From: Saccharopolyspora gloriosae
GTDB taxonomy: Bacteria > Actinomycetota > Actinomycetes > Mycobacteriales > Pseudonocardiaceae
Reading direction: 5' to 3'
Length of the DNA stretch: 64,000 bases
Assembly: GCF_014203325.1 (NCBI RefSeq)
Contig: NZ_JACHIV010000001.1
Span: forward strand, 434,001 to 498,000
The translations under genes and the position numbers were made by a program. The notes under the pieces were generated by a model. It was given only the letters and a program-made list of their open reading frames with translations, did no database searches and was not told the origin of the DNA. Below, in pieces: positions 1 through 64,000 of this stretch (its first letter is position 1; each line of letters opens with the position of its first letter).

Positions 1-846
1 CACAAGAACGACAAGCAGCGCATGGCGCAGGAGATGCAGAAGCTGCAGTCCGAGCACGGGGTCAACCCGATCGGTGGCTGCCTTCCCGCTCTGCTGCAGA
101 TCCCCGTGTTCCTGAGCCTGTTCCACGTCCTGCGCGGGTTCACGCCGCAGGCGCCGAACAACTACATCTTCGACCGCGCCGGGGTCGAGTCGTTCATCAA
201 CGCCGACATCTTCGGCGCGAAGCTCGGCAACTGGCTGAGCCAGCCCACCGCGGTGCTCGAAGCGTTCGGGACCACGCGGCTGAACATGATCTCGGTCGGC
301 CTGCCGCTGATGGTGATCGCGTCCATCGCGACGTTCGTCACGATGCGCATGTCGATGAAGCGCCAGACCGACGCCTCCATGGCCAACCCGCAGACGGCCA
401 TGATGGGCAAGTTCATGATGTACGTCGCGCCGATCGGCACCTTGTTCTCCGGCTGGGTGCTGCCGATCGCGATCGTCCTGTACTTCATGGCGAACAACAT
501 CTGGACGCTGGGCCAGCAGCACTTCCTGAGCAACAAGATCGACCGCGAGCAGGAGCGGGAGAAGCAGAAGGAGATGGCGGCGAAGAAGGACGCGCCGCGC
601 CCGAAGCCCGGCCAGAAGCCCGGCCAGGTGGTCAAGAAGGACGCCGAGGACGACGCCTCCGATGACGAGGCCGCGTCCGAGGAGGAGACCGGTTCCACCG
701 CCACCAACGGCTCCACGCCCGGCAAGGCCACCGCGGCAGCCGGGCAGCGCACCGACGGCCGACAGGTCAACCGGCGCCCGCAGCAGAAGAAGCGACCGGG
801 CAAGCAGGCCGCGTCGGCGAAGAAGAGCCAGAAGAAACGCCGCTAG
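1..846 (+). CDS. yidC: Membrane protein insertase YidC/Oxa1 family, 3' part
   Basis: The frame is open from base 1, so the start lies outside the window; 281 residues are present. YidC/Oxa1 proteins insert and fold inner-membrane proteins, alone or with the Sec translocon. The family hallmark [16 protein letters not shown] follows a charged stretch, and several membrane segments come after it, the last ending in [10 protein letters not shown]. The final ~100 residues are a hydrophilic Lys/Pro/Glu-rich tail of the kind that contacts the ribosome in Gram-positive insertases. The gene ends at a strong hairpin terminator. The usual rnpA/rpmH neighbours are not visible, so it could be a second paralogue. 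Confidence 0.9.
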
Positions 847-863
847 CGGCTAAGCAGTCGAAC

Positions 864-900
864 GAAGAGCGGGGCCCCCGACATGGGGACCCCGCTCTTC
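864..900 (+). terminator. Intrinsic terminator after yidC
   Basis: The arms 864-874 and 890-900 pair perfectly (GAAGAGCGGGG with CCCCGCTCTTC), with further GC pairing inside, and a TCTTT run follows. It sits 18 bases past the yidC stop. Confidence 0.85.
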
Positions 901-925
901 TCTTTCCAGCTCTTCATCTCGTCAG

Positions 926-1016
926 CGGCGAAGCCGTGCCTCGTGGCGGAGCCACTTGGGAAAAAGATCCCGCAGCGACAGACCGACCGAGGTTCCGCTA
1001 CCCGACCACTACGCAG
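926..1016. repeat. Interspersed hairpin repeat, copy 1 (left half missing)
   Basis: This is a truncated member of a four-copy family (others at 4426, 36147 and 40646). It holds the GGCGAAGCC mini-hairpin, the right half of the central hairpin (GCCACTTGGGAAAAAGATCC), a right arm and the conserved GAGGTTCCGC tail, ending in ACTACGCAG as in copy 4. The left arm and the left side of the core stem are absent. It lies between the convergent 3' ends of yidC and the sortase gene. Confidence 0.85.
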
Positions 1017-1026
1017 CTCATCCGCG

Positions 1027-1665
1027 TCATGCCGGAGTAGCCACGACGATGCGGTTTTCGTCGTATCCGAGGTCGCCGCCGACGTACCGGCCACCGCAGG
1101 TGACCAGCACGAGCCGGTGCTCGCCGCCTTGGCCGAACAGGTCCGCCGCGCGGGCGGGCAGTTCTTCCTTGGTCAGCGTGACGATCTCGGAGACGCGGTA
1201 GCGCCACTCCGTGCCGTCGTCGTCGACGACGGTGACCTCCTGGTCCGGAGCGGAGTCCCACAGCTCTTCGAACGGTCCGACGGCGCCCTTCCAGTTCACG
1301 TGCCCGGCCAGCACCGTCGCGCCCTTGGGGGAGTCCAGACCGGCACCCCACCAGGTGGCTTCGCCGACGCCGTCCGGCACCGGGAGGGTCCCGGACCGGT
1401 CGATCTCCTTGCGCACCAGCTCCGCCTGGCCGCCCTGCGGCAACCGGACGGTGCCCGGCGGTTGGCCCGCCGGGACGTGCACCGGCTGCGGCGGCAGGTC
1501 CGCGACCTGCACCGGAGCCGGTTGCGCCGGTGGTGGTGCCGCGGCCGGGGCCGACTGCTCAGCGCCACCCCGGAGCAGCGTGCCCGCCACGACGGCGACC
1601 ACCGCGACCAGCCCGACCACGCCGGCCAGGACCAGCGTGAGCAGGCGCCGCCGCTGCGCGATCAA
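1027..1665 (-). CDS. Class F sortase
   Basis: A 212-residue membrane-anchored cysteine transpeptidase that should join a sorted surface protein to the cell envelope. Residues 8-30 form the N-terminal membrane anchor and a Pro/Ala linker follows. The sortase core shows the expected triad: His122 in AGHVNW, Cys190 in LVTCGG and Arg205 in YDENRIV. The start is TTG at 1665, and its first bases overlap the stop of the upstream surface-protein gene (TTGA), so the two are translationally coupled. The neighbour is the obvious substrate candidate. I am confident of the family and less so of the exact start. Confidence 0.9.
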   Translation of the reverse strand: MIAQRRRLLTLVLAGVVGLVAVVAVVAGTLLRGGAEQSAPAAAPPPAQPAPVQVADLPPQPVHVPAGQPPGTVRLPQGGQAELVRKEIDRSGTLPVPDGVGEATWWGAGLDSPKGATVLAGHVNWKGAVGPFEELWDSAPDQEVTVVDDDGTEWRYRVSEIVTLTKEELPARAADLFGQGGEHRLVLVTCGGRYVGGDLGYDENRIVVATPA

Positions 1666-3095
1666 CGCTCACCCGCCGATACGAGCCGCTTGCGCCACGC
1701 CGCGCCACCGGCCACCGCGGCGCCGGTGAGCGTCAGCGCACCGAGTCCGAGCAGTCCGGGGGACAGGGCGCCGGTGTCCTCGGCGGCCACGACGCCACCG
1801 CTGACACCCGGGTCACCGGCCGGGATGAAGATCGGCACGGTGGGGGTGTTGGCCTTGTTCGTCACGGTCAGCGTCAGGGTGCCGCCGGGTTCGACGGTGC
1901 CCACGACCGACGGCGGGTTCGCCGCGTCGAACGCTTCCTCGTAGCCCTGCGCGGGAGCCACCTCGGTGATCTTGATCTCTTGCGGGGTGCGCAGGTCCGC
2001 GATCTCCACCGTGCCCTGGTCGCCGGTGGTGACCACGGCGGGCTGCCCGTCCGGGCCGGTCAGCTCGGTGCCGTCCTGCTTCAGCGCGGGCTTGTCGTCG
2101 GGCAGGCTGACGCGCAGCGGGACGCCCGCGATGCCCGCCTTGCTCTCTTCGTCGATCTTGCCGACGGCGACCTTGCCGGGCGCGGTCACCGCGGTCGTGA
2201 CGTCTTCGACCTTGACCTGGTTCTCCCCGCCGGTCGACACCACGCGCTGCACGCCGTCCGGGTTCTCGACGGCCTGCTGCACGTAGGGGCGCTCGGCCGG
2301 GGTGGCCAGCTCGCCCTCCAGCTTCGGGTTCGGCCCGGTGGGCGTCACCTTCAGCTGGAGCGGGTCACCGCTGTCCGGCGTGGTGATCGTGCCGTCCTCG
2401 CCGAGGCCCTCGACCTCGGCGTCGGTGGCGGTGATCTTCACCGGGACACCGGTCACGCCGGTGCCGTCGGGGTGGCTGACCGCGAAGGTCCAGTCCGCCG
2501 CCTCGCCGATGACCTGGGGGTCCTCCGGCGCGGTCAGCGCGGCCTCCCACGGACCGCGGTTCTTCTCCGCGTCCGCGCGCAGGGTCTCGACGGCGTCCTT
2601 GGCGCCCTGCGGCAGCTTGCCCAGCTGGAAGTCGATGTCGTAGCCGATCTTGTCGAAGGGCAGCCCCGGGTCGAGGTCGCCTTCGTCGCGCGGCGCCGAC
2701 GTCCACGAGTGCAGCAAGTGCGCGAGCGCAGCCGCCTCGTCCGCGCTCTCCGTGTTGCCGTAGCGCAGCAGCAGGTAGGAGATGTTCGCCGCGACGTCGT
2801 CCTCCAGCGGGGTGCCCCACTTGGTCAGCAGCTCGTCACCCGGCTCGTACTGCTCGCCGGTGTCCGGTGCCTTCAGCGCGAACCGGACGCACCACACCTG
2901 GTTGCCGCCGACGATGTAGGAACCCAGCCAGTCCCGGTCCCGTTCGATGCCCGCGTAGGGCTGTCCTGGTGTGGTCTCGTGGCCGATTCCTTCCTCCGGC
3001 GCGGCGATGGCCGTTCCCGTGGTCGCCAGCAAACCGCTGCCGGCGAGCACAGCGGAACCCACCACCGCTGTGAGCAACTTCCTGAACGTGCGCAT
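1662..3095 (-). CDS. Secreted surface protein with thioester-like and SpaA-like domains, probable sortase substrate
   Basis: A 477-residue exported protein. The ATG at 3095 is chosen because it begins a classic signal peptide (MRTFRKLLTAVV, cleavage near AIAAPEE). Residues ~55-140 resemble an actinobacterial thioester adhesion domain: the single cysteine, Cys69, lies in QVWCVRF, and HLLHSWT sits where such domains carry a Q..W motif. Ig-like stretches follow, then a SpaA/Cna_B-type domain (~330-440) with the Lys in VGKIDEE and the Glu in ITEVAP that form isopeptide bonds in this fold. The C-terminus is a weak sorting signal: AAEDTGA, a hydrophobic segment, then WRKR. No canonical LPXTG is present. 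Confidence 0.75.
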   Translation of the reverse strand: MRTFRKLLTAVVGSAVLAGSGLLATTGTAIAAPEEGIGHETTPGQPYAGIERDRDWLGSYIVGGNQVWCVRFALKAPDTGEQYEPGDELLTKWGTPLEDDVAANISYLLLRYGNTESADEAAALAHLLHSWTSAPRDEGDLDPGLPFDKIGYDIDFQLGKLPQGAKDAVETLRADAEKNRGPWEAALTAPEDPQVIGEAADWTFAVSHPDGTGVTGVPVKITATDAEVEGLGEDGTITTPDSGDPLQLKVTPTGPNPKLEGELATPAERPYVQQAVENPDGVQRVVSTGGENQVKVEDVTTAVTAPGKVAVGKIDEESKAGIAGVPLRVSLPDDKPALKQDGTELTGPDGQPAVVTTGDQGTVEIADLRTPQEIKITEVAPAQGYEEAFDAANPPSVVGTVEPGGTLTLTVTNKANTPTVPIFIPAGDPGVSGGVVAAEDTGALSPGLLGLGALTLTGAAVAGGAAWRKRLVSAGER

Positions 3096-3552
3096 GCAAG
3101 CTCCAGTCTCGGTCTGGGAGAGAGGGCATCGGCGTGCTGCGATCCGGTCACGTGCAGAGCGACATGGCGTTGACCGGCGCGAAAGCCCCCCGACATGGCA
3201 CGCGGACACCCAGGCGCATCCTTTCGGTCACGCGCGGTAGCTACAAGAGGTCATTCGGTGTAATCGATCTCATTACCCGGAGCGAGATTTCGCCGTGTCC
3301 TGAGGCGGCTCGTGCTCGTTCGGCCGCAGCGCAGCGGCCATTTCGGTGGTGACCGGGCACTCGCGGCCACACCTCGAAAAGGTTGCGACGGTGAGTGATC
3401 GTCATTTCACCGTTTATCCCGCGGGAGTAGCTTCCGGACAGGCGGGAACCGGCTACCGCCAAGCGGGTAAAGTCGGTTTTACCAGTGGGGAACCGACCGG
3501 CAGGTTCGGTCGTTGTACCGGAGACGGCGCAAAACACGCCCAGGAGGACGAG
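3096..3552. other. Divergent intergenic region (457 bp)
   Basis: It separates the minus-strand surface-protein/sortase pair from the plus-strand Bax-inhibitor-like gene and should hold both promoters. The part around 3240-3300 is visibly richer in A/T (for example GTGTAATCGATCTCATTAC), as expected of promoter DNA. A small inverted repeat, GGTAAA/TTTACC, lies near 3467-3482. I see no convincing gene here. Confidence 0.5.
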
Positions 3553-4353
3553 TTGCGCACTACGAGCAACCCAGCGTTCAAGAACCTGCCGACCAACGGC
3601 GGGTACGCGAACTTCAACCATGGCCAGGGCGGCTTCGGCGCGCCCGGCCAGGCACCGGCCGCGCCGCCGAAGGCGACGCGCCCGATGACGATCGACGACG
3701 TGGTCACCAAGACCGCCATCACGCTCGCCCTCACCGTGGGCACCGGCGCCGCGACCTACATCACGGGCGCCTACGCGCTCGCGCTGCCCGCGGCGATCAT
3801 CGGCCTGGTGCTGTCGCTGATCATCATCTTCAAGAAGAAGGTCAGCCCGGCGCTCGTCATCGCCTACGCGGCGGTCGAAGGCGTGTTCCTCGGCGGCATC
3901 AGCTACGTCATCGGTGGAGCCGTCGACGGCTTCACCGGCGGTGGCGGCTCCGGCATCGTCATGCAGGCGATCGCGGGCACGATCGGTGTCTTCGCGGCGA
4001 TGCTCGTGGTCTACAAGACCGGCGCCGTCCGCGTCACGCCGAAGCTCACCAAGTGGATCATCGGCGCGCTCGCGGGCGCGGCCATCCTGATGCTGCTCAA
4101 CCTCGTCGCCGGCTTCTTCATGGAAGGCGGCCTCGGCCTGCGCGACGGCGGCCCGCTCGCCATCATCTTCAGCCTCGTCTGCATCGGCATCGCCGCGTTC
4201 AGCTTCCTGCTGGACTTCGACGCCGCGGACAAGGCCATCAAGAGCGGCGTCGATGCCAAGTTCGCCTGGTACGTCGCCTTCGGCCTGATGACCACCCTCG
4301 TCTGGCTCTACCTGGAGATCCTGCGCCTCCTGTCGTACTTCCAGAACGACTAG
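3553..4353 (+). CDS. Bax inhibitor-1/YccA family membrane protein
   Basis: A 266-residue integral membrane protein of the BI-1 (transmembrane Bax inhibitor motif) family. Members are multi-helix membrane proteins implicated in ion leak or stress tolerance, and the bacterial role is not settled. The TTG at 3553 is preferred because AGGAGG ends six bases upstream and the N-terminus becomes the family-like Gly/Pro-rich cytoplasmic tail. About seven hydrophobic segments start at residue ~55, including the GGISY stretch and a C-terminal LVWLYLEILRLLSYF helix. The gene stands alone and ends at a strong terminator. Confidence 0.88.
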   Translation: MRTTSNPAFKNLPTNGGYANFNHGQGGFGAPGQAPAAPPKATRPMTIDDVVTKTAITLALTVGTGAATYITGAYALALPAAIIGLVLSLIIIFKKKVSPALVIAYAAVEGVFLGGISYVIGGAVDGFTGGGGSGIVMQAIAGTIGVFAAMLVVYKTGAVRVTPKLTKWIIGALAGAAILMLLNLVAGFFMEGGLGLRDGGPLAIIFSLVCIGIAAFSFLLDFDAADKAIKSGVDAKFAWYVAFGLMTTLVWLYLEILRLLSYFQND

Positions 4354-4382
4354 CGAGAGCCGGTCTAGCTCCAACGCGAACA

Positions 4383-4417
4383 AGAAGGGCCTCTCCCACC
4401 ACGGGAGAGGCCCTTCT
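4383..4417. terminator. Bidirectional intrinsic terminator
   Basis: A perfect 15-bp stem (AGAAGGGCCTCTCCC at 4383-4397, complement at 4403-4417) with a 5-base loop lies between the convergent ends of the BI-1 gene and the thiolase gene. Confidence 0.88.
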
Positions 4418-4425
4418 GCATCTCA

Positions 4426-4603
4426 CGGCGAAGCCGTGCCTGTATGTGCGAAGCACATAGCCCACGTCGAAAAGCCGCTCACCGGCGGGTTCTCAGGTGT
4501 CTTCTCGCGAGGACAGCTTTTTCCCTCGTGGCGGAGCCACTCGGGAAAAAGATCCCGCAGCGAGAAGACACCTGAGGTTCCGCTACCCGGACACCAAAGC
4601 AAA
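4426..4603. repeat. Interspersed hairpin repeat, copy 2 (complete)
   Basis: Order of parts: CGGCGAAGCCG mini-hairpin; ATGTGCGAAGCACAT mini-hairpin; spacer; 17-bp left arm 4492-4508; core hairpin 4517-4551 (CTTTTTCCC paired with GGGAAAAAG, then GTGGC-GGA-GCCAC); 17-bp right arm 4560-4576, perfectly complementary to the left; conserved tail GAGGTTCCGCTACC; CAAAGCAAA. No reading frame is conserved. It lies between convergent genes, downstream of a terminator. Confidence 0.9.
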
Positions 4604-4618
4604 CCGGCCGGGGCACCT

Positions 4619-5839
4619 TCAGGAAAGCCGCTCCAGGACCATCGCCATGCCCTGGCCGCCTCCGACGCACATGGTCTCCAGGCCGAACTGCTTGTCGTGC
4701 CACTGGAGGGAGTTGATCAGGGTGTTGGTGATGCGGGCGCCGGTCATGCCGAACGGGTGGCCGACGGCGATGGCGCCGCCGTTGACGTTGACCTTCTCCA
4801 GCGGGAAGCCCAGTTCCTGGTAGGAGGGGATGACCTGCGCGGCGAACGCCTCGTTGATCTCCACCAGGTCGATGTCCCCGACGCCCAGCCCGGCGCGCTT
4901 GAGGGCCTGCTTGGAGGCCTCCACCGGGCCGAGGCCCATGATCTCCGGCGACAGGCCGGACACGCCGGTCGACACGACCCGCGCCAGCGGGGTCAGGCCC
5001 AGCTGCTTCGCCTTCACGTCGCTCATGATCACCAGCGCGGCGGCGCCGTCGTTGAGGGAACAGCAGTTCCCGGCCGTGATCCGGCCGTCCGGGCGGAACA
5101 CCGGCTTCAGGCCGGACACGGCCTCCTTCGTGACTCCGGCGCGCGGGCCGTCGTCGGCGTCGACGATCGTGCCGGAGGGCGTCGTCACCGGAGTGATCTC
5201 CCGCGCCCAGAACCCGTCCGCGATGGCCTTCTCCGCCAGGTTCTGCGAGCGCACGCCGAACTCGTCCATCTCGTCGCGGCTCACGCCCTTGGCCCGCGCC
5301 AGGTTCTCCGCGGTCTGGCCCATCGGGATGTAGACGTCGGGCACCTTGCCGAACTCGCGCGGGTCGACCCACTCGTCGGCGCCCTGCTCCCCGGTGGCCT
5401 GGGTGCGGGCCTCAGCGTCGGCGAACACGGGGTTGTGCGTGTCGTCGAGCGAGTCCGAGTTGCCCTTCGCGAATCGGGACACCGCTTCCACACCGGCGCT
5501 GATGAACACGTCACCTTCACCGGCCTTGATGGCGTGCAGCGCCATCCGCGTCGTCTGCAGGCTCGACGAGCAGTAGCGGGTGATGGTGGTGCCGGGCAGC
5601 TGGTCGTAACCCAGCAGCACCGACACGACGCGGGCCATGTTGAAGCCCTGTTCGCCGCCGGGCAGGCCGCAACCGAGCATCAGGTCGTCGATCTCGGTGG
5701 GGTCCAGCTGCGGGATCTTGTCCAGCGCGGCGCGCACCATCTGCGCGGCCAGGTCGTCCGGGCGCACGTCGACCAGCGAGCCCTTGCCCGCGCGGCCGAT
5801 GGGCGAGCGCGTGGCGGAGACGATGACTGCTTCGGGCAT
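4619..5839 (-). CDS. Acetyl-CoA C-acyltransferase (thiolase)
   Basis: A 406-residue thiolase, matching the family length. Thiolases either cleave 3-ketoacyl-CoA in beta-oxidation or condense acetyl-CoA units, and the sequence does not decide which. The nucleophile lies in YCSSSLQT, the C-terminal catalytic His in [10 protein letters not shown], and the second active-site region in CVGGGQGMA, where Cys is the proton shuttle. The ATG at 5839 follows an AGGAG ribosome site and begins [20 protein letters not shown], the usual thiolase start. It corresponds in gene order to mycobacterial fadA3. Confidence 0.93.
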
Positions 5840-6033
5840 TCGGGAACTCCTTCGTTCGCCTACGGGACGCCGCGCCGGCGGCGGCACGGCTGGGCCGGCT
5901 ACTCGCGCCACCTTAAGACCGACATCGGTCCCGACGTGCTGAGACGACCGTCACCAGCAACTCCGCCCCGGCGCCGCTCGTTACCCGGAGGCACCGCCCG
6001 AACCGGGCGAAGCCCGCCGCCGAAGCGGAGCGC

Positions 6034-6954
6034 TCACGTGGCCTGGCGGCGGCCGAACCTCCGGTTCAGGCGGGCCACGACGCGGCTGGTGGGGCGACGC
6101 GCTTCCGCCGCCGACGAGCGGACCGGTGGCTGCGGTACCGGCGGGCCCTGCCACTCGCCGATCGCCGAGCACAACGCGGGCAGCAGCAGCCCGGCGGCGG
6201 CCTCGTAGCCCGCGGCCGACGGGTGGAACCGGTCGGGGCTGAACAGCTCCTGCGGCCGGGTCAGGAACTCCGGGGACAGCAGGTCCGCCAGCGGCACCGC
6301 GCCGCCGCCCGCGGCTTCCACCGCGTGGCGCTGGGCGCGGCCCAGCGCGAGGCTCCACGAGGAGGCCACCGAGCGCAGCGGCTGCGGGATCGGCCGGATC
6401 GCCCCCAGGTCCGGGCAGGTCCCGGCGACCACGCCCACCCCGGCTTCCCGCAGCCGGGCCACCGCGGCACCGAGCAGCGCCGCGCACTCCGCCACCGACA
6501 GCCGGGCCGTGACGTCGTTCGCGCCGATGATCACCAGCACCAGCTGGGGCGGGGCCACCAGCGCCGCGTCCACCTGCGCCGCCAGGTCCCGCGACGTGGA
6601 GCCCACGATCGCGTAAGTGGTCAGGTCGACCGGCCGCTCCAGCTCCGCCGCCAGGCCCCGGGCGATCCGCACGCCCGGCAGTTCGTCCGGCGCCTCCACA
6701 CCGAGCCCGGCCGCCGAGGAGTCGCCGAGGACCGCCAGCCGCAGCGGCGCATCGCCCTCCGGCGGCGACGCGACCGGACCGGTGCCGTCCGGCAGGTGGA
6801 CGCCGTCCGAGCGGAACGGGACGCCGACGGGTTCGCCGATGGCTCGCCGCGCGTACCAGGACTGCCCGTTGAGCAGCCCGTACGCGGCGCCCGACACCCC
6901 TCCGACGGTCCCCGCCGCGACCATCGCCAGCCGTAACACCCGCGCCCCGACCAT
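6034..6954 (-). CDS. Exported or membrane-anchored SGNH/GDSL hydrolase
   Basis: A 306-residue esterase/lipase-type enzyme. Residues 5-28 are hydrophobic and should act as a signal or anchor. The SGNH blocks are visible: nucleophile Ser in LGDSSAAG (block I), Gly in the middle block, Asn in IIGANDV (block III), and the Asp/His pair in DRFHPSAAGY (block V). The ATG at 6954 follows GAGGAGGAG. The thiolase gene lies ~195 bp downstream on the same strand. The natural ester substrate cannot be told from sequence. Confidence 0.88.
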   Translation of the reverse strand: MVGARVLRLAMVAAGTVGGVSGAAYGLLNGQSWYARRAIGEPVGVPFRSDGVHLPDGTGPVASPPEGDAPLRLAVLGDSSAAGLGVEAPDELPGVRIARGLAAELERPVDLTTYAIVGSTSRDLAAQVDAALVAPPQLVLVIIGANDVTARLSVAECAALLGAAVARLREAGVGVVAGTCPDLGAIRPIPQPLRSVASSWSLALGRAQRHAVEAAGGGAVPLADLLSPEFLTRPQELFSPDRFHPSAAGYEAAAGLLLPALCSAIGEWQGPPVPQPPVRSSAAEARRPTSRVVARLNRRFGRRQAT

Positions 6955-7210
6955 GCCCCGCTCCTCCTCGCGCCACCCCGACGCGTCCCTACTACTGAAT
7001 ACGCCTTCGAGGTGAAAAACGTTCCCACCCGCTTGTCGCCCCGCGGCGAAGCAGGGTTAGCCGGGGACCACGCCGCGTGGAACGGATCACCTCGCGCCGG
7101 TGTCGAAACCGCCCGAACGGCACGCCACCGGACCACCCGTGCGACAAGATGCGGGAATCGGGCACTTAGGCTCAGCCCCACATCGTCACGGAGAGCGAAA
7201 GGGACTCGCT

Positions 7211-8581
7211 GTGGACTACGTCGAGCACGTCATCGACCTCGTCGGCAACACCCCGCTGGTGCGGCTGAACTCGCTGGCCGAGTCCGCCTCGACGCCGGTG
7301 CTGGCGAAGGTCGAGTACCTCAACCCCGGTGGCAGCGTCAAGGACCGGATCGCGCTGCGCATGGTCGAAGCCGCGGAGGACTCCGGGGAGCTCAAGCCCG
7401 GCGGGACCATCGTCGAACCCACCTCCGGCAACACCGGTGTCGGCCTGGCGATGGTGGCGCAGCGCAAGGGGTACCGCTGCGTGTTCGTCTGCCCGGACAA
7501 GGTCAGCGAGGACAAGCGCAGCGTGCTGGAGGCGTACGGCGCCGAGGTCGTCGTCTGCCCGACGGCGGTGCCGCCGGAGCACGCCGAGTCCTACTACAGC
7601 GTCTCCGACCGGCTCGTCACCGAGATCGACGGCGCCTGGAAGCCCAACCAGTACGCCAACCCCGCCAACCCCGAGTCGCACTACCTGAGCACCGGCCCGG
7701 AGATCTGGCGCCAGACCGAAGGCCGCATCACGCACTTCGTGGCGGGCATCGGCACCGGCGGCACCATCTCCGGCATCGGGCGCTACCTCAAGGAGGTCTC
7801 CGGCGGGAAGGTGCAGATCATCGGCGCCGACCCGGAGGGCTCGGTGTACTCCGGCGGCGGCGGGCGGCCGTACCTCGTCGAGGGCGTCGGCGAGGACTTC
7901 TGGCCGACGACCTACGACCGCGACATCTGCGACGAGATCGTGCCCGTCTCCGACGCCGACTCGTTCACCATGACCCGGTCCCTCGCCCGCGAGGAGGCGC
8001 TGCTCGTCGGCGGTTCCTGCGGGATGGCCGCCGCGGCGGCGCTGCGGGTGGCGGAGCGCACCGGGCCGGACGACGTGATCGTGGTGCTGCTGCCCGACGG
8101 CGGCCGGGGTTACCTCGGCAAGGTCTTCAACGACTCGTGGATGGCGAAGTACGGCTTCCTGTCCCCGGACCACGCGGGCGCAGCCATCAAGGACGTGCTG
8201 CTGCGCAAGGACGGCACCATCCCCGAGCTCGTCCACGTTCACCCGAACGAGACCGTCGCGGAGGCGGTGGCCATCCTGCGGGAATTCGGGGTGTCCCAGA
8301 TGCCGGTCGTCAACGCCGAACCGCCGATCATGGTCGCGGAGATCGCCGGAGCGGTCAACGAACGCGATCTGCTCGACGCGCTGTTCGCCGGTCGCGCGCA
8401 GCTCGCCGACCGCATCGAGGAGCACATGTCCCCGCCGCTGCCCACCATCGGCGCAGGTGAGGAGGTCAGCGCGGCGATGTCGGCGCTGGCGGGCGCCGAC
8501 GGAGCGATGGTCCTCATCGGCGGCAAGCCCGCCGGTGTGGTCACCCGCCAGGACGTGCTCGCGTTCATCGCCGGGCGTTGA
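7211..8581 (+). CDS. cbs: Cystathionine beta-synthase
   Basis: A 456-residue PLP enzyme that condenses L-serine and homocysteine to cystathionine, the first step of reverse transsulfuration. The PLP lysine is Lys44 in [17 protein letters not shown] binds the cofactor phosphate and [10 protein letters not shown] lines the active site. Residues ~340-456 form a pair of CBS (Bateman) domains. The GTG at 7211 is chosen because it starts [16 protein letters not shown], the usual N-terminus. With metB 1.6 kb downstream it makes a sulfur amino acid pair, in the same order as mycobacterial Rv1077-Rv1079. Confidence 0.93.
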
Positions 8582-8687
8582 CTTTTCGTTACGGACGGCC
8601 GCTACGCTGCTGACATATCGGATAGCGTGTGGACGATCAACTCGCTTCAGACGTCATGCTTCACGCCCAAGGGGGTCAGGAAACCCG

Positions 8688-10028
8688 ATGAGCTCTCCGC
8701 AGCCGCCGGACGGCGGTCAGCAGGGACAGCAACCGCAGGGGACCGAGTCGGAGGCGCAGGCCGCCGAGTCGCAGATCAGTTCCCAGCTGGACCCGCAGAC
8801 CCCGGCCACCGACCAGTCCTCCGGCGCGGACGCCACTCAGGTCGTCCGCCCCGCGCAACTGGACCAGAACGCGGGCCAGGCGTCCGCGGACTCCACCCAG
8901 GTCGTGCGTCCCGCGCAGCCGTCCGCGGGTGGGGACTCCACGCAGGTCGTGCCGCCGTCGATGCAGCCGCCGCAGCCGATGTACGAACAGCCCGGCAACG
9001 CGGGCGGCGGTGAGTCGGCGACGCAGATGGTGCCGCCGTCGATGCAGCCCCCGCAGCCGATGTACAGCCAGCCCGGCACCCAGAGCCAGCCCGGCGGCTT
9101 CCCGCAGCAGCCGCCCGCCGGTACTCCCGGTGGCGGCTTCCCGGCGCCGCAGGCCGGTTTCGGCGCACCGCCGCCGCAGGCCGCTCCCGGGCAGCCGGGG
9201 TTCGCGCCGCAGATGCCCGGCGGTCCGGGCCAATCCGGTGCGGAGAACGGCACCCTCGCCAAGGTCACCGGCTGGGTGGCCGCCGTTCTTGGTGGGCTGA
9301 ACGTCCTCGGCGTTCTCGTAATGAGCATCTTCGCCGGCCTTCCAGGCGGCTTGCAGTTGCTGAGCCTCCTCGGCGTGATCGTGATGCTGGTGGGTGGCGT
9401 ATTCCTGATCTTGCGCAAGCCTCTCGGGCCGTACTTGACGGCAGGTGGCGCCGGGCTCGCCGCGTTGATCGCGTTGATCAGCGCGATCGGATTCGCCACC
9501 ACCGTGCCGGAGGTCATCGGCAACATCGTCGGTGCGATCCTTCCGATCGCCATCGCGGTACTGGCGATGCTGCCCGCGACACGGGAATGGATTGACGCCG
9601 GTCCCGCCGCGCAGGGCGGCCCGCAGGCCGGTTACGCGCAGCAGCCGTACGGCCAGCCCCAGTTCGGCCAGCCGCAGCCGGGCCAGCCGCAGCCCTACGG
9701 CCAGCCCCAGCCTGGCCAGCCGCAGTTCGGAGAACCGCAGCAGTTCGGGCAGCAGCCGGGGCAACCGCAGTTCGGGCAGCAGCCCGGCCAGCCCAACCCT
9801 TACGGCCAGCCGCAGCCGGGGCAGCCGAACCCCTACGGCCAGCCCCAGCCTGGCCAGCCGAACCCCTACGGTCAGCCGCAGTACGGGCAGCCGCAGTACG
9901 GGCAGCCGCAGCCGGGACAGCCGCAGTACGGCCAGCCCCCGCAGTACGGGCAGCCGCAGTACGGCCAGCAGCCGCCGCAGCCCGGTGGCTACCCGCAGCA
10001 GCCGGGGCAGCAGCCGCCCCAGTGGTGA
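8688..10028 (+). CDS. Pro/Gln-rich repetitive membrane protein (proline-rich antigen-like)
   Basis: 446 residues. The N-terminal ~190 residues are polar and carry four near-copies of a Thr-Gln motif ([36 protein letters not shown]). Four hydrophobic helices lie at ~195-300. The last ~140 residues are short tandem repeats of the type [15 protein letters not shown]. Its place between cbs and metB is that of the mycobacterial proline-rich antigen Pra (Rv1078). ATG 8688 is preceded by AGGAAA. The function is unknown; the repeat tail suggests a surface-exposed or scaffolding role. Confidence 0.8.
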
Positions 10029-10043
10029 CCCGCTGAACCAGCC

Positions 10044-10080
10044 ACGACGGCCCTCGACCACCTCGGTCGGGGGCCGTCGT
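10044..10080 (+). terminator. Hairpin terminator after the proline-rich gene
   Basis: The arms ACGACGGCCC (10044-10053) and GGGCCGTCGT (10071-10080) pair perfectly, and the loop contains a further TCGACC/GGTCG pairing. There is no clear T-run, so termination could be Rho-assisted. Confidence 0.65.
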
Positions 10081-10171
10081 CGTGCGCGCGGCGGTCTTCG
10101 CCCGAACGCGTCGGATCGCAACGGCGACCTGCCGAACGGCGCAGGGGCGTGTGGTCCGTACGCTGCGACAC

Positions 10172-11308
10172 ATGAGTGATGGCTTCGCCACCCGCGCGAT
10201 CCACGCGGGCCAGCAACCCGATCCGACGACCGGTTCGGTGATCGTCCCCATCCACGCCACCTCCACCTACGCCCAGGACGGCGTCGGCGGCATGCGCTCG
10301 GGGTACGAGTACTCGCGCACCGGGAACCCGACCCGCACCGCGCTGGAGCAGTGCCTCGCGGAGCTCGAAGGCGCCAAGCACGGCCGTGCCTTCTCCTCCG
10401 GGATGGCGGCCACCGACGCCGTGCTGCGCGGGACGCTGCGACCCGGCGACCACATGATCATTCCCGATGACGCCTACGGCGGCACGTTCCGCCTGGTCGA
10501 CAAGGTGCTCACCGAGTGGGGCGTGCAGTACACGCCGGTCCCGGTCTCCGACGTCGACGCGGTGCGGGCGGCGGTGCGGCCGGAGACGAAGGTGCTCTGG
10601 GTCGAAACGCCCACGAACCCGCTGCTGACCATCGCCGACATCGCCGCGCTGGCGCAGGTCTCGCGCGACGCGGGCCTCAAGCTCGTCGTCGACAACACCT
10701 TCGCCACCCCGTACCTGCAGCGTCCGCTGGAGCTCGGAGCGGACGTGGTCGTGCACTCCACCACCAAGTACCTCGGCGGCCACTCCGACGTGGTCGGCGG
10801 CGCAGTGCTCACCTCCGACGACGCGCTGGCGAGCTCGGTGGCGTTCCTGCAGAACACCGCGGGCGCCGTCCCCGGGCCGTTCGACGCGTGGCTGACGCTG
10901 CGCGGTGTGAAGACGCTGGCGGCGCGGATGGACCGGCACAGCGCCAACGCGGCACGCATCGCCGCGGCCCTGCGCGAGCACCCGAAGGTCTCCAAGGTCT
11001 ACTACCCGGGCCTGCCCGAGCATCCCGGTCACGAGGTCGCGGCGAAGCAGATGCACGGTTTCGGCGGCATGATCTCGTTCATCCACGTCGACGGCGAGCA
11101 GGCCGCGCTGGACGTGTGCGCCAAGACCCGCCTGTTCACCTTGGCGGAGTCGCTCGGCGGGGTCGAGTCGCTGATCGAGCACCCCGGCAAGATGACCCAC
11201 GCCAGCACCGCGGGCTCCGTGCTGCAGGTGCCCGGCGAGCTGGTGCGGCTGTCGGTCGGCATCGAGGAAGCCGACGACCTCGTCGAGGACCTGCTCGCGG
11301 CGCTCTGA
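10172..11308 (+). CDS. metB: Cystathionine gamma-synthase/lyase (PLP trans-sulfuration enzyme)
   Basis: A 378-residue member of the Cys/Met metabolism PLP family. It either forms cystathionine from an activated homoserine and cysteine or cleaves cystathionine, and sequence alone does not separate the two. The PLP lysine lies in STTKYLGGHSD; the tyrosine of YEYSRTGNPTR and VDNTFATPY are further signatures. The ATG at 10172 begins MSDGFATRAIHAGQ, typical of the family. The nearby cbs gene would fit a lyase, while gene order matches mycobacterial metB. Confidence 0.92.
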   Translation: MSDGFATRAIHAGQQPDPTTGSVIVPIHATSTYAQDGVGGMRSGYEYSRTGNPTRTALEQCLAELEGAKHGRAFSSGMAATDAVLRGTLRPGDHMIIPDDAYGGTFRLVDKVLTEWGVQYTPVPVSDVDAVRAAVRPETKVLWVETPTNPLLTIADIAALAQVSRDAGLKLVVDNTFATPYLQRPLELGADVVVHSTTKYLGGHSDVVGGAVLTSDDALASSVAFLQNTAGAVPGPFDAWLTLRGVKTLAARMDRHSANAARIAAALREHPKVSKVYYPGLPEHPGHEVAAKQMHGFGGMISFIHVDGEQAALDVCAKTRLFTLAESLGGVESLIEHPGKMTHASTAGSVLQVPGELVRLSVGIEEADDLVEDLLAAL

Positions 11309-11322
11309 CCCGTTCGGACCAG

Positions 11323-11360
11323 CGGCCCGTTCGCCCGGCATCGGCCGGGTGGACGGGCCG
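11323..11360. terminator. Terminator between convergent metB and small membrane gene
   Basis: CGGCCCGT (11323-11330) pairs with ACGGGCCG (11353-11360), and an inner CCCGG/CCGGG stem sits in the loop. It serves both convergent genes. Confidence 0.65.
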
Positions 11361-11380
11361 TCGTCGCCGAGCCGTCCGGA

Positions 11381-11641
11381 TCAGGGAGCGATCGACGGGT
11401 CGATGTCCGCGGGCGGCGAGTGCGGCGCGTCGCCGAGCTGCGGCGCCGGGGTGACGGGCAGGTCCTCCGCTTGCACGCACCCGCCGATGAGCTCGACGAC
11501 GCCGTCCCGCTCGCGGTACGTGCCGGGGTCGTCGCAGCCGCTCTGAGCCACCGCGAACACCGCCGCCGCGGACAGGACCGTCGCCAGCGCGATGCCGCCC
11601 ACCAGTGACAACGTCCCCGTCGAAGCCATCGCCGGTGCCAT
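11381..11641 (-). CDS. Small single-pass membrane or secreted protein, unrecognised
   Basis: 86 residues. The ATG at 11641 follows GGGGAGGACGT, a strong ribosome site, and yields a hydrophobic segment (residues ~9-30, LSLVGGIALATVLSAAAVFA). A short domain follows with two cysteines (SGCDDPGTY and IGGCVQAED) and then a Pro-rich acidic end. The two cysteines beyond the membrane suggest an extracytoplasmic disulfide. I do not recognise a family. It is divergent from the threonine deaminase gene. Confidence 0.6.
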   Translation of the reverse strand: MAPAMASTGTLSLVGGIALATVLSAAAVFAVAQSGCDDPGTYRERDGVVELIGGCVQAEDLPVTPAPQLGDAPHSPPADIDPSIAP

Positions 11642-11804
11642 ACGTCCTCCCCGCCAGCGCCTGCTCCGCGCGCCGCCGCGCAGTAGTGGGTCCGCCGCGT
11701 GCGCCCGGCAGAGCCCCGGTGCCGCAGGTCGATCACGCGTACTGCGCAGCGTACCCAACACCTCGCTCGGCGGTCGTGGTTCGCGCTGGTGCACGATTGG
11801 CGGT

Positions 11805-13016
11805 ATGCACCTGATCAGCCTGGACCGGATCCACGCCGCGGCCAAGGAGCTCTCCGACGTGGTCCGGCGGACCCCGCTCGCGCACTCCAGGGTGCTCAGC
11901 GATCACGTCGGCGGTGACGTGCACCTGAAGTGCGAGAACCTCCAGCGCACGGGGGCGTTCAAGTTGCGCGGCGCCTACGTCCGGTTGCGCGCGCTCGACG
12001 AGCGGCAGCGCGCCGCCGGGGTGGTGGCGGCCAGCGCGGGCAACCACGCGCAGGGCGTCGCCTTGGCGGCGTCGCTGCTGGGCATCCGCTCCACCGTGTT
12101 CATGCCGGAGCGCGCGACGCTGCCGAAGCTGGCGGCGACCCAGTCCTACGGCGCGACGGTGCGGGCGGAGGGCGCGGTGCTGTCCGAAACCCTCTCCCTG
12201 GCCAAGGAGCACGCCGACCGGACGGGCGCGGAGTTCATCCACCCGTTCGACCACCCGGACGTCCTGGCCGGGCAGGGCACGGTCGGGCTGGAGATCCTCG
12301 AACAGCTCCCGCACGCAGGCACGGTGGTGGTGCCGACCGGCGGCGGCGGCCTGATCAGCGGAGTGGCCGCCGCGGTGAAGGCCGTGCGCCCCCAGGTGCG
12401 GGTGATCGGCGTGCAGGCCGAGCAGGCCGCCGCCTGGCCCGCGTCGCTGGAGCGGGGCGCGCCGGTGCGCATCGAGGACACCCGCACGATGGCCGACGGG
12501 ATCGCCGTCGCCGAGCCCGGCGAGGTGACGTTCGCGCACGTGTCCGCGCTCGTCGACGACATGATCACGGTCAGCGAGCAGGCCTTGTCGCGGGCGTTGC
12601 TGCTGTGCCTGGAGCGGATGAAGCTGGTCGCCGAACCGGCCGGGGTCGCCGCCGTCGCGGGAATCCTGGAGCGCCCGGACCTGATGACGGCGCCGACGGT
12701 GGCGGTGCTCTCCGGCGGCAACATCGATCCGCTGCTGCTGTTGCAGCTGATCCGGCACGGCATGACCTCGGCGGGCCGCTACCTGTCGCTGCGGGTGCGC
12801 CTGCCGGACCGGCCGGGGTCGCTGGCGGGACTGGTCGCTCAGCTCGGGGACTTGGCGGCGAACGTGCTCGACATCGAGCACTCCCGGATCTCCGGCGCCC
12901 TCGCGCTCGGCGAGGTCGACGTGGAGATCAGCCTGGAGACGCGCGGGCCGGAGCACCGCGAGCACGTGGTCGCCGAGCTGACCCGCGCGGGCTTCACCGT
13001 CACCTCCGAACGCTGA
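11805..13016 (+). CDS. ilvA: Threonine ammonia-lyase (threonine/serine dehydratase) with ACT domain
   Basis: A 403-residue fold-type II PLP enzyme that deaminates L-threonine to 2-oxobutyrate, and serine to pyruvate. The PLP lysine is in RTGAFKLRGAY; ASAGNHAQGVA and the PTGGGGLISG phosphate loop are diagnostic. Residues ~325-400 form one ACT domain (LRVRLPDRPGSLAGL). Its length and single ACT domain match the shorter catabolic-type class and not the ~510-residue anabolic enzyme. The ATG at 11805 gives MHLISLDRIHAAAK. The gene interrupts an order otherwise shared with mycobacteria. Confidence 0.9.
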   Translation: MHLISLDRIHAAAKELSDVVRRTPLAHSRVLSDHVGGDVHLKCENLQRTGAFKLRGAYVRLRALDERQRAAGVVAASAGNHAQGVALAASLLGIRSTVFMPERATLPKLAATQSYGATVRAEGAVLSETLSLAKEHADRTGAEFIHPFDHPDVLAGQGTVGLEILEQLPHAGTVVVPTGGGGLISGVAAAVKAVRPQVRVIGVQAEQAAAWPASLERGAPVRIEDTRTMADGIAVAEPGEVTFAHVSALVDDMITVSEQALSRALLLCLERMKLVAEPAGVAAVAGILERPDLMTAPTVAVLSGGNIDPLLLLQLIRHGMTSAGRYLSLRVRLPDRPGSLAGLVAQLGDLAANVLDIEHSRISGALALGEVDVEISLETRGPEHREHVVAELTRAGFTVTSER

Positions 13017-13072
13017 AGCACTGATCGTGCGGCGGCGATGCCGGTGATCACGCGCACCGGCACCGCCGCAGG

Positions 13073-13114
13073 CCCCGGCGGGTCCGCGCGCGAACGGCGC
13101 GGGACCCGCCGGGG
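13073..13114. terminator. Strong hairpin between convergent ilvA and hpd
   Basis: CCCCGGCGGGTCC (13073-13085) pairs with GGGACCCGCCGGGG (ending at 13114), and CGCG pairs inside. It lies between convergent gene ends. Confidence 0.75.
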
Positions 13115-13200
13115 TTCAACCCGACCCCCTGCGTGGGACGGCGAGGCGACCTCGGAGGTTGCCTTCGATCTTCGTCGCGAAGGATCGGAGGCAGCGTGCC

Positions 13201-18084
<4,884 letters not shown>

Positions 18085-18132
18085 CGTTTTCGATGCGAAA
18101 TCCACGATGCGCGGCAACGGGAGCCGAACGGG

Positions 18133-18166
18133 TTGGTCTCGCTGATCGAGTGGTCTGCGAGACCAA
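18133..18166 (+). terminator. Probable terminator after the rhamnosidase gene
   Basis: TTGGTCTCGC (18133-18142) pairs perfectly with GCGAGACCAA (18157-18166), with a 14-base loop and no strong T-run. Confidence 0.55.
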
Positions 18167-18248
18167 GCGCGTCGTGTTATCGGGGGCGTGATGCGAAGAC
18201 GTGCGCGCGCCGCCCGGAGTGCGCGATAAAGCGAGCGCCGATAAGCGG

Positions 18249-18275
18249 AGCGGGCGTGCTCAGGTCACGCCCGCT
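18249..18275 (-). terminator. Terminator after greA
   Basis: AGCGGGCGTG (18249-18258) pairs perfectly with CACGCCCGCT (18266-18275), just beyond the minus-strand greA stop at 18288. Confidence 0.7.
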
Positions 18276-18287
18276 ACCGCTGATGGT

Positions 18288-18776
18288 TCAGCCGGCGAAA
18301 GGCTCGGCCTTGACCAGGGTCACCTTCATGGTGCCGCCGTTGGGCAGTTCGTACTCCCGCGTCTCGCTTTCCTTGGCCTCCAGCAGCGCCTGGCCCAGCG
18401 GGGAGGTCGGGGAGTACACCTCGAGGTCGCCGTGCGCGCCCTCTTCCCGGTTGGCCAGCAGGAACTGCTCGGTGTCGTCCTCGCCGTCGTAGCGCACGGT
18501 CAGCACGGATCCGGGCTTGGCCACGCCGGACTCCGTGGGCACGTCGCCGACCTGGGCGGTGCGCAGCAGTTCCTGCAGCTGGCGGATGCGCGACTCGAGC
18601 TGGCCCTGCTCCTCGCGAGCGGCGTGGTACCCGCCGTTCTCCTTGAGGTCGCCTTCCTCCCGGGCCTCGTTGATCTTCGCGGCGATCACCGGGCGGTTGG
18701 CCACGAGCTCATCGAGCTCGCCCTTGAGCCGCGCATAAGCATCCTGGGTCAGCCAGGTCACCTGGGTATCGCTCAC
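18288..18776 (-). CDS. greA: Transcription elongation factor GreA
   Basis: A 162-residue GreA. It enters the secondary channel of backtracked RNA polymerase and stimulates transcript cleavage. Residues ~1-75 are the coiled-coil ([20 protein letters not shown], with the acidic tip in [15 protein letters not shown]); the rest is the FKBP-like C-terminal domain ([16 protein letters not shown]). Three in-frame GTG codons occur at 18785, 18782 and 18776. The last is chosen because GAGGAG then sits eight bases upstream and the start [10 protein letters not shown] resembles other actinobacterial GreA N-termini. Confidence 0.93.
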
Positions 18777-18861
18777 GGTCACCACTCCTCGTCGACGGCG
18801 ACCCGCCTTCCGCGGGCCGACAACTTCCGTCCTTGCGAATTCCGGGTACTGCTAGGAACGG

Positions 18862-18888
18862 AAAAAACACGGCCCGCGCGGGACCGTG
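18862..18888 (-). terminator. Intrinsic terminator after the DUF4307 gene
   Basis: Read on the minus strand, a CACGGTCCCGC...GCGGGCCGTG hairpin (one bulge) is followed by six T residues (complement of A-run 18862-18867). It terminates the minus-strand gene ending at 18964, ahead of greA. Confidence 0.8.
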
Positions 18889-18963
18889 CTGCTGATGACG
18901 ATAGCACAAATCAGCCCACCGAAGGAGTGCATTATCTCAGCATCCGGGGCCGACTAGAGTTGT

Positions 18964-19398
18964 TCACCCGGTTGGCCGCTGGTGGGTGGACAAATATTCA
19001 GGAACGCGGTAGGTACAGCCGTACACCTCCCCGATGGTCGCTCGATGAGAGGTACGGAGCACCGTGCCCAGCTGGATCGTGCCGTCCGCCGGGGGCACCA
19101 GAATCTCTTTTCGCCCGACCTCTTCGCCGGATTCCGCGCGACCCCGGATCACGCACGCGGCGGGCTTGGCCGGATCGTCGCGCCGCACTTCGGCGGTGAC
19201 CTGGACGGAACCGTCGTCGAGCACTTCGAACGCGGTCTGCTTGCCTTCGATCGGCGGGCTGCCCAGGTTCTGGTACCCGACGAGCGCCACGGCGATGAGG
19301 ACGACGACCGCGACGGCTCCGAGCGCCCAGCGGGCCACCGGCGGGACGGTTCGCCGGGCGCGAGACCCGTACCGCCCTTCGGGGACCTGGCTGCTCAC
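18964..19398 (-). CDS. DUF4307 family membrane protein
   Basis: A 144-residue single-pass protein. A short basic cytoplasmic tail (GRYGSRARRTVPP) precedes one membrane segment (~22-42, WALGAVAVVVLIAVALVGY). An extracytoplasmic domain follows with FEVLDDGSVQVTAEVRRDDP and two cysteines (ACVIRGR, GCTYRVP) that may pair. This is the actinobacterial DUF4307 pattern, of unknown function. GTG 19398 follows AGGAGG by eight bases. It is divergent from mca, as in mycobacteria (Rv1081c-Rv1082). Confidence 0.82.
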   Translation of the reverse strand: MSSQVPEGRYGSRARRTVPPVARWALGAVAVVVLIAVALVGYQNLGSPPIEGKQTAFEVLDDGSVQVTAEVRRDDPAKPAACVIRGRAESGEEVGRKEILVPPADGTIQLGTVLRTSHRATIGEVYGCTYRVPEYLSTHQRPTG

Positions 19399-19570
19399 CG
19401 TCCGCCGCCTCCTGCTCCGATCGGGGTTAGCCGGATCGGACGATGCCCGCCCGGCCGTTCGGGAATGTCGGCCCATTGGGAACAATGGGTGGCGACACCC
19501 TCGTTGAGTATCCCTGTGGGTGTCCGGCCGGCAGTCAGCGGGGCCGGGTGTGACGTGAGCAGGAAGGAAC

Positions 19571-20461
19571 ATGCCTCCGATGGCCGAGAAGCTGCGTCTG
19601 ATGACGGTGCACGCGCACCCGGACGACGAGTCCAGCAAAGGGGCGGCGACCACCGCGCGCTACGTGGCCGACGGCCATGACGTGATGGTCGTCACCTGCA
19701 CGGGTGGTGAAGCGGGCAGCATCTTGAACCCGGCCATGGAACGACCGGACGTGCTGGCCAACATGCAGGCGATCCGCAGGCAGGAGATGGCGGAGGCCGC
19801 TGCGATCCTCGGCGTCCGGCACCGCTGGCTCGGCTACGTCGACTCGGGCCTGCCCGAGGGCGATCCGACGCCACCGCTGCCGGAGGGCTGCTTCGCCACG
19901 GTCGATCCCGCGGGGCCGACCGCCGACCTGGTGGCGCTGCTGCGCGAGTTCCGCCCGCACGTCGTGATCACCTACGACGAGAACGGCGGTTACCCGCACC
20001 CCGACCACATCCGCTGCCACGAGGTGTCGATGGCCGCGTTCGACGCGGCGGGCGACCCGGAGCTGCACCAGGACGCGGGCGAGCCGTGGCAGCCGTTGAA
20101 GCTGTACTACTCGCACGGCTTCTCCCGGAAGAAGATGCAGCTGTTCCACGACGCCCTGCTGGAGCGCGGCCTGGAGTCGCCCTACGGCGACTGGCTCGCG
20201 AAGTGGGACGGCAGCAGGCCCGACAACGACGAGCGGGTCACGACCCGCGTCGAGTGCGGGGCATACTTCGAGGTGCGGGACAACGCGCTGCGCGCGCACG
20301 CGACCCAGATCGACCCGGACAGCCGGTGGTTCGCGGTCCCGCTGGACATCCAGCGAGCGCTGTGGCCCACGGAGGACTACGAGCTGGTGCGCTCGCTGGT
20401 CGATTCGACGTTGCCGGAGGACGACCTGTTCTCCGGAGTGCGGGAGAAGGTGTCGGCATGA
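19571..20461 (+). CDS. mca: Mycothiol S-conjugate amidase
   Basis: A 296-residue zinc amidase of the LmbE/MshB family. It cleaves mycothiol conjugates to mercapturic acids for export, detoxifying electrophiles and some antibiotics in actinomycetes. The zinc site is visible as [10 protein letters not shown] (His, Asp) and [15 protein letters not shown] is the substrate-loop region. The length and RRQEMAEAA motif fit Mca better than the deacetylase MshB. ATG 19571 follows AGGAAGG. Its stop overlaps the next start by ATGA. The gene shows that the organism makes mycothiol. Confidence 0.94.
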
Positions 20462-20799
20462 ACGCGCACGAGGCGCTGACCTGGGTGGTCGCGCAGTCGC
20501 CCGCTCCGCCGGCGGACCCGGGTGGTCAGGGCGAGGACTTCGGCAAGTCCTCCCCGGTGGGGCTGTTGCTGCTGGTCGTGTTCGCCATCGCGGTGGCGTT
20601 CCTGATCCGCTCGATGACCAAGCACTTGAAGAAGCTGCCGGTCAGCTTCGACGAGCAGCGCGCCGCCGCGGCGGCCCCGGCCCGCGTCCAGCGAGCCGAA
20701 GCCGCAGCCAAGGCGAAGGCCGAAGCGGACGCGGCGGGTGACGCCGACCCCGAAGCGGCCGACGCCGAAGCCAAGGGCGGCGGTACCACTACCCGCTAG
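20458..20799 (+). CDS. Small membrane protein downstream of mca
   Basis: 113 residues. A short exported N-terminus ([13 protein letters not shown]) precedes one membrane helix (~34-52, [19 protein letters not shown]). A basic stretch ([11 protein letters not shown]) and an Ala/Glu/Lys-rich helical tail follow. The start overlaps the mca stop by four bases (ATGA), so the pair is co-translated. It holds the place of mycobacterial Rv1083. The function is unknown; a membrane-associated partner of Mca is possible. Confidence 0.8.
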
Positions 20800-20895
20800 C
20801 CCCCGTCCGAGCGCCGGATCGACCCTGCGAGCAGGGGTGTTCCGGCGCCGGGCCGGATGGGTGCGGTGATCACCGGCGGGTGGGAGGGTTGCGGC

Positions 20896-22911
20896 ATGAA
20901 CCGGCTTGAAGACGCGACCAGCCCGTACCTGTTGCAGCACGCGGACAACCCCGTGCAGTGGTGGCCGTGGTCGCCGGAGGCGTTCGAGGAGGCCCGCCGC
21001 CGGGACGTGCCGGTGCTGCTGTCGGTCGGCTACGCCGCGTGCCACTGGTGCCACGTGATGGCGCACGAGTCCTTCGAGGACGCCGACATCGCGGCCGTCA
21101 TGAACGAGCACTTCGTGAACATCAAGGTCGACCGGGAGGAGCGTCCCGACGTCGACTCGGTGTACATGGAGGCCACCCAGGCCATGACCGGGCAGGGCGG
21201 CTGGCCGATGACGTGCTTCCTCACGCCGGACGGCGAACCGTTCCACTGCGGCACCTACTACCCGCCGAAACCGCTGCACGGGATGCCGTCGTTCCCGCAG
21301 CTGCTCGACGCCGTGGCCGCGGCGTGGTCGGAGCGCGGCGCCGAGGTTCGGCAGGCCGCGACCCGAGTCGTCGAGCAGCTCGCCGGGCAGCGCCCGCCGC
21401 TTCCCGAATCCAGCCTGGACGACGAGGTGCTGGAGTCGGCGGTGTCCCGGCTGGGCTCCGAGTTCGACGAGGCGAACGCCGGGTTCGGCGGGGCGCCGAA
21501 GTTCCCGCCGTCGATGGTCGTGGAGTTCCTGCTGCGCCACCACGAGCGCACCGGCTCGGCCGAGGCGCTGCGCCTGGCGCAGCGGTCCTGCGAGGCGATG
21601 GCCCGCGGCGGGCTGTACGACCAGCTCGCCGGTGGTTTCGCGCGCTACAGCGTCGACGCCGAATGGGTCGTGCCGCACTTCGAGAAGATGCTCTACGACA
21701 ACGCCCTGCTGCTGCGCGCCTACGCCCACTTGGCACGGCTGGACACCGACTCGGCTGAGTCGGCGCGGCGGGTGACCCGCGAGACCGGTGAGTTCCTGCT
21801 GCGAGACCTGCGCACCGCCGAAGGCGCGTTCGCCGCGTCCCTCGACGCCGACACCGAGGGCGTCGAAGGGCTCACCTACGTCTGGACGCCGGAGGAGCTG
21901 CGCGAAGTGCTCGGCGAGCAGGACGCGCAGTGGGCCGCGGAGCTGCTCGCCGTGACCCCGGACGGCACCTTCGAGCACGGCGCCTCCACCCTCCAGCTGC
22001 ACCGGGATCCTGACGACCCGGTGCGGTGGCGCCGGGTTCGCGAGGTCCTCGCGGACGCCCGCGCCCGCCGGCCGCAGCCGGGGATCGACGACAAGGTGGT
22101 CACGGCGTGGAACGGCATGGCGCTGACCGCGCTGGTCGAAGCCGCCGCGGTCCTCGACGAACCGCAGTGGATCACCGACGCCGCCCGGGTCGCCGAGCTG
22201 CTGGTCGAGCGGCACCTCGTCGACGGGCGGTTGCGCCGCAGCTCCCGCGACGGCGTCGTGGGCCATGCGGCCGGGGTCCTGGAGGACCACGGCTGCCTCG
22301 CGGAGGGGTTGCTCGCGCTGCACCAGGCCACGGGTGAGCGGCGGTGGCTGGACGCGGCGTGCGAGCTGCTGGACACCGCGCTGGACAAGTTCGCCGATCA
22401 CGAGAACCCCGGCGTCTTCTACGACACCGCCGCGGACGCGGAGGCGCTGGTGCGGCGACCCTCCGATCCCACGGACAACGCCAGCCCGTCGGGTGCTTCG
22501 GCGACCGCCGCCGCGCTGCTGACGGCCGCCGCGCTGGCCGGCTCGGACCGCGCCACCCGGTACCGCGAGGCCGCCGAGCAGGCGGTGTCCAGGGCGGGAC
22601 TGCTGGGGCAGCGCGCGCCGCGCTTCGCCGGGCACTGGCTGGCCACCGCCGAGGCGCTGGCACACGGGCCCGTGCAGATCGCCGTCGCCGGAGACCAGGA
22701 CGCGGACCGGGCCGAGCTGCTGGCCGTCGCCCGCAGGCACGCGCCGGGCGGCGCGGTCGCGGTGGCGGGACCACCGGAGGCGGACGCGGTGCCGCTGCTG
22801 GCCGGGCGCGGCCTCGTCGACGGGCGCACCGCCGCCTACGTCTGCCGCGGGTACGTATGCGATCGCCCGGTCACTTCGGCCGACGAGCTGATGTCCGCGC
22901 TCGCCCGCTGA
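20896..22911 (+). CDS. DUF255 thioredoxin-domain protein (YyaL/SSP411 family)
   Basis: 671 residues. The N-terminal ~170 residues are a thioredoxin-like DUF255 domain with [14 protein letters not shown] and the redox-like CHWCHVM motif. The remainder is an (alpha/alpha)6 barrel similar to N-acylglucosamine epimerase-like proteins ([41 protein letters not shown]). The family is widespread and its bacterial function is undetermined. ATG 20896 follows GGAGG. Its order after mca matches mycobacterial Rv1084. Confidence 0.9.
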
Positions 22912-22919
22912 TCAGCGCG

Positions 22920-22952
22920 CCGCCCGCCTGCCCTCGTGCGGCAGGCGGGCGG
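22920..22952. terminator. Strong terminator between convergent genes
   Basis: CCGCCCGCCTGCC (22920-22932) pairs perfectly with GGCAGGCGGGCGG (22940-22952) around a 7-base loop, between the DUF255 gene and the PAQR gene. Confidence 0.85.
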
Positions 22953-22963
22953 TGCGTCCCAGG

Positions 22964-23641
22964 TCAGGCGTAGAGGGCGAGCCAGATCGACACGTGGTGG
23001 CAGATCGCCGCCACCGTCACGGCCGCGTGGAAGAACTCGTGGTACCCGAAGGTCTTCGGCCACGGGTCCGGCCACCGGCTCGCGTAGCAGATCGCGCCCA
23101 GCGAGTAGAGCACGCCGCCGACCACGAGCAGCACGAACGCCGCCACGCCCGCGTTCGACAGCAGCTCCGGCAGCACGAACACGGCGACCCAGCCCAGCGC
23201 GAGGTACACCGGCACGCCGACCCAGCGCGGCCCGTTCGGCCACGCCAGCTTCAGCACCACGCCGCCGAGCGCGCCGCCCCACACCACGGCCAGCACGACC
23301 GCGCCGGTGGTGGGCTGCATCGCCAGCATCGCGAACGGCGTGTAGGTGCCCGCGATGAACAGGAAGATCATCGAGTGGTCCAGGCGGCGCATCCAGGTCC
23401 GCGCGTCCACCGAGTTCCAGGTCTTGCGGTGGTAGAGCGCGCTGACCCCGAACAGGCCGAGCACGGTCGCCACGTAGATGGAGGTCCCGAGTGCCGCGGC
23501 GGCACCCACGGTGGCCGCCGCGAGCGAGATCAGCGTCGCGCCCGAAGCGACGGCGGCGACCAGGGACCAGAGGTGGATCCAGCCGCGCATCCTCGGCTTG
23601 ATGTCGGAGGTGGCGCGTCGAGCTGTCAGGGCGCTAGTCAC
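22964..23641 (-). CDS. Hemolysin III/PAQR family membrane protein
   Basis: A 225-residue seven-helix membrane protein. The PAQR metal-site motifs are visible: SALYHRKTW near helix 2, RRLDHSMIFLFIAGTYTPF, and C-terminal YHEFFHAAVTVAAICHH, where the His residues would bind zinc. Bacterial members have been called hemolysin III, but an intramembrane hydrolase or lipid-linked role is as likely. GTG 23641 gives MTSALTARRATSD. It is divergent from the cis-prenyl transferase gene, as in mycobacterial Rv1085c-Rv1086. Confidence 0.9.
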   Translation of the reverse strand: MTSALTARRATSDIKPRMRGWIHLWSLVAAVASGATLISLAAATVGAAAALGTSIYVATVLGLFGVSALYHRKTWNSVDARTWMRRLDHSMIFLFIAGTYTPFAMLAMQPTTGAVVLAVVWGGALGGVVLKLAWPNGPRWVGVPVYLALGWVAVFVLPELLSNAGVAAFVLLVVGGVLYSLGAICYASRWPDPWPKTFGYHEFFHAAVTVAAICHHVSIWLALYA

Positions 23642-23791
23642 AGCGCAAGATTACGGGACCGTAGGTTGTGCGCCTTCCCCCAATGGCGGTGATGTCCGTT
23701 GCAGCTCCGCGGCGCGATTCCGGCCGTCACCGTCCGCATTCGGCGGAGGGACCGTCGGGGCTGGACAGGGGCGCGCGTAGTCTCAGGGAGC

Positions 23792-24571
23792 GTGGCGCTC
23801 AAGGTTCGTGTGCGAGAACTCATCTATGACGTGTACGAGAGGCGGCTGCGCCGCAAGCTCAGAGGCGCCAGAGCGCCGCGACATGTGGGCGTGATCCTCG
23901 ACGGCAACCGCCGATGGGCGAAGGAAGCCGGGCTCGACATCGCGCACGGCCACCGGGCGGGTGCGCGCAAGATCAGCGAACTGCTCGGCTGGTGCCAGGA
24001 GGCCAAGGTCGAGGTGGTCACGCTGTGGCTGCTGTCGACCGACAACCTCAACCGCTCCAGCGCGGAGCTCGACGCCCTGCTGGAGATCATCGCCGGGGTC
24101 GTCGACGAGCTCACCGACGCGAGCAACCCGTGGCGGGTGCGCATCGTCGGGGCGCTGGACATGCTGCCCACCGAGACGGCCGCCCGGCTCTCGGCCGCCG
24201 CGCTGCGCACCGAGGGGCGCACCGGGATGCAGGTCAACGTCGCCGCCGGTTACGGCGGACGGCAGGAGATCGCCGACGCGGTGCGCAAGCTCCTGCAGCA
24301 GCACGCGGAGACGGGCACCACCATCGAGGAGCTCGCGGAGTTCCTCACCGTGGACCACATCTCCGAGCACCTCTACACCTCCGGCCAGCCGGACCCGGAC
24401 CTGCTGATCCGCACGTCCGGTGAGCAGCGGCTGTCCGGTTTCATGCTGTGGCAGTCGGCGCACTCGGAGTTCTGGTTCTGCGAGGCGTACTGGCCGGCGT
24501 TCCGGCGAGTCGACTTCCTGCGCGCGTTGCGCGAGTACTCGGCGCGGCACCGCCGCTACGGCGCGGGCTGA
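23792..24571 (+). CDS. uppS: Cis-prenyl (Z-isoprenyl diphosphate) transferase
   Basis: A 259-residue cis-prenyl transferase that elongates allylic diphosphates with isopentenyl diphosphate in Z configuration, feeding polyprenyl carrier lipids for the cell wall. Catalytic motifs: GVILDGNRRWAKE (Asp and Asn), HGHRAGA, TLWLLSTDNLNR, and C-terminal PDLLIRTSGEQRLSGFMLWQ with the WFCEAYWPAF ending. Its position after the PAQR gene matches Rv1086, the short-chain Z-farnesyl diphosphate synthase, so a short product is plausible. GTG 23792 has GGGAG close upstream. Confidence 0.92.
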   Translation: MALKVRVRELIYDVYERRLRRKLRGARAPRHVGVILDGNRRWAKEAGLDIAHGHRAGARKISELLGWCQEAKVEVVTLWLLSTDNLNRSSAELDALLEIIAGVVDELTDASNPWRVRIVGALDMLPTETAARLSAAALRTEGRTGMQVNVAAGYGGRQEIADAVRKLLQQHAETGTTIEELAEFLTVDHISEHLYTSGQPDPDLLIRTSGEQRLSGFMLWQSAHSEFWFCEAYWPAFRRVDFLRALREYSARHRRYGAG

Positions 24572-24654
24572 GCGTTCGACCGGTGCGCCCCGCGGTACGG
24601 CGGCGGGAGCGCACCGGATTCGGCCCAGCCGCGCGGAAATCGTTCACCGCGCAG

Positions 24655-24689
24655 CAAAAAGGCCAGGTCCCGAAGGGCCTGGCCTTTTC
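24655..24689. terminator. Bidirectional intrinsic terminator
   Basis: AAAAAGGCCAGG pairs with CCTGGCCTTTT, with an A-run on the left and a T-run on the right, so it works in both directions between the convergent cis-prenyl transferase and chaplin-like genes. Confidence 0.9.
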
Positions 24690-24714
24690 TGCATCCACAC
24701 GAGCGCCGAGTGTG

Positions 24715-24963
24715 TCAGCCCTTGGCGGAGGGGTGGTCGACCACCGGGGCGTTGACGCACTGGCTGGTCTGCGGCGACAGGATCGGGACGACGGCGCCGA
24801 GGACGGCGACGTTGTTGCCGCACAGCTGCACCGGCACCGCGCTGATGTTGTTGTCGTTCAGCACGTTGACGCCGTCGTTGTCGGCGCTGTCCGCGTTGGC
24901 GATCGGAGCGAGGGCCATCAGGCCAGCCGCCGCACCGGCGACGATCACTGCCTTCTTCATCAT
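24715..24963 (-). CDS. Chaplin-like small secreted protein A
   Basis: 82 residues. The ATG at 24963 follows AGGAGAG and starts a signal peptide (MMKKAVIVAGAAAGLMALAP, cleavage after NADS or nearby). The mature part is short and hydrophobic, with two cysteines in PVQLCGNNVAVLG and QTSQCVNAP, resembling the chaplin (DUF320) domain that assembles into amphipathic surface fibres on aerial hyphae and spores. Residue spacing between the cysteines is slightly longer than in Streptomyces chaplins as I remember them. A close paralogue lies 264 bp upstream on the same strand. Confidence 0.75.
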   Translation of the reverse strand: MMKKAVIVAGAAAGLMALAPIANADSADNDGVNVLNDNNISAVPVQLCGNNVAVLGAVVPILSPQTSQCVNAPVVDHPSAKG

Positions 24964-25227
24964 TGCGTTCACTCTCCTTGTGTATTGCCGCGGGATGCCC
25001 TGAAGCGGCACGATTACCCGTGTGCGCGCACACCGCCACCGATTCAGGGCGATCGAGATGTCACCGGAGAACGGATCCTGCTCGAATCGTCGAACGGGAT
25101 TCCGGCTAGGTCGGTGACACTACCTCGAAATCAGAAATCCGTCGCATTCGACACACGTGAAGCGAAATGAGATCGTCTCTCGCGAACCGCTCCAAGTGGG
25201 TTTCCCGCGACTGGGGCTAGAGCCTGC

Positions 25228-25476
25228 TCAGCCCTTGGCGGAGGGGTGGTCGACCACCGGGGCGTTGGTGCAGTCGCTGGTCTGCGGCGACAGGATCGGG
25301 ACGACGGCGCCGAGGACGGCGACGTTGTTCCCGCAGGCCTGGACGGGCAGCACGCTGAGGTTGTTGTCGTTCAGCAGGTTGACGCCGTCGTTGTCCGCGC
25401 TGTCCGCGTTGGCGATCGGTGCCAGCGCCATCAGACCCGCCGCCGCGCCGGCGACGATCACTGCCTTCTTCAGCAC
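25228..25476 (-). CDS. Chaplin-like small secreted protein B
   Basis: 82 residues and nearly the same as the neighbouring protein A: same signal peptide, same NADSADNDGVN start of the mature part, same CGNNVAVLGAVVPIL block and same VVDHPSAKG end. Differences cluster between the signal peptide and the first cysteine. The GTG at 25476 follows AAGGAG. The pair is a recent tandem duplication, and each copy has its own leader. Confidence 0.75.
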   Translation of the reverse strand: MLKKAVIVAGAAAGLMALAPIANADSADNDGVNLLNDNNLSVLPVQACGNNVAVLGAVVPILSPQTSDCTNAPVVDHPSAKG

Positions 25477-25751
25477 TTGGATGCTCCTTGTTGTTTCGGG
25501 TGTTGCGGCCGCGGTCCCTCGTTCACGAGCACCCCGGAAGTCGCCCAGGGAGGCAGCCGCGAAAAAAACCTAACCATTCCTGAAGGTGTAAGCACAGCTG
25601 GGTAACACCATCGTGTGGTCTATTAATTTGGCCCTCAAGTTCTGGGTCGTGCTCGGTTTGCGGCTACCGGGGAGTAAGAAATCGCTCGCATATCATCCGG
25701 CGATTCCGGTTCGATCGCGGGGTTGCGCGCAATGGTGTTCGGCGGCTTCCG

Positions 25752-27029
25752 GTGCTGCTCGCGCGGCCGTACCGTCCGGATGTGGACCCCTCGGAGCTGG
25801 TGCGCGGATACCTCCGGCTCGGGTTGCGCTTCGGCCGGCTCGACGACGGGACGGTGCTGTCCTGCACCGCCGATCCGCGGACGTGCCGCGGCGTCGAGCG
25901 TGAGCCCGTATCAAGCCCCGGCGCGCTCGTGGCGCAGGCCGCTCGGCTGCGCGCCGCGCTGCCGGATTCCGGGCTGCCGGAGGTGCGTGCCAGGTTCCTC
26001 GACGCGCAGCTCGCCGCGCTGGAGTGCCGCGGCAGGAAGCTCGCCGGGCAGCCGATGTCGTTCCGCGACGAGGTCGAAGGGTGCTTCCAGGTCCGCCCGG
26101 AGCGCGGCGATCCGGAGCGGTACCGCCAGGCGCACGCGGAACTGTCCGACGTCCTGCCCGGCTCCGGTGATCCGGCGGCGCGGCTCGCCCTGCTGTCCGA
26201 GCGGGAGCGGGTGCCGCCGGAGGTGGTGCCGCGGGCCGTCCGGGCGCTCTCGGCGGCCTTGCGCGCGCGGGTGCGCGCGCGAGTGGAGCTGCCGACGCAG
26301 GAGCAGGTCCGCTACCGCTTCGTCCGCGCCCGGCCGTGGGCGGCGCTGCACCGGTACCTGGGCGAGTTCCGCTCGCTGGTGGCGATCGACCTGGAGCGCG
26401 CGGGGTGGGCGGGGAACCTCCCGGCACTGGTCGCGCACGAGTCCTACCCCGGTCACCACGCCGAGCACTGCCGGAAGGAGCGGCTGCTCGTCGATGAGCG
26501 CGGGTGGCACGAGCACCGCATCGCCCTGCGGGACACGCCGCAGTCGCTGCTCGCCGAAGGGCTCGCGGACGCAGGGCTGCGCCTCGCGGTGGGGCCGGGC
26601 TGGGGGAGGTGGGCGTCGGAAGTGCTGGCGGAGTCCGGCGTCGCCTTCGACGGGGAGCTGGCGGAACGGGTGCACGACGTGCTGCTGCGGCTGCGCCGGG
26701 TTCGGCTGGACGCTGCGTTGTGGCTGCACGAGGACGGAGCGGGCGAGGACGAGGTGGTGGCTCGGCTGGTCCGCTGGGCGTGCCTGCCGGCGGCGCGGGC
26801 TCGCGCGTTCGTGCGGTTCATCGCGGATCCGCGGTGGCGGCTCTACGCGGTCACCTACGTCGTGGGAGCGGAGCTGCTGCACGGGAGGATCGCCGCCGGA
26901 GAGGACCTGGGGAAGCGGCTCGGCGAGCCGTGGACGCCGGTCGCGCTCGCCGACGTCCCGTCGGTGAACGGCCGGGCGGGCCTGCCGGGGGAATCGGCGC
27001 TGATCCGATCAGCGGATGCGTTCAGCTAG
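25752..27029 (+). CDS. DUF885 family (putative zinc peptidase-like) protein
   Basis: 425 residues. The DUF885 hallmark is present as AHESYPGHHAEHCRKE, a HExxxxHH-type metal site, followed by TPQSLLAEGLADAGL and GPGWGRWA, in the order usual for actinobacterial members. Earlier blocks include YLRLGLRFGRLDDG, LECRGRKLAG and FRSLVAIDLE. DUF885 proteins are thought to be metallopeptidase-like, with no settled substrate. GTG 25752 is the best start I can find but has no clear ribosome site, so the true start is uncertain. No signal peptide is seen. Confidence 0.75.
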   Translation: MLLARPYRPDVDPSELVRGYLRLGLRFGRLDDGTVLSCTADPRTCRGVEREPVSSPGALVAQAARLRAALPDSGLPEVRARFLDAQLAALECRGRKLAGQPMSFRDEVEGCFQVRPERGDPERYRQAHAELSDVLPGSGDPAARLALLSERERVPPEVVPRAVRALSAALRARVRARVELPTQEQVRYRFVRARPWAALHRYLGEFRSLVAIDLERAGWAGNLPALVAHESYPGHHAEHCRKERLLVDERGWHEHRIALRDTPQSLLAEGLADAGLRLAVGPGWGRWASEVLAESGVAFDGELAERVHDVLLRLRRVRLDAALWLHEDGAGEDEVVARLVRWACLPAARARAFVRFIADPRWRLYAVTYVVGAELLHGRIAAGEDLGKRLGEPWTPVALADVPSVNGRAGLPGESALIRSADAFS

Positions 27030-27536
27030 CCGAAAAGCACGAAAGATCCCGTTGTTCACTCGATCAGACCAAAGTGGACGCTGTGTTGATCACGGCACGT
27101 GCGTACGTTCGGGGGGTCCCGCGGCCGTGTTCCGAAGTCACCGCCACATCGTGGAAGCGCCGCTGTGAGCAGGCATTTCAACGTCATCGGGGAAGTCGGA
27201 CGCGGTGCGCGGTGGCATCCGGGTGCACTGAACCCGGTGCGTACGTGACACCCGTCTGACGTTCTGGCGAATCACCTGTGTGGTCGCCTGCCCAGAACGG
27301 AATCACGGAGGTAGCGTCCGAAGTGACGGGTCGACGCGTAAATGGCCCGTCCGGGGAGGCCCTGACCGTGGCTGTTGGCTGGATCGGACGGTATCACCGT
27401 CCTCCGTGGTCGCTCGGGGCCGGTGCGCGGCCTCGGTGGCTGCGCCGGACCGTCCGTCGGTTCGGCCAGGCCAGGCAGGGGCAGGCCCGGCCCGCCGACG
27501 AGCAGGCGTGTGCCCCACGCCCGCGAGGGAGTAGCC
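27030..27536. other. Long leader or intergenic region upstream of phoH2
   Basis: 507 bases between two plus-strand genes. They contain a CCGGGT/ACCCGG hairpin near 27225-27243 and a weak open frame, GTG 27280 to 27534, that ends two bases before the phoH2 start. Codon bias of that frame is not convincing. Mycobacterial phoH2 has a small upstream partner gene (phoAT), so the frame is noted but not annotated. Confidence 0.4.
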
Positions 27537-28907
27537 GTGACCACACGACGTTCCCAGGCCGCAGCGGAACACCCGGCCCAGGCCGAGGTTTCCGCAGGCG
27601 TCGCAGCCCCAACGGAGGTCCGCACCTACGTGCTCGACACCTCGGTGCTGCTGTCCGATCCGTGGGCGATGACCCGCTTCGCCGAGCACCGCGTGGTGCT
27701 ACCGCTGGTCGTGATCAGCGAACTAGAGGCGAAGCGGCATCACCCCGAACTCGGCTGGTTCGCCCGCGAGGCCCTGCGCGGCCTCGATGAACTGCGAATC
27801 GAGCACGGCCGTCTGGACGCGCCGGTCGAGATCGGCGAGCTCGGCGGCACGTTGCACGTCGAGCTCAACCACTCCGATCCGCAGGTGCTGCCACCAGGTT
27901 TCCGCACCGACTCCAACGACGCCCGGATCTTGGCGTGTTCGCTGAACCTCGCCGCGGACGGGCACCTGGTCACCTTGGTGACCAAGGACATGCCGTTGCG
28001 GGTGAAGGCGGCGTCGGTCGCGCTGGAGGCCGACGAATACCGGGCTCAGGACGTGGTCTCCACGGGCTGGAACGGCATGGCGGACCTCGACGTGCCACCG
28101 GAATCGGTCGACGTGCTGTTCAAGGAGGGCGAGGCCGATCTCGACGATGCCAAGGACCTGCCCGCGAACACCGGGCTGCGGCTGCTCGCCGGCACCCAGA
28201 GCGCACTGGGCAGGGTCACCGCCGACAAGCAGGTGAAGCTGGTGCGCGGCGACCGCGAGGCCTTCGGCCTGCACGGCCGCTCCGCCGAGCAGCGCATCGC
28301 GCTGGACCTGCTGCTCGACCAGGACGTCGGCATCGTGTCGCTCGGCGGCCGGGCCGGTACCGGCAAGTCGGCGCTCGCGCTGTGCGCCGGGCTGGAGGCC
28401 GTGCTCGAACGCCAGCAGCACCGCAAGGTCGTGGTGTTCCGGCCGGTGTACGCGGTCGGCGGCCAGGAGCTGGGCTACCTGCCGGGCAGCGAGAACGAGA
28501 AGATGCAGCCCTGGGCGCAGGCGGTCTTCGACACGTTGGGCGCGTTGGCCAGTGAGAACGTGCTCGAAGAGGTCACCGAGCGGGGCATGCTGGAGGTGCT
28601 GCCGCTGACCCACATCCGGGGCCGGTCGCTGCACGACTCGTTCGTGATCGTGGACGAGGCCCAGTCGCTGGAGCGCAACGTGCTGCTCACGGTGCTGTCC
28701 CGGCTCGGCGCGAACTCGCGCGTGGTGCTGACCCACGACGTGGCGCAGCGGGACAACCTGCGCGTCGGGCGGCACGACGGGGTCGCGGCGGTGATCGAGA
28801 AGCTCAAGGGGCACCCGCTGTTCGCCCACATCACGCTCACCCGCTCGGAGCGCTCGCCGGTGGCGGCGCTGGTGACGGAGATGCTGGAAGGGGAGTTCAC
28901 GCCCTGA
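27537..28907 (+). CDS. phoH2: PIN-domain/PhoH ATPase fusion (PhoH2)
   Basis: 456 residues. The N-terminal PIN RNase domain (~25-165) has the acidic start [15 protein letters not shown] and later acidic residues ([17 protein letters not shown]). A PhoH-type P-loop ATPase domain follows, with Walker [13 protein letters not shown] and Walker [13 protein letters not shown]. Mycobacterial PhoH2 unwinds and cleaves RNA. The GTG at 27537 is chosen for the GAGGGAG site upstream. Two hairpins follow the stop. Confidence 0.92.
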
Positions 28908-28921
28908 GCGACGGCCGGTCG

Positions 28922-28947
28922 GGGGCGCCCGCGACCACGGGCGCCCC
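28922..28947 (+). terminator. First hairpin after phoH2
   Basis: GGGGCGCCCG (28922-28931) pairs perfectly with CGGGCGCCCC (28938-28947), 15 bases past the phoH2 stop. Confidence 0.65.
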
Positions 28948-28970
28948 TGACCGGGCTCGCGACGGCAGGA

Positions 28971-28998
28971 CGAAGGCCTCCGGGGCCGGAGGCCTTCG
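28971..28998. terminator. Second hairpin, between convergent phoH2 and guaB1
   Basis: CGAAGGCCTCCGG (28971-28983) pairs perfectly with CCGGAGGCCTTCG (28986-28998). The perfect 13-bp stem with a tiny loop could serve the guaB1 side as well. Confidence 0.75.
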
Positions 28999-29031
28999 CG
29001 TCGTCGGAGGCGAACGGGTCCCCCCCGCAGG

Positions 29032-30609
<1,578 letters not shown>

Positions 30610-30706
30610 CTAGGTTTGACAGCAGCTGCGCACCGAGGTGCGTGGAAGTAAGCCGGGACCCCCCGCCGGAGGCGGGACCCCGGCCTCTGCGTTTTCAGGG
30701 GCCCGG

Positions 30707-31264
30707 TCACGAGGCATCCACTTCGATCACGATCGCGGCGCTGGACAATTGCTCCAGATGTCGCTCGTCGCCTCGGTACGCGGCCAGCGCAGCCCCGCAC
30801 ACGATGTCCGGAAGCCAGAGCAGCGCATCCGTGCTGCCGGGCATGAATTCGATGTGCACCTTCGTCGAGATCACTCGTTTGCGCTTGCAGACTGCGAGCG
30901 TCTGCTTGTCCAGCTTGTCGTTGCGAACCTGGCGCGACTCCATCACCAGCATGTTCGTTCCCGCCGCCTCGATCTCCGGCAAGACCGCTTCCAGGCACTT
31001 CCGCCGGGCTCGTTCGGCGTTCATCGGGAGTGCGGTGCCCACGGTGGCCAAGCTGATGCTGCGGAATGCGCTCGCGACCTTGGCGAGCTCTTCCCGCCGG
31101 AGGTCAGGTTCTTTGCTCCAGTGGAGCTTCTGCCCGCCTTTGCGCAAGCCTCCGAGCGTGGTGCGGATGGTTTCGGCCTCGGTCAGGTCGACGAGGCTTG
31201 CGGTGAGGATGTAGACGCCGAGATCGAGGTCGTAGGACTCGTCGGCGTAGGCGGCGAAGAACAC
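30707..31264 (-). CDS. DUF3800-like protein
   Basis: 185 residues. It begins MFFAAYADESYDLDLGVYIL: the early YADES acidic motif, the KLHWSKE segment and the late DIVCGAALAAYRGD stretch with conserved Asp resemble DUF3800 proteins, which have an RNase H-like fold and often occur near mobile or defence genes. The function is not established. A GC-rich hairpin (about 30652-30684) lies downstream. The gene is isolated between guaB1 and the DUF4288/ligase pair. Confidence 0.65.
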   Translation of the reverse strand: MFFAAYADESYDLDLGVYILTASLVDLTEAETIRTTLGGLRKGGQKLHWSKEPDLRREELAKVASAFRSISLATVGTALPMNAERARRKCLEAVLPEIEAAGTNMLVMESRQVRNDKLDKQTLAVCKRKRVISTKVHIEFMPGSTDALLWLPDIVCGAALAAYRGDERHLEQLSSAAIVIEVDAS

Positions 31265-31383
31265 TCACCTGACTAGATCGGGAACGTGCGTTCGAGATCA
31301 AGCTCGTGCACTCGAACGAGTTGAAAGATCACCGGTGGGTTGGAAACGCGGTCTGGCCGGGCCGGGTTCGTGCGAGGCGCCGC

Positions 31384-31809
31384 TCAGATCTCTTCGCCGC
31401 TGAGGAGGGGTTCGAAGGAGCGGTAGGCGCTGTAGTTGCGGAAGAAGCGGCTGTAGAGCTCGGAGCCGTCGTCGAAGGTGGCGTCCTCGACCTGCTTGAC
31501 CTCGATGAGCTCCTTGAACTTCCAGGTGATCAGCTCGCCGTCCTCGTTGTGGTAGCTCGCCGCCTGCTGCTTGCCGTAGTCGACGGCCTTCTCCTTGGCC
31601 TCCTCGTCCGATTCGGCCTTGACCAGCACGAAGGACTCCTCGTAGAGCTGGGGTTCGGCGGCGGATTCCGACGAGATCTCGATGAGCATCAGCGCGACGT
31701 AGAACTCGGCCTTGGCGGAGGTGGTGCTGGGCTGGAAATCGCGCGGATCGATGCTGCCCGAACCGATGTCGATGGAGCCGACCTGCTCGTCGTCGCCTGG
31801 TGTGGTCAT
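31384..31809 (-). CDS. DUF4288-like protein coupled to the DNA ligase gene
   Basis: 141 residues, acidic and soluble. FYVALMLIEISSES, then LYEESFVLVKAESDEEAKEKA and ITWKFKELIEVKQVED, resemble DUF4288 proteins: small alpha/beta domains of unknown function. Its ATG overlaps the ligase stop (ATGA), so the two are translationally coupled and co-transcribed. The link to ligation or repair is contextual only. Confidence 0.7.
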   Translation of the reverse strand: MTTPGDDEQVGSIDIGSGSIDPRDFQPSTTSAKAEFYVALMLIEISSESAAEPQLYEESFVLVKAESDEEAKEKAVDYGKQQAASYHNEDGELITWKFKELIEVKQVEDATFDDGSELYSRFFRNYSAYRSFEPLLSGEEI

Positions 31810-33347
31810 GGCTCCACTTTCTCATCCCGCGCTCCGCCGCCGGGAAGCATGGCCCGCACCGCCTCGATGGTGTCGGCGGTGGCCGCGTCCTTGTCGGGGC
31901 GGTAGCGCAGCACGCGGGCGAAGCGCAGCGCGACCGCTCCGGGGTAGCGGGTGCTGACCTGCACGCCGTCGAGTTCGATCTCCACGACGAGCTCGGGCGC
32001 GAGGTGCACGGTCCAGTCGTCGCGGTGCGTCTCGTGGCGGGGGAACTCGCTGGTCTGCCAGGTGAGGAGTTCGTCGGTGAGTCCTTTGAACGTCTTGCCC
32101 ACCATGATCGGCGGCCCGCCGTCGGGATCGCGGGCCCCGAGGTGCAGGTTGGACAGGTGGCCGCTGCGCCGCCCGTGGCCCCATTCGGCGGCGAGCACCA
32201 CCAGGTCGAGCGTGTGCGAGGGCTTGATCTTGCGCCAGGTCCGGCCGCGGCGTCCCGCCGCGTACGGCGAGTCGAGCGCTTTCACCACGACGCCCTCGTG
32301 GCCCGCGTCGAGAGCGTCGTCCAGGACCGCCGCCGCGTCGGCGTCGGAATGCGGACGCACGCCGGGGACCCGGTGTTCCGGTGCGATTCGGGCGAGCGCG
32401 TCGAGCCTGCGGTGCAGCGGCTCGTCGACCAGGTCCGTTCCGTCCAGATGCAGGCAGTCGAAGAAGTAGGGCCGCAGCACCTCGTCGCGCGGGCTCTGCG
32501 CGCCGAAGCGGGCCATCGTCTCCTGGAACGGGCGTGGGCGTCCGGAGTCGGCGAGCGCCAGCGTCTCGCCGTCGAGGACCGCGGAATCGCAGGTCAGGCT
32601 CCGGGTGAGGGCGACGATCTCGGGGACTTGGCCGGTGATCTCGCGCAGCGTGCGGGTGTAGACGTGCACCTGCTCGCCGGACCGGTGGACCTGGATGCGC
32701 GCGCCGTCGAGCTTGTACTCGACGACGCAGGCGCCGAGCTCGGCCAGCGCCGCGTCCAGCGCGTCGGCGGGGGAGGCGAGCATCGGCCGCAGCGGCCTGC
32801 CGACTTCGAGGCGGACCTCCGCGAGCGCCGCCGAACCGCCCAGCAGCGCGGCCTCAGCGGTGGCGGGCAGCCTGCCGGAGAGCATGAACGCGCGGCGCAC
32901 GGGCGCGGCGGGCACGTCGGCGGCGCGGGCGACGGCTTCGAGCATCACGCCCTCCAGCGCCCCTTGCCGGAGCTCGCCGCCGAGCAACCGGATCAGGAAC
33001 CGCTGCTCCTCGGCGGTGGCCTTGCCGAGCAGGTCGTGCAAGGCCTCGGCGCGGCGCCGTCCCGAGCCGGTGCCGGCGATGCCGCGCAGCCCGTCGACCG
33101 CCGCGTCGACGTCGAGGACGGTGAGCGAAGGGGTGGTCGCGGGCTCGACGTGCAGCGCCGACAACGTCGACCACCCGACCCCGACCCGGCCGCCGGGCAG
33201 TTCACCTGCGAGCAGCGCGGTGGCGGGCCGCACCTCCGCCGCGTCGAGCCCGGTGAGCAGCCCGGCGATCGCGGTCACCTTCGCGGTGCGGGCGCGGGTG
33301 GCCGCGACCTCGGCGGATGCGGCGACGACCGCGTTCAGCGACACCAT
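31806..33347 (-). CDS. ligB: ATP-dependent DNA ligase (LigB type)
   Basis: A 513-residue ligase. The N-terminal ~190 residues form the alpha-helical DNA-binding domain of LigB/ligase I-type enzymes. The adenylation domain carries the nucleotidyl-transfer lysine in VEYKLDGARIQVHR, with downstream motifs LDGETLALAD, EGVVVKALDSPYAAGRRG and WRKIKPSHTLDL. An OB-fold domain completes it. ATP-dependent ligases of this type are accessory to the NAD-dependent LigA and probably act in repair. ATG 33347 has only a weak ribosome site. Confidence 0.92.
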   Translation of the reverse strand: MVSLNAVVAASAEVAATRARTAKVTAIAGLLTGLDAAEVRPATALLAGELPGGRVGVGWSTLSALHVEPATTPSLTVLDVDAAVDGLRGIAGTGSGRRRAEALHDLLGKATAEEQRFLIRLLGGELRQGALEGVMLEAVARAADVPAAPVRRAFMLSGRLPATAEAALLGGSAALAEVRLEVGRPLRPMLASPADALDAALAELGACVVEYKLDGARIQVHRSGEQVHVYTRTLREITGQVPEIVALTRSLTCDSAVLDGETLALADSGRPRPFQETMARFGAQSPRDEVLRPYFFDCLHLDGTDLVDEPLHRRLDALARIAPEHRVPGVRPHSDADAAAVLDDALDAGHEGVVVKALDSPYAAGRRGRTWRKIKPSHTLDLVVLAAEWGHGRRSGHLSNLHLGARDPDGGPPIMVGKTFKGLTDELLTWQTSEFPRHETHRDDWTVHLAPELVVEIELDGVQVSTRYPGAVALRFARVLRYRPDKDAATADTIEAVRAMLPGGGARDEKVEP

Positions 33348-33457
33348 CCGCCCATGGTGCCCACGTCCACCGACAACTCGCTCAAGATCGACGGAACCGC
33401 GGGGGTGGCGCGCGGCGTCTCAGTCGTGATCCGGAACCACTGGGGGTGCTCCGGATC

Positions 33458-33493
33458 GGCCGTGCGCCTCGCCGAACAGCGGGGCGCACGGCC
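33458..33493 (-). terminator. Terminator after fumC
   Basis: GGCCGTGCGCC (33458-33468) pairs perfectly with GGCGCACGGCC (33483-33493), just past the minus-strand fumC stop. A second hairpin (GATCCGGA/TCCGGATC) lies immediately beyond it. Confidence 0.75.
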
Positions 33494-33502
33494 GCGTCCG
33501 GC

Positions 33503-34897
33503 TCACTTCGGCTGCGCCATGCCCAGCACGTCGAGGGCGGTGTCGAGCTGCTCCAGGGTGAGCGTGCCCGCGTCGACGTGACCGCGTTCCAGCACGACCT
33601 CCCGGATGGTCCGGCGTTCCTTGAGGGCCTGCTTCGCGATCGAGGCGGCCTCCTCGTAGCCGATGAAGCGGTTCAGCGGCGTGACGATCGACGGCGATCC
33701 CTCGGCGTACTCGCGGGCGCGCTCGGCGTTGGCCGTGACCTCGGCGAAGACCTTGTCGGCCAGCAACCGGGACACCGCCGCCAGCAACCGCGCGGATTCC
33801 AGCACGTTGCGCGCGATCACCGGCAGGTTCACGTTGAGCTGGAAGTTGCCCTGCGCGCCGGCGAAGGCGACGGCCGCGTCGTTGCCGATGACCTGGGCGA
33901 CGACCTGCAGCGTGGCCTCCGGGATCACCGGGTTCACCTTGCCGGGCATGATCGACGAGCCGGGCTGCAGGTCCGGCAGCGCCAGTTCGGCCAGGCCGGT
34001 GCGCGGGCCGGAGCCGAGCCAGCGCACGTCGTTGGCGATCTTGTTCAGGCTCACCGCGACGGTGCGCAGGTGACCGGAGGTCTCCACCACGCCGTCCTGG
34101 GTGGCCTGCGCCTCGAAGTGGTCGCGGGCCTCGGTCAGCGGCAGTCCGGTGACGCGGGCGAGCTCTTCGGCGACGGCCTGGCCGAAGCCTTCCGGCGCGT
34201 TCAGGCCGGAGCCGACGGCGGTGCCACCGATGGGCAGTTCGCCGAGCCGCCCCAGACCGGAGCGCAGCCGTTCCACGCCGAAGCGGACCTGCGAGGCCCA
34301 CGCGCCCGCCTCCTGGGCGAGCGTGATCGGGACCGCGTCCATCAGGTGGGTGCGCCCGGACTTGACGACCTCGGTCCACTCGGCGGCACGTCCCTCGACG
34401 ACCCCGGCCAAGTGCTCCAGGGCGGGGATGACTTCGCTGAGCACGGCTTCGGTGGCCGCGACGTGGATCGTCGTGGGGAACGTGTCGTTCGACGACTGCG
34501 AGGCGTTGACGTGGTCGTTCGGGTGCACCTCGCGGCCGAGCCCGCGGGTGGCGAGGGTCGCGATGACCTCGTTGGCGTTCATGTTCGACGAGGTGCCCGA
34601 ACCGGTCTGGAAGACGTCGATCGGGAAGTGCTCGTCGTGGCGGCCTTCGGCGACTTCGTCGGCCGCGGCGGCGATGGCCTCGGCCATGTCGGCGTCGAGG
34701 ATGCCGAGCCTGCCGTTGACCCGTGCGGTGGCGGCCTTGAGGAGGCCGAGGGCGCGGATCTGGGCGCGTTCGAGCCCGCGGCCGGAGATCGGGAAGTTCT
34801 CCACGGCGCGCTGGGTCTGCGCGCGGTACAGGGCTTCGGCGGGGACCCTGACCTCGCCCATCGTGTCGTGTTCGATCCGGTAGTCCTGTTCAGCCAT
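33503..34897 (-). CDS. fumC: Class II fumarate hydratase
   Basis: A 464-residue, iron-independent fumarase interconverting fumarate and L-malate in the TCA cycle. The superfamily signature [12 protein letters not shown], the substrate-binding [12 protein letters not shown] and the catalytic-His region SGRTHLMDA are all present. ATG 34897 lies 11 bases after GGAGG and begins [19 protein letters not shown]. It is divergent from the ferredoxin-NADP reductase gene and corresponds to mycobacterial Rv1098c. Confidence 0.95.
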
Positions 34898-35138
34898 GAC
34901 CGAAGTGTCCTCCGATCCGGCCGGTCCGGTCAGTATGGGCCGCCCCACTTCCAGCCGGTCGGGACGCGGAACGCGGGTGGTGGGCCGATCACGTTGGCCG
35001 GGCTCGTAGCCGGTCCGGTTCCGCGCAGGTCGCGGGGTCGCCGCGGGCGCCGGGCGGGTGCGCGTCGGCGACATCGGGCGGGCGCGGGGGCTAGGCTCGG
35101 ATGTGATCCACGTTGCACCGGTGCGAGTGGGGGTGGGC

Positions 35139-36113
35139 ATGTCGGAGCCGTTCGAGGTCGATCTGCTGGTCGTGGGCGCGGGCCCGACGGGGCTGTTCGC
35201 GGCGTACTACGCGGGGTTCCGGGACCTGTCGGTGGCGGTGGTGGATTCGCTGCCGGAACCGGGCGGTCAGGTGACGGCCATGTACCCGGAAAAGATGATC
35301 TTCGATGTGGCCGGGTTCCCCGCGGTCCGCGGCCGGGACCTGGTGGCCGCGCTCGTGGAGCAGGCGGCGCAGTACGACCCGGTCTACCTGCTCGGGCGCG
35401 ACGCCACCGAGCTGTCCGATGTGGACGATGGAGTGCTGGTCCAGGTCGGGGGCCGGCCGGTGCGGGCGCGGGCGGTGCTGGTCACCGCGGGTATCGGTGA
35501 GTTCTCGCCGCGTCCGCTGCCCGCGGGTGGGGACTGGCTCGGGCGCGGCGTCGTGCACTTCGTCCCCGACCTGTCCGTGCACGGCGGTCACGACGTGGTG
35601 GTCGTCGGCGGTGGCGATTCGGCGTTCGACTGGGCGCTCGCGCTGCACCCGATCGCCCGCAGCGTCACGCTCGTGCACCGCAGGGCGCGGTTCCGCGCGC
35701 ATCCCGGTCTGGTGCGCAAGGTCGAGGACCTCGGCGTCGAGCTCATCACCGAGGCGCAGGTCGCGGAGGTGCGCGGGGACGCGGACGGCGTGCACGAGGT
35801 GGAGCTGGCGCTCGGCGACGAGCGCCGGGTGCTACCGGCGCGAACCGTCGTCGCCGCCCTGGGCTTCACCGCCGACTTGGGCCCGATCGAATCCTGGGGC
35901 CTGGACCTGGACAAGCGCTCCATCAAGGTCGACACCACGATGCGCACCACCCGCTCCCGCATCTACGCGGCAGGAGACGTCGCCTCCTACCCCGGCAAGG
36001 TCAAGCTCATCGCCACCGGCTTCGGCGAGGCCGCCACAGCAGTGAACAACATCGCCGCGACCATCAACCCCGAAACCCACCTCTTCCCAGGCCACTCCTC
36101 CAACCAGAGCTGA
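35139..36113 (+). CDS. Ferredoxin-NADP+ reductase, thioredoxin-reductase-like (type 2)
   Basis: A 324-residue flavoprotein with two Rossmann folds: FAD-binding [15 protein letters not shown] and NADPH-binding [13 protein letters not shown]. It lacks the CxxC redox pair of thioredoxin reductases, and the C-terminal [20 protein letters not shown] with EAATAVNN is typical of YumC-type ferredoxin-NADP reductases. It should pass electrons between NADPH and ferredoxin, for example for P450s. The ATG at 35139 is favoured over an upstream in-frame start at 35058 because the fold begins right after it. Confidence 0.88.
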
Positions 36114-36146
36114 CCCACACCCCCAGCAGAAACCCCACGCAACGGA

Positions 36147-36340
36147 CGGCGAAGCCGTGCAGTTGGGCGGGCGAAGCCACGCCTGCCTCGCGGCCGAAGG
36201 CCGTGCCCGGCGGCGAAGCCGTGCAGTGGACGAGCGAAGCGAAGTCTGCCTTGCGGCCGTAGGCCGTGCCTGTATGTGCGAAGCACATAGCCCACGTCGA
36301 GAAGACACCTGAGGTTCCGCCACCCGACCCCCAAAGCAAA
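36147..36340. repeat. Interspersed hairpin repeat, copy 3 (core deleted)
   Basis: It starts with a run of mini-hairpin units (CGGCGAAGCCG, GGCCGAAGGCC, CGGCGAAGCCG, GGCCGTAGGCC), then the conserved block CTGTATGTGCGAAGCACATA GCCCACGTCGA. That block joins directly to the right arm GAAGACACCTGAGG, skipping the left arm and the core hairpin seen in copies 2 and 4. It ends with CCAAAGCAAA as in copy 2. It lies between convergent genes. Confidence 0.88.
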
Positions 36341-36368
36341 AAGACCCCGACCCCCGCACACGTGGAAC

Positions 36369-36396
36369 GGCCGCCCTTCCGTAGGGAAGGGCGGCC
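36369..36396 (-). terminator. Terminator after the trypsin-like protease gene
   Basis: GGCCGCCCTTCC (36369-36380) pairs perfectly with GGAAGGGCGGCC (36385-36396) around a tetraloop, 16 bases past the minus-strand stop. Confidence 0.8.
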
Positions 36397-36412
36397 GGAC
36401 TAGGGACCACGG

Positions 36413-37156
36413 TCAGGCCGCGGTGTTCTCCTCGACCCAGTCGGACAGGGCCGACACGTCGGTGTAGATCGAGGGGCCGGTCGCGCAGTTCGAGTCGCTG
36501 TTGCCGGAGCGGCTGGTGGCGCCGATCAGTTCCCAGGAGCCTTCGGTGCCCTTGATCTGCGGTCCGCCGGAGTCGCCGTAGCAGGCGCCGGAGTCGCCAC
36601 CGGGGTTGGAGGTGCAGATCTCGCTCTCGCCGGTGATGCCGGAGCAGTCGGCGTCGTCGACGACGGCGGTGTCGAGTTCTTGCAGCGTGGCGGGGGCTTC
36701 GCCGCCGGGTGCCGGGACGGTCTGGCCCCAGCCGATGATGCGGGTTTCGGTGCCGGTGGCGCCGGATTCGGGGGCGATCGAGATGGGTGCGGCTTCGACG
36801 GCCTTGTCCAGCTTGATCACCGCGAGGTCCGCCGAGGGGTGGGTGGCGATGTCGGCGATCCCGGCTTCTTCGCCGCCGGAGGCGTGCTCCAGGCTGCCGA
36901 CGCGCACGGAGAGGTCCGCGGGCTCGCTGCCTTCGACGCAGTGCGCGGCGGTGACCGCCCAGTCCGCCTTGATCAGCGAAGCGCCGCAGATGTGCCCGCC
37001 GCCGGACTGCAGCGACACCATGAACGAGTAGGTCTCGGTGGCGTCGTGTCCGCCCACGACCATCGGGGTGGGCTCTTCGGCGGCGGATGCGGGCATGGCC
37101 ATCGCGAGGGCGGCGCCCGCGGCGAGCACTCCGGTGAGCAGGGAGCGTGTGCGCAT
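36413..37156 (-). CDS. Secreted trypsin-like serine protease (S1 family)
   Basis: A 247-residue secreted protease. ATG 37156 starts a clear signal peptide (MRTRSLLTGVLAAGAALAMA, cleavage after ASAAEEP or nearby). Mature chymotrypsin-fold motifs: VVGGHDATE at the N-terminus, catalytic His in VTAAHC, Asp in SADLAVIKL and Ser in CYGDSGGP. Six cysteines support three disulfides. The short propeptide suggests trypsin-like activation. It stands alone between terminators and is probably an exoenzyme. Confidence 0.93.
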   Translation of the reverse strand: MRTRSLLTGVLAAGAALAMAMPASAAEEPTPMVVGGHDATETYSFMVSLQSGGGHICGASLIKADWAVTAAHCVEGSEPADLSVRVGSLEHASGGEEAGIADIATHPSADLAVIKLDKAVEAAPISIAPESGATGTETRIIGWGQTVPAPGGEAPATLQELDTAVVDDADCSGITGESEICTSNPGGDSGACYGDSGGPQIKGTEGSWELIGATSRSGNSDSNCATGPSIYTDVSALSDWVEENTAA

Positions 37157-37476
37157 GGGGGACGAGTCCTTCCGTACACCCGGCTCGGGGATCGGCCGGT
37201 AGTGGAGCTCGGTCCGGTGCGGCGGGCCGAGTGACCACTGACGGTAAGGAGCTTCACTCGACCGAGGCACCCACTTATGGCGGTGTGCCCGTCGCCCCTA
37301 CGCCGGTGCCGCGGCGCCGATGCGGGTCGAGGTGCAGGTCAAGTCCGCCCGATCGGCCGATTTCGGGGAAATACCGGGAAAAAGTGCCCGTCGCCCCAGC
37401 GAGGATCGATCCGGAGAGCACAAGAAAGGACCGCCCACCCCATCGGGATGAGCGGTCCGTTCGGCCTAGCGGAAGA
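37157..37476. other. Intergenic region between the protease and glpX genes
   Basis: 320 bases hold the protease promoter region and the glpX terminator. A 14-base direct repeat, GTGCCCGTCGCCCC, occurs at 37285-37298 and 37384-37397. Apart from these I see nothing coding. Confidence 0.45.
37428..37458 (-). terminator. Intrinsic terminator after glpX
   Basis: GGACCGC (37428-37434) pairs with GCGGTCC (37452-37458). On the minus strand the hairpin is followed by TTTCTTG, a fair U-tract. Confidence 0.7.
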
Positions 37477-38523
37477 TCAGGGCAGCAGCCCGTGGCGGGC
37501 GTTCTCGCCCGCGCCGTCGAGGTCCACGTCGGAGTACTCGCGCAGCTTCGTCAGCTTGTGCAGGCCCTCGATCATCCGCACCGTGCCCGACTTCGAGCGC
37601 ATCACGATGGACTGGGTGCTGCACCGGTTCGCCCGGTAGTGCACGCCCTTGAGCAGCGCGCCGTCGGTGATGCCTGTGGCGCAGAAGAAGACGTTGTCGC
37701 CGCGCACCAGGTCCGTGGTGGTCAGCACCCGGTCCACGTCGTGCCCGGCGTCGATCGCCTTCTGCCGCTCCTCGTCGTCCTTCGGCCACAACCGGGTCTG
37801 GATCTCCCCGTCGAGGCACTTCAGCGCCGCGGCCGTGATGATGCCTTCGGGGGTGCCGCCGATGCCGATCAACATGTCGACACCGCTGTCCGGCCGGGCC
37901 GCGGCGATCGCGCCTGCCACGTCGCCGTCGGAGATGAACTGGATGCGGGCACCCGCCTCGCGGACTTCGCGGACCAGGTCCTCGTGCCGCGGCCGGTCCA
38001 GGATGCAGACCGTCACGTCGGAGACGTCGATGTGCTTGGCCTTCGCGACGCGGCGGATGTTCTCGGCGGTCGGCGCGTTGAGGTCGACGACGCCCGCGGC
38101 CTCGGGGCCGACGGCGAGCTTCTCCATGTAGAACACCGCGGACGGGTCGAACATGGCGCCGCGCTCGGCGACGGCGAGCACGGCCAGCGCGTTCGGCATG
38201 CCCTTGCTCAGCAGCGTCGTCCCGTCGATGGGGTCGACGGCGACGTCCACCTCGGGACCTTCGCCGTTGCCGACCTCCTCGCCGTTGAACAGCATCGGCG
38301 CTTCGTCCTTCTCGCCTTCGCCGATGACGACGACGCCGCGCATCGAGACGGTGCCGATCAGCTTGCGCATGGCGTCCACTGCGGCGCCGTCACCTGAGTT
38401 CTTGTCACCGCGACCCACCCAGCGCCCGGCGGCCATCGCGGCGGCTTCGGTGACCCGGACCAGCTCCATGGCCAGGTTGCGGTCGGGTGCCTCGTGGCGG
38501 CCCTGCGTGGTGGACGTGCTCAT
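37477..38523 (-). CDS. glpX: Class II fructose-1,6-bisphosphatase
   Basis: A 348-residue GlpX phosphatase producing fructose 6-phosphate in gluconeogenesis. Metal and substrate motifs are visible: [33 protein letters not shown] and [19 protein letters not shown] 38523 follows GGGAGG. It corresponds to mycobacterial Rv1099c. It is expressed away from the fumC region, with a short gap to xseB upstream. Confidence 0.95.
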
Positions 38524-38645
38524 CGCGCCTCCCGGTATGGCGAGCTGACTTCATCGGCATGGCGCGCCGGCTCCGCGCGCCGCACTCGTTACCGGGGATC
38601 TTCGCAGATCGCCCACCCCGAAGCCGGGTCACGTGGGCGAGCCCA

Positions 38646-38909
38646 CTACTGCTGTTGGCCGGGTTCCTCGACGGAGGCGAGGGCGCGGTCGACGCGTTCC
38701 CTGGCGCCCGCGAGGTGGCGTTCGCACACCGTCGCGAGGGCTTCGCCGCGTTCCCAGAGGGCCAGCGACTCCTCCAGGGAAAGGCCGCCGGCTTCGAGCC
38801 GCTTGACCACGTCGGCCAGCTCGTCGCGGGCCGGTTCGTAGCCGAGTTCGGCGACGTCCGGGTGGTCGGCGACCGGGTCGAAGTGCTCGTCCTGCTCGTT
38901 GTTCGTCAC
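38646..38909 (-). CDS. xseB: Exodeoxyribonuclease VII small subunit
   Basis: 87 residues. The family core is visible as ELADVVKRLEAGGLSLEESL followed by ALWERGEALA and CERHLAGARERV. XseB packs in several copies on XseA to form the single-strand exonuclease VII. Its start overlaps the stop of the upstream unknown gene (ATGA), placing all three genes in an operon xseA - unknown - xseB. Confidence 0.93.
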   Translation of the reverse strand: MTNNEQDEHFDPVADHPDVAELGYEPARDELADVVKRLEAGGLSLEESLALWERGEALATVCERHLAGARERVDRALASVEEPGQQQ

Positions 38910-39313
38910 GGGGTGGGGCTCTCCAGCTTGCTGGGCACGGACACCACGGCGGTCGCGATGGCCTGGTCGTAGCCGATGAACGCCTCGGCGAACTCGGCGC
39001 CGTCGCCTTCGCGGACCGCGTCGTTGATGCGCAACTGCGCTTCGGTGACCCTACGTCGATGTCCGGAACCGTGACCGACCCACCACCGGGTCCCCGCGTA
39101 GGCGGAGGCCGCGTCGGCGAGCGCCCGCAGCTTCACCGGCAGCGTCCTGCGCTCGGTGGAATCGCAGCCGCCGAGCAGCGCGTTCCAGCACCCGACCGCC
39201 GCCGCGTCCGCCTCGTGGACGCATTGCCGAACCCGCTCCGCGTCGCGCAGTTGCGGCGAGCGGGTGACGGCGACCGTCAACGGGAGGAATGTGGGCTCCT
39301 GTTGTCCCTGCAC
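38906..39313 (-). CDS. Unrecognised protein encoded between xseA and xseB
   Basis: 135 residues. Two adjacent GTG codons occur at 39316 and 39313. The second is chosen because GGGAGG then sits five bases upstream. The protein is mostly helical and soluble: EPTFLPLTVAVTRSPQLRDA, VHEADAAAVGCWNALLGGCD, LPVKLRALADAASAYAG, VTEAQLRINDAVREGDGAEF. It is followed by xseB with a 4-bp overlap and preceded by xseA 19 bp away, so it is firmly in the exonuclease VII operon. I do not recognise a family. Confidence 0.7.
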   Translation of the reverse strand: MQGQQEPTFLPLTVAVTRSPQLRDAERVRQCVHEADAAAVGCWNALLGGCDSTERRTLPVKLRALADAASAYAGTRWWVGHGSGHRRRVTEAQLRINDAVREGDGAEFAEAFIGYDQAIATAVVSVPSKLESPTP

Positions 39314-39332
39314 CACGACCTCCCTCGTTCTG

Positions 39333-40592
39333 CTACTCCGATCCGTCGGGCACCACGGCGCGTACCGCTCCGTCAACGACCCGCACCCGCAGCGTGGTTC
39401 CCGCCGGAGCCTCTTCGATCGACCGGAGCACTCCGTCGGCTCCGTCGGAGTCGACGCGCTGCACGATCGCGTACCCGCGAGCAAGAGTGGCCGCAGGACC
39501 GAGGGTCGTCAAGCGAGATCGAGTCGCGGTCATGGCGTGCCCTTCGGCGGTGAGCACGCCGGTGATGGCCCGTCGCGCGCGGTCCCGGGCCACCTGCACC
39601 TGCTCTGATCTGCGCGCCAGCGGGCCGTGCGGGTCGGCGAGCGCGGGGCGGCTGCGCAGCGAGTCGAGCAGCCTGCGCTCACGATCCACCCATCCGTGTA
39701 GCGCACGTCGCGCGCGGTCGCGCAGTTGGTGCACTCGCTGCGTTTCCTCGGCCATGTCCGGTACGACTCGTTTGCCCGCTCCGGTGGGCGTGGAGCAGCG
39801 GACGTCGGCGACGTGGTCCAGCAGCGGTGAGTCCGGTTCGTGCCCGATGGCGCTGATCACCGGGGTCCGGCAGGTCGACACCGCGCGGCACAGGGTCTCG
39901 TCGGAGAACGGCAGCAGGTCCTCCACGCTGCCGCCGCCGCGCGCGAGCACGATCACGTCGACCTCGGGGTCGCGGTCGAGTTCGCCGAGCGCGTCGAGGA
40001 TCTGCGGCACCGCGGTGGAGCCCTGCACGGCCACGTTGCGGATCTCGAAGCGCACCGACGGCCAGCGCAGCCGCGCGTTGCTGAGCACGTCGTGCTCCGC
40101 GGCGGAGGCCCGTCCGGTGATGAGGCCTACCTTGTTCGGCAGGAACGGCAGCGGGCGCTTGCGGGCCGGGTCGAACAGGCCTTCCGCTTTGAGCAGCTGC
40201 CGGAGCCGTTCGATGCGGGCGAGCAGTTCACCGATGCCGACGGCGCGGATCTCGTCGACGCGCAGGCTCAGCGTGCCGCGCCCGACGAAGAACGTGGGCT
40301 TGCCGTGGACCACGACGCGGCTGCCGTCGGTCAGCGGCGGATCCTGCTTGCGCAGCAGCGAGGACGCGCAGGTCAGCGTCAGCGACACCTCGGCGGAGGG
40401 GTCGCGGAGGGTGAGGAACGAGGTGGCGGCGCCGGGGCGGTTGGAGATCTGGGTGATCTGCCCTTCGACCCAGATGTTGCCGAGCCGGTGGATCCAGTCG
40501 GCGATCTTGCGGGCGACGGTGCGCACCGGCCACGGTTCTTCCGCGCTGGTCGGCGCCTGGTTGGCGGGTGCGTTCAGGACCGCTCCTTCCAC
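39333..40592 (-). CDS. xseA: Exodeoxyribonuclease VII large subunit
   Basis: A 419-residue subunit. An N-terminal OB-fold domain ([38 protein letters not shown]) is followed by the catalytic domain ([60 protein letters not shown]) and a coiled-coil. The complex degrades single-stranded DNA in repair. GTG 40592 gives the full frame, but AAGGAG lies inside the first codons, and a CTG near 40577 is a possible alternative start. Confidence 0.93.
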
Positions 40593-40645
40593 GTCCGTGC
40601 AACAGCGGCGCGATCATACGGCGCCCCCACCCCCAACGACCCCAA

Positions 40646-40884
40646 CCGCCGAAGCCGTGCCTTGCGGCGTAGCCGTGCTTTGGGCGGCGAAGCAAGCCTG
40701 CTTGGCGGCCGGAGGCCGTGCCTGTATGTGCGAAGCACATAGCCCACGTCGAAAAGCCGACCACCTGCGGGTTCTCAGTGGATTTCTCGCGAGGACAGCT
40801 TTTTCCCTCGTGGCGGAGCCACTCGGGAAAAAGATCCCGCAGCGAGAAATCCACTGAGGTTCCGCCACCTGCCCCACTACGCAG
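40646..40884. repeat. Interspersed hairpin repeat, copy 4 (complete, extended left side)
   Basis: It begins with mini-hairpins (CGGCGTAGCCG, GGCGAAGCAAGCC, GGCCGGAGGCC), then the conserved CTGTATGTGCGAAGCACATA block. A 17-bp left arm lies at 40774-40790, then the core CTTTTTCCC...GGGAAAAAG identical to copy 2, then the right arm 40842-40858, perfectly complementary to its own left arm, and GAGGTTCCGCCACC, ending ACTACGCAG as in copy 1. Four arm positions differ from copy 2, each compensated. It lies between the xseA start and the end of the next minus-strand gene. Confidence 0.9.
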
Positions 40885-40909
40885 ACCAGGAGGCGGATCC
40901 AGGCAGACG

Positions 40910-41383
40910 TCAGTCTTCGCCGCGGAGGCGGGTTAGGCGGTTGGTGAGCATCCGGACGAACTCGACGCGGTTCTCGTTCCGCTGCTCGTGCTCCAGCAAC
41001 TCCTCGACTTCGTCGGCGGAGAAGCCGCGGAGCTTGCCGCGCAGCTGCGGCAGGCTCATGCCGTCGTACTCGGCGAGCACGTCGGAGCCGTCGGTGGGTT
41101 CGGCGACGTTCACCAGCCGCTGCTCCGCCGGGGGCGGTGGTTCGTCCTCGTCGAAGGTCGCCCATTCGGGTTCGTCCTCGGTGCCCTGCCAGGCGCTGAG
41201 CGTCTCGTCGCCGCGGATGGCCAGTTCGGTGATCTGCTGCTGCACCCGCATGGACAGCTGCAGCGCTTGGCTGGCCACGGTCAGCGGCAGGCCGAGCAGC
41301 TGCGCGGGCAGCTGCCGGGTCTGTTCGACGGTGACGGTCGCGAGTCCGGCCGCGACCCGGATCGGCAAGGGATACGTCGACAT
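40910..41383 (-). CDS. Lipid droplet-associated protein family (Rv1109c-like)
   Basis: 157 residues. The N-terminal two-thirds are amphipathic helices (LPLPIRVAAGLATVTVEQTR, LPAQLLGLPLTVASQALQL, SMRVQQQITELAIRGDE), followed by an acidic linker and a C-terminal helical segment (LRGFSADEVEELLEHEQ). This pattern, and its place next to ispH and xseA, match the actinobacterial lipid-droplet-associated family. ATG 41383 follows AAGGTAGGG. It is divergent from ispH. Confidence 0.8.
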   Translation of the reverse strand: MSTYPLPIRVAAGLATVTVEQTRQLPAQLLGLPLTVASQALQLSMRVQQQITELAIRGDETLSAWQGTEDEPEWATFDEDEPPPPAEQRLVNVAEPTDGSDVLAEYDGMSLPQLRGKLRGFSADEVEELLEHEQRNENRVEFVRMLTNRLTRLRGED

Positions 41384-41555
41384 GGGCCCTACCTTCCCGC
41401 ACTCGCGCGTGGGAAACCATCGTCCTGGGACATGAGGTTCGCCCCCGCGCTCGGCCGGTGGGCTCCGCCGGGCGCGGGACCGGTGACGCGCGGTACGGGT
41501 GAGGTGGGTGGCCGCAGGGCTGACCCGTCGCGAGGTGGTCCGTACCCTGGCAGGT

Positions 41556-42623
41556 ATGAGCACCTCGCCGCAGGCCGCCGATCGCCTCGCCCAAGGCGAC
41601 CTTGACCAGGGCACCCCCGATCAGGACACGACGACCCCGGAGGGCCGGCGCGCCAAGCGCGTGCTGCTCGCCAAACCCCGTGGCTATTGCGCCGGTGTGG
41701 ACCGCGCGGTGATCACGGTGGAGAAGGCGCTGGAGACCTACGGTCCGCCGGTGTACGTGCGCAAGGAGATCGTGCACAACAAGCACGTGGTGGAGACCCT
41801 CCAGGAGCGCGGCGTGATCTTCGTCGAGGAGACCGACGAGGTCCCGGAGGGCGCGCTGGTCGTGTTCTCCGCGCACGGCGTCGCCCCCGCGGTGCACGAG
41901 GAGGCGAAGGCCCGCAACCTGCGCACCATCGACGCGACCTGCCCGCTGGTCACGAAGGTGCACAAGGAGGTCAACCGGTTCGCCCGCGACGACTACGACA
42001 TCCTGCTGATCGGCCACGAGGGCCACGAGGAGGTCGAGGGCACCGCGGGCGAGGCGCCGGACCGCGTGCAGCTGGTCGACAAGCCGGAGGACGTGGACAA
42101 GGTCAACGTCCGGGACCCCAACAAGGTGGTGTGGCTGTCGCAGACCACGCTCAGCGTCGACGAGACGATGGAGCGGGTCGACCAGATCAAGGGCCGCTTC
42201 CCGGATCTGCAGGCGCCGCCGAGCGATGACATCTGCTACGCCACGTCGAACCGCCAGATCGCGGTGAAGGCGATGGCCGCGGAGTGCGATCTGGTGCTGG
42301 TCGTGGGTTCGCAGAACTCGTCGAACTCGAAGCGCCTGGTCGAGGTCGCGCTGCAGGCGGGCGCGCGGGCTTCGCACCTGATCGACTACGCGGACCAGAT
42401 CGAGGAGTCCTGGCTGGAGGGCGTGACCACGGTCGGCGTGACCAGCGGTGCCTCGGTGCCGGACGTGCTGGTCATGCAGGTCTTGGACCACCTGTCGCAG
42501 CGCGGCTGGGACGGTGAGGTCGAAGAGGTGACCACGGCGAACGAGAAGATCCAGTTCTCGCTGCCGAAGGAACTGCGCAAGGACCTCAAGGAGAACCCGG
42601 ACGCCCCGAAGAGCGTGCGCTGA
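41556..42623 (+). CDS. ispH: 4-hydroxy-3-methylbut-2-enyl diphosphate reductase
   Basis: A 355-residue iron-sulfur enzyme making isopentenyl and dimethylallyl diphosphate in the last step of the MEP pathway. The three cluster cysteines lie in [21 protein letters not shown] and [11 protein letters not shown]-adjacent/ [11 protein letters not shown] regions of the usual order; the substrate-binding His residues are in FSAHGVAP and HKEVNR. A 26-residue polar N-terminal extension precedes the fold. ATG 41556 is preferred. It supplies the substrate for the cis-prenyl transferase at 23.8 kb. Confidence 0.94.
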
Positions 42624-42643
42624 CCCGACTCCGGATCCAAGTG

Positions 42644-42675
42644 CGGCCCGCTCGACCGAATGGTCCGGCGGGCCG
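42644..42675. terminator. Terminator between convergent ispH and DUF6542 genes
   Basis: CGGCCCGC (42644-42651) pairs perfectly with GCGGGCCG (42668-42675). A second hairpin, GGCCGAG/CTCGGCC at 42700-42724, follows and probably serves the minus-strand gene. Confidence 0.65.
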
Positions 42676-42737
42676 TGCTGCGTTCGGCGGGGTTCGCGAG
42701 GCCGAGGCGAGCGGTGGCTCGGCCGTGCGCGTCCGGC

Positions 42738-43664
42738 TCAGCCGAAGAAGTCGTCGTCGCGCCGCGGCTTGCGGGGCCTGCGCTGCGGGTCGGGTTTCGG
42801 TTCGGGCCGTCCGCGGCCGGGCGCGGGGCGGGGGCGTCCTTCGCCGCGGTCGGCGGCCCTGCCGGGCTGGCCGCGGCCACCGGAGCCGGTGCGGCCGGGG
42901 GGCGTGCCGCGACCGCGTTCGCCGCCGCGGGCCGGCGGGGTGGCCCGGTCGCCGCGTTCGGGACGCGGGTCGCGCTTGGCCCCGTCGCGGGGGCGTCCGC
43001 CCTGTTCGGAAGCGGGCCGCCGCGCCTTGTTCCGCTCACCCCGCTCACCGCGTTCACCGCGCGGGCCGGCGGCGGGTCGCCGCTCGCCGTCGGCGGAGCG
43101 CTTGCGCGGCTGCCGGGCGGCGTCCTGCCCGGTCTCCTTCGGCGGCTTGACCGGCCGGCGCTTCTTCGTCGGGGTGTCGGAGATGTCGATGTCGTCCTGG
43201 TCGGCGCGCTGGAGCCAGAACATCCGCACGAGGCCGAACGCGAGGCTGGCGGCGGTGGTGATCGCCATCATCGGGAAGCCCGCGATGAGCGGCTGCACGA
43301 CCGATAGCGCCTTGCCCATCATGCCGCTGCTGTTCGTGCCGCCGCCGAACAGCACGACCAGGATCGGCATCACCACGGTGGCGACCAGCGGGGGCTGCAC
43401 CATCGGCCCGAACAGGTTGCCCCGCCGCACCAGCGCCACCGAGGCCAGGCATCCCACGATCAGGCCGATCTTGAAGATCAATCCGGGGGTGCCGCTGAGG
43501 ATCAGGTCGATCACCGCGCCCAGCGCGGTGCCGCCCGCCGCGATCAGCACTGCTCCCCATAGGGGCACGCCACGGCTGCCGAAAGCGGACCGTTCTGCCC
43601 ATTGTGGGGCGCCGTTGTCGGGAGTGGGGGCGCTCTGGCGCTCGCGAGTGGCGGTCACGCGCAC
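42738..43664 (-). CDS. DUF6542 membrane protein with long basic disordered tail
   Basis: 308 residues. Four membrane helices lie in residues ~35-155 (PLWGAVLIAAGGTALGAVID, LIFKIGLIVGCLASVALV, PPLVATVVMPILVVLF, LIAGFPMMAITTAASLAFG). A cytoplasmic tail of ~140 residues is rich in Arg/Gly/Pro (RGERGERGERNKARRP) and should be disordered and may bind nucleic acid or acidic partners. It corresponds in position to mycobacterial Rv1111c. GTG 43664 or the in-frame GTG 43658 could be the start. The function is unknown. Confidence 0.78.
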   Translation of the reverse strand: MRVTATRERQSAPTPDNGAPQWAERSAFGSRGVPLWGAVLIAAGGTALGAVIDLILSGTPGLIFKIGLIVGCLASVALVRRGNLFGPMVQPPLVATVVMPILVVLFGGGTNSSGMMGKALSVVQPLIAGFPMMAITTAASLAFGLVRMFWLQRADQDDIDISDTPTKKRRPVKPPKETGQDAARQPRKRSADGERRPAAGPRGERGERGERNKARRPASEQGGRPRDGAKRDPRPERGDRATPPARGGERGRGTPPGRTGSGGRGQPGRAADRGEGRPRPAPGRGRPEPKPDPQRRPRKPRRDDDFFG

Positions 43665-43807
43665 AACCGTAACGGTCTAGAACGGGCGTGGAACGACCTC
43701 TCCGGAAGTTGATCGCGGACCTGCGGTGCTTCGTGCCCTCGTGACCGTTGTGTGATCCCAGGCGCGGCCGAATGGCGGCTGAGCCTCGGGCGGGTGGACT
43801 GTGAACC

Positions 43808-43837
43808 TTGACACAAGCAACTGGAAACTCTTAGCGT
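43808..43837 (+). promoter_or_regulatory. Predicted promoter of the sugar ABC importer
   Basis: A consensus -35 box TTGACA (43808-43813) is followed after 18 bases by TAGCGT (43832-43837), a TANNNT-type actinobacterial -10 box. The expected transcription start, near 43843-43845, falls inside the operator-like site that follows. Confidence 0.6.
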
Positions 43838-43839
43838 CC

Positions 43840-43855
43840 GAGCAATCGTTTTCTC
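43840..43855. promoter_or_regulatory. LacI-type operator over the ABC importer start site
   Basis: GAGCAATCGTTTTCTC. Its reverse complement, GAGAAAACGATTGCTC, matches the site at 59954-59969 beside the LacI gene at 15 of 16 positions. The central CG with flanking A/T is the LacI-family pattern. Its place right after the -10 box suits repression. Confidence 0.65.
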
Positions 43856-43907
43856 GTGTTCGTCGGTTGCTTCGGGTGACAGCGGTCGGATGGCGGGGGG
43901 AACTCGA

Positions 43908-45494
43908 ATGACGGCGCCACTGGTAGAGCTGACCGGCATCACCAAACGCTACGGCGGTGTCCTGGCGTGCGACGGTGTGGACCTGACCGTGCACGAGGGC
44001 GAAGTGCACGCGCTGCTGGGGGAGAACGGCGCGGGCAAGTCCACGTTGATGCGCGTGCTCTCCGGCGACATCGCCGACTACGAGGGCACCGTCGCGGTCG
44101 ACGGGAACCCGGTGCGGTTCGCGAAGCCCTCGGATGCCCAGCAGGCCGGCATCGCGATGATCCACCAGGAGCTCGACCTGGTGCCCGCGCTGTCGGTCGC
44201 CGACAACCTCTACCTGGGCCGCGAGCTGCGCCGGGCCGGTGTGGTGGACCGCCGCCGGATGGCGCAGCGGACCCGCGAGCTGCTCCAGCGCACCGGCATC
44301 GACCTCGACCCGTCGCGCCCGGTGGGCGAGCTGCGGGTGGGCGAGCAGCAGCTGGTGACGATCGCGCGGGCGCTGCTGCTGGAAGCCAAGGTCCTGATCA
44401 TGGACGAGCCGACCTCGGCGCTGTCGAACTCCGAGGTGCAGCGGCTGTTCGCGGTGATCTCCGAGCTGCGCAGGCGCGGCACCGGCATCGTCTACATCTC
44501 GCACCGGATGGACGAGATCGGCGCCGTCGCCGACCGGGCGACGGTGCTGCGCAACGGCCGGTGGGTGGCCGAGTTCGACGCTCGCGACCTCACCGCGGAG
44601 CAGGCGGCGGAGGCGATGGTGGGCCGCTCGGTGCGCACCTTGTTCCGCAACCAGGACGAGAGCCCGCCCGGTGACGAGCTGCTGTCGGTGTCGGACTTCC
44701 GGGTGCGGCCGCGCAGGCACCGGGTGGGCAGGCGGGAACCCGACGGCATCGACGTGTCGGTGCGGGCCGGCGAGATCGTCGGCGTGTGCGGGTTGCTCGG
44801 GTCGGGGCGCACGGAGCTGCTGGAGTCGTTGTTCGGCGCCGGTTCGGCGGGGCGCTGGGAGGGCTCGGTGCTGCTGGACGGGCAGCCGGTGCGGCCCGGC
44901 GGCCCCCGCGAGGCGTTGCGCAAGGGCATCGCGTTCGTCCCGGAAGACCGCCGCGCCGCGGGCTTGGTGCTGGGGCACTCGGTGCAGGCGAACATGGTGC
45001 TCTCGGTGGTGGACCGGCTCAGATTCGGTGGCCTGGTGCGGCGGAGTTCGGAGGCGGGCGAGACGGAGCGCAGCGTGCGGCGGCTGAAGGTGAAGCTGGG
45101 CCGCATCGCCGATCCGGTGGGCACCTTGTCCGGCGGGAACCAGCAGAAGGTCGTGTTCGGCCGGATGCTGCTGACCGAACCGCGGCTGCTGCTGCTGGAC
45201 GAGCCGACGCGCGGCGTGGACATCGGCGCGAAGGCGGAGATCTACGAGCTGCTGGGGGAGATCGCCGCGCGGGGCATCGGCGTGCTGCTGGCGTCCTCGG
45301 AGCTGCCGGAGCTGACCGGCGTGTGTCACCGCGTGGTGGTGCTGCGGCACGGCCGAAGCGTGGCGGAGTTCGACACCACCCAGGCCGGTGAAGCCGAATT
45401 GTTGGCCGCCGCGATGGGGGAAAAGGTGTCGCAGGACGAGTCATCGGCTGTCGAGGCGGGGCGCGGCCCCGTCGCGGGGGGAGGCGCACGATGA
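43908..45494 (+). CDS. Sugar ABC transporter ATP-binding protein (RbsA/XylG type, two nucleotide-binding domains)
   Basis: A 528-residue tandem ATPase powering a ribose-type (CUT2) sugar importer. The first domain has Walker A GENGAGKST, signature RVGEQQLVTIA and Walker B VLIMDEPTSAL. The second has the degenerate Walker A GLLGSGRTEL usual for this class, signature LSGGNQQK and Walker B LLLLDEPTRGVD. ATG 43908 follows a GGGGGGA ribosome site. Its last codons overlap the permease start (ATGA). A promoter and a LacI-type operator lie just upstream. Confidence 0.95.
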   Translation: MTAPLVELTGITKRYGGVLACDGVDLTVHEGEVHALLGENGAGKSTLMRVLSGDIADYEGTVAVDGNPVRFAKPSDAQQAGIAMIHQELDLVPALSVADNLYLGRELRRAGVVDRRRMAQRTRELLQRTGIDLDPSRPVGELRVGEQQLVTIARALLLEAKVLIMDEPTSALSNSEVQRLFAVISELRRRGTGIVYISHRMDEIGAVADRATVLRNGRWVAEFDARDLTAEQAAEAMVGRSVRTLFRNQDESPPGDELLSVSDFRVRPRRHRVGRREPDGIDVSVRAGEIVGVCGLLGSGRTELLESLFGAGSAGRWEGSVLLDGQPVRPGGPREALRKGIAFVPEDRRAAGLVLGHSVQANMVLSVVDRLRFGGLVRRSSEAGETERSVRRLKVKLGRIADPVGTLSGGNQQKVVFGRMLLTEPRLLLLDEPTRGVDIGAKAEIYELLGEIAARGIGVLLASSELPELTGVCHRVVVLRHGRSVAEFDTTQAGEAELLAAAMGEKVSQDESSAVEAGRGPVAGGGAR

Positions 45495-46540
45495 GCGAGC
45501 AGACGCACGAGCGGGAGGCTTCGCCGAGCGCACCGGAGCCACCTCGGGGCCCGTCGCGCCGCGAGGTGGCGGAGACGCTGTTCCGGTTCCAGAGCTTCTT
45601 CGGCCTGGTCGCGGTGTTCCTCGCCGCGATCGTGCTGTCCCCGCGCGGCGACGACGGCCAGATCTTGTTCCTGACCAGCGACAACCTGTTCAACATCGTG
45701 CGCGCGGTGTCGGAGATCGGGATCATCGCGGTCGGTTTGACGTTCGTGATCCTGATCGGCGGCATCGACCTGTCGGTGGGCTCGGTGCTGGGGCTGGCCG
45801 CGGTGGGGTCGGCGGTGCTGCTGGTCAACGACGACTTCGGGGTGCTGCTGGCGGCGCTGCTGGTGCTGCTGATCGGGTTGATCTTCGGCGTGCTGCAGGG
45901 CGCGGCGGTGGCGCTGCTGGGCGTGCAGGCGTTCATCGTGACGCTGGCCGGGTTGAACATCGCGCGCGGTCTGGCGCGGATGTGGTCGGGCGGCGAGACC
46001 GTGCAGATCTCCTACGGCGACGGCGAGGGCCAGGCGCCGATGCTGTTCTCCCTGTTGGGGGAGCGCACGTTCGGCGGTGTGGTGCCGATCCCGGCGTTGA
46101 TCTTCGCGGTGGTGGCGGTCGCGGCGATCCTGTTCCTGCGCTACAGCGCCTACTCGCGGCACCTGTACGCGATCGGCGGCAACGAGAAGGCCGCGCGCCT
46201 GTCCGGTGTGCCGGTGAACCGGGTGAAGATCGTCGCGTTCGCGCTGTCCGGTTTCTGCGCCGCGCTGGCGGGCATCGTGCACGCGGGTCAGCTCAACGCG
46301 GGCAGCCCGAACGACGGGCTGGCCTACGAGCTCGACGGCATCGCGGCGGTCGTGGTCGGTGGCACCAGCCTGGCAGGTGGGCGCGGGTCGGTGGTGGGCA
46401 CGATCGCGGGCGCGCTGCTGCTGGGCATCCTCAACAACATCCTGAGCCTCAACAGCGTCGACACCGACATGCAGTTGCTGATCAAGGGTCTGGTGATCGT
46501 GGCCGCCGCGGCGTTGCAGCGGCTGCGCCCCACGGCCTGA
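45491..46540 (+). CDS. Sugar ABC transporter permease (RbsC type)
   Basis: A 349-residue inner-membrane permease with about ten hydrophobic segments. CUT2 hallmarks: VGLTFVILIGGIDLSVGSVL early, GVQAFIVTLAGLNIARGLA in the middle, then GGNEKAARLSGVPVNRVKI (the ATPase-contact loop) and VVVGGTSLAGGRGSVVGTIA. It overlaps the ATPase gene by four bases. With only one permease gene it should act as a homodimer. Confidence 0.95.
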   Translation: MSEQTHEREASPSAPEPPRGPSRREVAETLFRFQSFFGLVAVFLAAIVLSPRGDDGQILFLTSDNLFNIVRAVSEIGIIAVGLTFVILIGGIDLSVGSVLGLAAVGSAVLLVNDDFGVLLAALLVLLIGLIFGVLQGAAVALLGVQAFIVTLAGLNIARGLARMWSGGETVQISYGDGEGQAPMLFSLLGERTFGGVVPIPALIFAVVAVAAILFLRYSAYSRHLYAIGGNEKAARLSGVPVNRVKIVAFALSGFCAALAGIVHAGQLNAGSPNDGLAYELDGIAAVVVGGTSLAGGRGSVVGTIAGALLLGILNNILSLNSVDTDMQLLIKGLVIVAAAALQRLRPTA

Positions 46541-46655
46541 CTCCGGCCCGTTCCGATCCCGTCAGCCGGTCCTGGCTCCGCGAAGCCGTTCCCGGTCCCT
46601 CCGATTCCACCCGCCCCCTCGACGCGTCCCTGGAGTTCTTCGGGAAGGAAGCACG

Positions 46656-47666
46656 ATGCGAAAGACAACGAGGTCTGCGTTCGCAGCCGCTTGCGCCGCC
46701 TTGGCCGTCACCGCCGCGGCGTGCGGCACGACGAGCGAGAACACCGGCCAGGCCCAACCGCAGGATCCGCGGCAGAGCTGCGGTGGCCCGGACGGCAAGT
46801 ACACGATCGGCATGAGCCAGGCGAACCTCGCCGAGCCGTACCGGGTGCGGATGGACGCGGACATCCGCAAAGCGGCGGAGCAGGTGCCGCAGTTCGAGGA
46901 CGTGCAGTTCTCGGACGCGGGCAAGGACAACGCCAAGCAGGTCAGCGACGTGGAGTCGTTCCTGACCAAGCAGGTCGACCTGCTGATGATCTCGCCGAAC
47001 GAGGCGGCACCGCTGACCGACGTGGTGCGCAAGGCATACAACTCGGGCACTCCGGTGGTGCTGCTGGACCGCAAGGTCAACGGGGACGCGTACACCACGT
47101 ACATCGGTGTGGACAACGTCGACATCGGCAGGCAGGCCGGGGAGTACTTCAAGGACGTGCTGTTCCCGGACGGCGGCAAGATCCTGGAGATCAGGGGCCT
47201 GTCCGGGTCGACGCCGGCCGGTGAGCGCCACGACGGCTTCATGCAGGGCATCGAGGGCTCGAAGATCGAGATCATCGGGCAGGGCGACGGGGACTGGGAG
47301 CGGTCGCTGGGCCAGGAGAAGATGGACGCGCTGCTCAAGGCTCACCCGGACGCGCAGGCGGTGTACTCGCACAACGACCCGATGGCCGAGGGCGCGTACC
47401 TGGCGGCGGAGGCGGCCGGTCGGGCGCAGCAGCTGAAATTCGTCGGCATCGATGGCCTGCCGATCGAGGCCGGCGGTATTCGTTCCGTGGAGCAAGGACG
47501 TTTGCAGGCCACCTTCCTCAATCCGACGGGCGGCGAGGAGGCCGTCGAGGCGGCGAAGAAGATCCTGGTGGATTGCCGGCCGACGGAGAAGAAGCAAACC
47601 CTTCCTACGGAATTGATCACGAAGGAGAACGCGGGCGAGGTCTACGCCCGGTTGAATCAGGGTTGA
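46656..47666 (+). CDS. Sugar-binding lipoprotein of the ABC importer
   Basis: A 336-residue periplasmic-binding-protein-like lipoprotein. The signal peptide ends in a lipobox (TAAACG). The mature part is a type I sugar-binding fold: YTIGMSQANLAEPYRVRMDA, VDLLMISPNEAAPLTD, PVVLLDRKVNG, AVYSHNDPMAEGAY and KFVGIDGLPIEAGG. The charged DRK and NDPMAEG residues are the usual monosaccharide contacts. ATG 46656 follows GGAAGGAAG. It closes the importer operon, 115 bp after the permease. Confidence 0.95.
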   Translation: MRKTTRSAFAAACAALAVTAAACGTTSENTGQAQPQDPRQSCGGPDGKYTIGMSQANLAEPYRVRMDADIRKAAEQVPQFEDVQFSDAGKDNAKQVSDVESFLTKQVDLLMISPNEAAPLTDVVRKAYNSGTPVVLLDRKVNGDAYTTYIGVDNVDIGRQAGEYFKDVLFPDGGKILEIRGLSGSTPAGERHDGFMQGIEGSKIEIIGQGDGDWERSLGQEKMDALLKAHPDAQAVYSHNDPMAEGAYLAAEAAGRAQQLKFVGIDGLPIEAGGIRSVEQGRLQATFLNPTGGEEAVEAAKKILVDCRPTEKKQTLPTELITKENAGEVYARLNQG

Positions 47667-47715
47667 GCGAGACTCCCGCTTACCACATACGGTTACTGAT
47701 TCGGTGAAGGTGCAG

Positions 47716-47751
47716 GTCGCACGCTAGGGCGAAGTTGTCCTGGCGTGCGAC
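47716..47751 (+). terminator. Intrinsic terminator of the ABC importer operon
   Basis: GTCGCACGC (47716-47724) pairs with GCGTGCGAC (47743-47751), with extra pairing in the loop, and TTTCTTT follows. Confidence 0.82.
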
Positions 47752-48054
47752 TTTCTTTGGCAATACCAGCTGTCACCGAAAAGGAATCAAATCCACCTGG
47801 TTGGTGGTAGTGGCTCCCGCCTCGCGCCGGTGACCATCTTAATGAGTGAATTTCGTACTCCGGATTCCGTCGGTTCCGCGATGTTCCTTGGAGAGGCACC
47901 GGTTTCTTCCTACGCTGCGGTCTGAAAGGGAGCGCGTGATCTTGCGCGCCCGCGTTCCGGGGACCGACCGATCCGATCCCAACCGCGCACCACCGTCGAA
48001 TGACCAGGACAACGCTGTCCACTGTGGATAGTGATGTGGGGAGGGCGAGCTTTG
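47752..48054. other. Intergenic region ahead of the DUF2961 gene
   Basis: About 300 bases between the importer terminator and the next gene. No copy of the operator found at 43840 and 59954 is present, and I see no convincing reading frame; a 61-codon open frame here has no protein-like composition. Confidence 0.45.
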
Positions 48055-50625
48055 ATGAGAGACCGCAGTAGTGACGCGCTGCGCGCTGCGAAACGGCTGC
48101 CGAGGAGGTTCGGCGCGTTTCTCGGTGTCGCGTCCCTGGCGGCCGCCGCGATGGTCGCTGATTCCGGCCACGGCCCGACGCAGGCCGCCGCTCAGGGTTC
48201 GGCGCAGCAGCGCGCGGCGGACAAGGGCAGCGTCGGCTGGGACACCTACCGCGAGCCGGACGGTCTGGCCCAGCTGCGCGGCTCGGAGCAGACGGGCCAG
48301 TTCTCCAGCTTCGCCCGCGACGGCAGCAACGACGACGGTTTCGAAGGCACCTTCTCCTGCCTGCGCGAGAGCGACCGCGGCTGCGTGATCGCGGAACGGG
48401 CCGGTGCGGGCGAGATCTCCTCGATCTGGTTCACCCGCGAACCGTGGGGCGACGTGACCGGCACCGGCAACATCGTGATCGAGCTGGACGGCCGCACGGT
48501 GCTCGACGCCCCGCTGATCGACGTGGTCAGCGGCCGGGTCGGCGCGCCGTTCGAATGGCCGCTGGTCGGCAACGCCGACGATTCGGCGGGCGGCGCGGTG
48601 ATCAAGGTGCCGATGCCGTACCGCGAGTCGATGCGGGTGACGGTGCAGAACAACCCGAACTTCTACCACGTGGACTACCGCTCCTTCGGCGACGCGGAGG
48701 GCGTGGACACCTTCGACCCGTCGGACCCCGCCGAGGACGTGCTGGCGCGGCTGCGGATGTTCGGCGTCGCGGACCCGAAGGGCACCGACCCGGAGGCGCA
48801 GCCGACCCGCCGCGACTTCGGCGTCGTCCCGGGCACGGCGGCTCCGGTGGCGCAGATCGAGGGGCCTGGGCAGATCAACGAGCTGCGGCTGCGCATCCCG
48901 CAGATCGTGCCGAGCCCGCGGGTCGTCGACGACGGTCGCGCGTTCGGCGCGGGCGGCGGCAGCCGGTTCGACGCGGCGGTGGCCCCGGACAACGAGGGCG
49001 TGCGCATCGTGCGCCGCTCCGACCCGCAGGTCGCCGACCAGGTGGCCACCCTCAGCGTGGACGGCGCCCCCGCGGGTGAGTGGCGCAGCGGTCCGGCGGC
49101 GCCGGGCGGTTGGGCGGTGCAGGCGATCGACGTGCCCGCCGAGCTCACCGCGGGCAAGTCCTCGGTGGAGGTCGCGAGCCGGTTCGTGTCCTCGTCGCTG
49201 GACGTCAACGAGTTCCGCTACGACGTGCAGAGCCTGGTCGACGGCGAGTGGGTGCGCACCGACGTGCTCGACGTGGGCCCCGCCCATCCCGGTGAGGAGG
49301 CGGCGCACGGCTACCGCATCGACAACGCGGTGTTCGCGCGGGAGAAGCTGCTGGGCCGCTACGGCTTCAGCCCCGAGGAGGTGACCGCCTCGGAGCACGT
49401 GCTGGAATCGGCGCGGTTGCGCATCACCTTCGACGGCAAGACGACGGTGGACGCCCCCATCGGCGAGTTCTTCGGCTCCGGCCTCGGTGAGTACGACGTC
49501 CGCAGCATGATGACGTCGATCGATCCGGGCGACGGCGGTTGGTACACCTCGTGGTGGCCGATGCCGTTCAGCCAGAGCGCGACCGTGGAGATCGTCAACG
49601 GCGGCGGCGTGCCGATCGAGGGCATGACGGCGGAGGTCTCGACGGCGCCGAAGGACGTCGACGAGAACACCGGCTACTTCAACGCCACGCACCACCGCGG
49701 CCGGACCGTGGAGGGCCAGGACTGGAACTTCCTGGACGCGAAGGGCTCGGGCACGTTCTACGGCGTGACGCACACGATGCGCGGCCTGATCCCGCCGAAC
49801 GCGGCGGCCACGCACCGCAACCAGCCGTTGTCGATGCCGGAGACGAACGCGGTCGCCAACCAGCGCAACTACTTGGAGGGCGACGAGCGGTTCTACGTCA
49901 ACGGTTCGGCGAGCCCGGCGTGGCACGGCACCGGCAGCGAGGACTACTACGAGTCGGGCTGGTACTTCCGCGACGGCACGACGTTCTCGATGCCGCTGGC
50001 CGGCAACCCGGCGCACGAGCTCAACGGTGACGGCTGCCAGTACGACTGCACGGGCGCGTACCGCTTGCAGGTGCCGGACGCGATGCCGTTCAACGACGGC
50101 CTGATCGCGGACATCGAGCACGGTCCGAACAACGACGAGCCGGGCGACTACAGCTCGACGGCGTACTGGTACGGCGGGCATCCGGTGTCGCAGGAGAAGG
50201 TCGACGACCTCGACCTGTCGGACCGCGGCAGCCGCGATTCGCACGGTTATGAGGCGGGCGGCGAGACGGTCGAGCCGTTGCAGTCCCGCTTCGAGGGAAC
50301 CGATGTGGAGCGCAGCGGCCAGGTGGCGGCGTCGACGGGTCCGGTGAGCTTCGACGTGGAGCTCGGCGAGGACAACGCGGGTGCCCACTTGCGCAGGCTC
50401 AGCGATCAAGCGCAGGCCTACCAGCAGGTGGAGGTGCGGGTCGACGGCGAGTCGGCGGGCACCTGGTTGCAGCCCTTGGGCAACGGCACGCACCGCTGGC
50501 TGGACGACGGTTTCGAGCTGCCCGCCGCGCTGACGGAGGGCAAGGGCAAGGTGCGGGTGGAACTGATCCCGGTGCAGGGCGCCCCGCCGTGGACGGCTTC
50601 GCGGTACGAGGTGTTCCAGTACTGA
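48055..50625 (+). CDS. Secreted DUF2961 (GH172-type) protein
   Basis: 856 residues. The ATG at 48055 is chosen for GGGGAGGG upstream. A basic N-terminus and hydrophobic stretch (LPRRFGAFLGVASLAAAAMV) form a signal peptide. Two jelly-roll-rich halves follow: an N-terminal DUF2961 core (SSIWFTREPWGD, YHVDYRSFGDAEG) and a later part with HGTGSEDYYESGWYF (~624-638), the DUF2961 signature holding likely catalytic acids. The family is GH172, whose characterised members act on fructofuranose dianhydrides or D-arabinofuranosides. The C-terminal ~100 residues are a beta domain. It follows a sugar importer. Confidence 0.82.
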   Translation: MRDRSSDALRAAKRLPRRFGAFLGVASLAAAAMVADSGHGPTQAAAQGSAQQRAADKGSVGWDTYREPDGLAQLRGSEQTGQFSSFARDGSNDDGFEGTFSCLRESDRGCVIAERAGAGEISSIWFTREPWGDVTGTGNIVIELDGRTVLDAPLIDVVSGRVGAPFEWPLVGNADDSAGGAVIKVPMPYRESMRVTVQNNPNFYHVDYRSFGDAEGVDTFDPSDPAEDVLARLRMFGVADPKGTDPEAQPTRRDFGVVPGTAAPVAQIEGPGQINELRLRIPQIVPSPRVVDDGRAFGAGGGSRFDAAVAPDNEGVRIVRRSDPQVADQVATLSVDGAPAGEWRSGPAAPGGWAVQAIDVPAELTAGKSSVEVASRFVSSSLDVNEFRYDVQSLVDGEWVRTDVLDVGPAHPGEEAAHGYRIDNAVFAREKLLGRYGFSPEEVTASEHVLESARLRITFDGKTTVDAPIGEFFGSGLGEYDVRSMMTSIDPGDGGWYTSWWPMPFSQSATVEIVNGGGVPIEGMTAEVSTAPKDVDENTGYFNATHHRGRTVEGQDWNFLDAKGSGTFYGVTHTMRGLIPPNAAATHRNQPLSMPETNAVANQRNYLEGDERFYVNGSASPAWHGTGSEDYYESGWYFRDGTTFSMPLAGNPAHELNGDGCQYDCTGAYRLQVPDAMPFNDGLIADIEHGPNNDEPGDYSSTAYWYGGHPVSQEKVDDLDLSDRGSRDSHGYEAGGETVEPLQSRFEGTDVERSGQVAASTGPVSFDVELGEDNAGAHLRRLSDQAQAYQQVEVRVDGESAGTWLQPLGNGTHRWLDDGFELPAALTEGKGKVRVELIPVQGAPPWTASRYEVFQY

Positions 50626-50637
50626 GCGATTCCCGCT

Positions 50638-50675
50638 GACGGTGCCCGGTGGTTCGTCGACCACCGGGCACCGTC
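50638..50675. terminator. Strong terminator between convergent genes
   Basis: A perfect 15-bp stem (GACGGTGCCCGGTGG at 50638-50652, complement at 50661-50675) closes the DUF2961 gene and abuts the minus-strand gene ending at 50674. Confidence 0.85.
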
Positions 50676-50880
50676 ATGTCCGGGGGTAGCAGAGCGGGCA
50701 GGCGGTCAGCGGCCACTGGTTCGGGGTGGGTGGCGCGCAGACCGCGCCGCAGTCGGCGAGGCCGAGCCGATTCCGCTGCGCGCCATGGGAGATCCGCCGC
50801 GCGTTGGCCGGGGAGACGTGGTGCACCCGGTCACTGGTGAACACGCCGGGCCAGCCGCGGGCGGGGTCAGGCGACGACAT
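50674..50880 (-). CDS. Small Cys-rich protein, unrecognised
   Basis: 68 residues. Four cysteines occur in the C-terminal half (LADCGAVCAP and ACPLCYPRT), giving a possible CxxxC/CxxC metal or disulfide site. The middle (HHVSPANARRISHGAQRNRL) is basic. The ATG at 50880 overlaps the end of the upstream gene by 14 bases, which argues for a coupled pair. No family is recognised. The stop touches the strong terminator stem. Confidence 0.5.
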   Translation of the reverse strand: MSSPDPARGWPGVFTSDRVHHVSPANARRISHGAQRNRLGLADCGAVCAPPTPNQWPLTACPLCYPRT

Positions 50881-51229
50881 GAGAGGGCAGCCAGAGGGCA
50901 CTCGCGCTCCCGGTGCGGCCGGGCGCGCCGGGAGCGCCGTGCGGGGGAAGTTCGAGCAGTTCGGTGACGACGTCGGCGACGTTCCCGTGCCGTTGCCACA
51001 GGGGTTGCGGAGTGCCCCGGTCGAGGTCCGCGAGCCGGTAGCGGGCGGCCGTCGCGTCGTGCCGGTCGTGCGCGACGTAGGTGTCCATCGCGCCGTGCGA
51101 GGCCCGGAATCCGTGCACCGAGAGGACTTCGCCCCGGCTCGGCACGTGCTGGAACCGGAACCCGGCCCGCACGCTGGCGCGGATCGCCGCGAGGTGCGGG
51201 AGGAACGAGGACTCAACTCCGGACAGCAT
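50867..51229 (-). CDS. Unrecognised protein divergent from the XRE regulator
   Basis: 120 residues. The ATG at 51229 follows GGGGGTGG and begins MLSGVESSFLPHLAAIRASV. Protein-like blocks include GFRFQHVPSRGEVLSVHGFR, MDTYVAHDRHDATAARYRL, WQRHGNVADVVTELLELPPH and a Pro/Gly-rich end. Genes like this recur beside XRE/DUF397 pairs in pseudonocardiads in my memory, but I know no function. It shares a ~200-bp divergent promoter region with the regulator. Confidence 0.6.
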   Translation of the reverse strand: MLSGVESSFLPHLAAIRASVRAGFRFQHVPSRGEVLSVHGFRASHGAMDTYVAHDRHDATAARYRLADLDRGTPQPLWQRHGNVADVVTELLELPPHGAPGAPGRTGSASALWLPSHVVA

Positions 51230-51433
51230 TGCCACCCCCGGAAATCGGCTGGAGACGTGGAGCCGGTGGCCCGGTCGGGGAGGAGGGGAGACCACCGACC
51301 CCACGTCAGCGACGTCGGATCGCCGCTAAGTCGAATCTATAAGCGGCAATGCCATCTAGATAGTCGCCCTTTAGGGGGATCATGTTTTCGAGCGGTACGC
51401 GGCAGACTGTCGCGGAGCGATCTAGGAGGCAGC

Positions 51434-52270
51434 GTGACGAACCCGGGGCCGGTCATCCGCAGGCTCGAACTCGGCTTGGAACTGCGCAGGATGCGTGAAG
51501 CGGCCGGAGTGGAGCCGAAGGAGATCGCCGACCTGCTGCGCTGGGACGTCTCCAAGGTGTCCAAGCTGGAGAACGGTGCCCGCACGATCTCCGCCGCCGA
51601 GCTGGACCGGATCGCCGAGCGCTGCGGTGTCGACGGCGACCGGACCGAACGCATCCACCAGCTGGCGAAGGAAGCGCGCAAGCGCGGCAGCTACGGGCGG
51701 GTGCAGGACTGGGCACGGTCATACGTGGGCATGGAATCGGTGGCCGGCGAACTGCTGATCCACTACGGCGACATGATCCCGGGCATCTTGCAGACGAAGG
51801 CCTACGCCGAAACATTGCTCAAGCAGGCGATCTCCGTGCGACCGGAGGACGTGGGGCGGATCGCGGACAGTCGCGTCGCTCGCCGCGCGCGGCTCACCTC
51901 GCCGAATCCTCCGGAGTTGTCGGTCGTCCTGGGCGAACCGGCGATTCGCGGTGTCGTGGGAAACGGCGAGGTCATGCGCGAACAGCTCGACGTGCTGCTG
52001 GACGTGGCGAAGCTGAAGCACGTGACGTTGCAGGTCCTGCCGCTGTCCGACTGGGCGCACCTGGCGTTGGGATCGCCGTTCACCATCCTCAACCTCGCCG
52101 AGCCGGAGAAGACGATCCTCTACCTGGAGGGTCTGACGAACGCGGATTATCTTGCTGGTCCGCAACACCTCAAGTCCTATACCGTTGCGTTCAACCGTTT
52201 GAGGGTCGCAGCGCTCAGCGAGTCCGCTTCGGCCGAGCTCATCCGGGACGCACTCGGGAAGCTCGAATAG
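51434..52270 (+). CDS. XRE-family regulator with DUF5753 domain
   Basis: 278 residues. The N-terminal helix-turn-helix (GLELRRMREAAGVEPKEIAD, LLRWDVSKVSKLENGAR) is followed by the DUF5753 sensor-like domain (YGDMIPGILQTKAYAETLL, VVLGEPAIRGVVG, VTLQVLPLSDWAHLALGSPF). GTG 51434 follows AGGAGG. With the downstream DUF397 gene it makes the BldB/AbaA-type regulator and partner pair that is multiplied in actinomycetes and affects development and secondary metabolism. Confidence 0.92.
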   Translation: MTNPGPVIRRLELGLELRRMREAAGVEPKEIADLLRWDVSKVSKLENGARTISAAELDRIAERCGVDGDRTERIHQLAKEARKRGSYGRVQDWARSYVGMESVAGELLIHYGDMIPGILQTKAYAETLLKQAISVRPEDVGRIADSRVARRARLTSPNPPELSVVLGEPAIRGVVGNGEVMREQLDVLLDVAKLKHVTLQVLPLSDWAHLALGSPFTILNLAEPEKTILYLEGLTNADYLAGPQHLKSYTVAFNRLRVAALSESASAELIRDALGKLE

Positions 52271-52289
52271 GACAGAAGAAGGTGGCACC

Positions 52290-52499
52290 GTGACCGCCCA
52301 GGACACACCGGCCGTGAACTGGCGGAAGTCCACCCGCAGCAACGCCAACGGCGGAGCGTGCGTCGAGGTCGCGTTATCCGCCGACCGCTCCGCGGTCCGC
52401 GACTCCAAACTCGGCGCCACCGGCCCGATCCTGAACTTCGACGCGAACGCGTTCGGCGCCTTCCTCGGGGCCGTGAAAGCGGGCCGGCTCGACGGCTGA
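52290..52499 (+). CDS. DUF397 protein
   Basis: 69 residues with the full DUF397 pattern: NWRKSTRSNANGGACVEVAL, VRDSKLGATGPILNFDANAF, then a C-terminal helix (GAFLGAVKAGRLDG). DUF397 proteins are small partners, often antitoxin-like, of the XRE/DUF5753 regulators. GTG 52290 lies 19 bases after the regulator stop. Confidence 0.93.
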   Translation: MTAQDTPAVNWRKSTRSNANGGACVEVALSADRSAVRDSKLGATGPILNFDANAFGAFLGAVKAGRLDG

Positions 52500-52589
52500 G
52501 AGCGCTCGGCACGGTTGCTCGGCTGTTGTGGCGTCGGAGTTTCCGCGAATCAACACCGGTACCGCCTGGTCTAGGTAGGGTGCCGACCC

Positions 52590-53297
52590 GTGGATCAACG
52601 GTGGCAGCTGAACGAGGAAGATCTAGAGCCCGAGGCGGCCCGGAACTCCGAGCGATCGGACTCGGCGGACGACCTGCTCCGCGGCCGGGACCCGGCGGGT
52701 GTCGTCACGGTCCACGTGACCGACACCGGCGAGTTCCGCTCGGTCGAGCTGGCCTCCGGCTGGAAGGGCACGACTGATCCGCGCAGCCTGTCCACGCACG
52801 TCGTAGCCGCCGCGAACGACGCGACCATGCGAGCGGCGACGGCACAGGCCGAGCTCGTGCAATCCGCTCCGCCAGAGGCCCCGGCGAAGCCGGTCGAAGG
52901 CATCGCCGCCTCCGATGAGCCGATCACGGCCGCGGACGCGATGCAGCTCATCAACGCCGTGTCCGCTGACCTGGAGGCGTTCAACCAGCGGATGACCGAC
53001 GCCGTCGGCGCGATGGTGTCCGGCCAGAGCAGCGGCGGCCACGTCCGGGGAACGTCGAAACAAGGCCAGATCCTGGACCTCGTCATCGACGCGACCTGGT
53101 GCAGCGCCGCGCGCAACAGCGAGATCGAACGCGAACTCGCCGACGTCCTACGAGTCCTGCGCAGCAAAACCTCCCCGGGCGATGTGGCCAACGGACCGCA
53201 GAGTCCGGCGATCTCCCAACTGTTCGCGCTGGCGAGCGACCCGCAGCGATTCCTCCGCCGCCTCGGCTTCGTCACCGACCCCCCGAAGGGACCCTGA
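52590..53297 (+). CDS. Secretion-associated YbaB/EbfC-like protein
   Basis: 235 residues. The first ~90 residues resemble the YbaB/EbfC fold (GVVTVHVTDTGEFRSVELAS, LSTHVVAAANDATMRAATAQ), as seen in YbaB-like genes that head type VII secretion clusters in actinomycetes. The C-terminal part is helical and unrecognised. GTG 52590 has a weak ribosome site. The stop overlaps the next start (TGATG), so it is the first gene of the secretion-type operon. Confidence 0.72.
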   Translation: MDQRWQLNEEDLEPEAARNSERSDSADDLLRGRDPAGVVTVHVTDTGEFRSVELASGWKGTTDPRSLSTHVVAAANDATMRAATAQAELVQSAPPEAPAKPVEGIAASDEPITAADAMQLINAVSADLEAFNQRMTDAVGAMVSGQSSGGHVRGTSKQGQILDLVIDATWCSAARNSEIERELADVLRVLRSKTSPGDVANGPQSPAISQLFALASDPQRFLRRLGFVTDPPKGP

Positions 53298-53632
53298 TGG
53301 CACCCCCGAACGGAGAAGGCATCAAAACCGCCCTCGACGCCATGCACACCGACGCAGCCCTGTGGCGCGAACAAGCCGAAGCGATGAACGGCCCAAAGCA
53401 GGCGGTGGAAGCCGCGCGGATCAACGACGCTGACAGGTTCTACTTCAGTGATGAGCTCGGCTTGGACGACACGTTGGAAGAGCTGCGCACCGCGATCGGA
53501 GACTTGCTCGGCCAAGGGCAGCAATATTTCAACAAGATAGCCGACGATCTGACAGCTGCGGCCGAGCAGTACCAAGCCGACGACGACGCCGCCGTACACG
53601 AGCTGAACAATCTTCTTGGAGAACACCCGTGA
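53297..53632 (+). CDS. EspC/WXG100-like small helical protein
   Basis: 111 residues, almost wholly helical. An N-terminal helix (IKTALDAMHTDAALWREQAE) and a C-terminal heptad-like helix (LLGQGQQYFNKIADDLTAAA, EQYQADDDAAVHELN) frame a central acidic segment. Length and composition fit the EspC-like small substrates of type VII secretion. It overlaps both neighbours, with the next start at 53629 (GTGA). Confidence 0.65.
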   Translation: MAPPNGEGIKTALDAMHTDAALWREQAEAMNGPKQAVEAARINDADRFYFSDELGLDDTLEELRTAIGDLLGQGQQYFNKIADDLTAAAEQYQADDDAAVHELNNLLGEHP

Positions 53633-54408
53633 CCGCAGCCGCCGGAGATGACGTCATCCACATGGTGAGCGGAAAGCTCACCGAAGTGCAAGAGATGGTC
53701 CAGAAGCTCTACGACGGCGTCAATCAAGTGTTGAGCTGGGTGCCCGAAGCCTTCCTGCGCCTGATCGAACCGATCAAAAAGGGGATGGAAGAGTTCGGGA
53801 AGATCCATTTGAAGATTTTCGAGGACATCAACGAATTTGTTCAAAAACCTGGTCAAGTTGACCTTCTGCGTGAGATTTCGAAGCAGTGGTCCGATCAGGT
53901 TTCGGCGTCGCTGAAAGATGTCGCCGGTGCTATCAACTTGGATAAGCATCGCAGTAACATCGAATGGGAAGGGCGAGCTGCCGAGGCGTACAAGGCTCTT
54001 GTCCCCGGGCAGTCCGGTGCGGTGACCAGCATTCAGGGTGCCGCCGACAAGATGGTTACGGCGCTAGATTCGTTAGCCAACGCCATTGAGATGTTCTGGG
54101 TGGCTGTCTGGGTCGCGGTGGTTACATTCGCGGTGGGGCTGGTGGGTGCAATCGCCGGGTTGGCGGGGATCGTCACGGCACCGGCGGCTGTCGTCGGTAT
54201 CGCCGGAGTCGCTTCCGTGGTCGTCGGTCTTATCGGGGCTGCTGTGACTGCTTTCTACGCCACCGTTCAGCCGATCAACTCGCAGGTCCAGATCATCAGC
54301 AGTGCCATCGATGGCCTAGGTGAGCAGTGGACGAAGCCGAACAATGGCGTCGATCTGGGTGACGGCAGTGCCAGCGATGGTGATGGGTCCAACTGGGAGG
54401 TCCGATGA
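53629..54408 (+). CDS. WXG-motif protein with C-terminal membrane segments
   Basis: 259 residues. A long helical N-terminal half contains NIEWEGRAAEAYKAL, the W-x-G turn of WXG100-type proteins followed by a Y-containing helix. About 50 hydrophobic residues then form two or three membrane helices (FWVAVWVAVVTFAVGLVGAI, VGIAGVASVVVGLIGAAVTA), and an acidic Gly/Ser tail ends it. The layout resembles membrane-targeting type VII substrates. It overlaps both neighbours by 4 bp. Base composition is visibly lower in G+C than the flanks. Confidence 0.7.
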   Translation: MTAAAGDDVIHMVSGKLTEVQEMVQKLYDGVNQVLSWVPEAFLRLIEPIKKGMEEFGKIHLKIFEDINEFVQKPGQVDLLREISKQWSDQVSASLKDVAGAINLDKHRSNIEWEGRAAEAYKALVPGQSGAVTSIQGAADKMVTALDSLANAIEMFWVAVWVAVVTFAVGLVGAIAGLAGIVTAPAAVVGIAGVASVVVGLIGAAVTAFYATVQPINSQVQIISSAIDGLGEQWTKPNNGVDLGDGSASDGDGSNWEVR

Positions 54409-54941
54409 TTCCGATTCCTACTGGCCCTGGGCCGACGCCTAGGTTCATTCCTGTGTCGCCCGAGTGGGAACGCACGAAGAAGCTGCGTCTGCTGCTCACG
54501 GGTTTAGCGCTGATGATCGGATACCCGATCATTGCGGTGGTCGGCGTGACATGGACTTTTTTCCTGCCGGTCTCTGAGAACACGCTTTCTATCGGGGTTG
54601 CGCTGACGGTAGGAATGTTCGCATTATTTGGCTGGCTGCTGGGTTTGTCCGTCTTGTTGAGTCAGTCGTATTTCCGCGGCGGGTTCTTCGACGTCGCCGG
54701 ATCCAGGGTACTCGTCCGGCAGGCGTTGGTGTTGTGCATCGGGACTGTCGTCATGAACGGTTTTTCCGAGGCTCTCCTGGCGCTCATCATCAGTACTTCA
54801 GCAGATCGAAGCAGTGGGCCGATCGTGTTGGACGCGGAACTCGTGCTCTACCTGGTATTCATGGCGGCCCCGATGTTCATGGCTGGAATCGCGTGGTGGC
54901 TGATGTTCAAGTCAGTGCGCCCTGAGCCTCCACAGTGGTGA
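54405..54941 (+). CDS. Four-helix membrane protein A of the secretion cassette
   Basis: 178 residues. A short Pro-rich start (IPIPTGPGPTPRFIPVSPEW) precedes four membrane segments (LLLTGLALMIGYPIIAVVGV, IGVALTVGMFALFGWLLGLS, ALVLCIGTVVMNGFSEALLA, VLYLVFMAAPMFMAGIAWWL). The family is not recognised. It is a paralogue in layout of the next gene. ATG 54405 overlaps the upstream stop. The context suggests a membrane partner of the WXG-type protein. Confidence 0.7.
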   Translation: MIPIPTGPGPTPRFIPVSPEWERTKKLRLLLTGLALMIGYPIIAVVGVTWTFFLPVSENTLSIGVALTVGMFALFGWLLGLSVLLSQSYFRGGFFDVAGSRVLVRQALVLCIGTVVMNGFSEALLALIISTSADRSSGPIVLDAELVLYLVFMAAPMFMAGIAWWLMFKSVRPEPPQW

Positions 54942-54956
54942 TGAAGGAAGGCTCTG

Positions 54957-55463
54957 ATGGTCGTCTCCATCCCGTACGGCCCGCCGCCACCGCCGAGGTA
55001 CATCCCGGTTTCCGCTGCGTGGATTCGACACGCGAAGCGATGCCTGCTGGGGGCAGGACTGCCGTTGTTGTTCGTCTCCGCGATGGTGGGCGCGGCTGGA
55101 ATTCCGGCGCCGTTCTTCCTGGTTTCCGTGGGCAGCTTCGCGGTGCTCACAGCGATGCTGACAGCAGTGGCAGCGCTGTTCGGCTTCATGCACGGCGTTT
55201 TCACGCTTACGGCGCGGTCGTACTTCAAGACCGGATGGCTGGAGGCGAACGGTGCAACCGGCAGCCGCCGCGGTTCGGTCATTCTGATGGGAGGCGTGTT
55301 CGCCTTGAGCGCGCTGGCGGCGTTTTCCCTCCACTTGGATTCCGAAGGCGGCGTCGAACTTCTCGTGTACACGGCTTTCCTGTTCCTGCCCGCGTTCCTG
55401 TCGTTCGTGGCCACGATCGTCACGTTCACGGCATTGCGATCGGATATTCCGGGACTGCGGTGA
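54957..55463 (+). CDS. Four-helix membrane protein B of the secretion cassette
   Basis: 168 residues with the same plan as protein A: Pro-rich start (IPYGPPPPPRYIPVSAAWIR), then four hydrophobic segments. Shared features (RYIPVS/RFIPVS start, SYFKTGW/SYFRGGF after helix 2) indicate an old tandem duplication. ATG 54957 follows GAAGGAAGG. No function is known. Confidence 0.7.
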   Translation: MVVSIPYGPPPPPRYIPVSAAWIRHAKRCLLGAGLPLLFVSAMVGAAGIPAPFFLVSVGSFAVLTAMLTAVAALFGFMHGVFTLTARSYFKTGWLEANGATGSRRGSVILMGGVFALSALAAFSLHLDSEGGVELLVYTAFLFLPAFLSFVATIVTFTALRSDIPGLR

Positions 55464-55801
55464 GCGGTTCGGCTCGGCACGGTGCCGTCTTGCTCGTTCC
55501 AGGTGGCAGCACGGTCACGGTCCGGTTGAGATCTCACTCTCCCCATCGGCGCAGTCCTGGTCGGCTCGGAGCCGTCGGCACACCCGCTGATCATCGCTGT
55601 GAATCGCCGTCAATGCAGGTCAACGGAATGTGCAAATCTCTGCCTTGGAAACCATTGGGCTGAACGGGTGGCGATCACCCTCGGCGCGTCATCAACTACT
55701 GTGTTGATCGTCATACCGGTAGTTGAGTAGGTTCGCGCACGCGTGGATGCCCGAGCGTGCACCATGCTCAGCTGACGCGTGGACATGCCAGGGGAGGAAG
55801 C
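55464..55801. other. Intergenic region inside the secretion cassette
   Basis: 338 bases between protein B and the second EspC-like gene, splitting the cassette into two transcription units. An A/T-richer stretch near 55687-55735 (ACTGTGTTGATCGTCATACC) may hold the promoter of the second unit. No gene is seen. Confidence 0.45.
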
Positions 55802-56125
55802 ATGACCGGGTTCAGAATTGACCCAGAAGCACTTGAAGGTGCGATCCGGAAGCTCGAAGATGCTCGGGATGAAGCTAGGCGACTGACGCAGAGTTCTCAA
55901 ATGGCGATGCCAGGTGAGTTGACCGCGAAAGACGCTACAACTGCGACGGCGCGAGAGCTGTTTGAAGCGCGCGCAAGTGGGGTCGATGCCTCGTTGCAGG
56001 GAACGGCTGGGGAAATTGTTAAAAAGCTGACGGCGAAAATCGAGTCATATCGCCAGACCCTGGAAGAGTACAGGCAGGCTGACGACAATGCGACGGTTGA
56101 CGCCAATCAAGTTGGGCGGGCGTAA
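55802..56125 (+). CDS. EspC-like small helical protein (second copy)
   Basis: 107 residues, helical throughout: FRIDPEALEGAIRKLEDARD, RELFEARASGVDASLQGTAG, IVKKLTAKIESYRQTLEEYR, ending DDNATVDANQVGRA. This is the pattern of type VII EspC-like/DUF2580-type substrates. ATG 55802 follows GGGGAGGAAGC, a very good ribosome site. The body is rich in A/T-ending codons. Confidence 0.68.
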   Translation: MTGFRIDPEALEGAIRKLEDARDEARRLTQSSQMAMPGELTAKDATTATARELFEARASGVDASLQGTAGEIVKKLTAKIESYRQTLEEYRQADDNATVDANQVGRA

Positions 56126-56131
56126 AGGTAA

Positions 56132-56719
56132 ATGAAGATCTGGAATTCGTCTGCGGTGCGCCTCCTGTCCTTGCTGGCGTCGTCGGCGATCCTTGTCTCT
56201 GGCTGCGCTATTGGAGATCAAGCCGGGGGTGATGGCTCTCAGTCGACGGTGCCGAATGAGAAGCCGTCGGAAGTCAAGGATCCGCGCGAAGCCTCGGGGG
56301 CGAGTCCGTGTGACCTTTTGAAAGCTGGCGACGCTCAAGCTATGGGGTTGGAGCCGACGGGTGAGGTCACACCGAATCAGCTGGACCCGACGATGCCGGA
56401 CTCGTGTGAGTGGCAGTCTCCTGGTGGGGAGACCTCGGTCGCGTTGAGCGCTATCCCTGGGCGTTCCATTCAGCAGTATCGGGAGTCTGCGGCGAGTTAT
56501 GTCGACTTCGCTGAGATGGAGATCGCCGGGCATCCTGCGGTGCAAGCGAATAACGCTCCGCCGGAATCGGGTAGTTGTGGAATCTATCTCGCCACCAAGG
56601 ATGATCAGATCTTGTTTTCCTTTGCGTTTGACACTCCCCCAGGTGAGAAGTTTGATCCGTGCTCGTATGCGAAGGGTGCACTCGAGCGGTCTGTTCCCGG
56701 TCTTCCTTCGGCGAAGTGA
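56132..56719 (+). CDS. DUF3558 lipoprotein
   Basis: A 195-residue lipoprotein with lipobox LVSGC (Cys25). The DUF3558 core has PCDLLKAGDAQAMGL, SCEWQSPGGETSVALSAI, SCGIYLATKDDQILFSFAF and DPCSYAKGALERSVPGLP, with cysteines that probably pair. Such lipoproteins often accompany type VII clusters in actinomycetes; the role is unknown. It starts six bases after the EspC-like gene. Many codons end in A/T. Confidence 0.85.
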   Translation: MKIWNSSAVRLLSLLASSAILVSGCAIGDQAGGDGSQSTVPNEKPSEVKDPREASGASPCDLLKAGDAQAMGLEPTGEVTPNQLDPTMPDSCEWQSPGGETSVALSAIPGRSIQQYRESAASYVDFAEMEIAGHPAVQANNAPPESGSCGIYLATKDDQILFSFAFDTPPGEKFDPCSYAKGALERSVPGLPSAK

Positions 56720-56731
56720 AAAAGGTTGAAT

Positions 56732-58057
56732 ATGTCTTCTCCTGTATCCGAATTTAGCGGGATTACTGGCTCTGGCATGTGCTTCGCCGGTGTGGCGAAG
56801 CAGTTGCGCGCAGATATGGGCGGGTCGCCTGACTCTGGATCGCTGCCGAGCGCGATGAACCACGGAAGTGCTGCGTGGGAACAGGCAAAGAGTCGATTTG
56901 AGCAGTTGGCGACGGACATCGAGGCCGCTCTTGGCGACGCCGAGTCCGCGCACGAAGGCCGTGCTGCCGACGCGGCGAACGCATCGATCAACGAGATCGT
57001 GCCGCACGCCAGGGCCGCCTCTGAGACCGCCGGAGCAGTGAGCAAGGCGCTGGCGAATCAGGCCACCACGCAGAACTCGACGTTCCACGAGATTCCCGGC
57101 GAGGGCGAGACGCTCAGCAATGGTCGTCCGGTTCAGCTTGATCCGCCGGAGAAGGGGTGGGTCGACGACTACGACGACACCTGGTACCTCGGCTGGGCGA
57201 GTGATTACGAAGAGCGGCAAGAAGACTTCCAGCTGACGAACGACCGGGCGACCGAGGTTCAGGAGCGCTACAAGCGCGAGACCGAGGCCAACCTCGCCGC
57301 GGTTCCCGAGTTCCAGCCGATGCCCGGTGAGCCGGCCAACGCGACTCCGGTCGGTGCCACGACTCCTTCCGCGCAGAGTGCGATGGGGAGTTCGCAGTTC
57401 AGCAGCCTTTCCTCCGGTGGTGGGGCGCCTGCGGGCAGTTCCTCGTCGTGGGCTTCGTCGCCCGTCTCCGGTGGCGGTGCTCCGTCGCTGGGTGGCGGGT
57501 CCGGTGGTGCGGGGGCTCCTCCGGCCGGGTCCGGTTCGGCTTGGGCGCCTGCTCCGCCGAGCGGTGGTCTGCCTCCGGGTGTCGTGCGCGGTCCCGACGG
57601 AACGCTGTACCGGCAGAACCCGCGCACGGGGGCCTGGGAGCGGCAGAACCCGCACAACGGTCGCTGGGCGCCGTCGCCGGGCGGTGGTCCTGGTGGCGCC
57701 GCGGGCGGTCGTGGTGCCGGTGGTTCCGCCGGTGGTGCCGGTGGTCGCGCGGGTGGTCTAGGTGCCGGTGCCGGTGCCGGTGCCGGTTCTGGGGCCGGTG
57801 GTCGTGCCGGGGTCGGCGGTCTCGGTGGCGCCGGTGGCGGTGCGTCCGCGGCCGGTGGTGCCGGAGCGGCCGGCCGCGGTGGCGCGGGTGCGCCCGGTGC
57901 GGGCATGGGCGGTGCCGGTCAGCGCGGCGGTCAGCAGGGCGAGGACGCCGAGCGCGAGCGGCCCAGCTGGCTCATCGAGGAGGAAGACGTGTTCACCAAC
58001 GACATGCGGGCGGTGGCCCCGCCGGTCTTCGGCGACTGGGAGAACCAGGACCGCTGA
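56732..58057 (+). CDS. PPE-like protein with Gly-rich C-terminal region
   Basis: 441 residues. The N-terminal ~160 residues are helical (WEQAKSRFEQLATDIEAALG, AADAANASINEIVPHARAAS) like PPE-type type VII substrates. A linker with WVDDYDDTWYLGWASDYEE follows, then ~200 residues of Gly/Ala/Pro-rich low complexity, and a conserved-looking acidic end (RPSWLIEEEDVFTNDM, PPVFGDWENQDR). The ATG at 56732 follows AAAAGG. It overlaps the EspG-like gene by one base (TGATG). Confidence 0.8.
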   Translation: MSSPVSEFSGITGSGMCFAGVAKQLRADMGGSPDSGSLPSAMNHGSAAWEQAKSRFEQLATDIEAALGDAESAHEGRAADAANASINEIVPHARAASETAGAVSKALANQATTQNSTFHEIPGEGETLSNGRPVQLDPPEKGWVDDYDDTWYLGWASDYEERQEDFQLTNDRATEVQERYKRETEANLAAVPEFQPMPGEPANATPVGATTPSAQSAMGSSQFSSLSSGGGAPAGSSSSWASSPVSGGGAPSLGGGSGGAGAPPAGSGSAWAPAPPSGGLPPGVVRGPDGTLYRQNPRTGAWERQNPHNGRWAPSPGGGPGGAAGGRGAGGSAGGAGGRAGGLGAGAGAGAGSGAGGRAGVGGLGGAGGGASAAGGAGAAGRGGAGAPGAGMGGAGQRGGQQGEDAERERPSWLIEEEDVFTNDMRAVAPPVFGDWENQDR

Positions 58058-58881
58058 TGAGCCGAGGCAGAATGTCGATCAGCCCGCTCGCCGCCGCCTA
58101 CCTGTGCGAGCGGTTCGACAGCCACATCCACCCGCTGCTGCGGGTGGGGCGGCTGGCGGGCGAACCCACCGAGGACGAGCGCACCCGCGCTTCCCGCGCG
58201 GGCAGCCAGGACTTGGCGCGCCTCGGGTACCTGGAACGCGATGATCTGCATCCGTTCCTGGACGACGCGTGGCAGCTGCTGACCAAACCGCCGCTGGCGG
58301 TGGGGGTGGCGGTGCACGCCAAGCGAGGCACCTCGTTCAACGCGGTCTGCGTCGAACAGGGCCGCGCCACGGTGCAGGCGTACCAAGCCGACGGTGAGAA
58401 CAACGATGACCTGCAGGACATCGTGCTCAGCAGGCAGGAGTACGGCGGCCCGGCGGGCAACGCGGTGGAGCTGATCGGCGATCTGACCCCGGGGCGCGGC
58501 GGAACGGCGAGCGTGCCGACCGAAGTGCTCGACAACGCCACCAAGCGCAGGCGCAACAACCCGAACGGGACGTTGCTCAGCGCGCTCACCGGTGCGGGGG
58601 TGAAGAGCGCCGACGCGCGAGTGCTGGCGACGGTGCTCACCGCCGAACGCGAGCTGGACGGGGTGTTCACCGCGCGCAGCCACGACCGGCGAGTCGGACG
58701 CACGCGCCGGCCGCCGTACTCGGTGTCGTTCTTCACCGGCGCGGACGGTTGCTACCTGACGCAGAAGCGCGAAGGCGGCGACGGGCGGCAGTGGTTCACC
58801 GTGGCCCCCGCCGACCGGCGCAAGCTCACCGCGAAGATCGACGAAATGCTCCGGACGGTGGCGCTGCCCGCCGTCCGGTGA
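58057..58881 (+). CDS. EspG-like chaperone of type VII secretion
   Basis: A 274-residue EspG family protein. ESX EspG chaperones bind PPE proteins in the cytosol and target them for export. Blocks: SPLAAAYLCERFDSHIHPLL, QDLARLGYLERDDLHPF, GVAVHAKRGTSFNAVCVEQG, DGCYLTQKREGGDGRQWFTV. It follows directly after the PPE-like gene, its natural client. An alternative start lies at 58072 (MSISPLAA). It ends one base before the convergent LacI gene. Confidence 0.88.
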   Translation: MSRGRMSISPLAAAYLCERFDSHIHPLLRVGRLAGEPTEDERTRASRAGSQDLARLGYLERDDLHPFLDDAWQLLTKPPLAVGVAVHAKRGTSFNAVCVEQGRATVQAYQADGENNDDLQDIVLSRQEYGGPAGNAVELIGDLTPGRGGTASVPTEVLDNATKRRRNNPNGTLLSALTGAGVKSADARVLATVLTAERELDGVFTARSHDRRVGRTRRPPYSVSFFTGADGCYLTQKREGGDGRQWFTVAPADRRKLTAKIDEMLRTVALPAVR

Positions 58882-58882
58882 C

Positions 58883-59875
58883 TCAGGTGGAGCGCTCGGT
58901 GCTGCCGCGCGCGACGAGGTGAGCCGACAACGTTCGCGTGGTCGGCTCACCCCGGTCACCACCGATGCGGCGCAGCAACAACTGCGCCCCCAGCGAACCC
59001 ATGTCGTAGGCGGGCTGGGAGACCACGCTCAACGGCGGATCCAGCAACGTGGCCCACGGCGCGTCGTCGAACGCGATCACGCCCACGTCGCGGCCCGCCC
59101 GCAGGCCCAGCTCGCCGAGCGTTTCCAGCACGCCCACCACCATCGCGTTGTTCGCGACCAGCAACGCGTCCGGCGGCTCGTCCTGGTCCAGCAGCTGCCG
59201 CGCCGCGCGCCGGGCGCCGGCCGCGCGGAACTCCGTGTGCCGGACCAAGCCCAAGTCCGCGAGCCCCGCCGCTTCCAAGCCCTCCCGGTACCCGTTGAGG
59301 CGCGCGTCCGCGGTGGGCATGCCGCTCGGACCGGTGAGGCAGCCGATCCGGACGTAGCCCTGCTCCGCCAAGTGCAGCGTGGCGTTCTTCGCCGCGCTGC
59401 CGCTGTTCACCAGGACCGTGTCCCCGCCTCCCGGCAGCGGCCGGTCCAGCGCGACGATCGGGGTCGCGTGCGCGCGCAGCAGCGCGGCACCCTCCTCCCG
59501 GCCGGTCGGGGACAGCAGGACGCCCGCGACGCGCTCCTGCAGCGCCACGTCCAAGTACTCGCGTTCCTTCGCCGGATCGTCGTCCGAGTTGCACAGCACG
59601 ACCGAGAAGCCGGCGGCGTGCGCGACGTCCTCCACACCTCGGGAGATCGCGGTGAAGAACGGGTTCTCCACGTCCGAGATGATCAGCGCGAGGACCGCCG
59701 TCTCCTGCTTGCGCAGGTTGCGGGCCGGTCCGTTCGGGCGGTAGCCGAGCTCGTCGGCCGCCGCCGCGACCCGCGCGGCCAGCTCCGGATCCACGGTGCT
59801 CTTGCCGTTGAGCGCGCGGGAGACCGTCGCGGTGGACACGCCGGCCCTGGCCGCCACGTCACTGATCGTCGCCAC
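58883..59875 (-). CDS. LacI-family transcriptional regulator of sugar metabolism
   Basis: 330 residues. The helix-turn-helix VATISDVAARAGVSTATVSR is followed by the hinge (DELGYRPNGPARNLRKQ) and a sugar-binding core (ALIISDVENPFFTAISRGVE, VVLCNSDDDPAKEREYL, GVIAFDDAPWATLLDPPLSV). GTG 59875 follows AGGAGG with a short spacer and gives the family's normal start. It is divergent from the isomerase gene. A LacI-type operator lies between them and nearly matches one at the importer promoter. Confidence 0.93.
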   Translation of the reverse strand: MATISDVAARAGVSTATVSRALNGKSTVDPELAARVAAAADELGYRPNGPARNLRKQETAVLALIISDVENPFFTAISRGVEDVAHAAGFSVVLCNSDDDPAKEREYLDVALQERVAGVLLSPTGREEGAALLRAHATPIVALDRPLPGGGDTVLVNSGSAAKNATLHLAEQGYVRIGCLTGPSGMPTADARLNGYREGLEAAGLADLGLVRHTEFRAAGARRAARQLLDQDEPPDALLVANNAMVVGVLETLGELGLRAGRDVGVIAFDDAPWATLLDPPLSVVSQPAYDMGSLGAQLLLRRIGGDRGEPTTRTLSAHLVARGSTERST

Positions 59876-60215
59876 CGGACCTCCTGATGTCGGCTGGCCG
59901 CGTGGTTGCGGCGTGGATTCCTTGACAGCCTCGCCAAGCCCAGAATAACTTCCGGGAAAACGATTGCTCATAACCCGGTCGGTCATCGATGAACGAATTC
60001 GGGTGGCAGCGGCAGGCGCGGAACCCCAGCGCAGGCACGCCCGTGGCGTTCTCCGAACCCGGCCGGGCGCGGTGAGAGCCGACCCGGAACGAGATCGTTC
60101 TCGAAGCGGGGCGGCTCGTCGGCGGACCGGTCCGTTCGACGATCTCGTGGCCCGCGAACCGAAATGGCACGTCCCGACGCAACCCTGGCACGTTCCGCAG
60201 AACCTGGGAGGACCC
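59876..60215. other. Divergent promoter region of lacI and isomerase genes
   Basis: 340 bases. It holds the operator at 59954-59969 and a second near-palindrome GAACGAGATCGTTC at 60088-60101. No gene is seen. Confidence 0.55.
59954..59969. promoter_or_regulatory. LacI-type operator beside its regulator gene
   Basis: GGGAAAACGATTGCTC, a degenerate palindrome around CG. It equals the inverted importer site at 43840-43855 except at one position. It is placed ~80 bases before the LacI start, so it should allow autoregulation and control of the isomerase gene. Confidence 0.65.
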
Positions 60216-61631
60216 GTGGCCCGCATCGGTGTGGTCGGCATTTCCGACGGTCGTGATCATGTGCACGCTCGCAACGCGGAATTCATCCAAGCCAAGCAGG
60301 ACGCCCTCGTGGCCTCGCTGCGGGCTGCAGGGCACGACGTCGTCGCAGGTGGTGACCTCGTGGCCACCAACGTGCTCGCCACCTCCGTGGCCCGCGAGGT
60401 GGCCGCCGCCGACGTCGACGTCACCGTCTTCTACTACACCGTCTGGTCGTTCCCGCACTTCACGATGCTCGCCGCCGACGCCACCCGCAGCCCGCTGGTG
60501 CTCGTCGCCAGCACCGACCCCACCGAACCCGGCCTCGTCGGGATGCTCGCCGCGGGCGGCGCGCTCGACCAGATCGGGCGCAAGCACACCCGGGCCTGGG
60601 GCGCCCCCGACTCCCCGGAACTCGCCGCCGCCATCGGCGTGCAGGCGACCGCCGCCGCCGCGGTGAAGTCGCTGCGCGGAGCCACCTTCGGCCGGTTCGG
60701 CGGGCGACCCATGGGCATGAACACCGCCGTGGCCAACACCGACCAGTGGCAGCGCCAGTTCGGCATCGACGTCGAAGAGATCGACCAGTACGAACTCGTG
60801 CTGCGCGCCGAGAAGGCCGACGCCGCCGAAGCCCGCAAGGGCCGCGAGTGGATCGAGCAGCACGCCGCCGGAGTGCACTACGACGGCAAGAAGCTCACCC
60901 CGGACCTGCTGGAACGCCAGATCCGCTCCTACATCGCGGTCCGCGACATCATCGCCGAACGCCACCTCGACTTCTCCGGCATCAAGGGCCAGCCGGAACT
61001 CACCGAGAACTTCGCGACGATGGACGTCACCGAGGCCTTCCTCAACGACCCCTACGACTGGAACGGGCCGAAGGAGACCCACGTCTGCGCCACCGAGGCC
61101 GACATGGACGGCGCGCTGACCATGCAGCTGTTCAAGCAGGTCGCCCGCACCCCGGTGCTGTTCGCCGACGTCCGGCACTACCACGCGGACCGGGACATCT
61201 GGGACCTGTGCAACTCCGGTCAGCACGCCACCTGGTACGCCGCGCGCAGCGACGACCCGGCGGAGAACCTCGCGAAGGTCAACTTCTACCCGGAGGTGTT
61301 CTTCTTCCCTGCGGGCGGCGCATCCGTGCAGCACATCGCCGCACCAGGGCAGATGACGCTCGGCAGGCTCACCAGGGAAGCCGGGGAGTACCGGCTGCAG
61401 ATGATGCTCGGCGAGTTCGAGAGCTACGACGACGACACCAACCGCACCCTCGTCGAGCAGTCCACCCCGGAATGGCCGCACGCGTTCGCCCGGCTCGACG
61501 CGCCCGGCGACGTGTTCCTGTCCAAGTTCGGCGCCAACCACCTGCACGCCGTGCCCGGCGACCACCGCGCGGAACTGCGCGCCGTCGCCGAGCAGCTCGG
61601 CGTGCGCCTGGACGAGTGGACCCGGGGCTGA
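60216..61631 (+). CDS. L-fucose/L-arabinose isomerase family protein
   Basis: A 471-residue sugar isomerase of the FucI/AraA fold. Such enzymes interconvert an aldose and a ketose with Mn(II); FucI also accepts D-arabinose. Likely active-site segments: IKGQPELTENFATMDVTEAF, VCATEADMDGALTMQLFK (Glu and Asp metal ligands) and the late HYHADRDIWDLCNSGQHATW (His). GTG 60216 follows GGGAGG. With the kinase 265 bp downstream it makes a two-step route to a ketose phosphate. The true substrate is not decided by sequence. Confidence 0.85.
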   Translation: MARIGVVGISDGRDHVHARNAEFIQAKQDALVASLRAAGHDVVAGGDLVATNVLATSVAREVAAADVDVTVFYYTVWSFPHFTMLAADATRSPLVLVASTDPTEPGLVGMLAAGGALDQIGRKHTRAWGAPDSPELAAAIGVQATAAAAVKSLRGATFGRFGGRPMGMNTAVANTDQWQRQFGIDVEEIDQYELVLRAEKADAAEARKGREWIEQHAAGVHYDGKKLTPDLLERQIRSYIAVRDIIAERHLDFSGIKGQPELTENFATMDVTEAFLNDPYDWNGPKETHVCATEADMDGALTMQLFKQVARTPVLFADVRHYHADRDIWDLCNSGQHATWYAARSDDPAENLAKVNFYPEVFFFPAGGASVQHIAAPGQMTLGRLTREAGEYRLQMMLGEFESYDDDTNRTLVEQSTPEWPHAFARLDAPGDVFLSKFGANHLHAVPGDHRAELRAVAEQLGVRLDEWTRG

Positions 61632-61896
61632 GCCGTCCGGCTCCAGCGCGCGCTCAGCCGGTGAGGCAAAGCCGAACAAGCTGAAGCGGGCACAGCCAAA
61701 AGCGGACCTGGAGCGGCTCGATTCCGATCAGCACCAGGTCACGGGCCACGTCCAGCGGCCATCGGTCGGAATCGGGCTCCGGCCGATGGCCCACCGGGCG
61801 GCCCGCGAAGTCCGAAACGGACAGGAGTGCGGATCACCCGGTGGCGAGGTCTTTACGATGCCGCGGGGAACACCGGACGAGCGGGAGGAACAGGCG

Positions 61897-63390
61897 ATGT
61901 CTGAGGGCGTGCTGATCGGAGTCGACGTCGGAACGTCGAGCTCCAAGGGTGTGCTGGTCACCACCGACGGGCGCATCGTGGCCCGAGCGACCCGGCCGCA
62001 CGAGACCTCCTACCCGCATCCGGGCTGGGTCGAGCACGACGCGGAATCGGTGTGGTGGAACGACTTCGTGGGCATCGTGCGGGAACTCGTGCCCGCCGCC
62101 GAAGGCCGCAGCATCGAAGGGCTCGGCGTCAGCGGCATCGGCCCGGTGCTGCTGCCCGCCGACGGCGACGGCAACCCGCTGCGGCCCGCGATCCTCTACG
62201 GCGTGGACACCCGCGCCACCACCGAGATCGCCGAGCTCACCGAGGAATTCGGCGCCGACGAGATCCTGCGCCGCGGTGGATCCGCGCTGACCAGCCAAGC
62301 CGTCGGGCCGAAGATCCGGTGGCTCGCCAAGAACGAACCCGAGATCTACGCGCGCACCGAGAAGCTGCTCATGTGCAGCTCCTACCTGGTGCACCGGCTC
62401 ACCGGGCGCTACGTGCTCGACCACCACTCCGCCAGCCAGTGCGACCCGCTCTACGACCTGCAGGCACGGGACTGGTCGAAGGACTGGGCGCAGCGCGTCG
62501 CCCCCGACCTGCCGCTGCCCGAACTCGCGTGGCCCACCGAGATCGTCGGGAAGGTCGGCCCGCAGGCCGCCGCCGAGACCGGACTGCCCGAAGGGCTGCC
62601 CGTCACCACCGGCACCATCGACGCCTGGGCCGAAGCCACCAGCGCGGGCGTGCGCGAACCCGGCGACGTGATGCTGATGTACGGCACGACGATGTTCTTC
62701 GTGCAGGTGCTCACCGACCCCCGGCCGCACTCGGCGCTGTGGGGGACCTGCGGCGTCTTCCCCGACACCTACACGCTCGCCGCGGGCATGGCGACCTCCG
62801 GCGCGGTGACCGACTGGATCCGGCGGCTCGTCGACGGCGACTTCGCGGAACTCGTCGAGCAGGCCGCCGGTGCCCCCGCCGGGAGCCGCGGGTTGCTGCT
62901 GCTGCCGTACTTCGCCGGGGAGCGGACGCCGATCTTCGACCCCGACGCGCGCGGTGCGCTGCTCGGGCTCACCACCAGCCACGGCCGGGCCGAGGTGTAC
63001 CGGGCCGCGCTGGAAGGCATCGGCTACGGGGTGCGGCACAACCTGGAGGCGATGAGCTCCGCCGGTGGCCGCGCGGGGCGGCTCGTCGCCGTCGGCGGCG
63101 GTACCCAGGGCGGGCTGTGGACGCAGATCGTCTCCGACATCTCCGGGCAGGAGCAGCAGGTTCCGAGCGAGACCGTCGGCGCCGCCTTCGGCGACGCGCT
63201 GATGGCGGGGGTGGCCACGGGAACCGCCGTGAACGAGCGCGAGTGGAACCCGGTGGCGCGGACCGTCGTGCCGGACGCGGCCCGCACCGAGCGCTACGAC
63301 GCCTTCTACCAGCGCTACCTGGAGCTCTACACCGCCACCGCCGACATCCAGCACTTCCTCGCGGCCCAGCAGCACGCCGCCGACGCCTGA
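61897..63390 (+). CDS. FGGY-family carbohydrate kinase
   Basis: A 497-residue sugar kinase related to xylulokinase, fuculokinase and ribulokinase. N-terminal ATPase fold: IGVDVGTSSSKGVLV (phosphate 1), WVEHDAESVWWND, GVSGIGPVLLPAD. C-terminal fold: LLPYFAGERTPIFDPDARGA, YRAALEGIGYGVRHNLE, and adenosine motif LVAVGGGTQGGLWTQIVSDI. ATG 61897 follows GGGAGGAA. It is the likely partner of the isomerase just upstream and phosphorylates its ketose product. Confidence 0.93.
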   Translation: MSEGVLIGVDVGTSSSKGVLVTTDGRIVARATRPHETSYPHPGWVEHDAESVWWNDFVGIVRELVPAAEGRSIEGLGVSGIGPVLLPADGDGNPLRPAILYGVDTRATTEIAELTEEFGADEILRRGGSALTSQAVGPKIRWLAKNEPEIYARTEKLLMCSSYLVHRLTGRYVLDHHSASQCDPLYDLQARDWSKDWAQRVAPDLPLPELAWPTEIVGKVGPQAAAETGLPEGLPVTTGTIDAWAEATSAGVREPGDVMLMYGTTMFFVQVLTDPRPHSALWGTCGVFPDTYTLAAGMATSGAVTDWIRRLVDGDFAELVEQAAGAPAGSRGLLLLPYFAGERTPIFDPDARGALLGLTTSHGRAEVYRAALEGIGYGVRHNLEAMSSAGGRAGRLVAVGGGTQGGLWTQIVSDISGQEQQVPSETVGAAFGDALMAGVATGTAVNEREWNPVARTVVPDAARTERYDAFYQRYLELYTATADIQHFLAAQQHAADA

Positions 63391-63410
63391 CCCCCGCGCA
63401 CCGCGGTTCC

Positions 63411-63648
63411 GAGCGAACGGACCGTTCGTCCAATCCCGTTGGGCGAACGGTCCGTTCACTCGTTTCCGGTTTCGTGCAGCGGTGCTGTGGTTTGGAGTGA
63501 GCGGACCGTTTGTCCAATCCCCTTGGATGAACGGTCCGTTGACTCGTTTCTGGGGCTCGTGCGGCGGTGTTGTGGTTCGTAGTGAGCGGACCGTTTGTCC
63601 GGTTCGGTTGGTCGAACGGTCCGTTGACTTGTTGCTGGGGCGTGCTGG
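63411..63648. repeat. Three tandem 84-85 bp units, each with a hairpin
   Basis: Units start near 63411, 63495 and 63580. Each carries CGGACCGTT(C/T)GTCC and, after a short loop, the inverted GAACGGTCCG, so each can fold. Stem arms: 63418-63433 with 63439-63454; 63502-63517 with 63523-63538; 63587-63600 with 63610-63623. Between units lies a GTG/GCGGTG-rich spacer. They sit between the kinase gene and a lipoprotein esterase gene. Confidence 0.88.
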
Positions 63649-63731
63649 AGCCACTCGAACGGGTGAAGGGGTTGTTATGGTCCTTGGCGGTCGGCACCGG
63701 TGATCGGAGCCAACGGTTCCGGGAGGGCGGC

Positions 63732-64000
63732 ATGGCCTCGGCACGGCGGGTCTGGCGAGCGGTGCTGGCCGGAACGGCGGTGCTGACCGCGGCCGCGCTC
63801 ACCTCGGGATGCCTCGCCTCGTCCGAAGCGGGGAGCGGGACGCTGATCGGCGCGGCGGCCGCAGACCTGGGAGCGAGCCGGACCGTGGCCGACCAGGTGT
63901 ACGCGCAGCGCCCGAGCGGGCCGTTGGCCCTCGACCTGTTCCTGCCCGCGGGCAACGGCCCGCACCCGCTCGTCGTCTACGCGCACGGTGGTGGCTGGGA
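63732..64000 (+). CDS. Lipoprotein alpha/beta-hydrolase (esterase), 5' part
   Basis: 89 complete codons up to the window end. The ATG at 63732 follows GGGAGGGCGG. A signal peptide with lipobox TSGC (residues ~24-27) is followed by a short linker and the start of an alpha/beta-hydrolase fold: PLALDLFLPAGNGPHPLVVY and AHGGGW, where HGGGW is the oxyanion-hole motif of hormone-sensitive lipase/carboxylesterase enzymes. The nucleophile and the rest lie beyond the window. It is probably a surface esterase of the neighbouring sugar-use region. Confidence 0.82.
   Translation, partial: MASARRVWRAVLAGTAVLTAAALTSGCLASSEAGSGTLIGAAAADLGASRTVADQVYAQRPSGPLALDLFLPAGNGPHPLVVYAHGGGW

Follow-up and report, generated by a model that had tools for sequence, protein, structure and literature searches.

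Organization of the locus

We analyzed a 64,000-nt window of the Saccharopolyspora gloriosae genome (NZ_JACHIV010000001.1, positions 434,001–498,000), and scanned the genome as a whole (6,825,909 bases) for the sequence motifs described below. The relevant features are as follows.

43808..43837, + strand: importer promoter read from the sequence (TTGACA at 43808–43813, 18-bp spacer, TAGCGT at 43832–43837)
43840..43855: candidate operator 1, whose + strand reads GAGCAATCGTTTTCTC, covering the predicted transcription start of the importer operon
43908..45494, + strand: sugar ABC importer ATPase with two ABC domains, xylose/arabinose/ribose-transporter type
45491..46540, + strand: importer permease (BPD_transp_2; ribose/arabinose type)
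46656..47666, + strand: sugar-binding lipoprotein-like protein (Peripla_BP_4; E 2.6e-66 to 2x7x, its best solved relative)
48055..50625, + strand: secreted-looking DUF2961/GH172 protein (PF11175, E 9.1e-71; relatives 7v1v, 8ah3 and 4kq7)
50726..58881, + strand: putatively inserted cassette (HTH_31/DUF5753 regulator, YbaB-like protein, sub-threshold WXG100-like protein, DUF3558 lipoprotein-like protein, EspG)
58883..59875, − strand: LacI-family repressor (helix-turn-helix VSTATVSR), from profile matches and sequence
59922..59951, + strand: isomerase-operon promoter read from the sequence (TTGACA at 59922–59927, 18-bp spacer, TAACTT at 59946–59951)
59954..59969: candidate operator 2, GGGAAAACGATTGCTC, in the gap between lacI and the isomerase gene
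60216..61631, + strand: short (471 aa) L-fucose/D-arabinose isomerase-family protein, from domain and relative matches
61897..63390, + strand: FGGY pentulose-type kinase, xylulokinase-like (XylB 326.1 bits; cut-off 380.25)

The importer ATPase scores under every NCBIfam cut-off shown for xylose/arabinose/ribose-transporter families. The LacI-family protein exceeds the cut-offs for both its helix-turn-helix (PF00356, 64.4 bits) and its sensor domain (PF13377, 116.9 bits), and is closest to RbsR-type models, yet it falls far under their cut-off (216 bits versus 531 for RbsR). The GH172 gene that follows the importer had been overlooked in an earlier, sequence-only reading of this DNA. Its product matches the DUF2961 catalytic domain with 238.5 bits (PF11175, cut-off 27), and its N-terminus appears signal-like by inspection. 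The family includes exo-α-D-arabinofuranosidases (PMC10115798, PMC10509167), and the protein is predicted to be a probable exo-α-D-arabinofuranosidase (or α-D-fructofuranosidase).

Two matching sites in the window and the genome

From the letters alone it had been claimed that two 16-bp sites agree at 15 positions, one over the start of the importer operon and the other in the divergent lacI/isomerase promoter. Searching the window with GAGAAAACGATTGCTC confirmed the agreement, giving an exact match on the − strand at 43840–43855 and a match with one mismatch on the + strand at 59954–59969. The placement holds as well: 52 bp separate site 1 from the importer ATPase ATG at 43908, and site 2 lies 78 bp from the lacI start (59875), with the GTG of the isomerase gene (60216) 246 bp away. 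The window contains no third match at three or fewer mismatches; at the same stringency, 100 shuffled windows yield a mean of 0.20 matches. That reading had noticed no further copy, and this was borne out for the whole genome, where sites 43840 and 59954 are the only matches at two or fewer mismatches. The 16 other genome places among the matches listed each carry three mismatches.

Both window sites fit the palindromic consensus GAGNAANCGNTTNCTC, for which mismatches were counted over 12 fixed positions. At one or fewer mismatches this consensus occurs at nine genome places, both window sites among them. Five of the other seven are within open reading frames, one (G000:C1:3336147) is at the edge of an intergenic gap with divergent open reading frames on either side, and one (G000:C1:5372639) has no open reading frame called around it. 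Matches become frequent at two mismatches (172 in the forward orientation versus 200 for the reversed control), and thus weak sites are not callable from the motif alone. Near a GH183 gene at 356709 and the second GH172 gene at 1785854, no GAGAAAACGATTGCTC match was found at two or fewer mismatches, and among the GAGNAANCGNTTNCTC matches listed, which cover the first ∼2.3 Mb, the only one near these genes is a two-mismatch match at 360351; a weak site may therefore exist there.

Two further candidates were considered and rejected. A match at G000:C1:1538508, a potential third operator for another importer, lies inside ATPase codons, and the recurrent two-mismatch match GAGAAATCGATCCCGC, which could have represented a series of operators, belongs to a dispersed repeat.

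The likeness of two 16-mers might simply be fortuitous. In this window of 70% G+C, 2001 pairs of 16-mers agree at 15 or more positions, of which 104 have at least eight A/T positions and many are due to dispersed repeats, and two or more GAGAAAACGATTGCTC matches at three or fewer mismatches appear in 2 of the 100 shuffled windows. Taken alone, the 15/16 likeness is therefore only moderately improbable, and it is comparison among genomes that decides the matter.

Promoter geometry

At both window promoters, the start of the −35 element precedes the start of the operator by 32 bp. The two promoters agree at 6/6 positions of the −35 element, 4/6 of the −10 element and 11/16 of the operator when read on the + strand, versus 3/18 of the spacer; their likeness is confined to these three elements. 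The same arrangement is found in the related loci described below. A TTGACA-like box with at most one mismatch starts 31–34 bp before the operator at 34/34 importer sites and 31–33 bp before it at 48/49 lacI/isomerase sites (the exception is L115), the window being included in both counts. Pooling the two classes gives a −35-like box at 31–34 bp in 82/83 cases, and these boxes played no part in choosing the sites. Given this fixed distance, repressor bound at the site would overlie the start of the promoter. On the − strand, a search for a lacI promoter gave no consistent −35 box.

Conservation across actinobacterial loci

Named genomes were scanned with an alignment of 13 isomerases, and the best 80 of 224 confirmed loci were analyzed. 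Four of these (L097, L098, L101 and L137) correspond to regions that we also examined in a set from the same family (G001, G004, G030 and G013, respectively). A divergent lacI/isomerase pair is present in 49 of the best 80 loci. The gap between the two genes carries a GAGNAANCGNTTNCTC site with zero, one or two mismatches in 32, 12 and 4 of these 49 loci, that is, 44/49 at one or fewer mismatches and 48/49 at two or fewer; only the gap of L112 has no site at this level. DNA upstream of the importer ATPase is contained in 40 of the best 80 loci, with corresponding counts of 13, 15 and 5, such that 28/40 importer promoters have a site at one or fewer mismatches and 33/40 at two or fewer. Among the seven without such a site, four have an intact lacI (L117, L129, L146 and L148).

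The 31 loci of the best 80 that lack an intact divergent lacI comprise 28 from Nocardia, in which lacI gave no match, and three from Actinopolyspora, where it is in pieces (L126) or absent (L133 and L144). Importer sites at two or fewer mismatches occur in 0/3 loci with a broken or absent lacI versus 33/37 with an intact lacI (Fisher p 0.0035, for loci that are not independent, as the species are related).

The remainder of the same 1,600,508 bases contains five GAGNAANCGNTTNCTC matches at one or fewer mismatches and 35 at two. Of the five, one is found ahead of a decayed importer in L098; a single recurring Nocardia 16-mer accounts for the remaining four. Consensus sequences obtained by 200 half-site permutations match on average 0.65 loci for the gaps and 0.45 loci for the importer promoters; the maxima of 23 and 25 presumably come from permutations that are near-identical to the true consensus. 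Neither the genome scan nor the 80-locus scan revealed a motif common at unrelated promoters, the outcome that had been set beforehand as refuting a shared operator. The conservation of both promoters across genera, together with the fixed distance to a −35-like box, leads us to reject chance likeness as an exceedingly improbable explanation, though the window pair alone would have been insufficient for this.

In other genera of the family (L084–L091), sites at one or fewer mismatches are present in 8/8 lacI/isomerase gaps and at 7/8 importer promoters, with none found in G031. Another locus, G014, has no isomerase, yet it retains lacI and the importer with sites at one or fewer mismatches.

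The importer site could instead serve a different LacI paralogue, with the likeness reflecting a generic operator form (a central CG flanked by AA..TT). The genome has 13 LacI-family genes, and LacI operators are generally known to have a common core. Several observations argue against this possibility. No further genome place matches at two or fewer mismatches, the sites are conserved at both promoters, and this particular lacI is physically linked to the importer in other genera. Moreover, the recognition-helix sequence VSTAT is kept in 46/49 lacI orthologues (the exceptions are L120, L121 and L122) and is absent from 11/11 other paralogues with a readable helix, of 12 in all (L216 was left out). 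Control by another paralogue is thus very unlikely, and the comparative data make it highly probable that one LacI-family protein governs both the importer–GH172 genes and the isomerase–kinase genes.

An ESX-type cassette divides the locus

The sequence-only reading had proposed a single regulon split by a type VII cassette. The regulon is supported by the conserved sites and by contiguity elsewhere. Regarding the cassette, ESX-type genes are indeed present, including EspG and a WXG100 match under the threshold, but the proteins scanned included no core component of the secretion machinery. In the window, as in 5/5 other regions from the same genus (G001–G005; L079–L083), GH172 is separated from lacI by EspG and related genes. 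In contrast, the eight regions from other genera of the family (L084–L091) have no EspG match, and all eight hold the importer, lacI, isomerase and kinase together in one region. GH172 is present in seven of these eight (the exception is G031), and gene order differs in G022. Because these genes lie together without EspG in other genera, the simplest history is that the cassette was inserted in an ancestor of the genus Saccharopolyspora.

Two of the same-genus regions (G004 and G005) have lost the ATPase and permease genes and retain the binding-protein gene only in pieces, but have kept the operator and GH172. This retention suggests that GH172 belongs to the operon served by operator 1. Conversely, the importer, lacI, isomerase and kinase occur without GH172 in several genera (for example L113, L118, L122 and G031), and so GH172 is not obligatory.

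Isomerase, kinase and the probable identity of the sugar

All three FucI domains of the isomerase score over their cut-offs (PF07881 70.3 bits, PF07882 57.2 bits and PF02952 150.5 bits). The FucI equivalog models of NCBIfam score far under theirs (81.8 of 775 and 69.8 of 850 bits), which indicates a distant, shorter relative rather than FucI itself. The metal ligands of Escherichia coli FucI are Glu337, Asp361 and His528. Residues E294 and D318 of the isomerase align well with the first two of these, and the alignment of H442 with the third is confined to a weakly scoring segment (1.7–9.2 bits); all three residues are invariant across the 13 sequences. The kinase is assigned only as an FGGY kinase, as its scores against ribulokinase models are 144.8 of 428 and 116.3 of 583.25 bits, and against rhamnulokinase models 35–39 bits with cut-offs over 500.

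At E 1e-60 the isomerase is found in 18 of 394 sampled genomes of the class, the window's own included. We examined the regions from eight of the other 17 genomes, and found a LacI match in 8/8, a GH172-type match in 5/8, GH183 in 2/8 and a site at one or fewer mismatches in 5/8. One of these distant clusters (L202) unites DUF4185/GH183, LacI, DUF2961/GH172, an SBP_bac_1/8 importer, the isomerase and the kinase. Similarly, 23 of the 28 Nocardia loci among the best 80 of 224 have a GH172-type match of at least 60 bits near the isomerase–kinase pair. The window genome carries two GH183 genes, two GH172 genes and five matches to Emb-type arabinosyltransferases; no GH183 match was found in the window locus, both copies being elsewhere. 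Of the genes expected in a D-arabinan utilization locus, GH172, importer, isomerase and kinase are present here.

The same regulon might serve another sugar, either fructose or difructose anhydrides through the importer and GH172, or L-fucose, D-altrose or L-galactose through the pathway. The best solved match of the binding protein, 2x7x, is what we take to be the sensor domain of the fructose sensor BT1754, and 7v1v, a relative of the GH172 protein, is classed as a difructose dianhydride I synthase/hydrolase. The substrates of one characterized GH172 relative are fructofuranosides, such that fructose has some standing as a substrate of the importer. The isomerase also matches L-fucose isomerases as well as D-arabinose isomerases. 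Fructose, though, is already a ketose and would make an isomerase needless, and L-fucose would require an L-fuculose-1-phosphate aldolase, none of which was found among the window proteins scanned (part of the window's open reading frames). The union of this isomerase with GH183 and GH172 in L202 likewise argues against another sugar, which we consider unlikely overall. Weighing the isomerase, GH172 and GH183 evidence against the 2x7x match and the genera that lack GH172, we regard D-arabinose as the likely sugar of the regulon.

A model for D-arabinose utilization

Taken as a whole, including its conditional steps, the locus is very likely a LacI-controlled regulon for utilization of D-arabinose or D-arabinan that has two operators and has been split by a cassette. 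Both sites would be operators of the single local repressor encoded at 58883–59875, each overlapping the start point inferred for a rightward σ70-like promoter. Bound repressor would block the importer–GH172 operon and the isomerase–kinase operon, and operator 2 may also permit autoregulation of lacI. The repressor would leave its operators in response to the sugar or to the first product made from it. Secreted GH172 could then cut D-arabinofuranose from D-arabinan, derived from the organism's own arabinogalactan or from that of other actinomycetes, and the ABC importer would take up the D-arabinose monosaccharide. The isomerase-family enzyme is predicted to convert D-arabinose to D-ribulose, which the FGGY kinase would phosphorylate to D-ribulose 5-phosphate for entry into the pentose phosphate pathway. 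The genes would formerly have been adjacent, and the ESX-associated cassette between GH172 and lacI would have pushed the operators 16 kb apart.

It is conceivable, although we rate the idea at somewhat less than even, that arabinogalactan-bearing actinomycetes (Pseudonocardiaceae and their kin) possess a dedicated, LacI-gated system to salvage D-arabinose from the cell-wall D-arabinan of their own cells or of neighbors. No Emb match was found in five distant genomes with the isomerase, and these organisms would therefore be scavengers, whereas Pseudonocardiaceae could also recycle. If salvage does occur, this LacI would be a sensor that naturally reports on the turnover of arabinan. Should D-arabinose prove to be the sugar, the locus would supply a regulator, an operator, an importer and a catabolic pair for a mainly actinobacterial cell-wall sugar, and with them a means to ask whether these bacteria recycle their own arabinan. 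A single 16-base likeness has in this way become a conserved, testable regulon, and a clear case of a regulon that would have survived insertion of an unrelated secretion-associated cassette.

Comparison with known systems

Local LacI sugar regulons are a known kind of system. A literature search, judged mainly from titles and abstract openings, found no regulon such as this one, and this particular regulon, like its probable substrate, appears to be undescribed in the literature found. As in LacI/RbsR-type local sugar regulons, a lacI-family gene accompanies importer and catabolic genes, and a palindromic operator with a central CG lies over the promoter start. The window locus differs from these in its downstream enzymes, and the RbsR operator differs from the operator described here.

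The D-arabinan utilization locus of Microbacterium arabinogalactanolyticum is induced by D-arabinose, and its GH172 has no signal sequence (PMC10509167). This locus has GH183, GH172 and an SBP_bac_8-type importer in common with L202. The window locus, in contrast, has an RbsB-like binding protein of the monosaccharide type, a longer, signal-bearing GH172, and its GH183 genes elsewhere in the genome. Its LacI also has mapped predicted operators, whereas the portion of the Microbacterium account considered here (PMC10509167) names no regulator. Dysgonomonas gadei PUL42 is a Bacteroidota-type locus for which, unlike the window, the corresponding portion of PMC10115798 describes no LacI regulon. 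RhaR-type and other actinobacterial regulons for pentoses and deoxyhexoses, as presented in PMC3870299, resemble this one in being defined by comparative genomics and in having a local regulator. RhaR-type regulons, however, belong to the rhamnose pathway, and the window kinase and isomerase are of other families.

Operator and regulator in related loci

In three Actinopolyspora loci (L126, L133 and L144), a search for the importer operator found none, and lacI is missing or broken; regulator and site have apparently been lost together. Within the window's genus, two genomes (G004 and G005; L082:1000-4257 and L083:407-3664) have lost the importer ATPase and permease genes and keep the binding-protein gene only in pieces; the operator and the GH172 gene are still there.

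Two distant genomes, G180 and G230, carry GH183, GH172, a LacI-type gene and the isomerase-kinase pair in compact clusters (L202 and L201), with an SBP_bac_8-type importer confirmed for L202. Searches of both genomes for Emb arabinosyltransferases gave no matches.

GH172, cassette and repeat

The window GH172 protein (48055-50625) has roughly double the length normally seen, and a weak alignment also links its N-terminal half to the beginning of a single-domain GH172. This brings to mind DgGH172b, the 1.5-domain protein of PMC10115798.

The adjoining ESX-associated cassette (50726-58881) differs between members of the genus, its HTH_31 regulator showing 87% identity in G003 versus 28-30% in G001, G002, G004 and G005.

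An imperfectly palindromic repeat of ~120 bp is dispersed through the genome (53 matches, some of which count a copy a second time on its opposite strand), with further copies beyond those listed:

954-1016, window copy
4483-4589, window copy
36298-36329, window copy
40767-40888, window copy
G000:C1:211423-211562, copy elsewhere in the same genome
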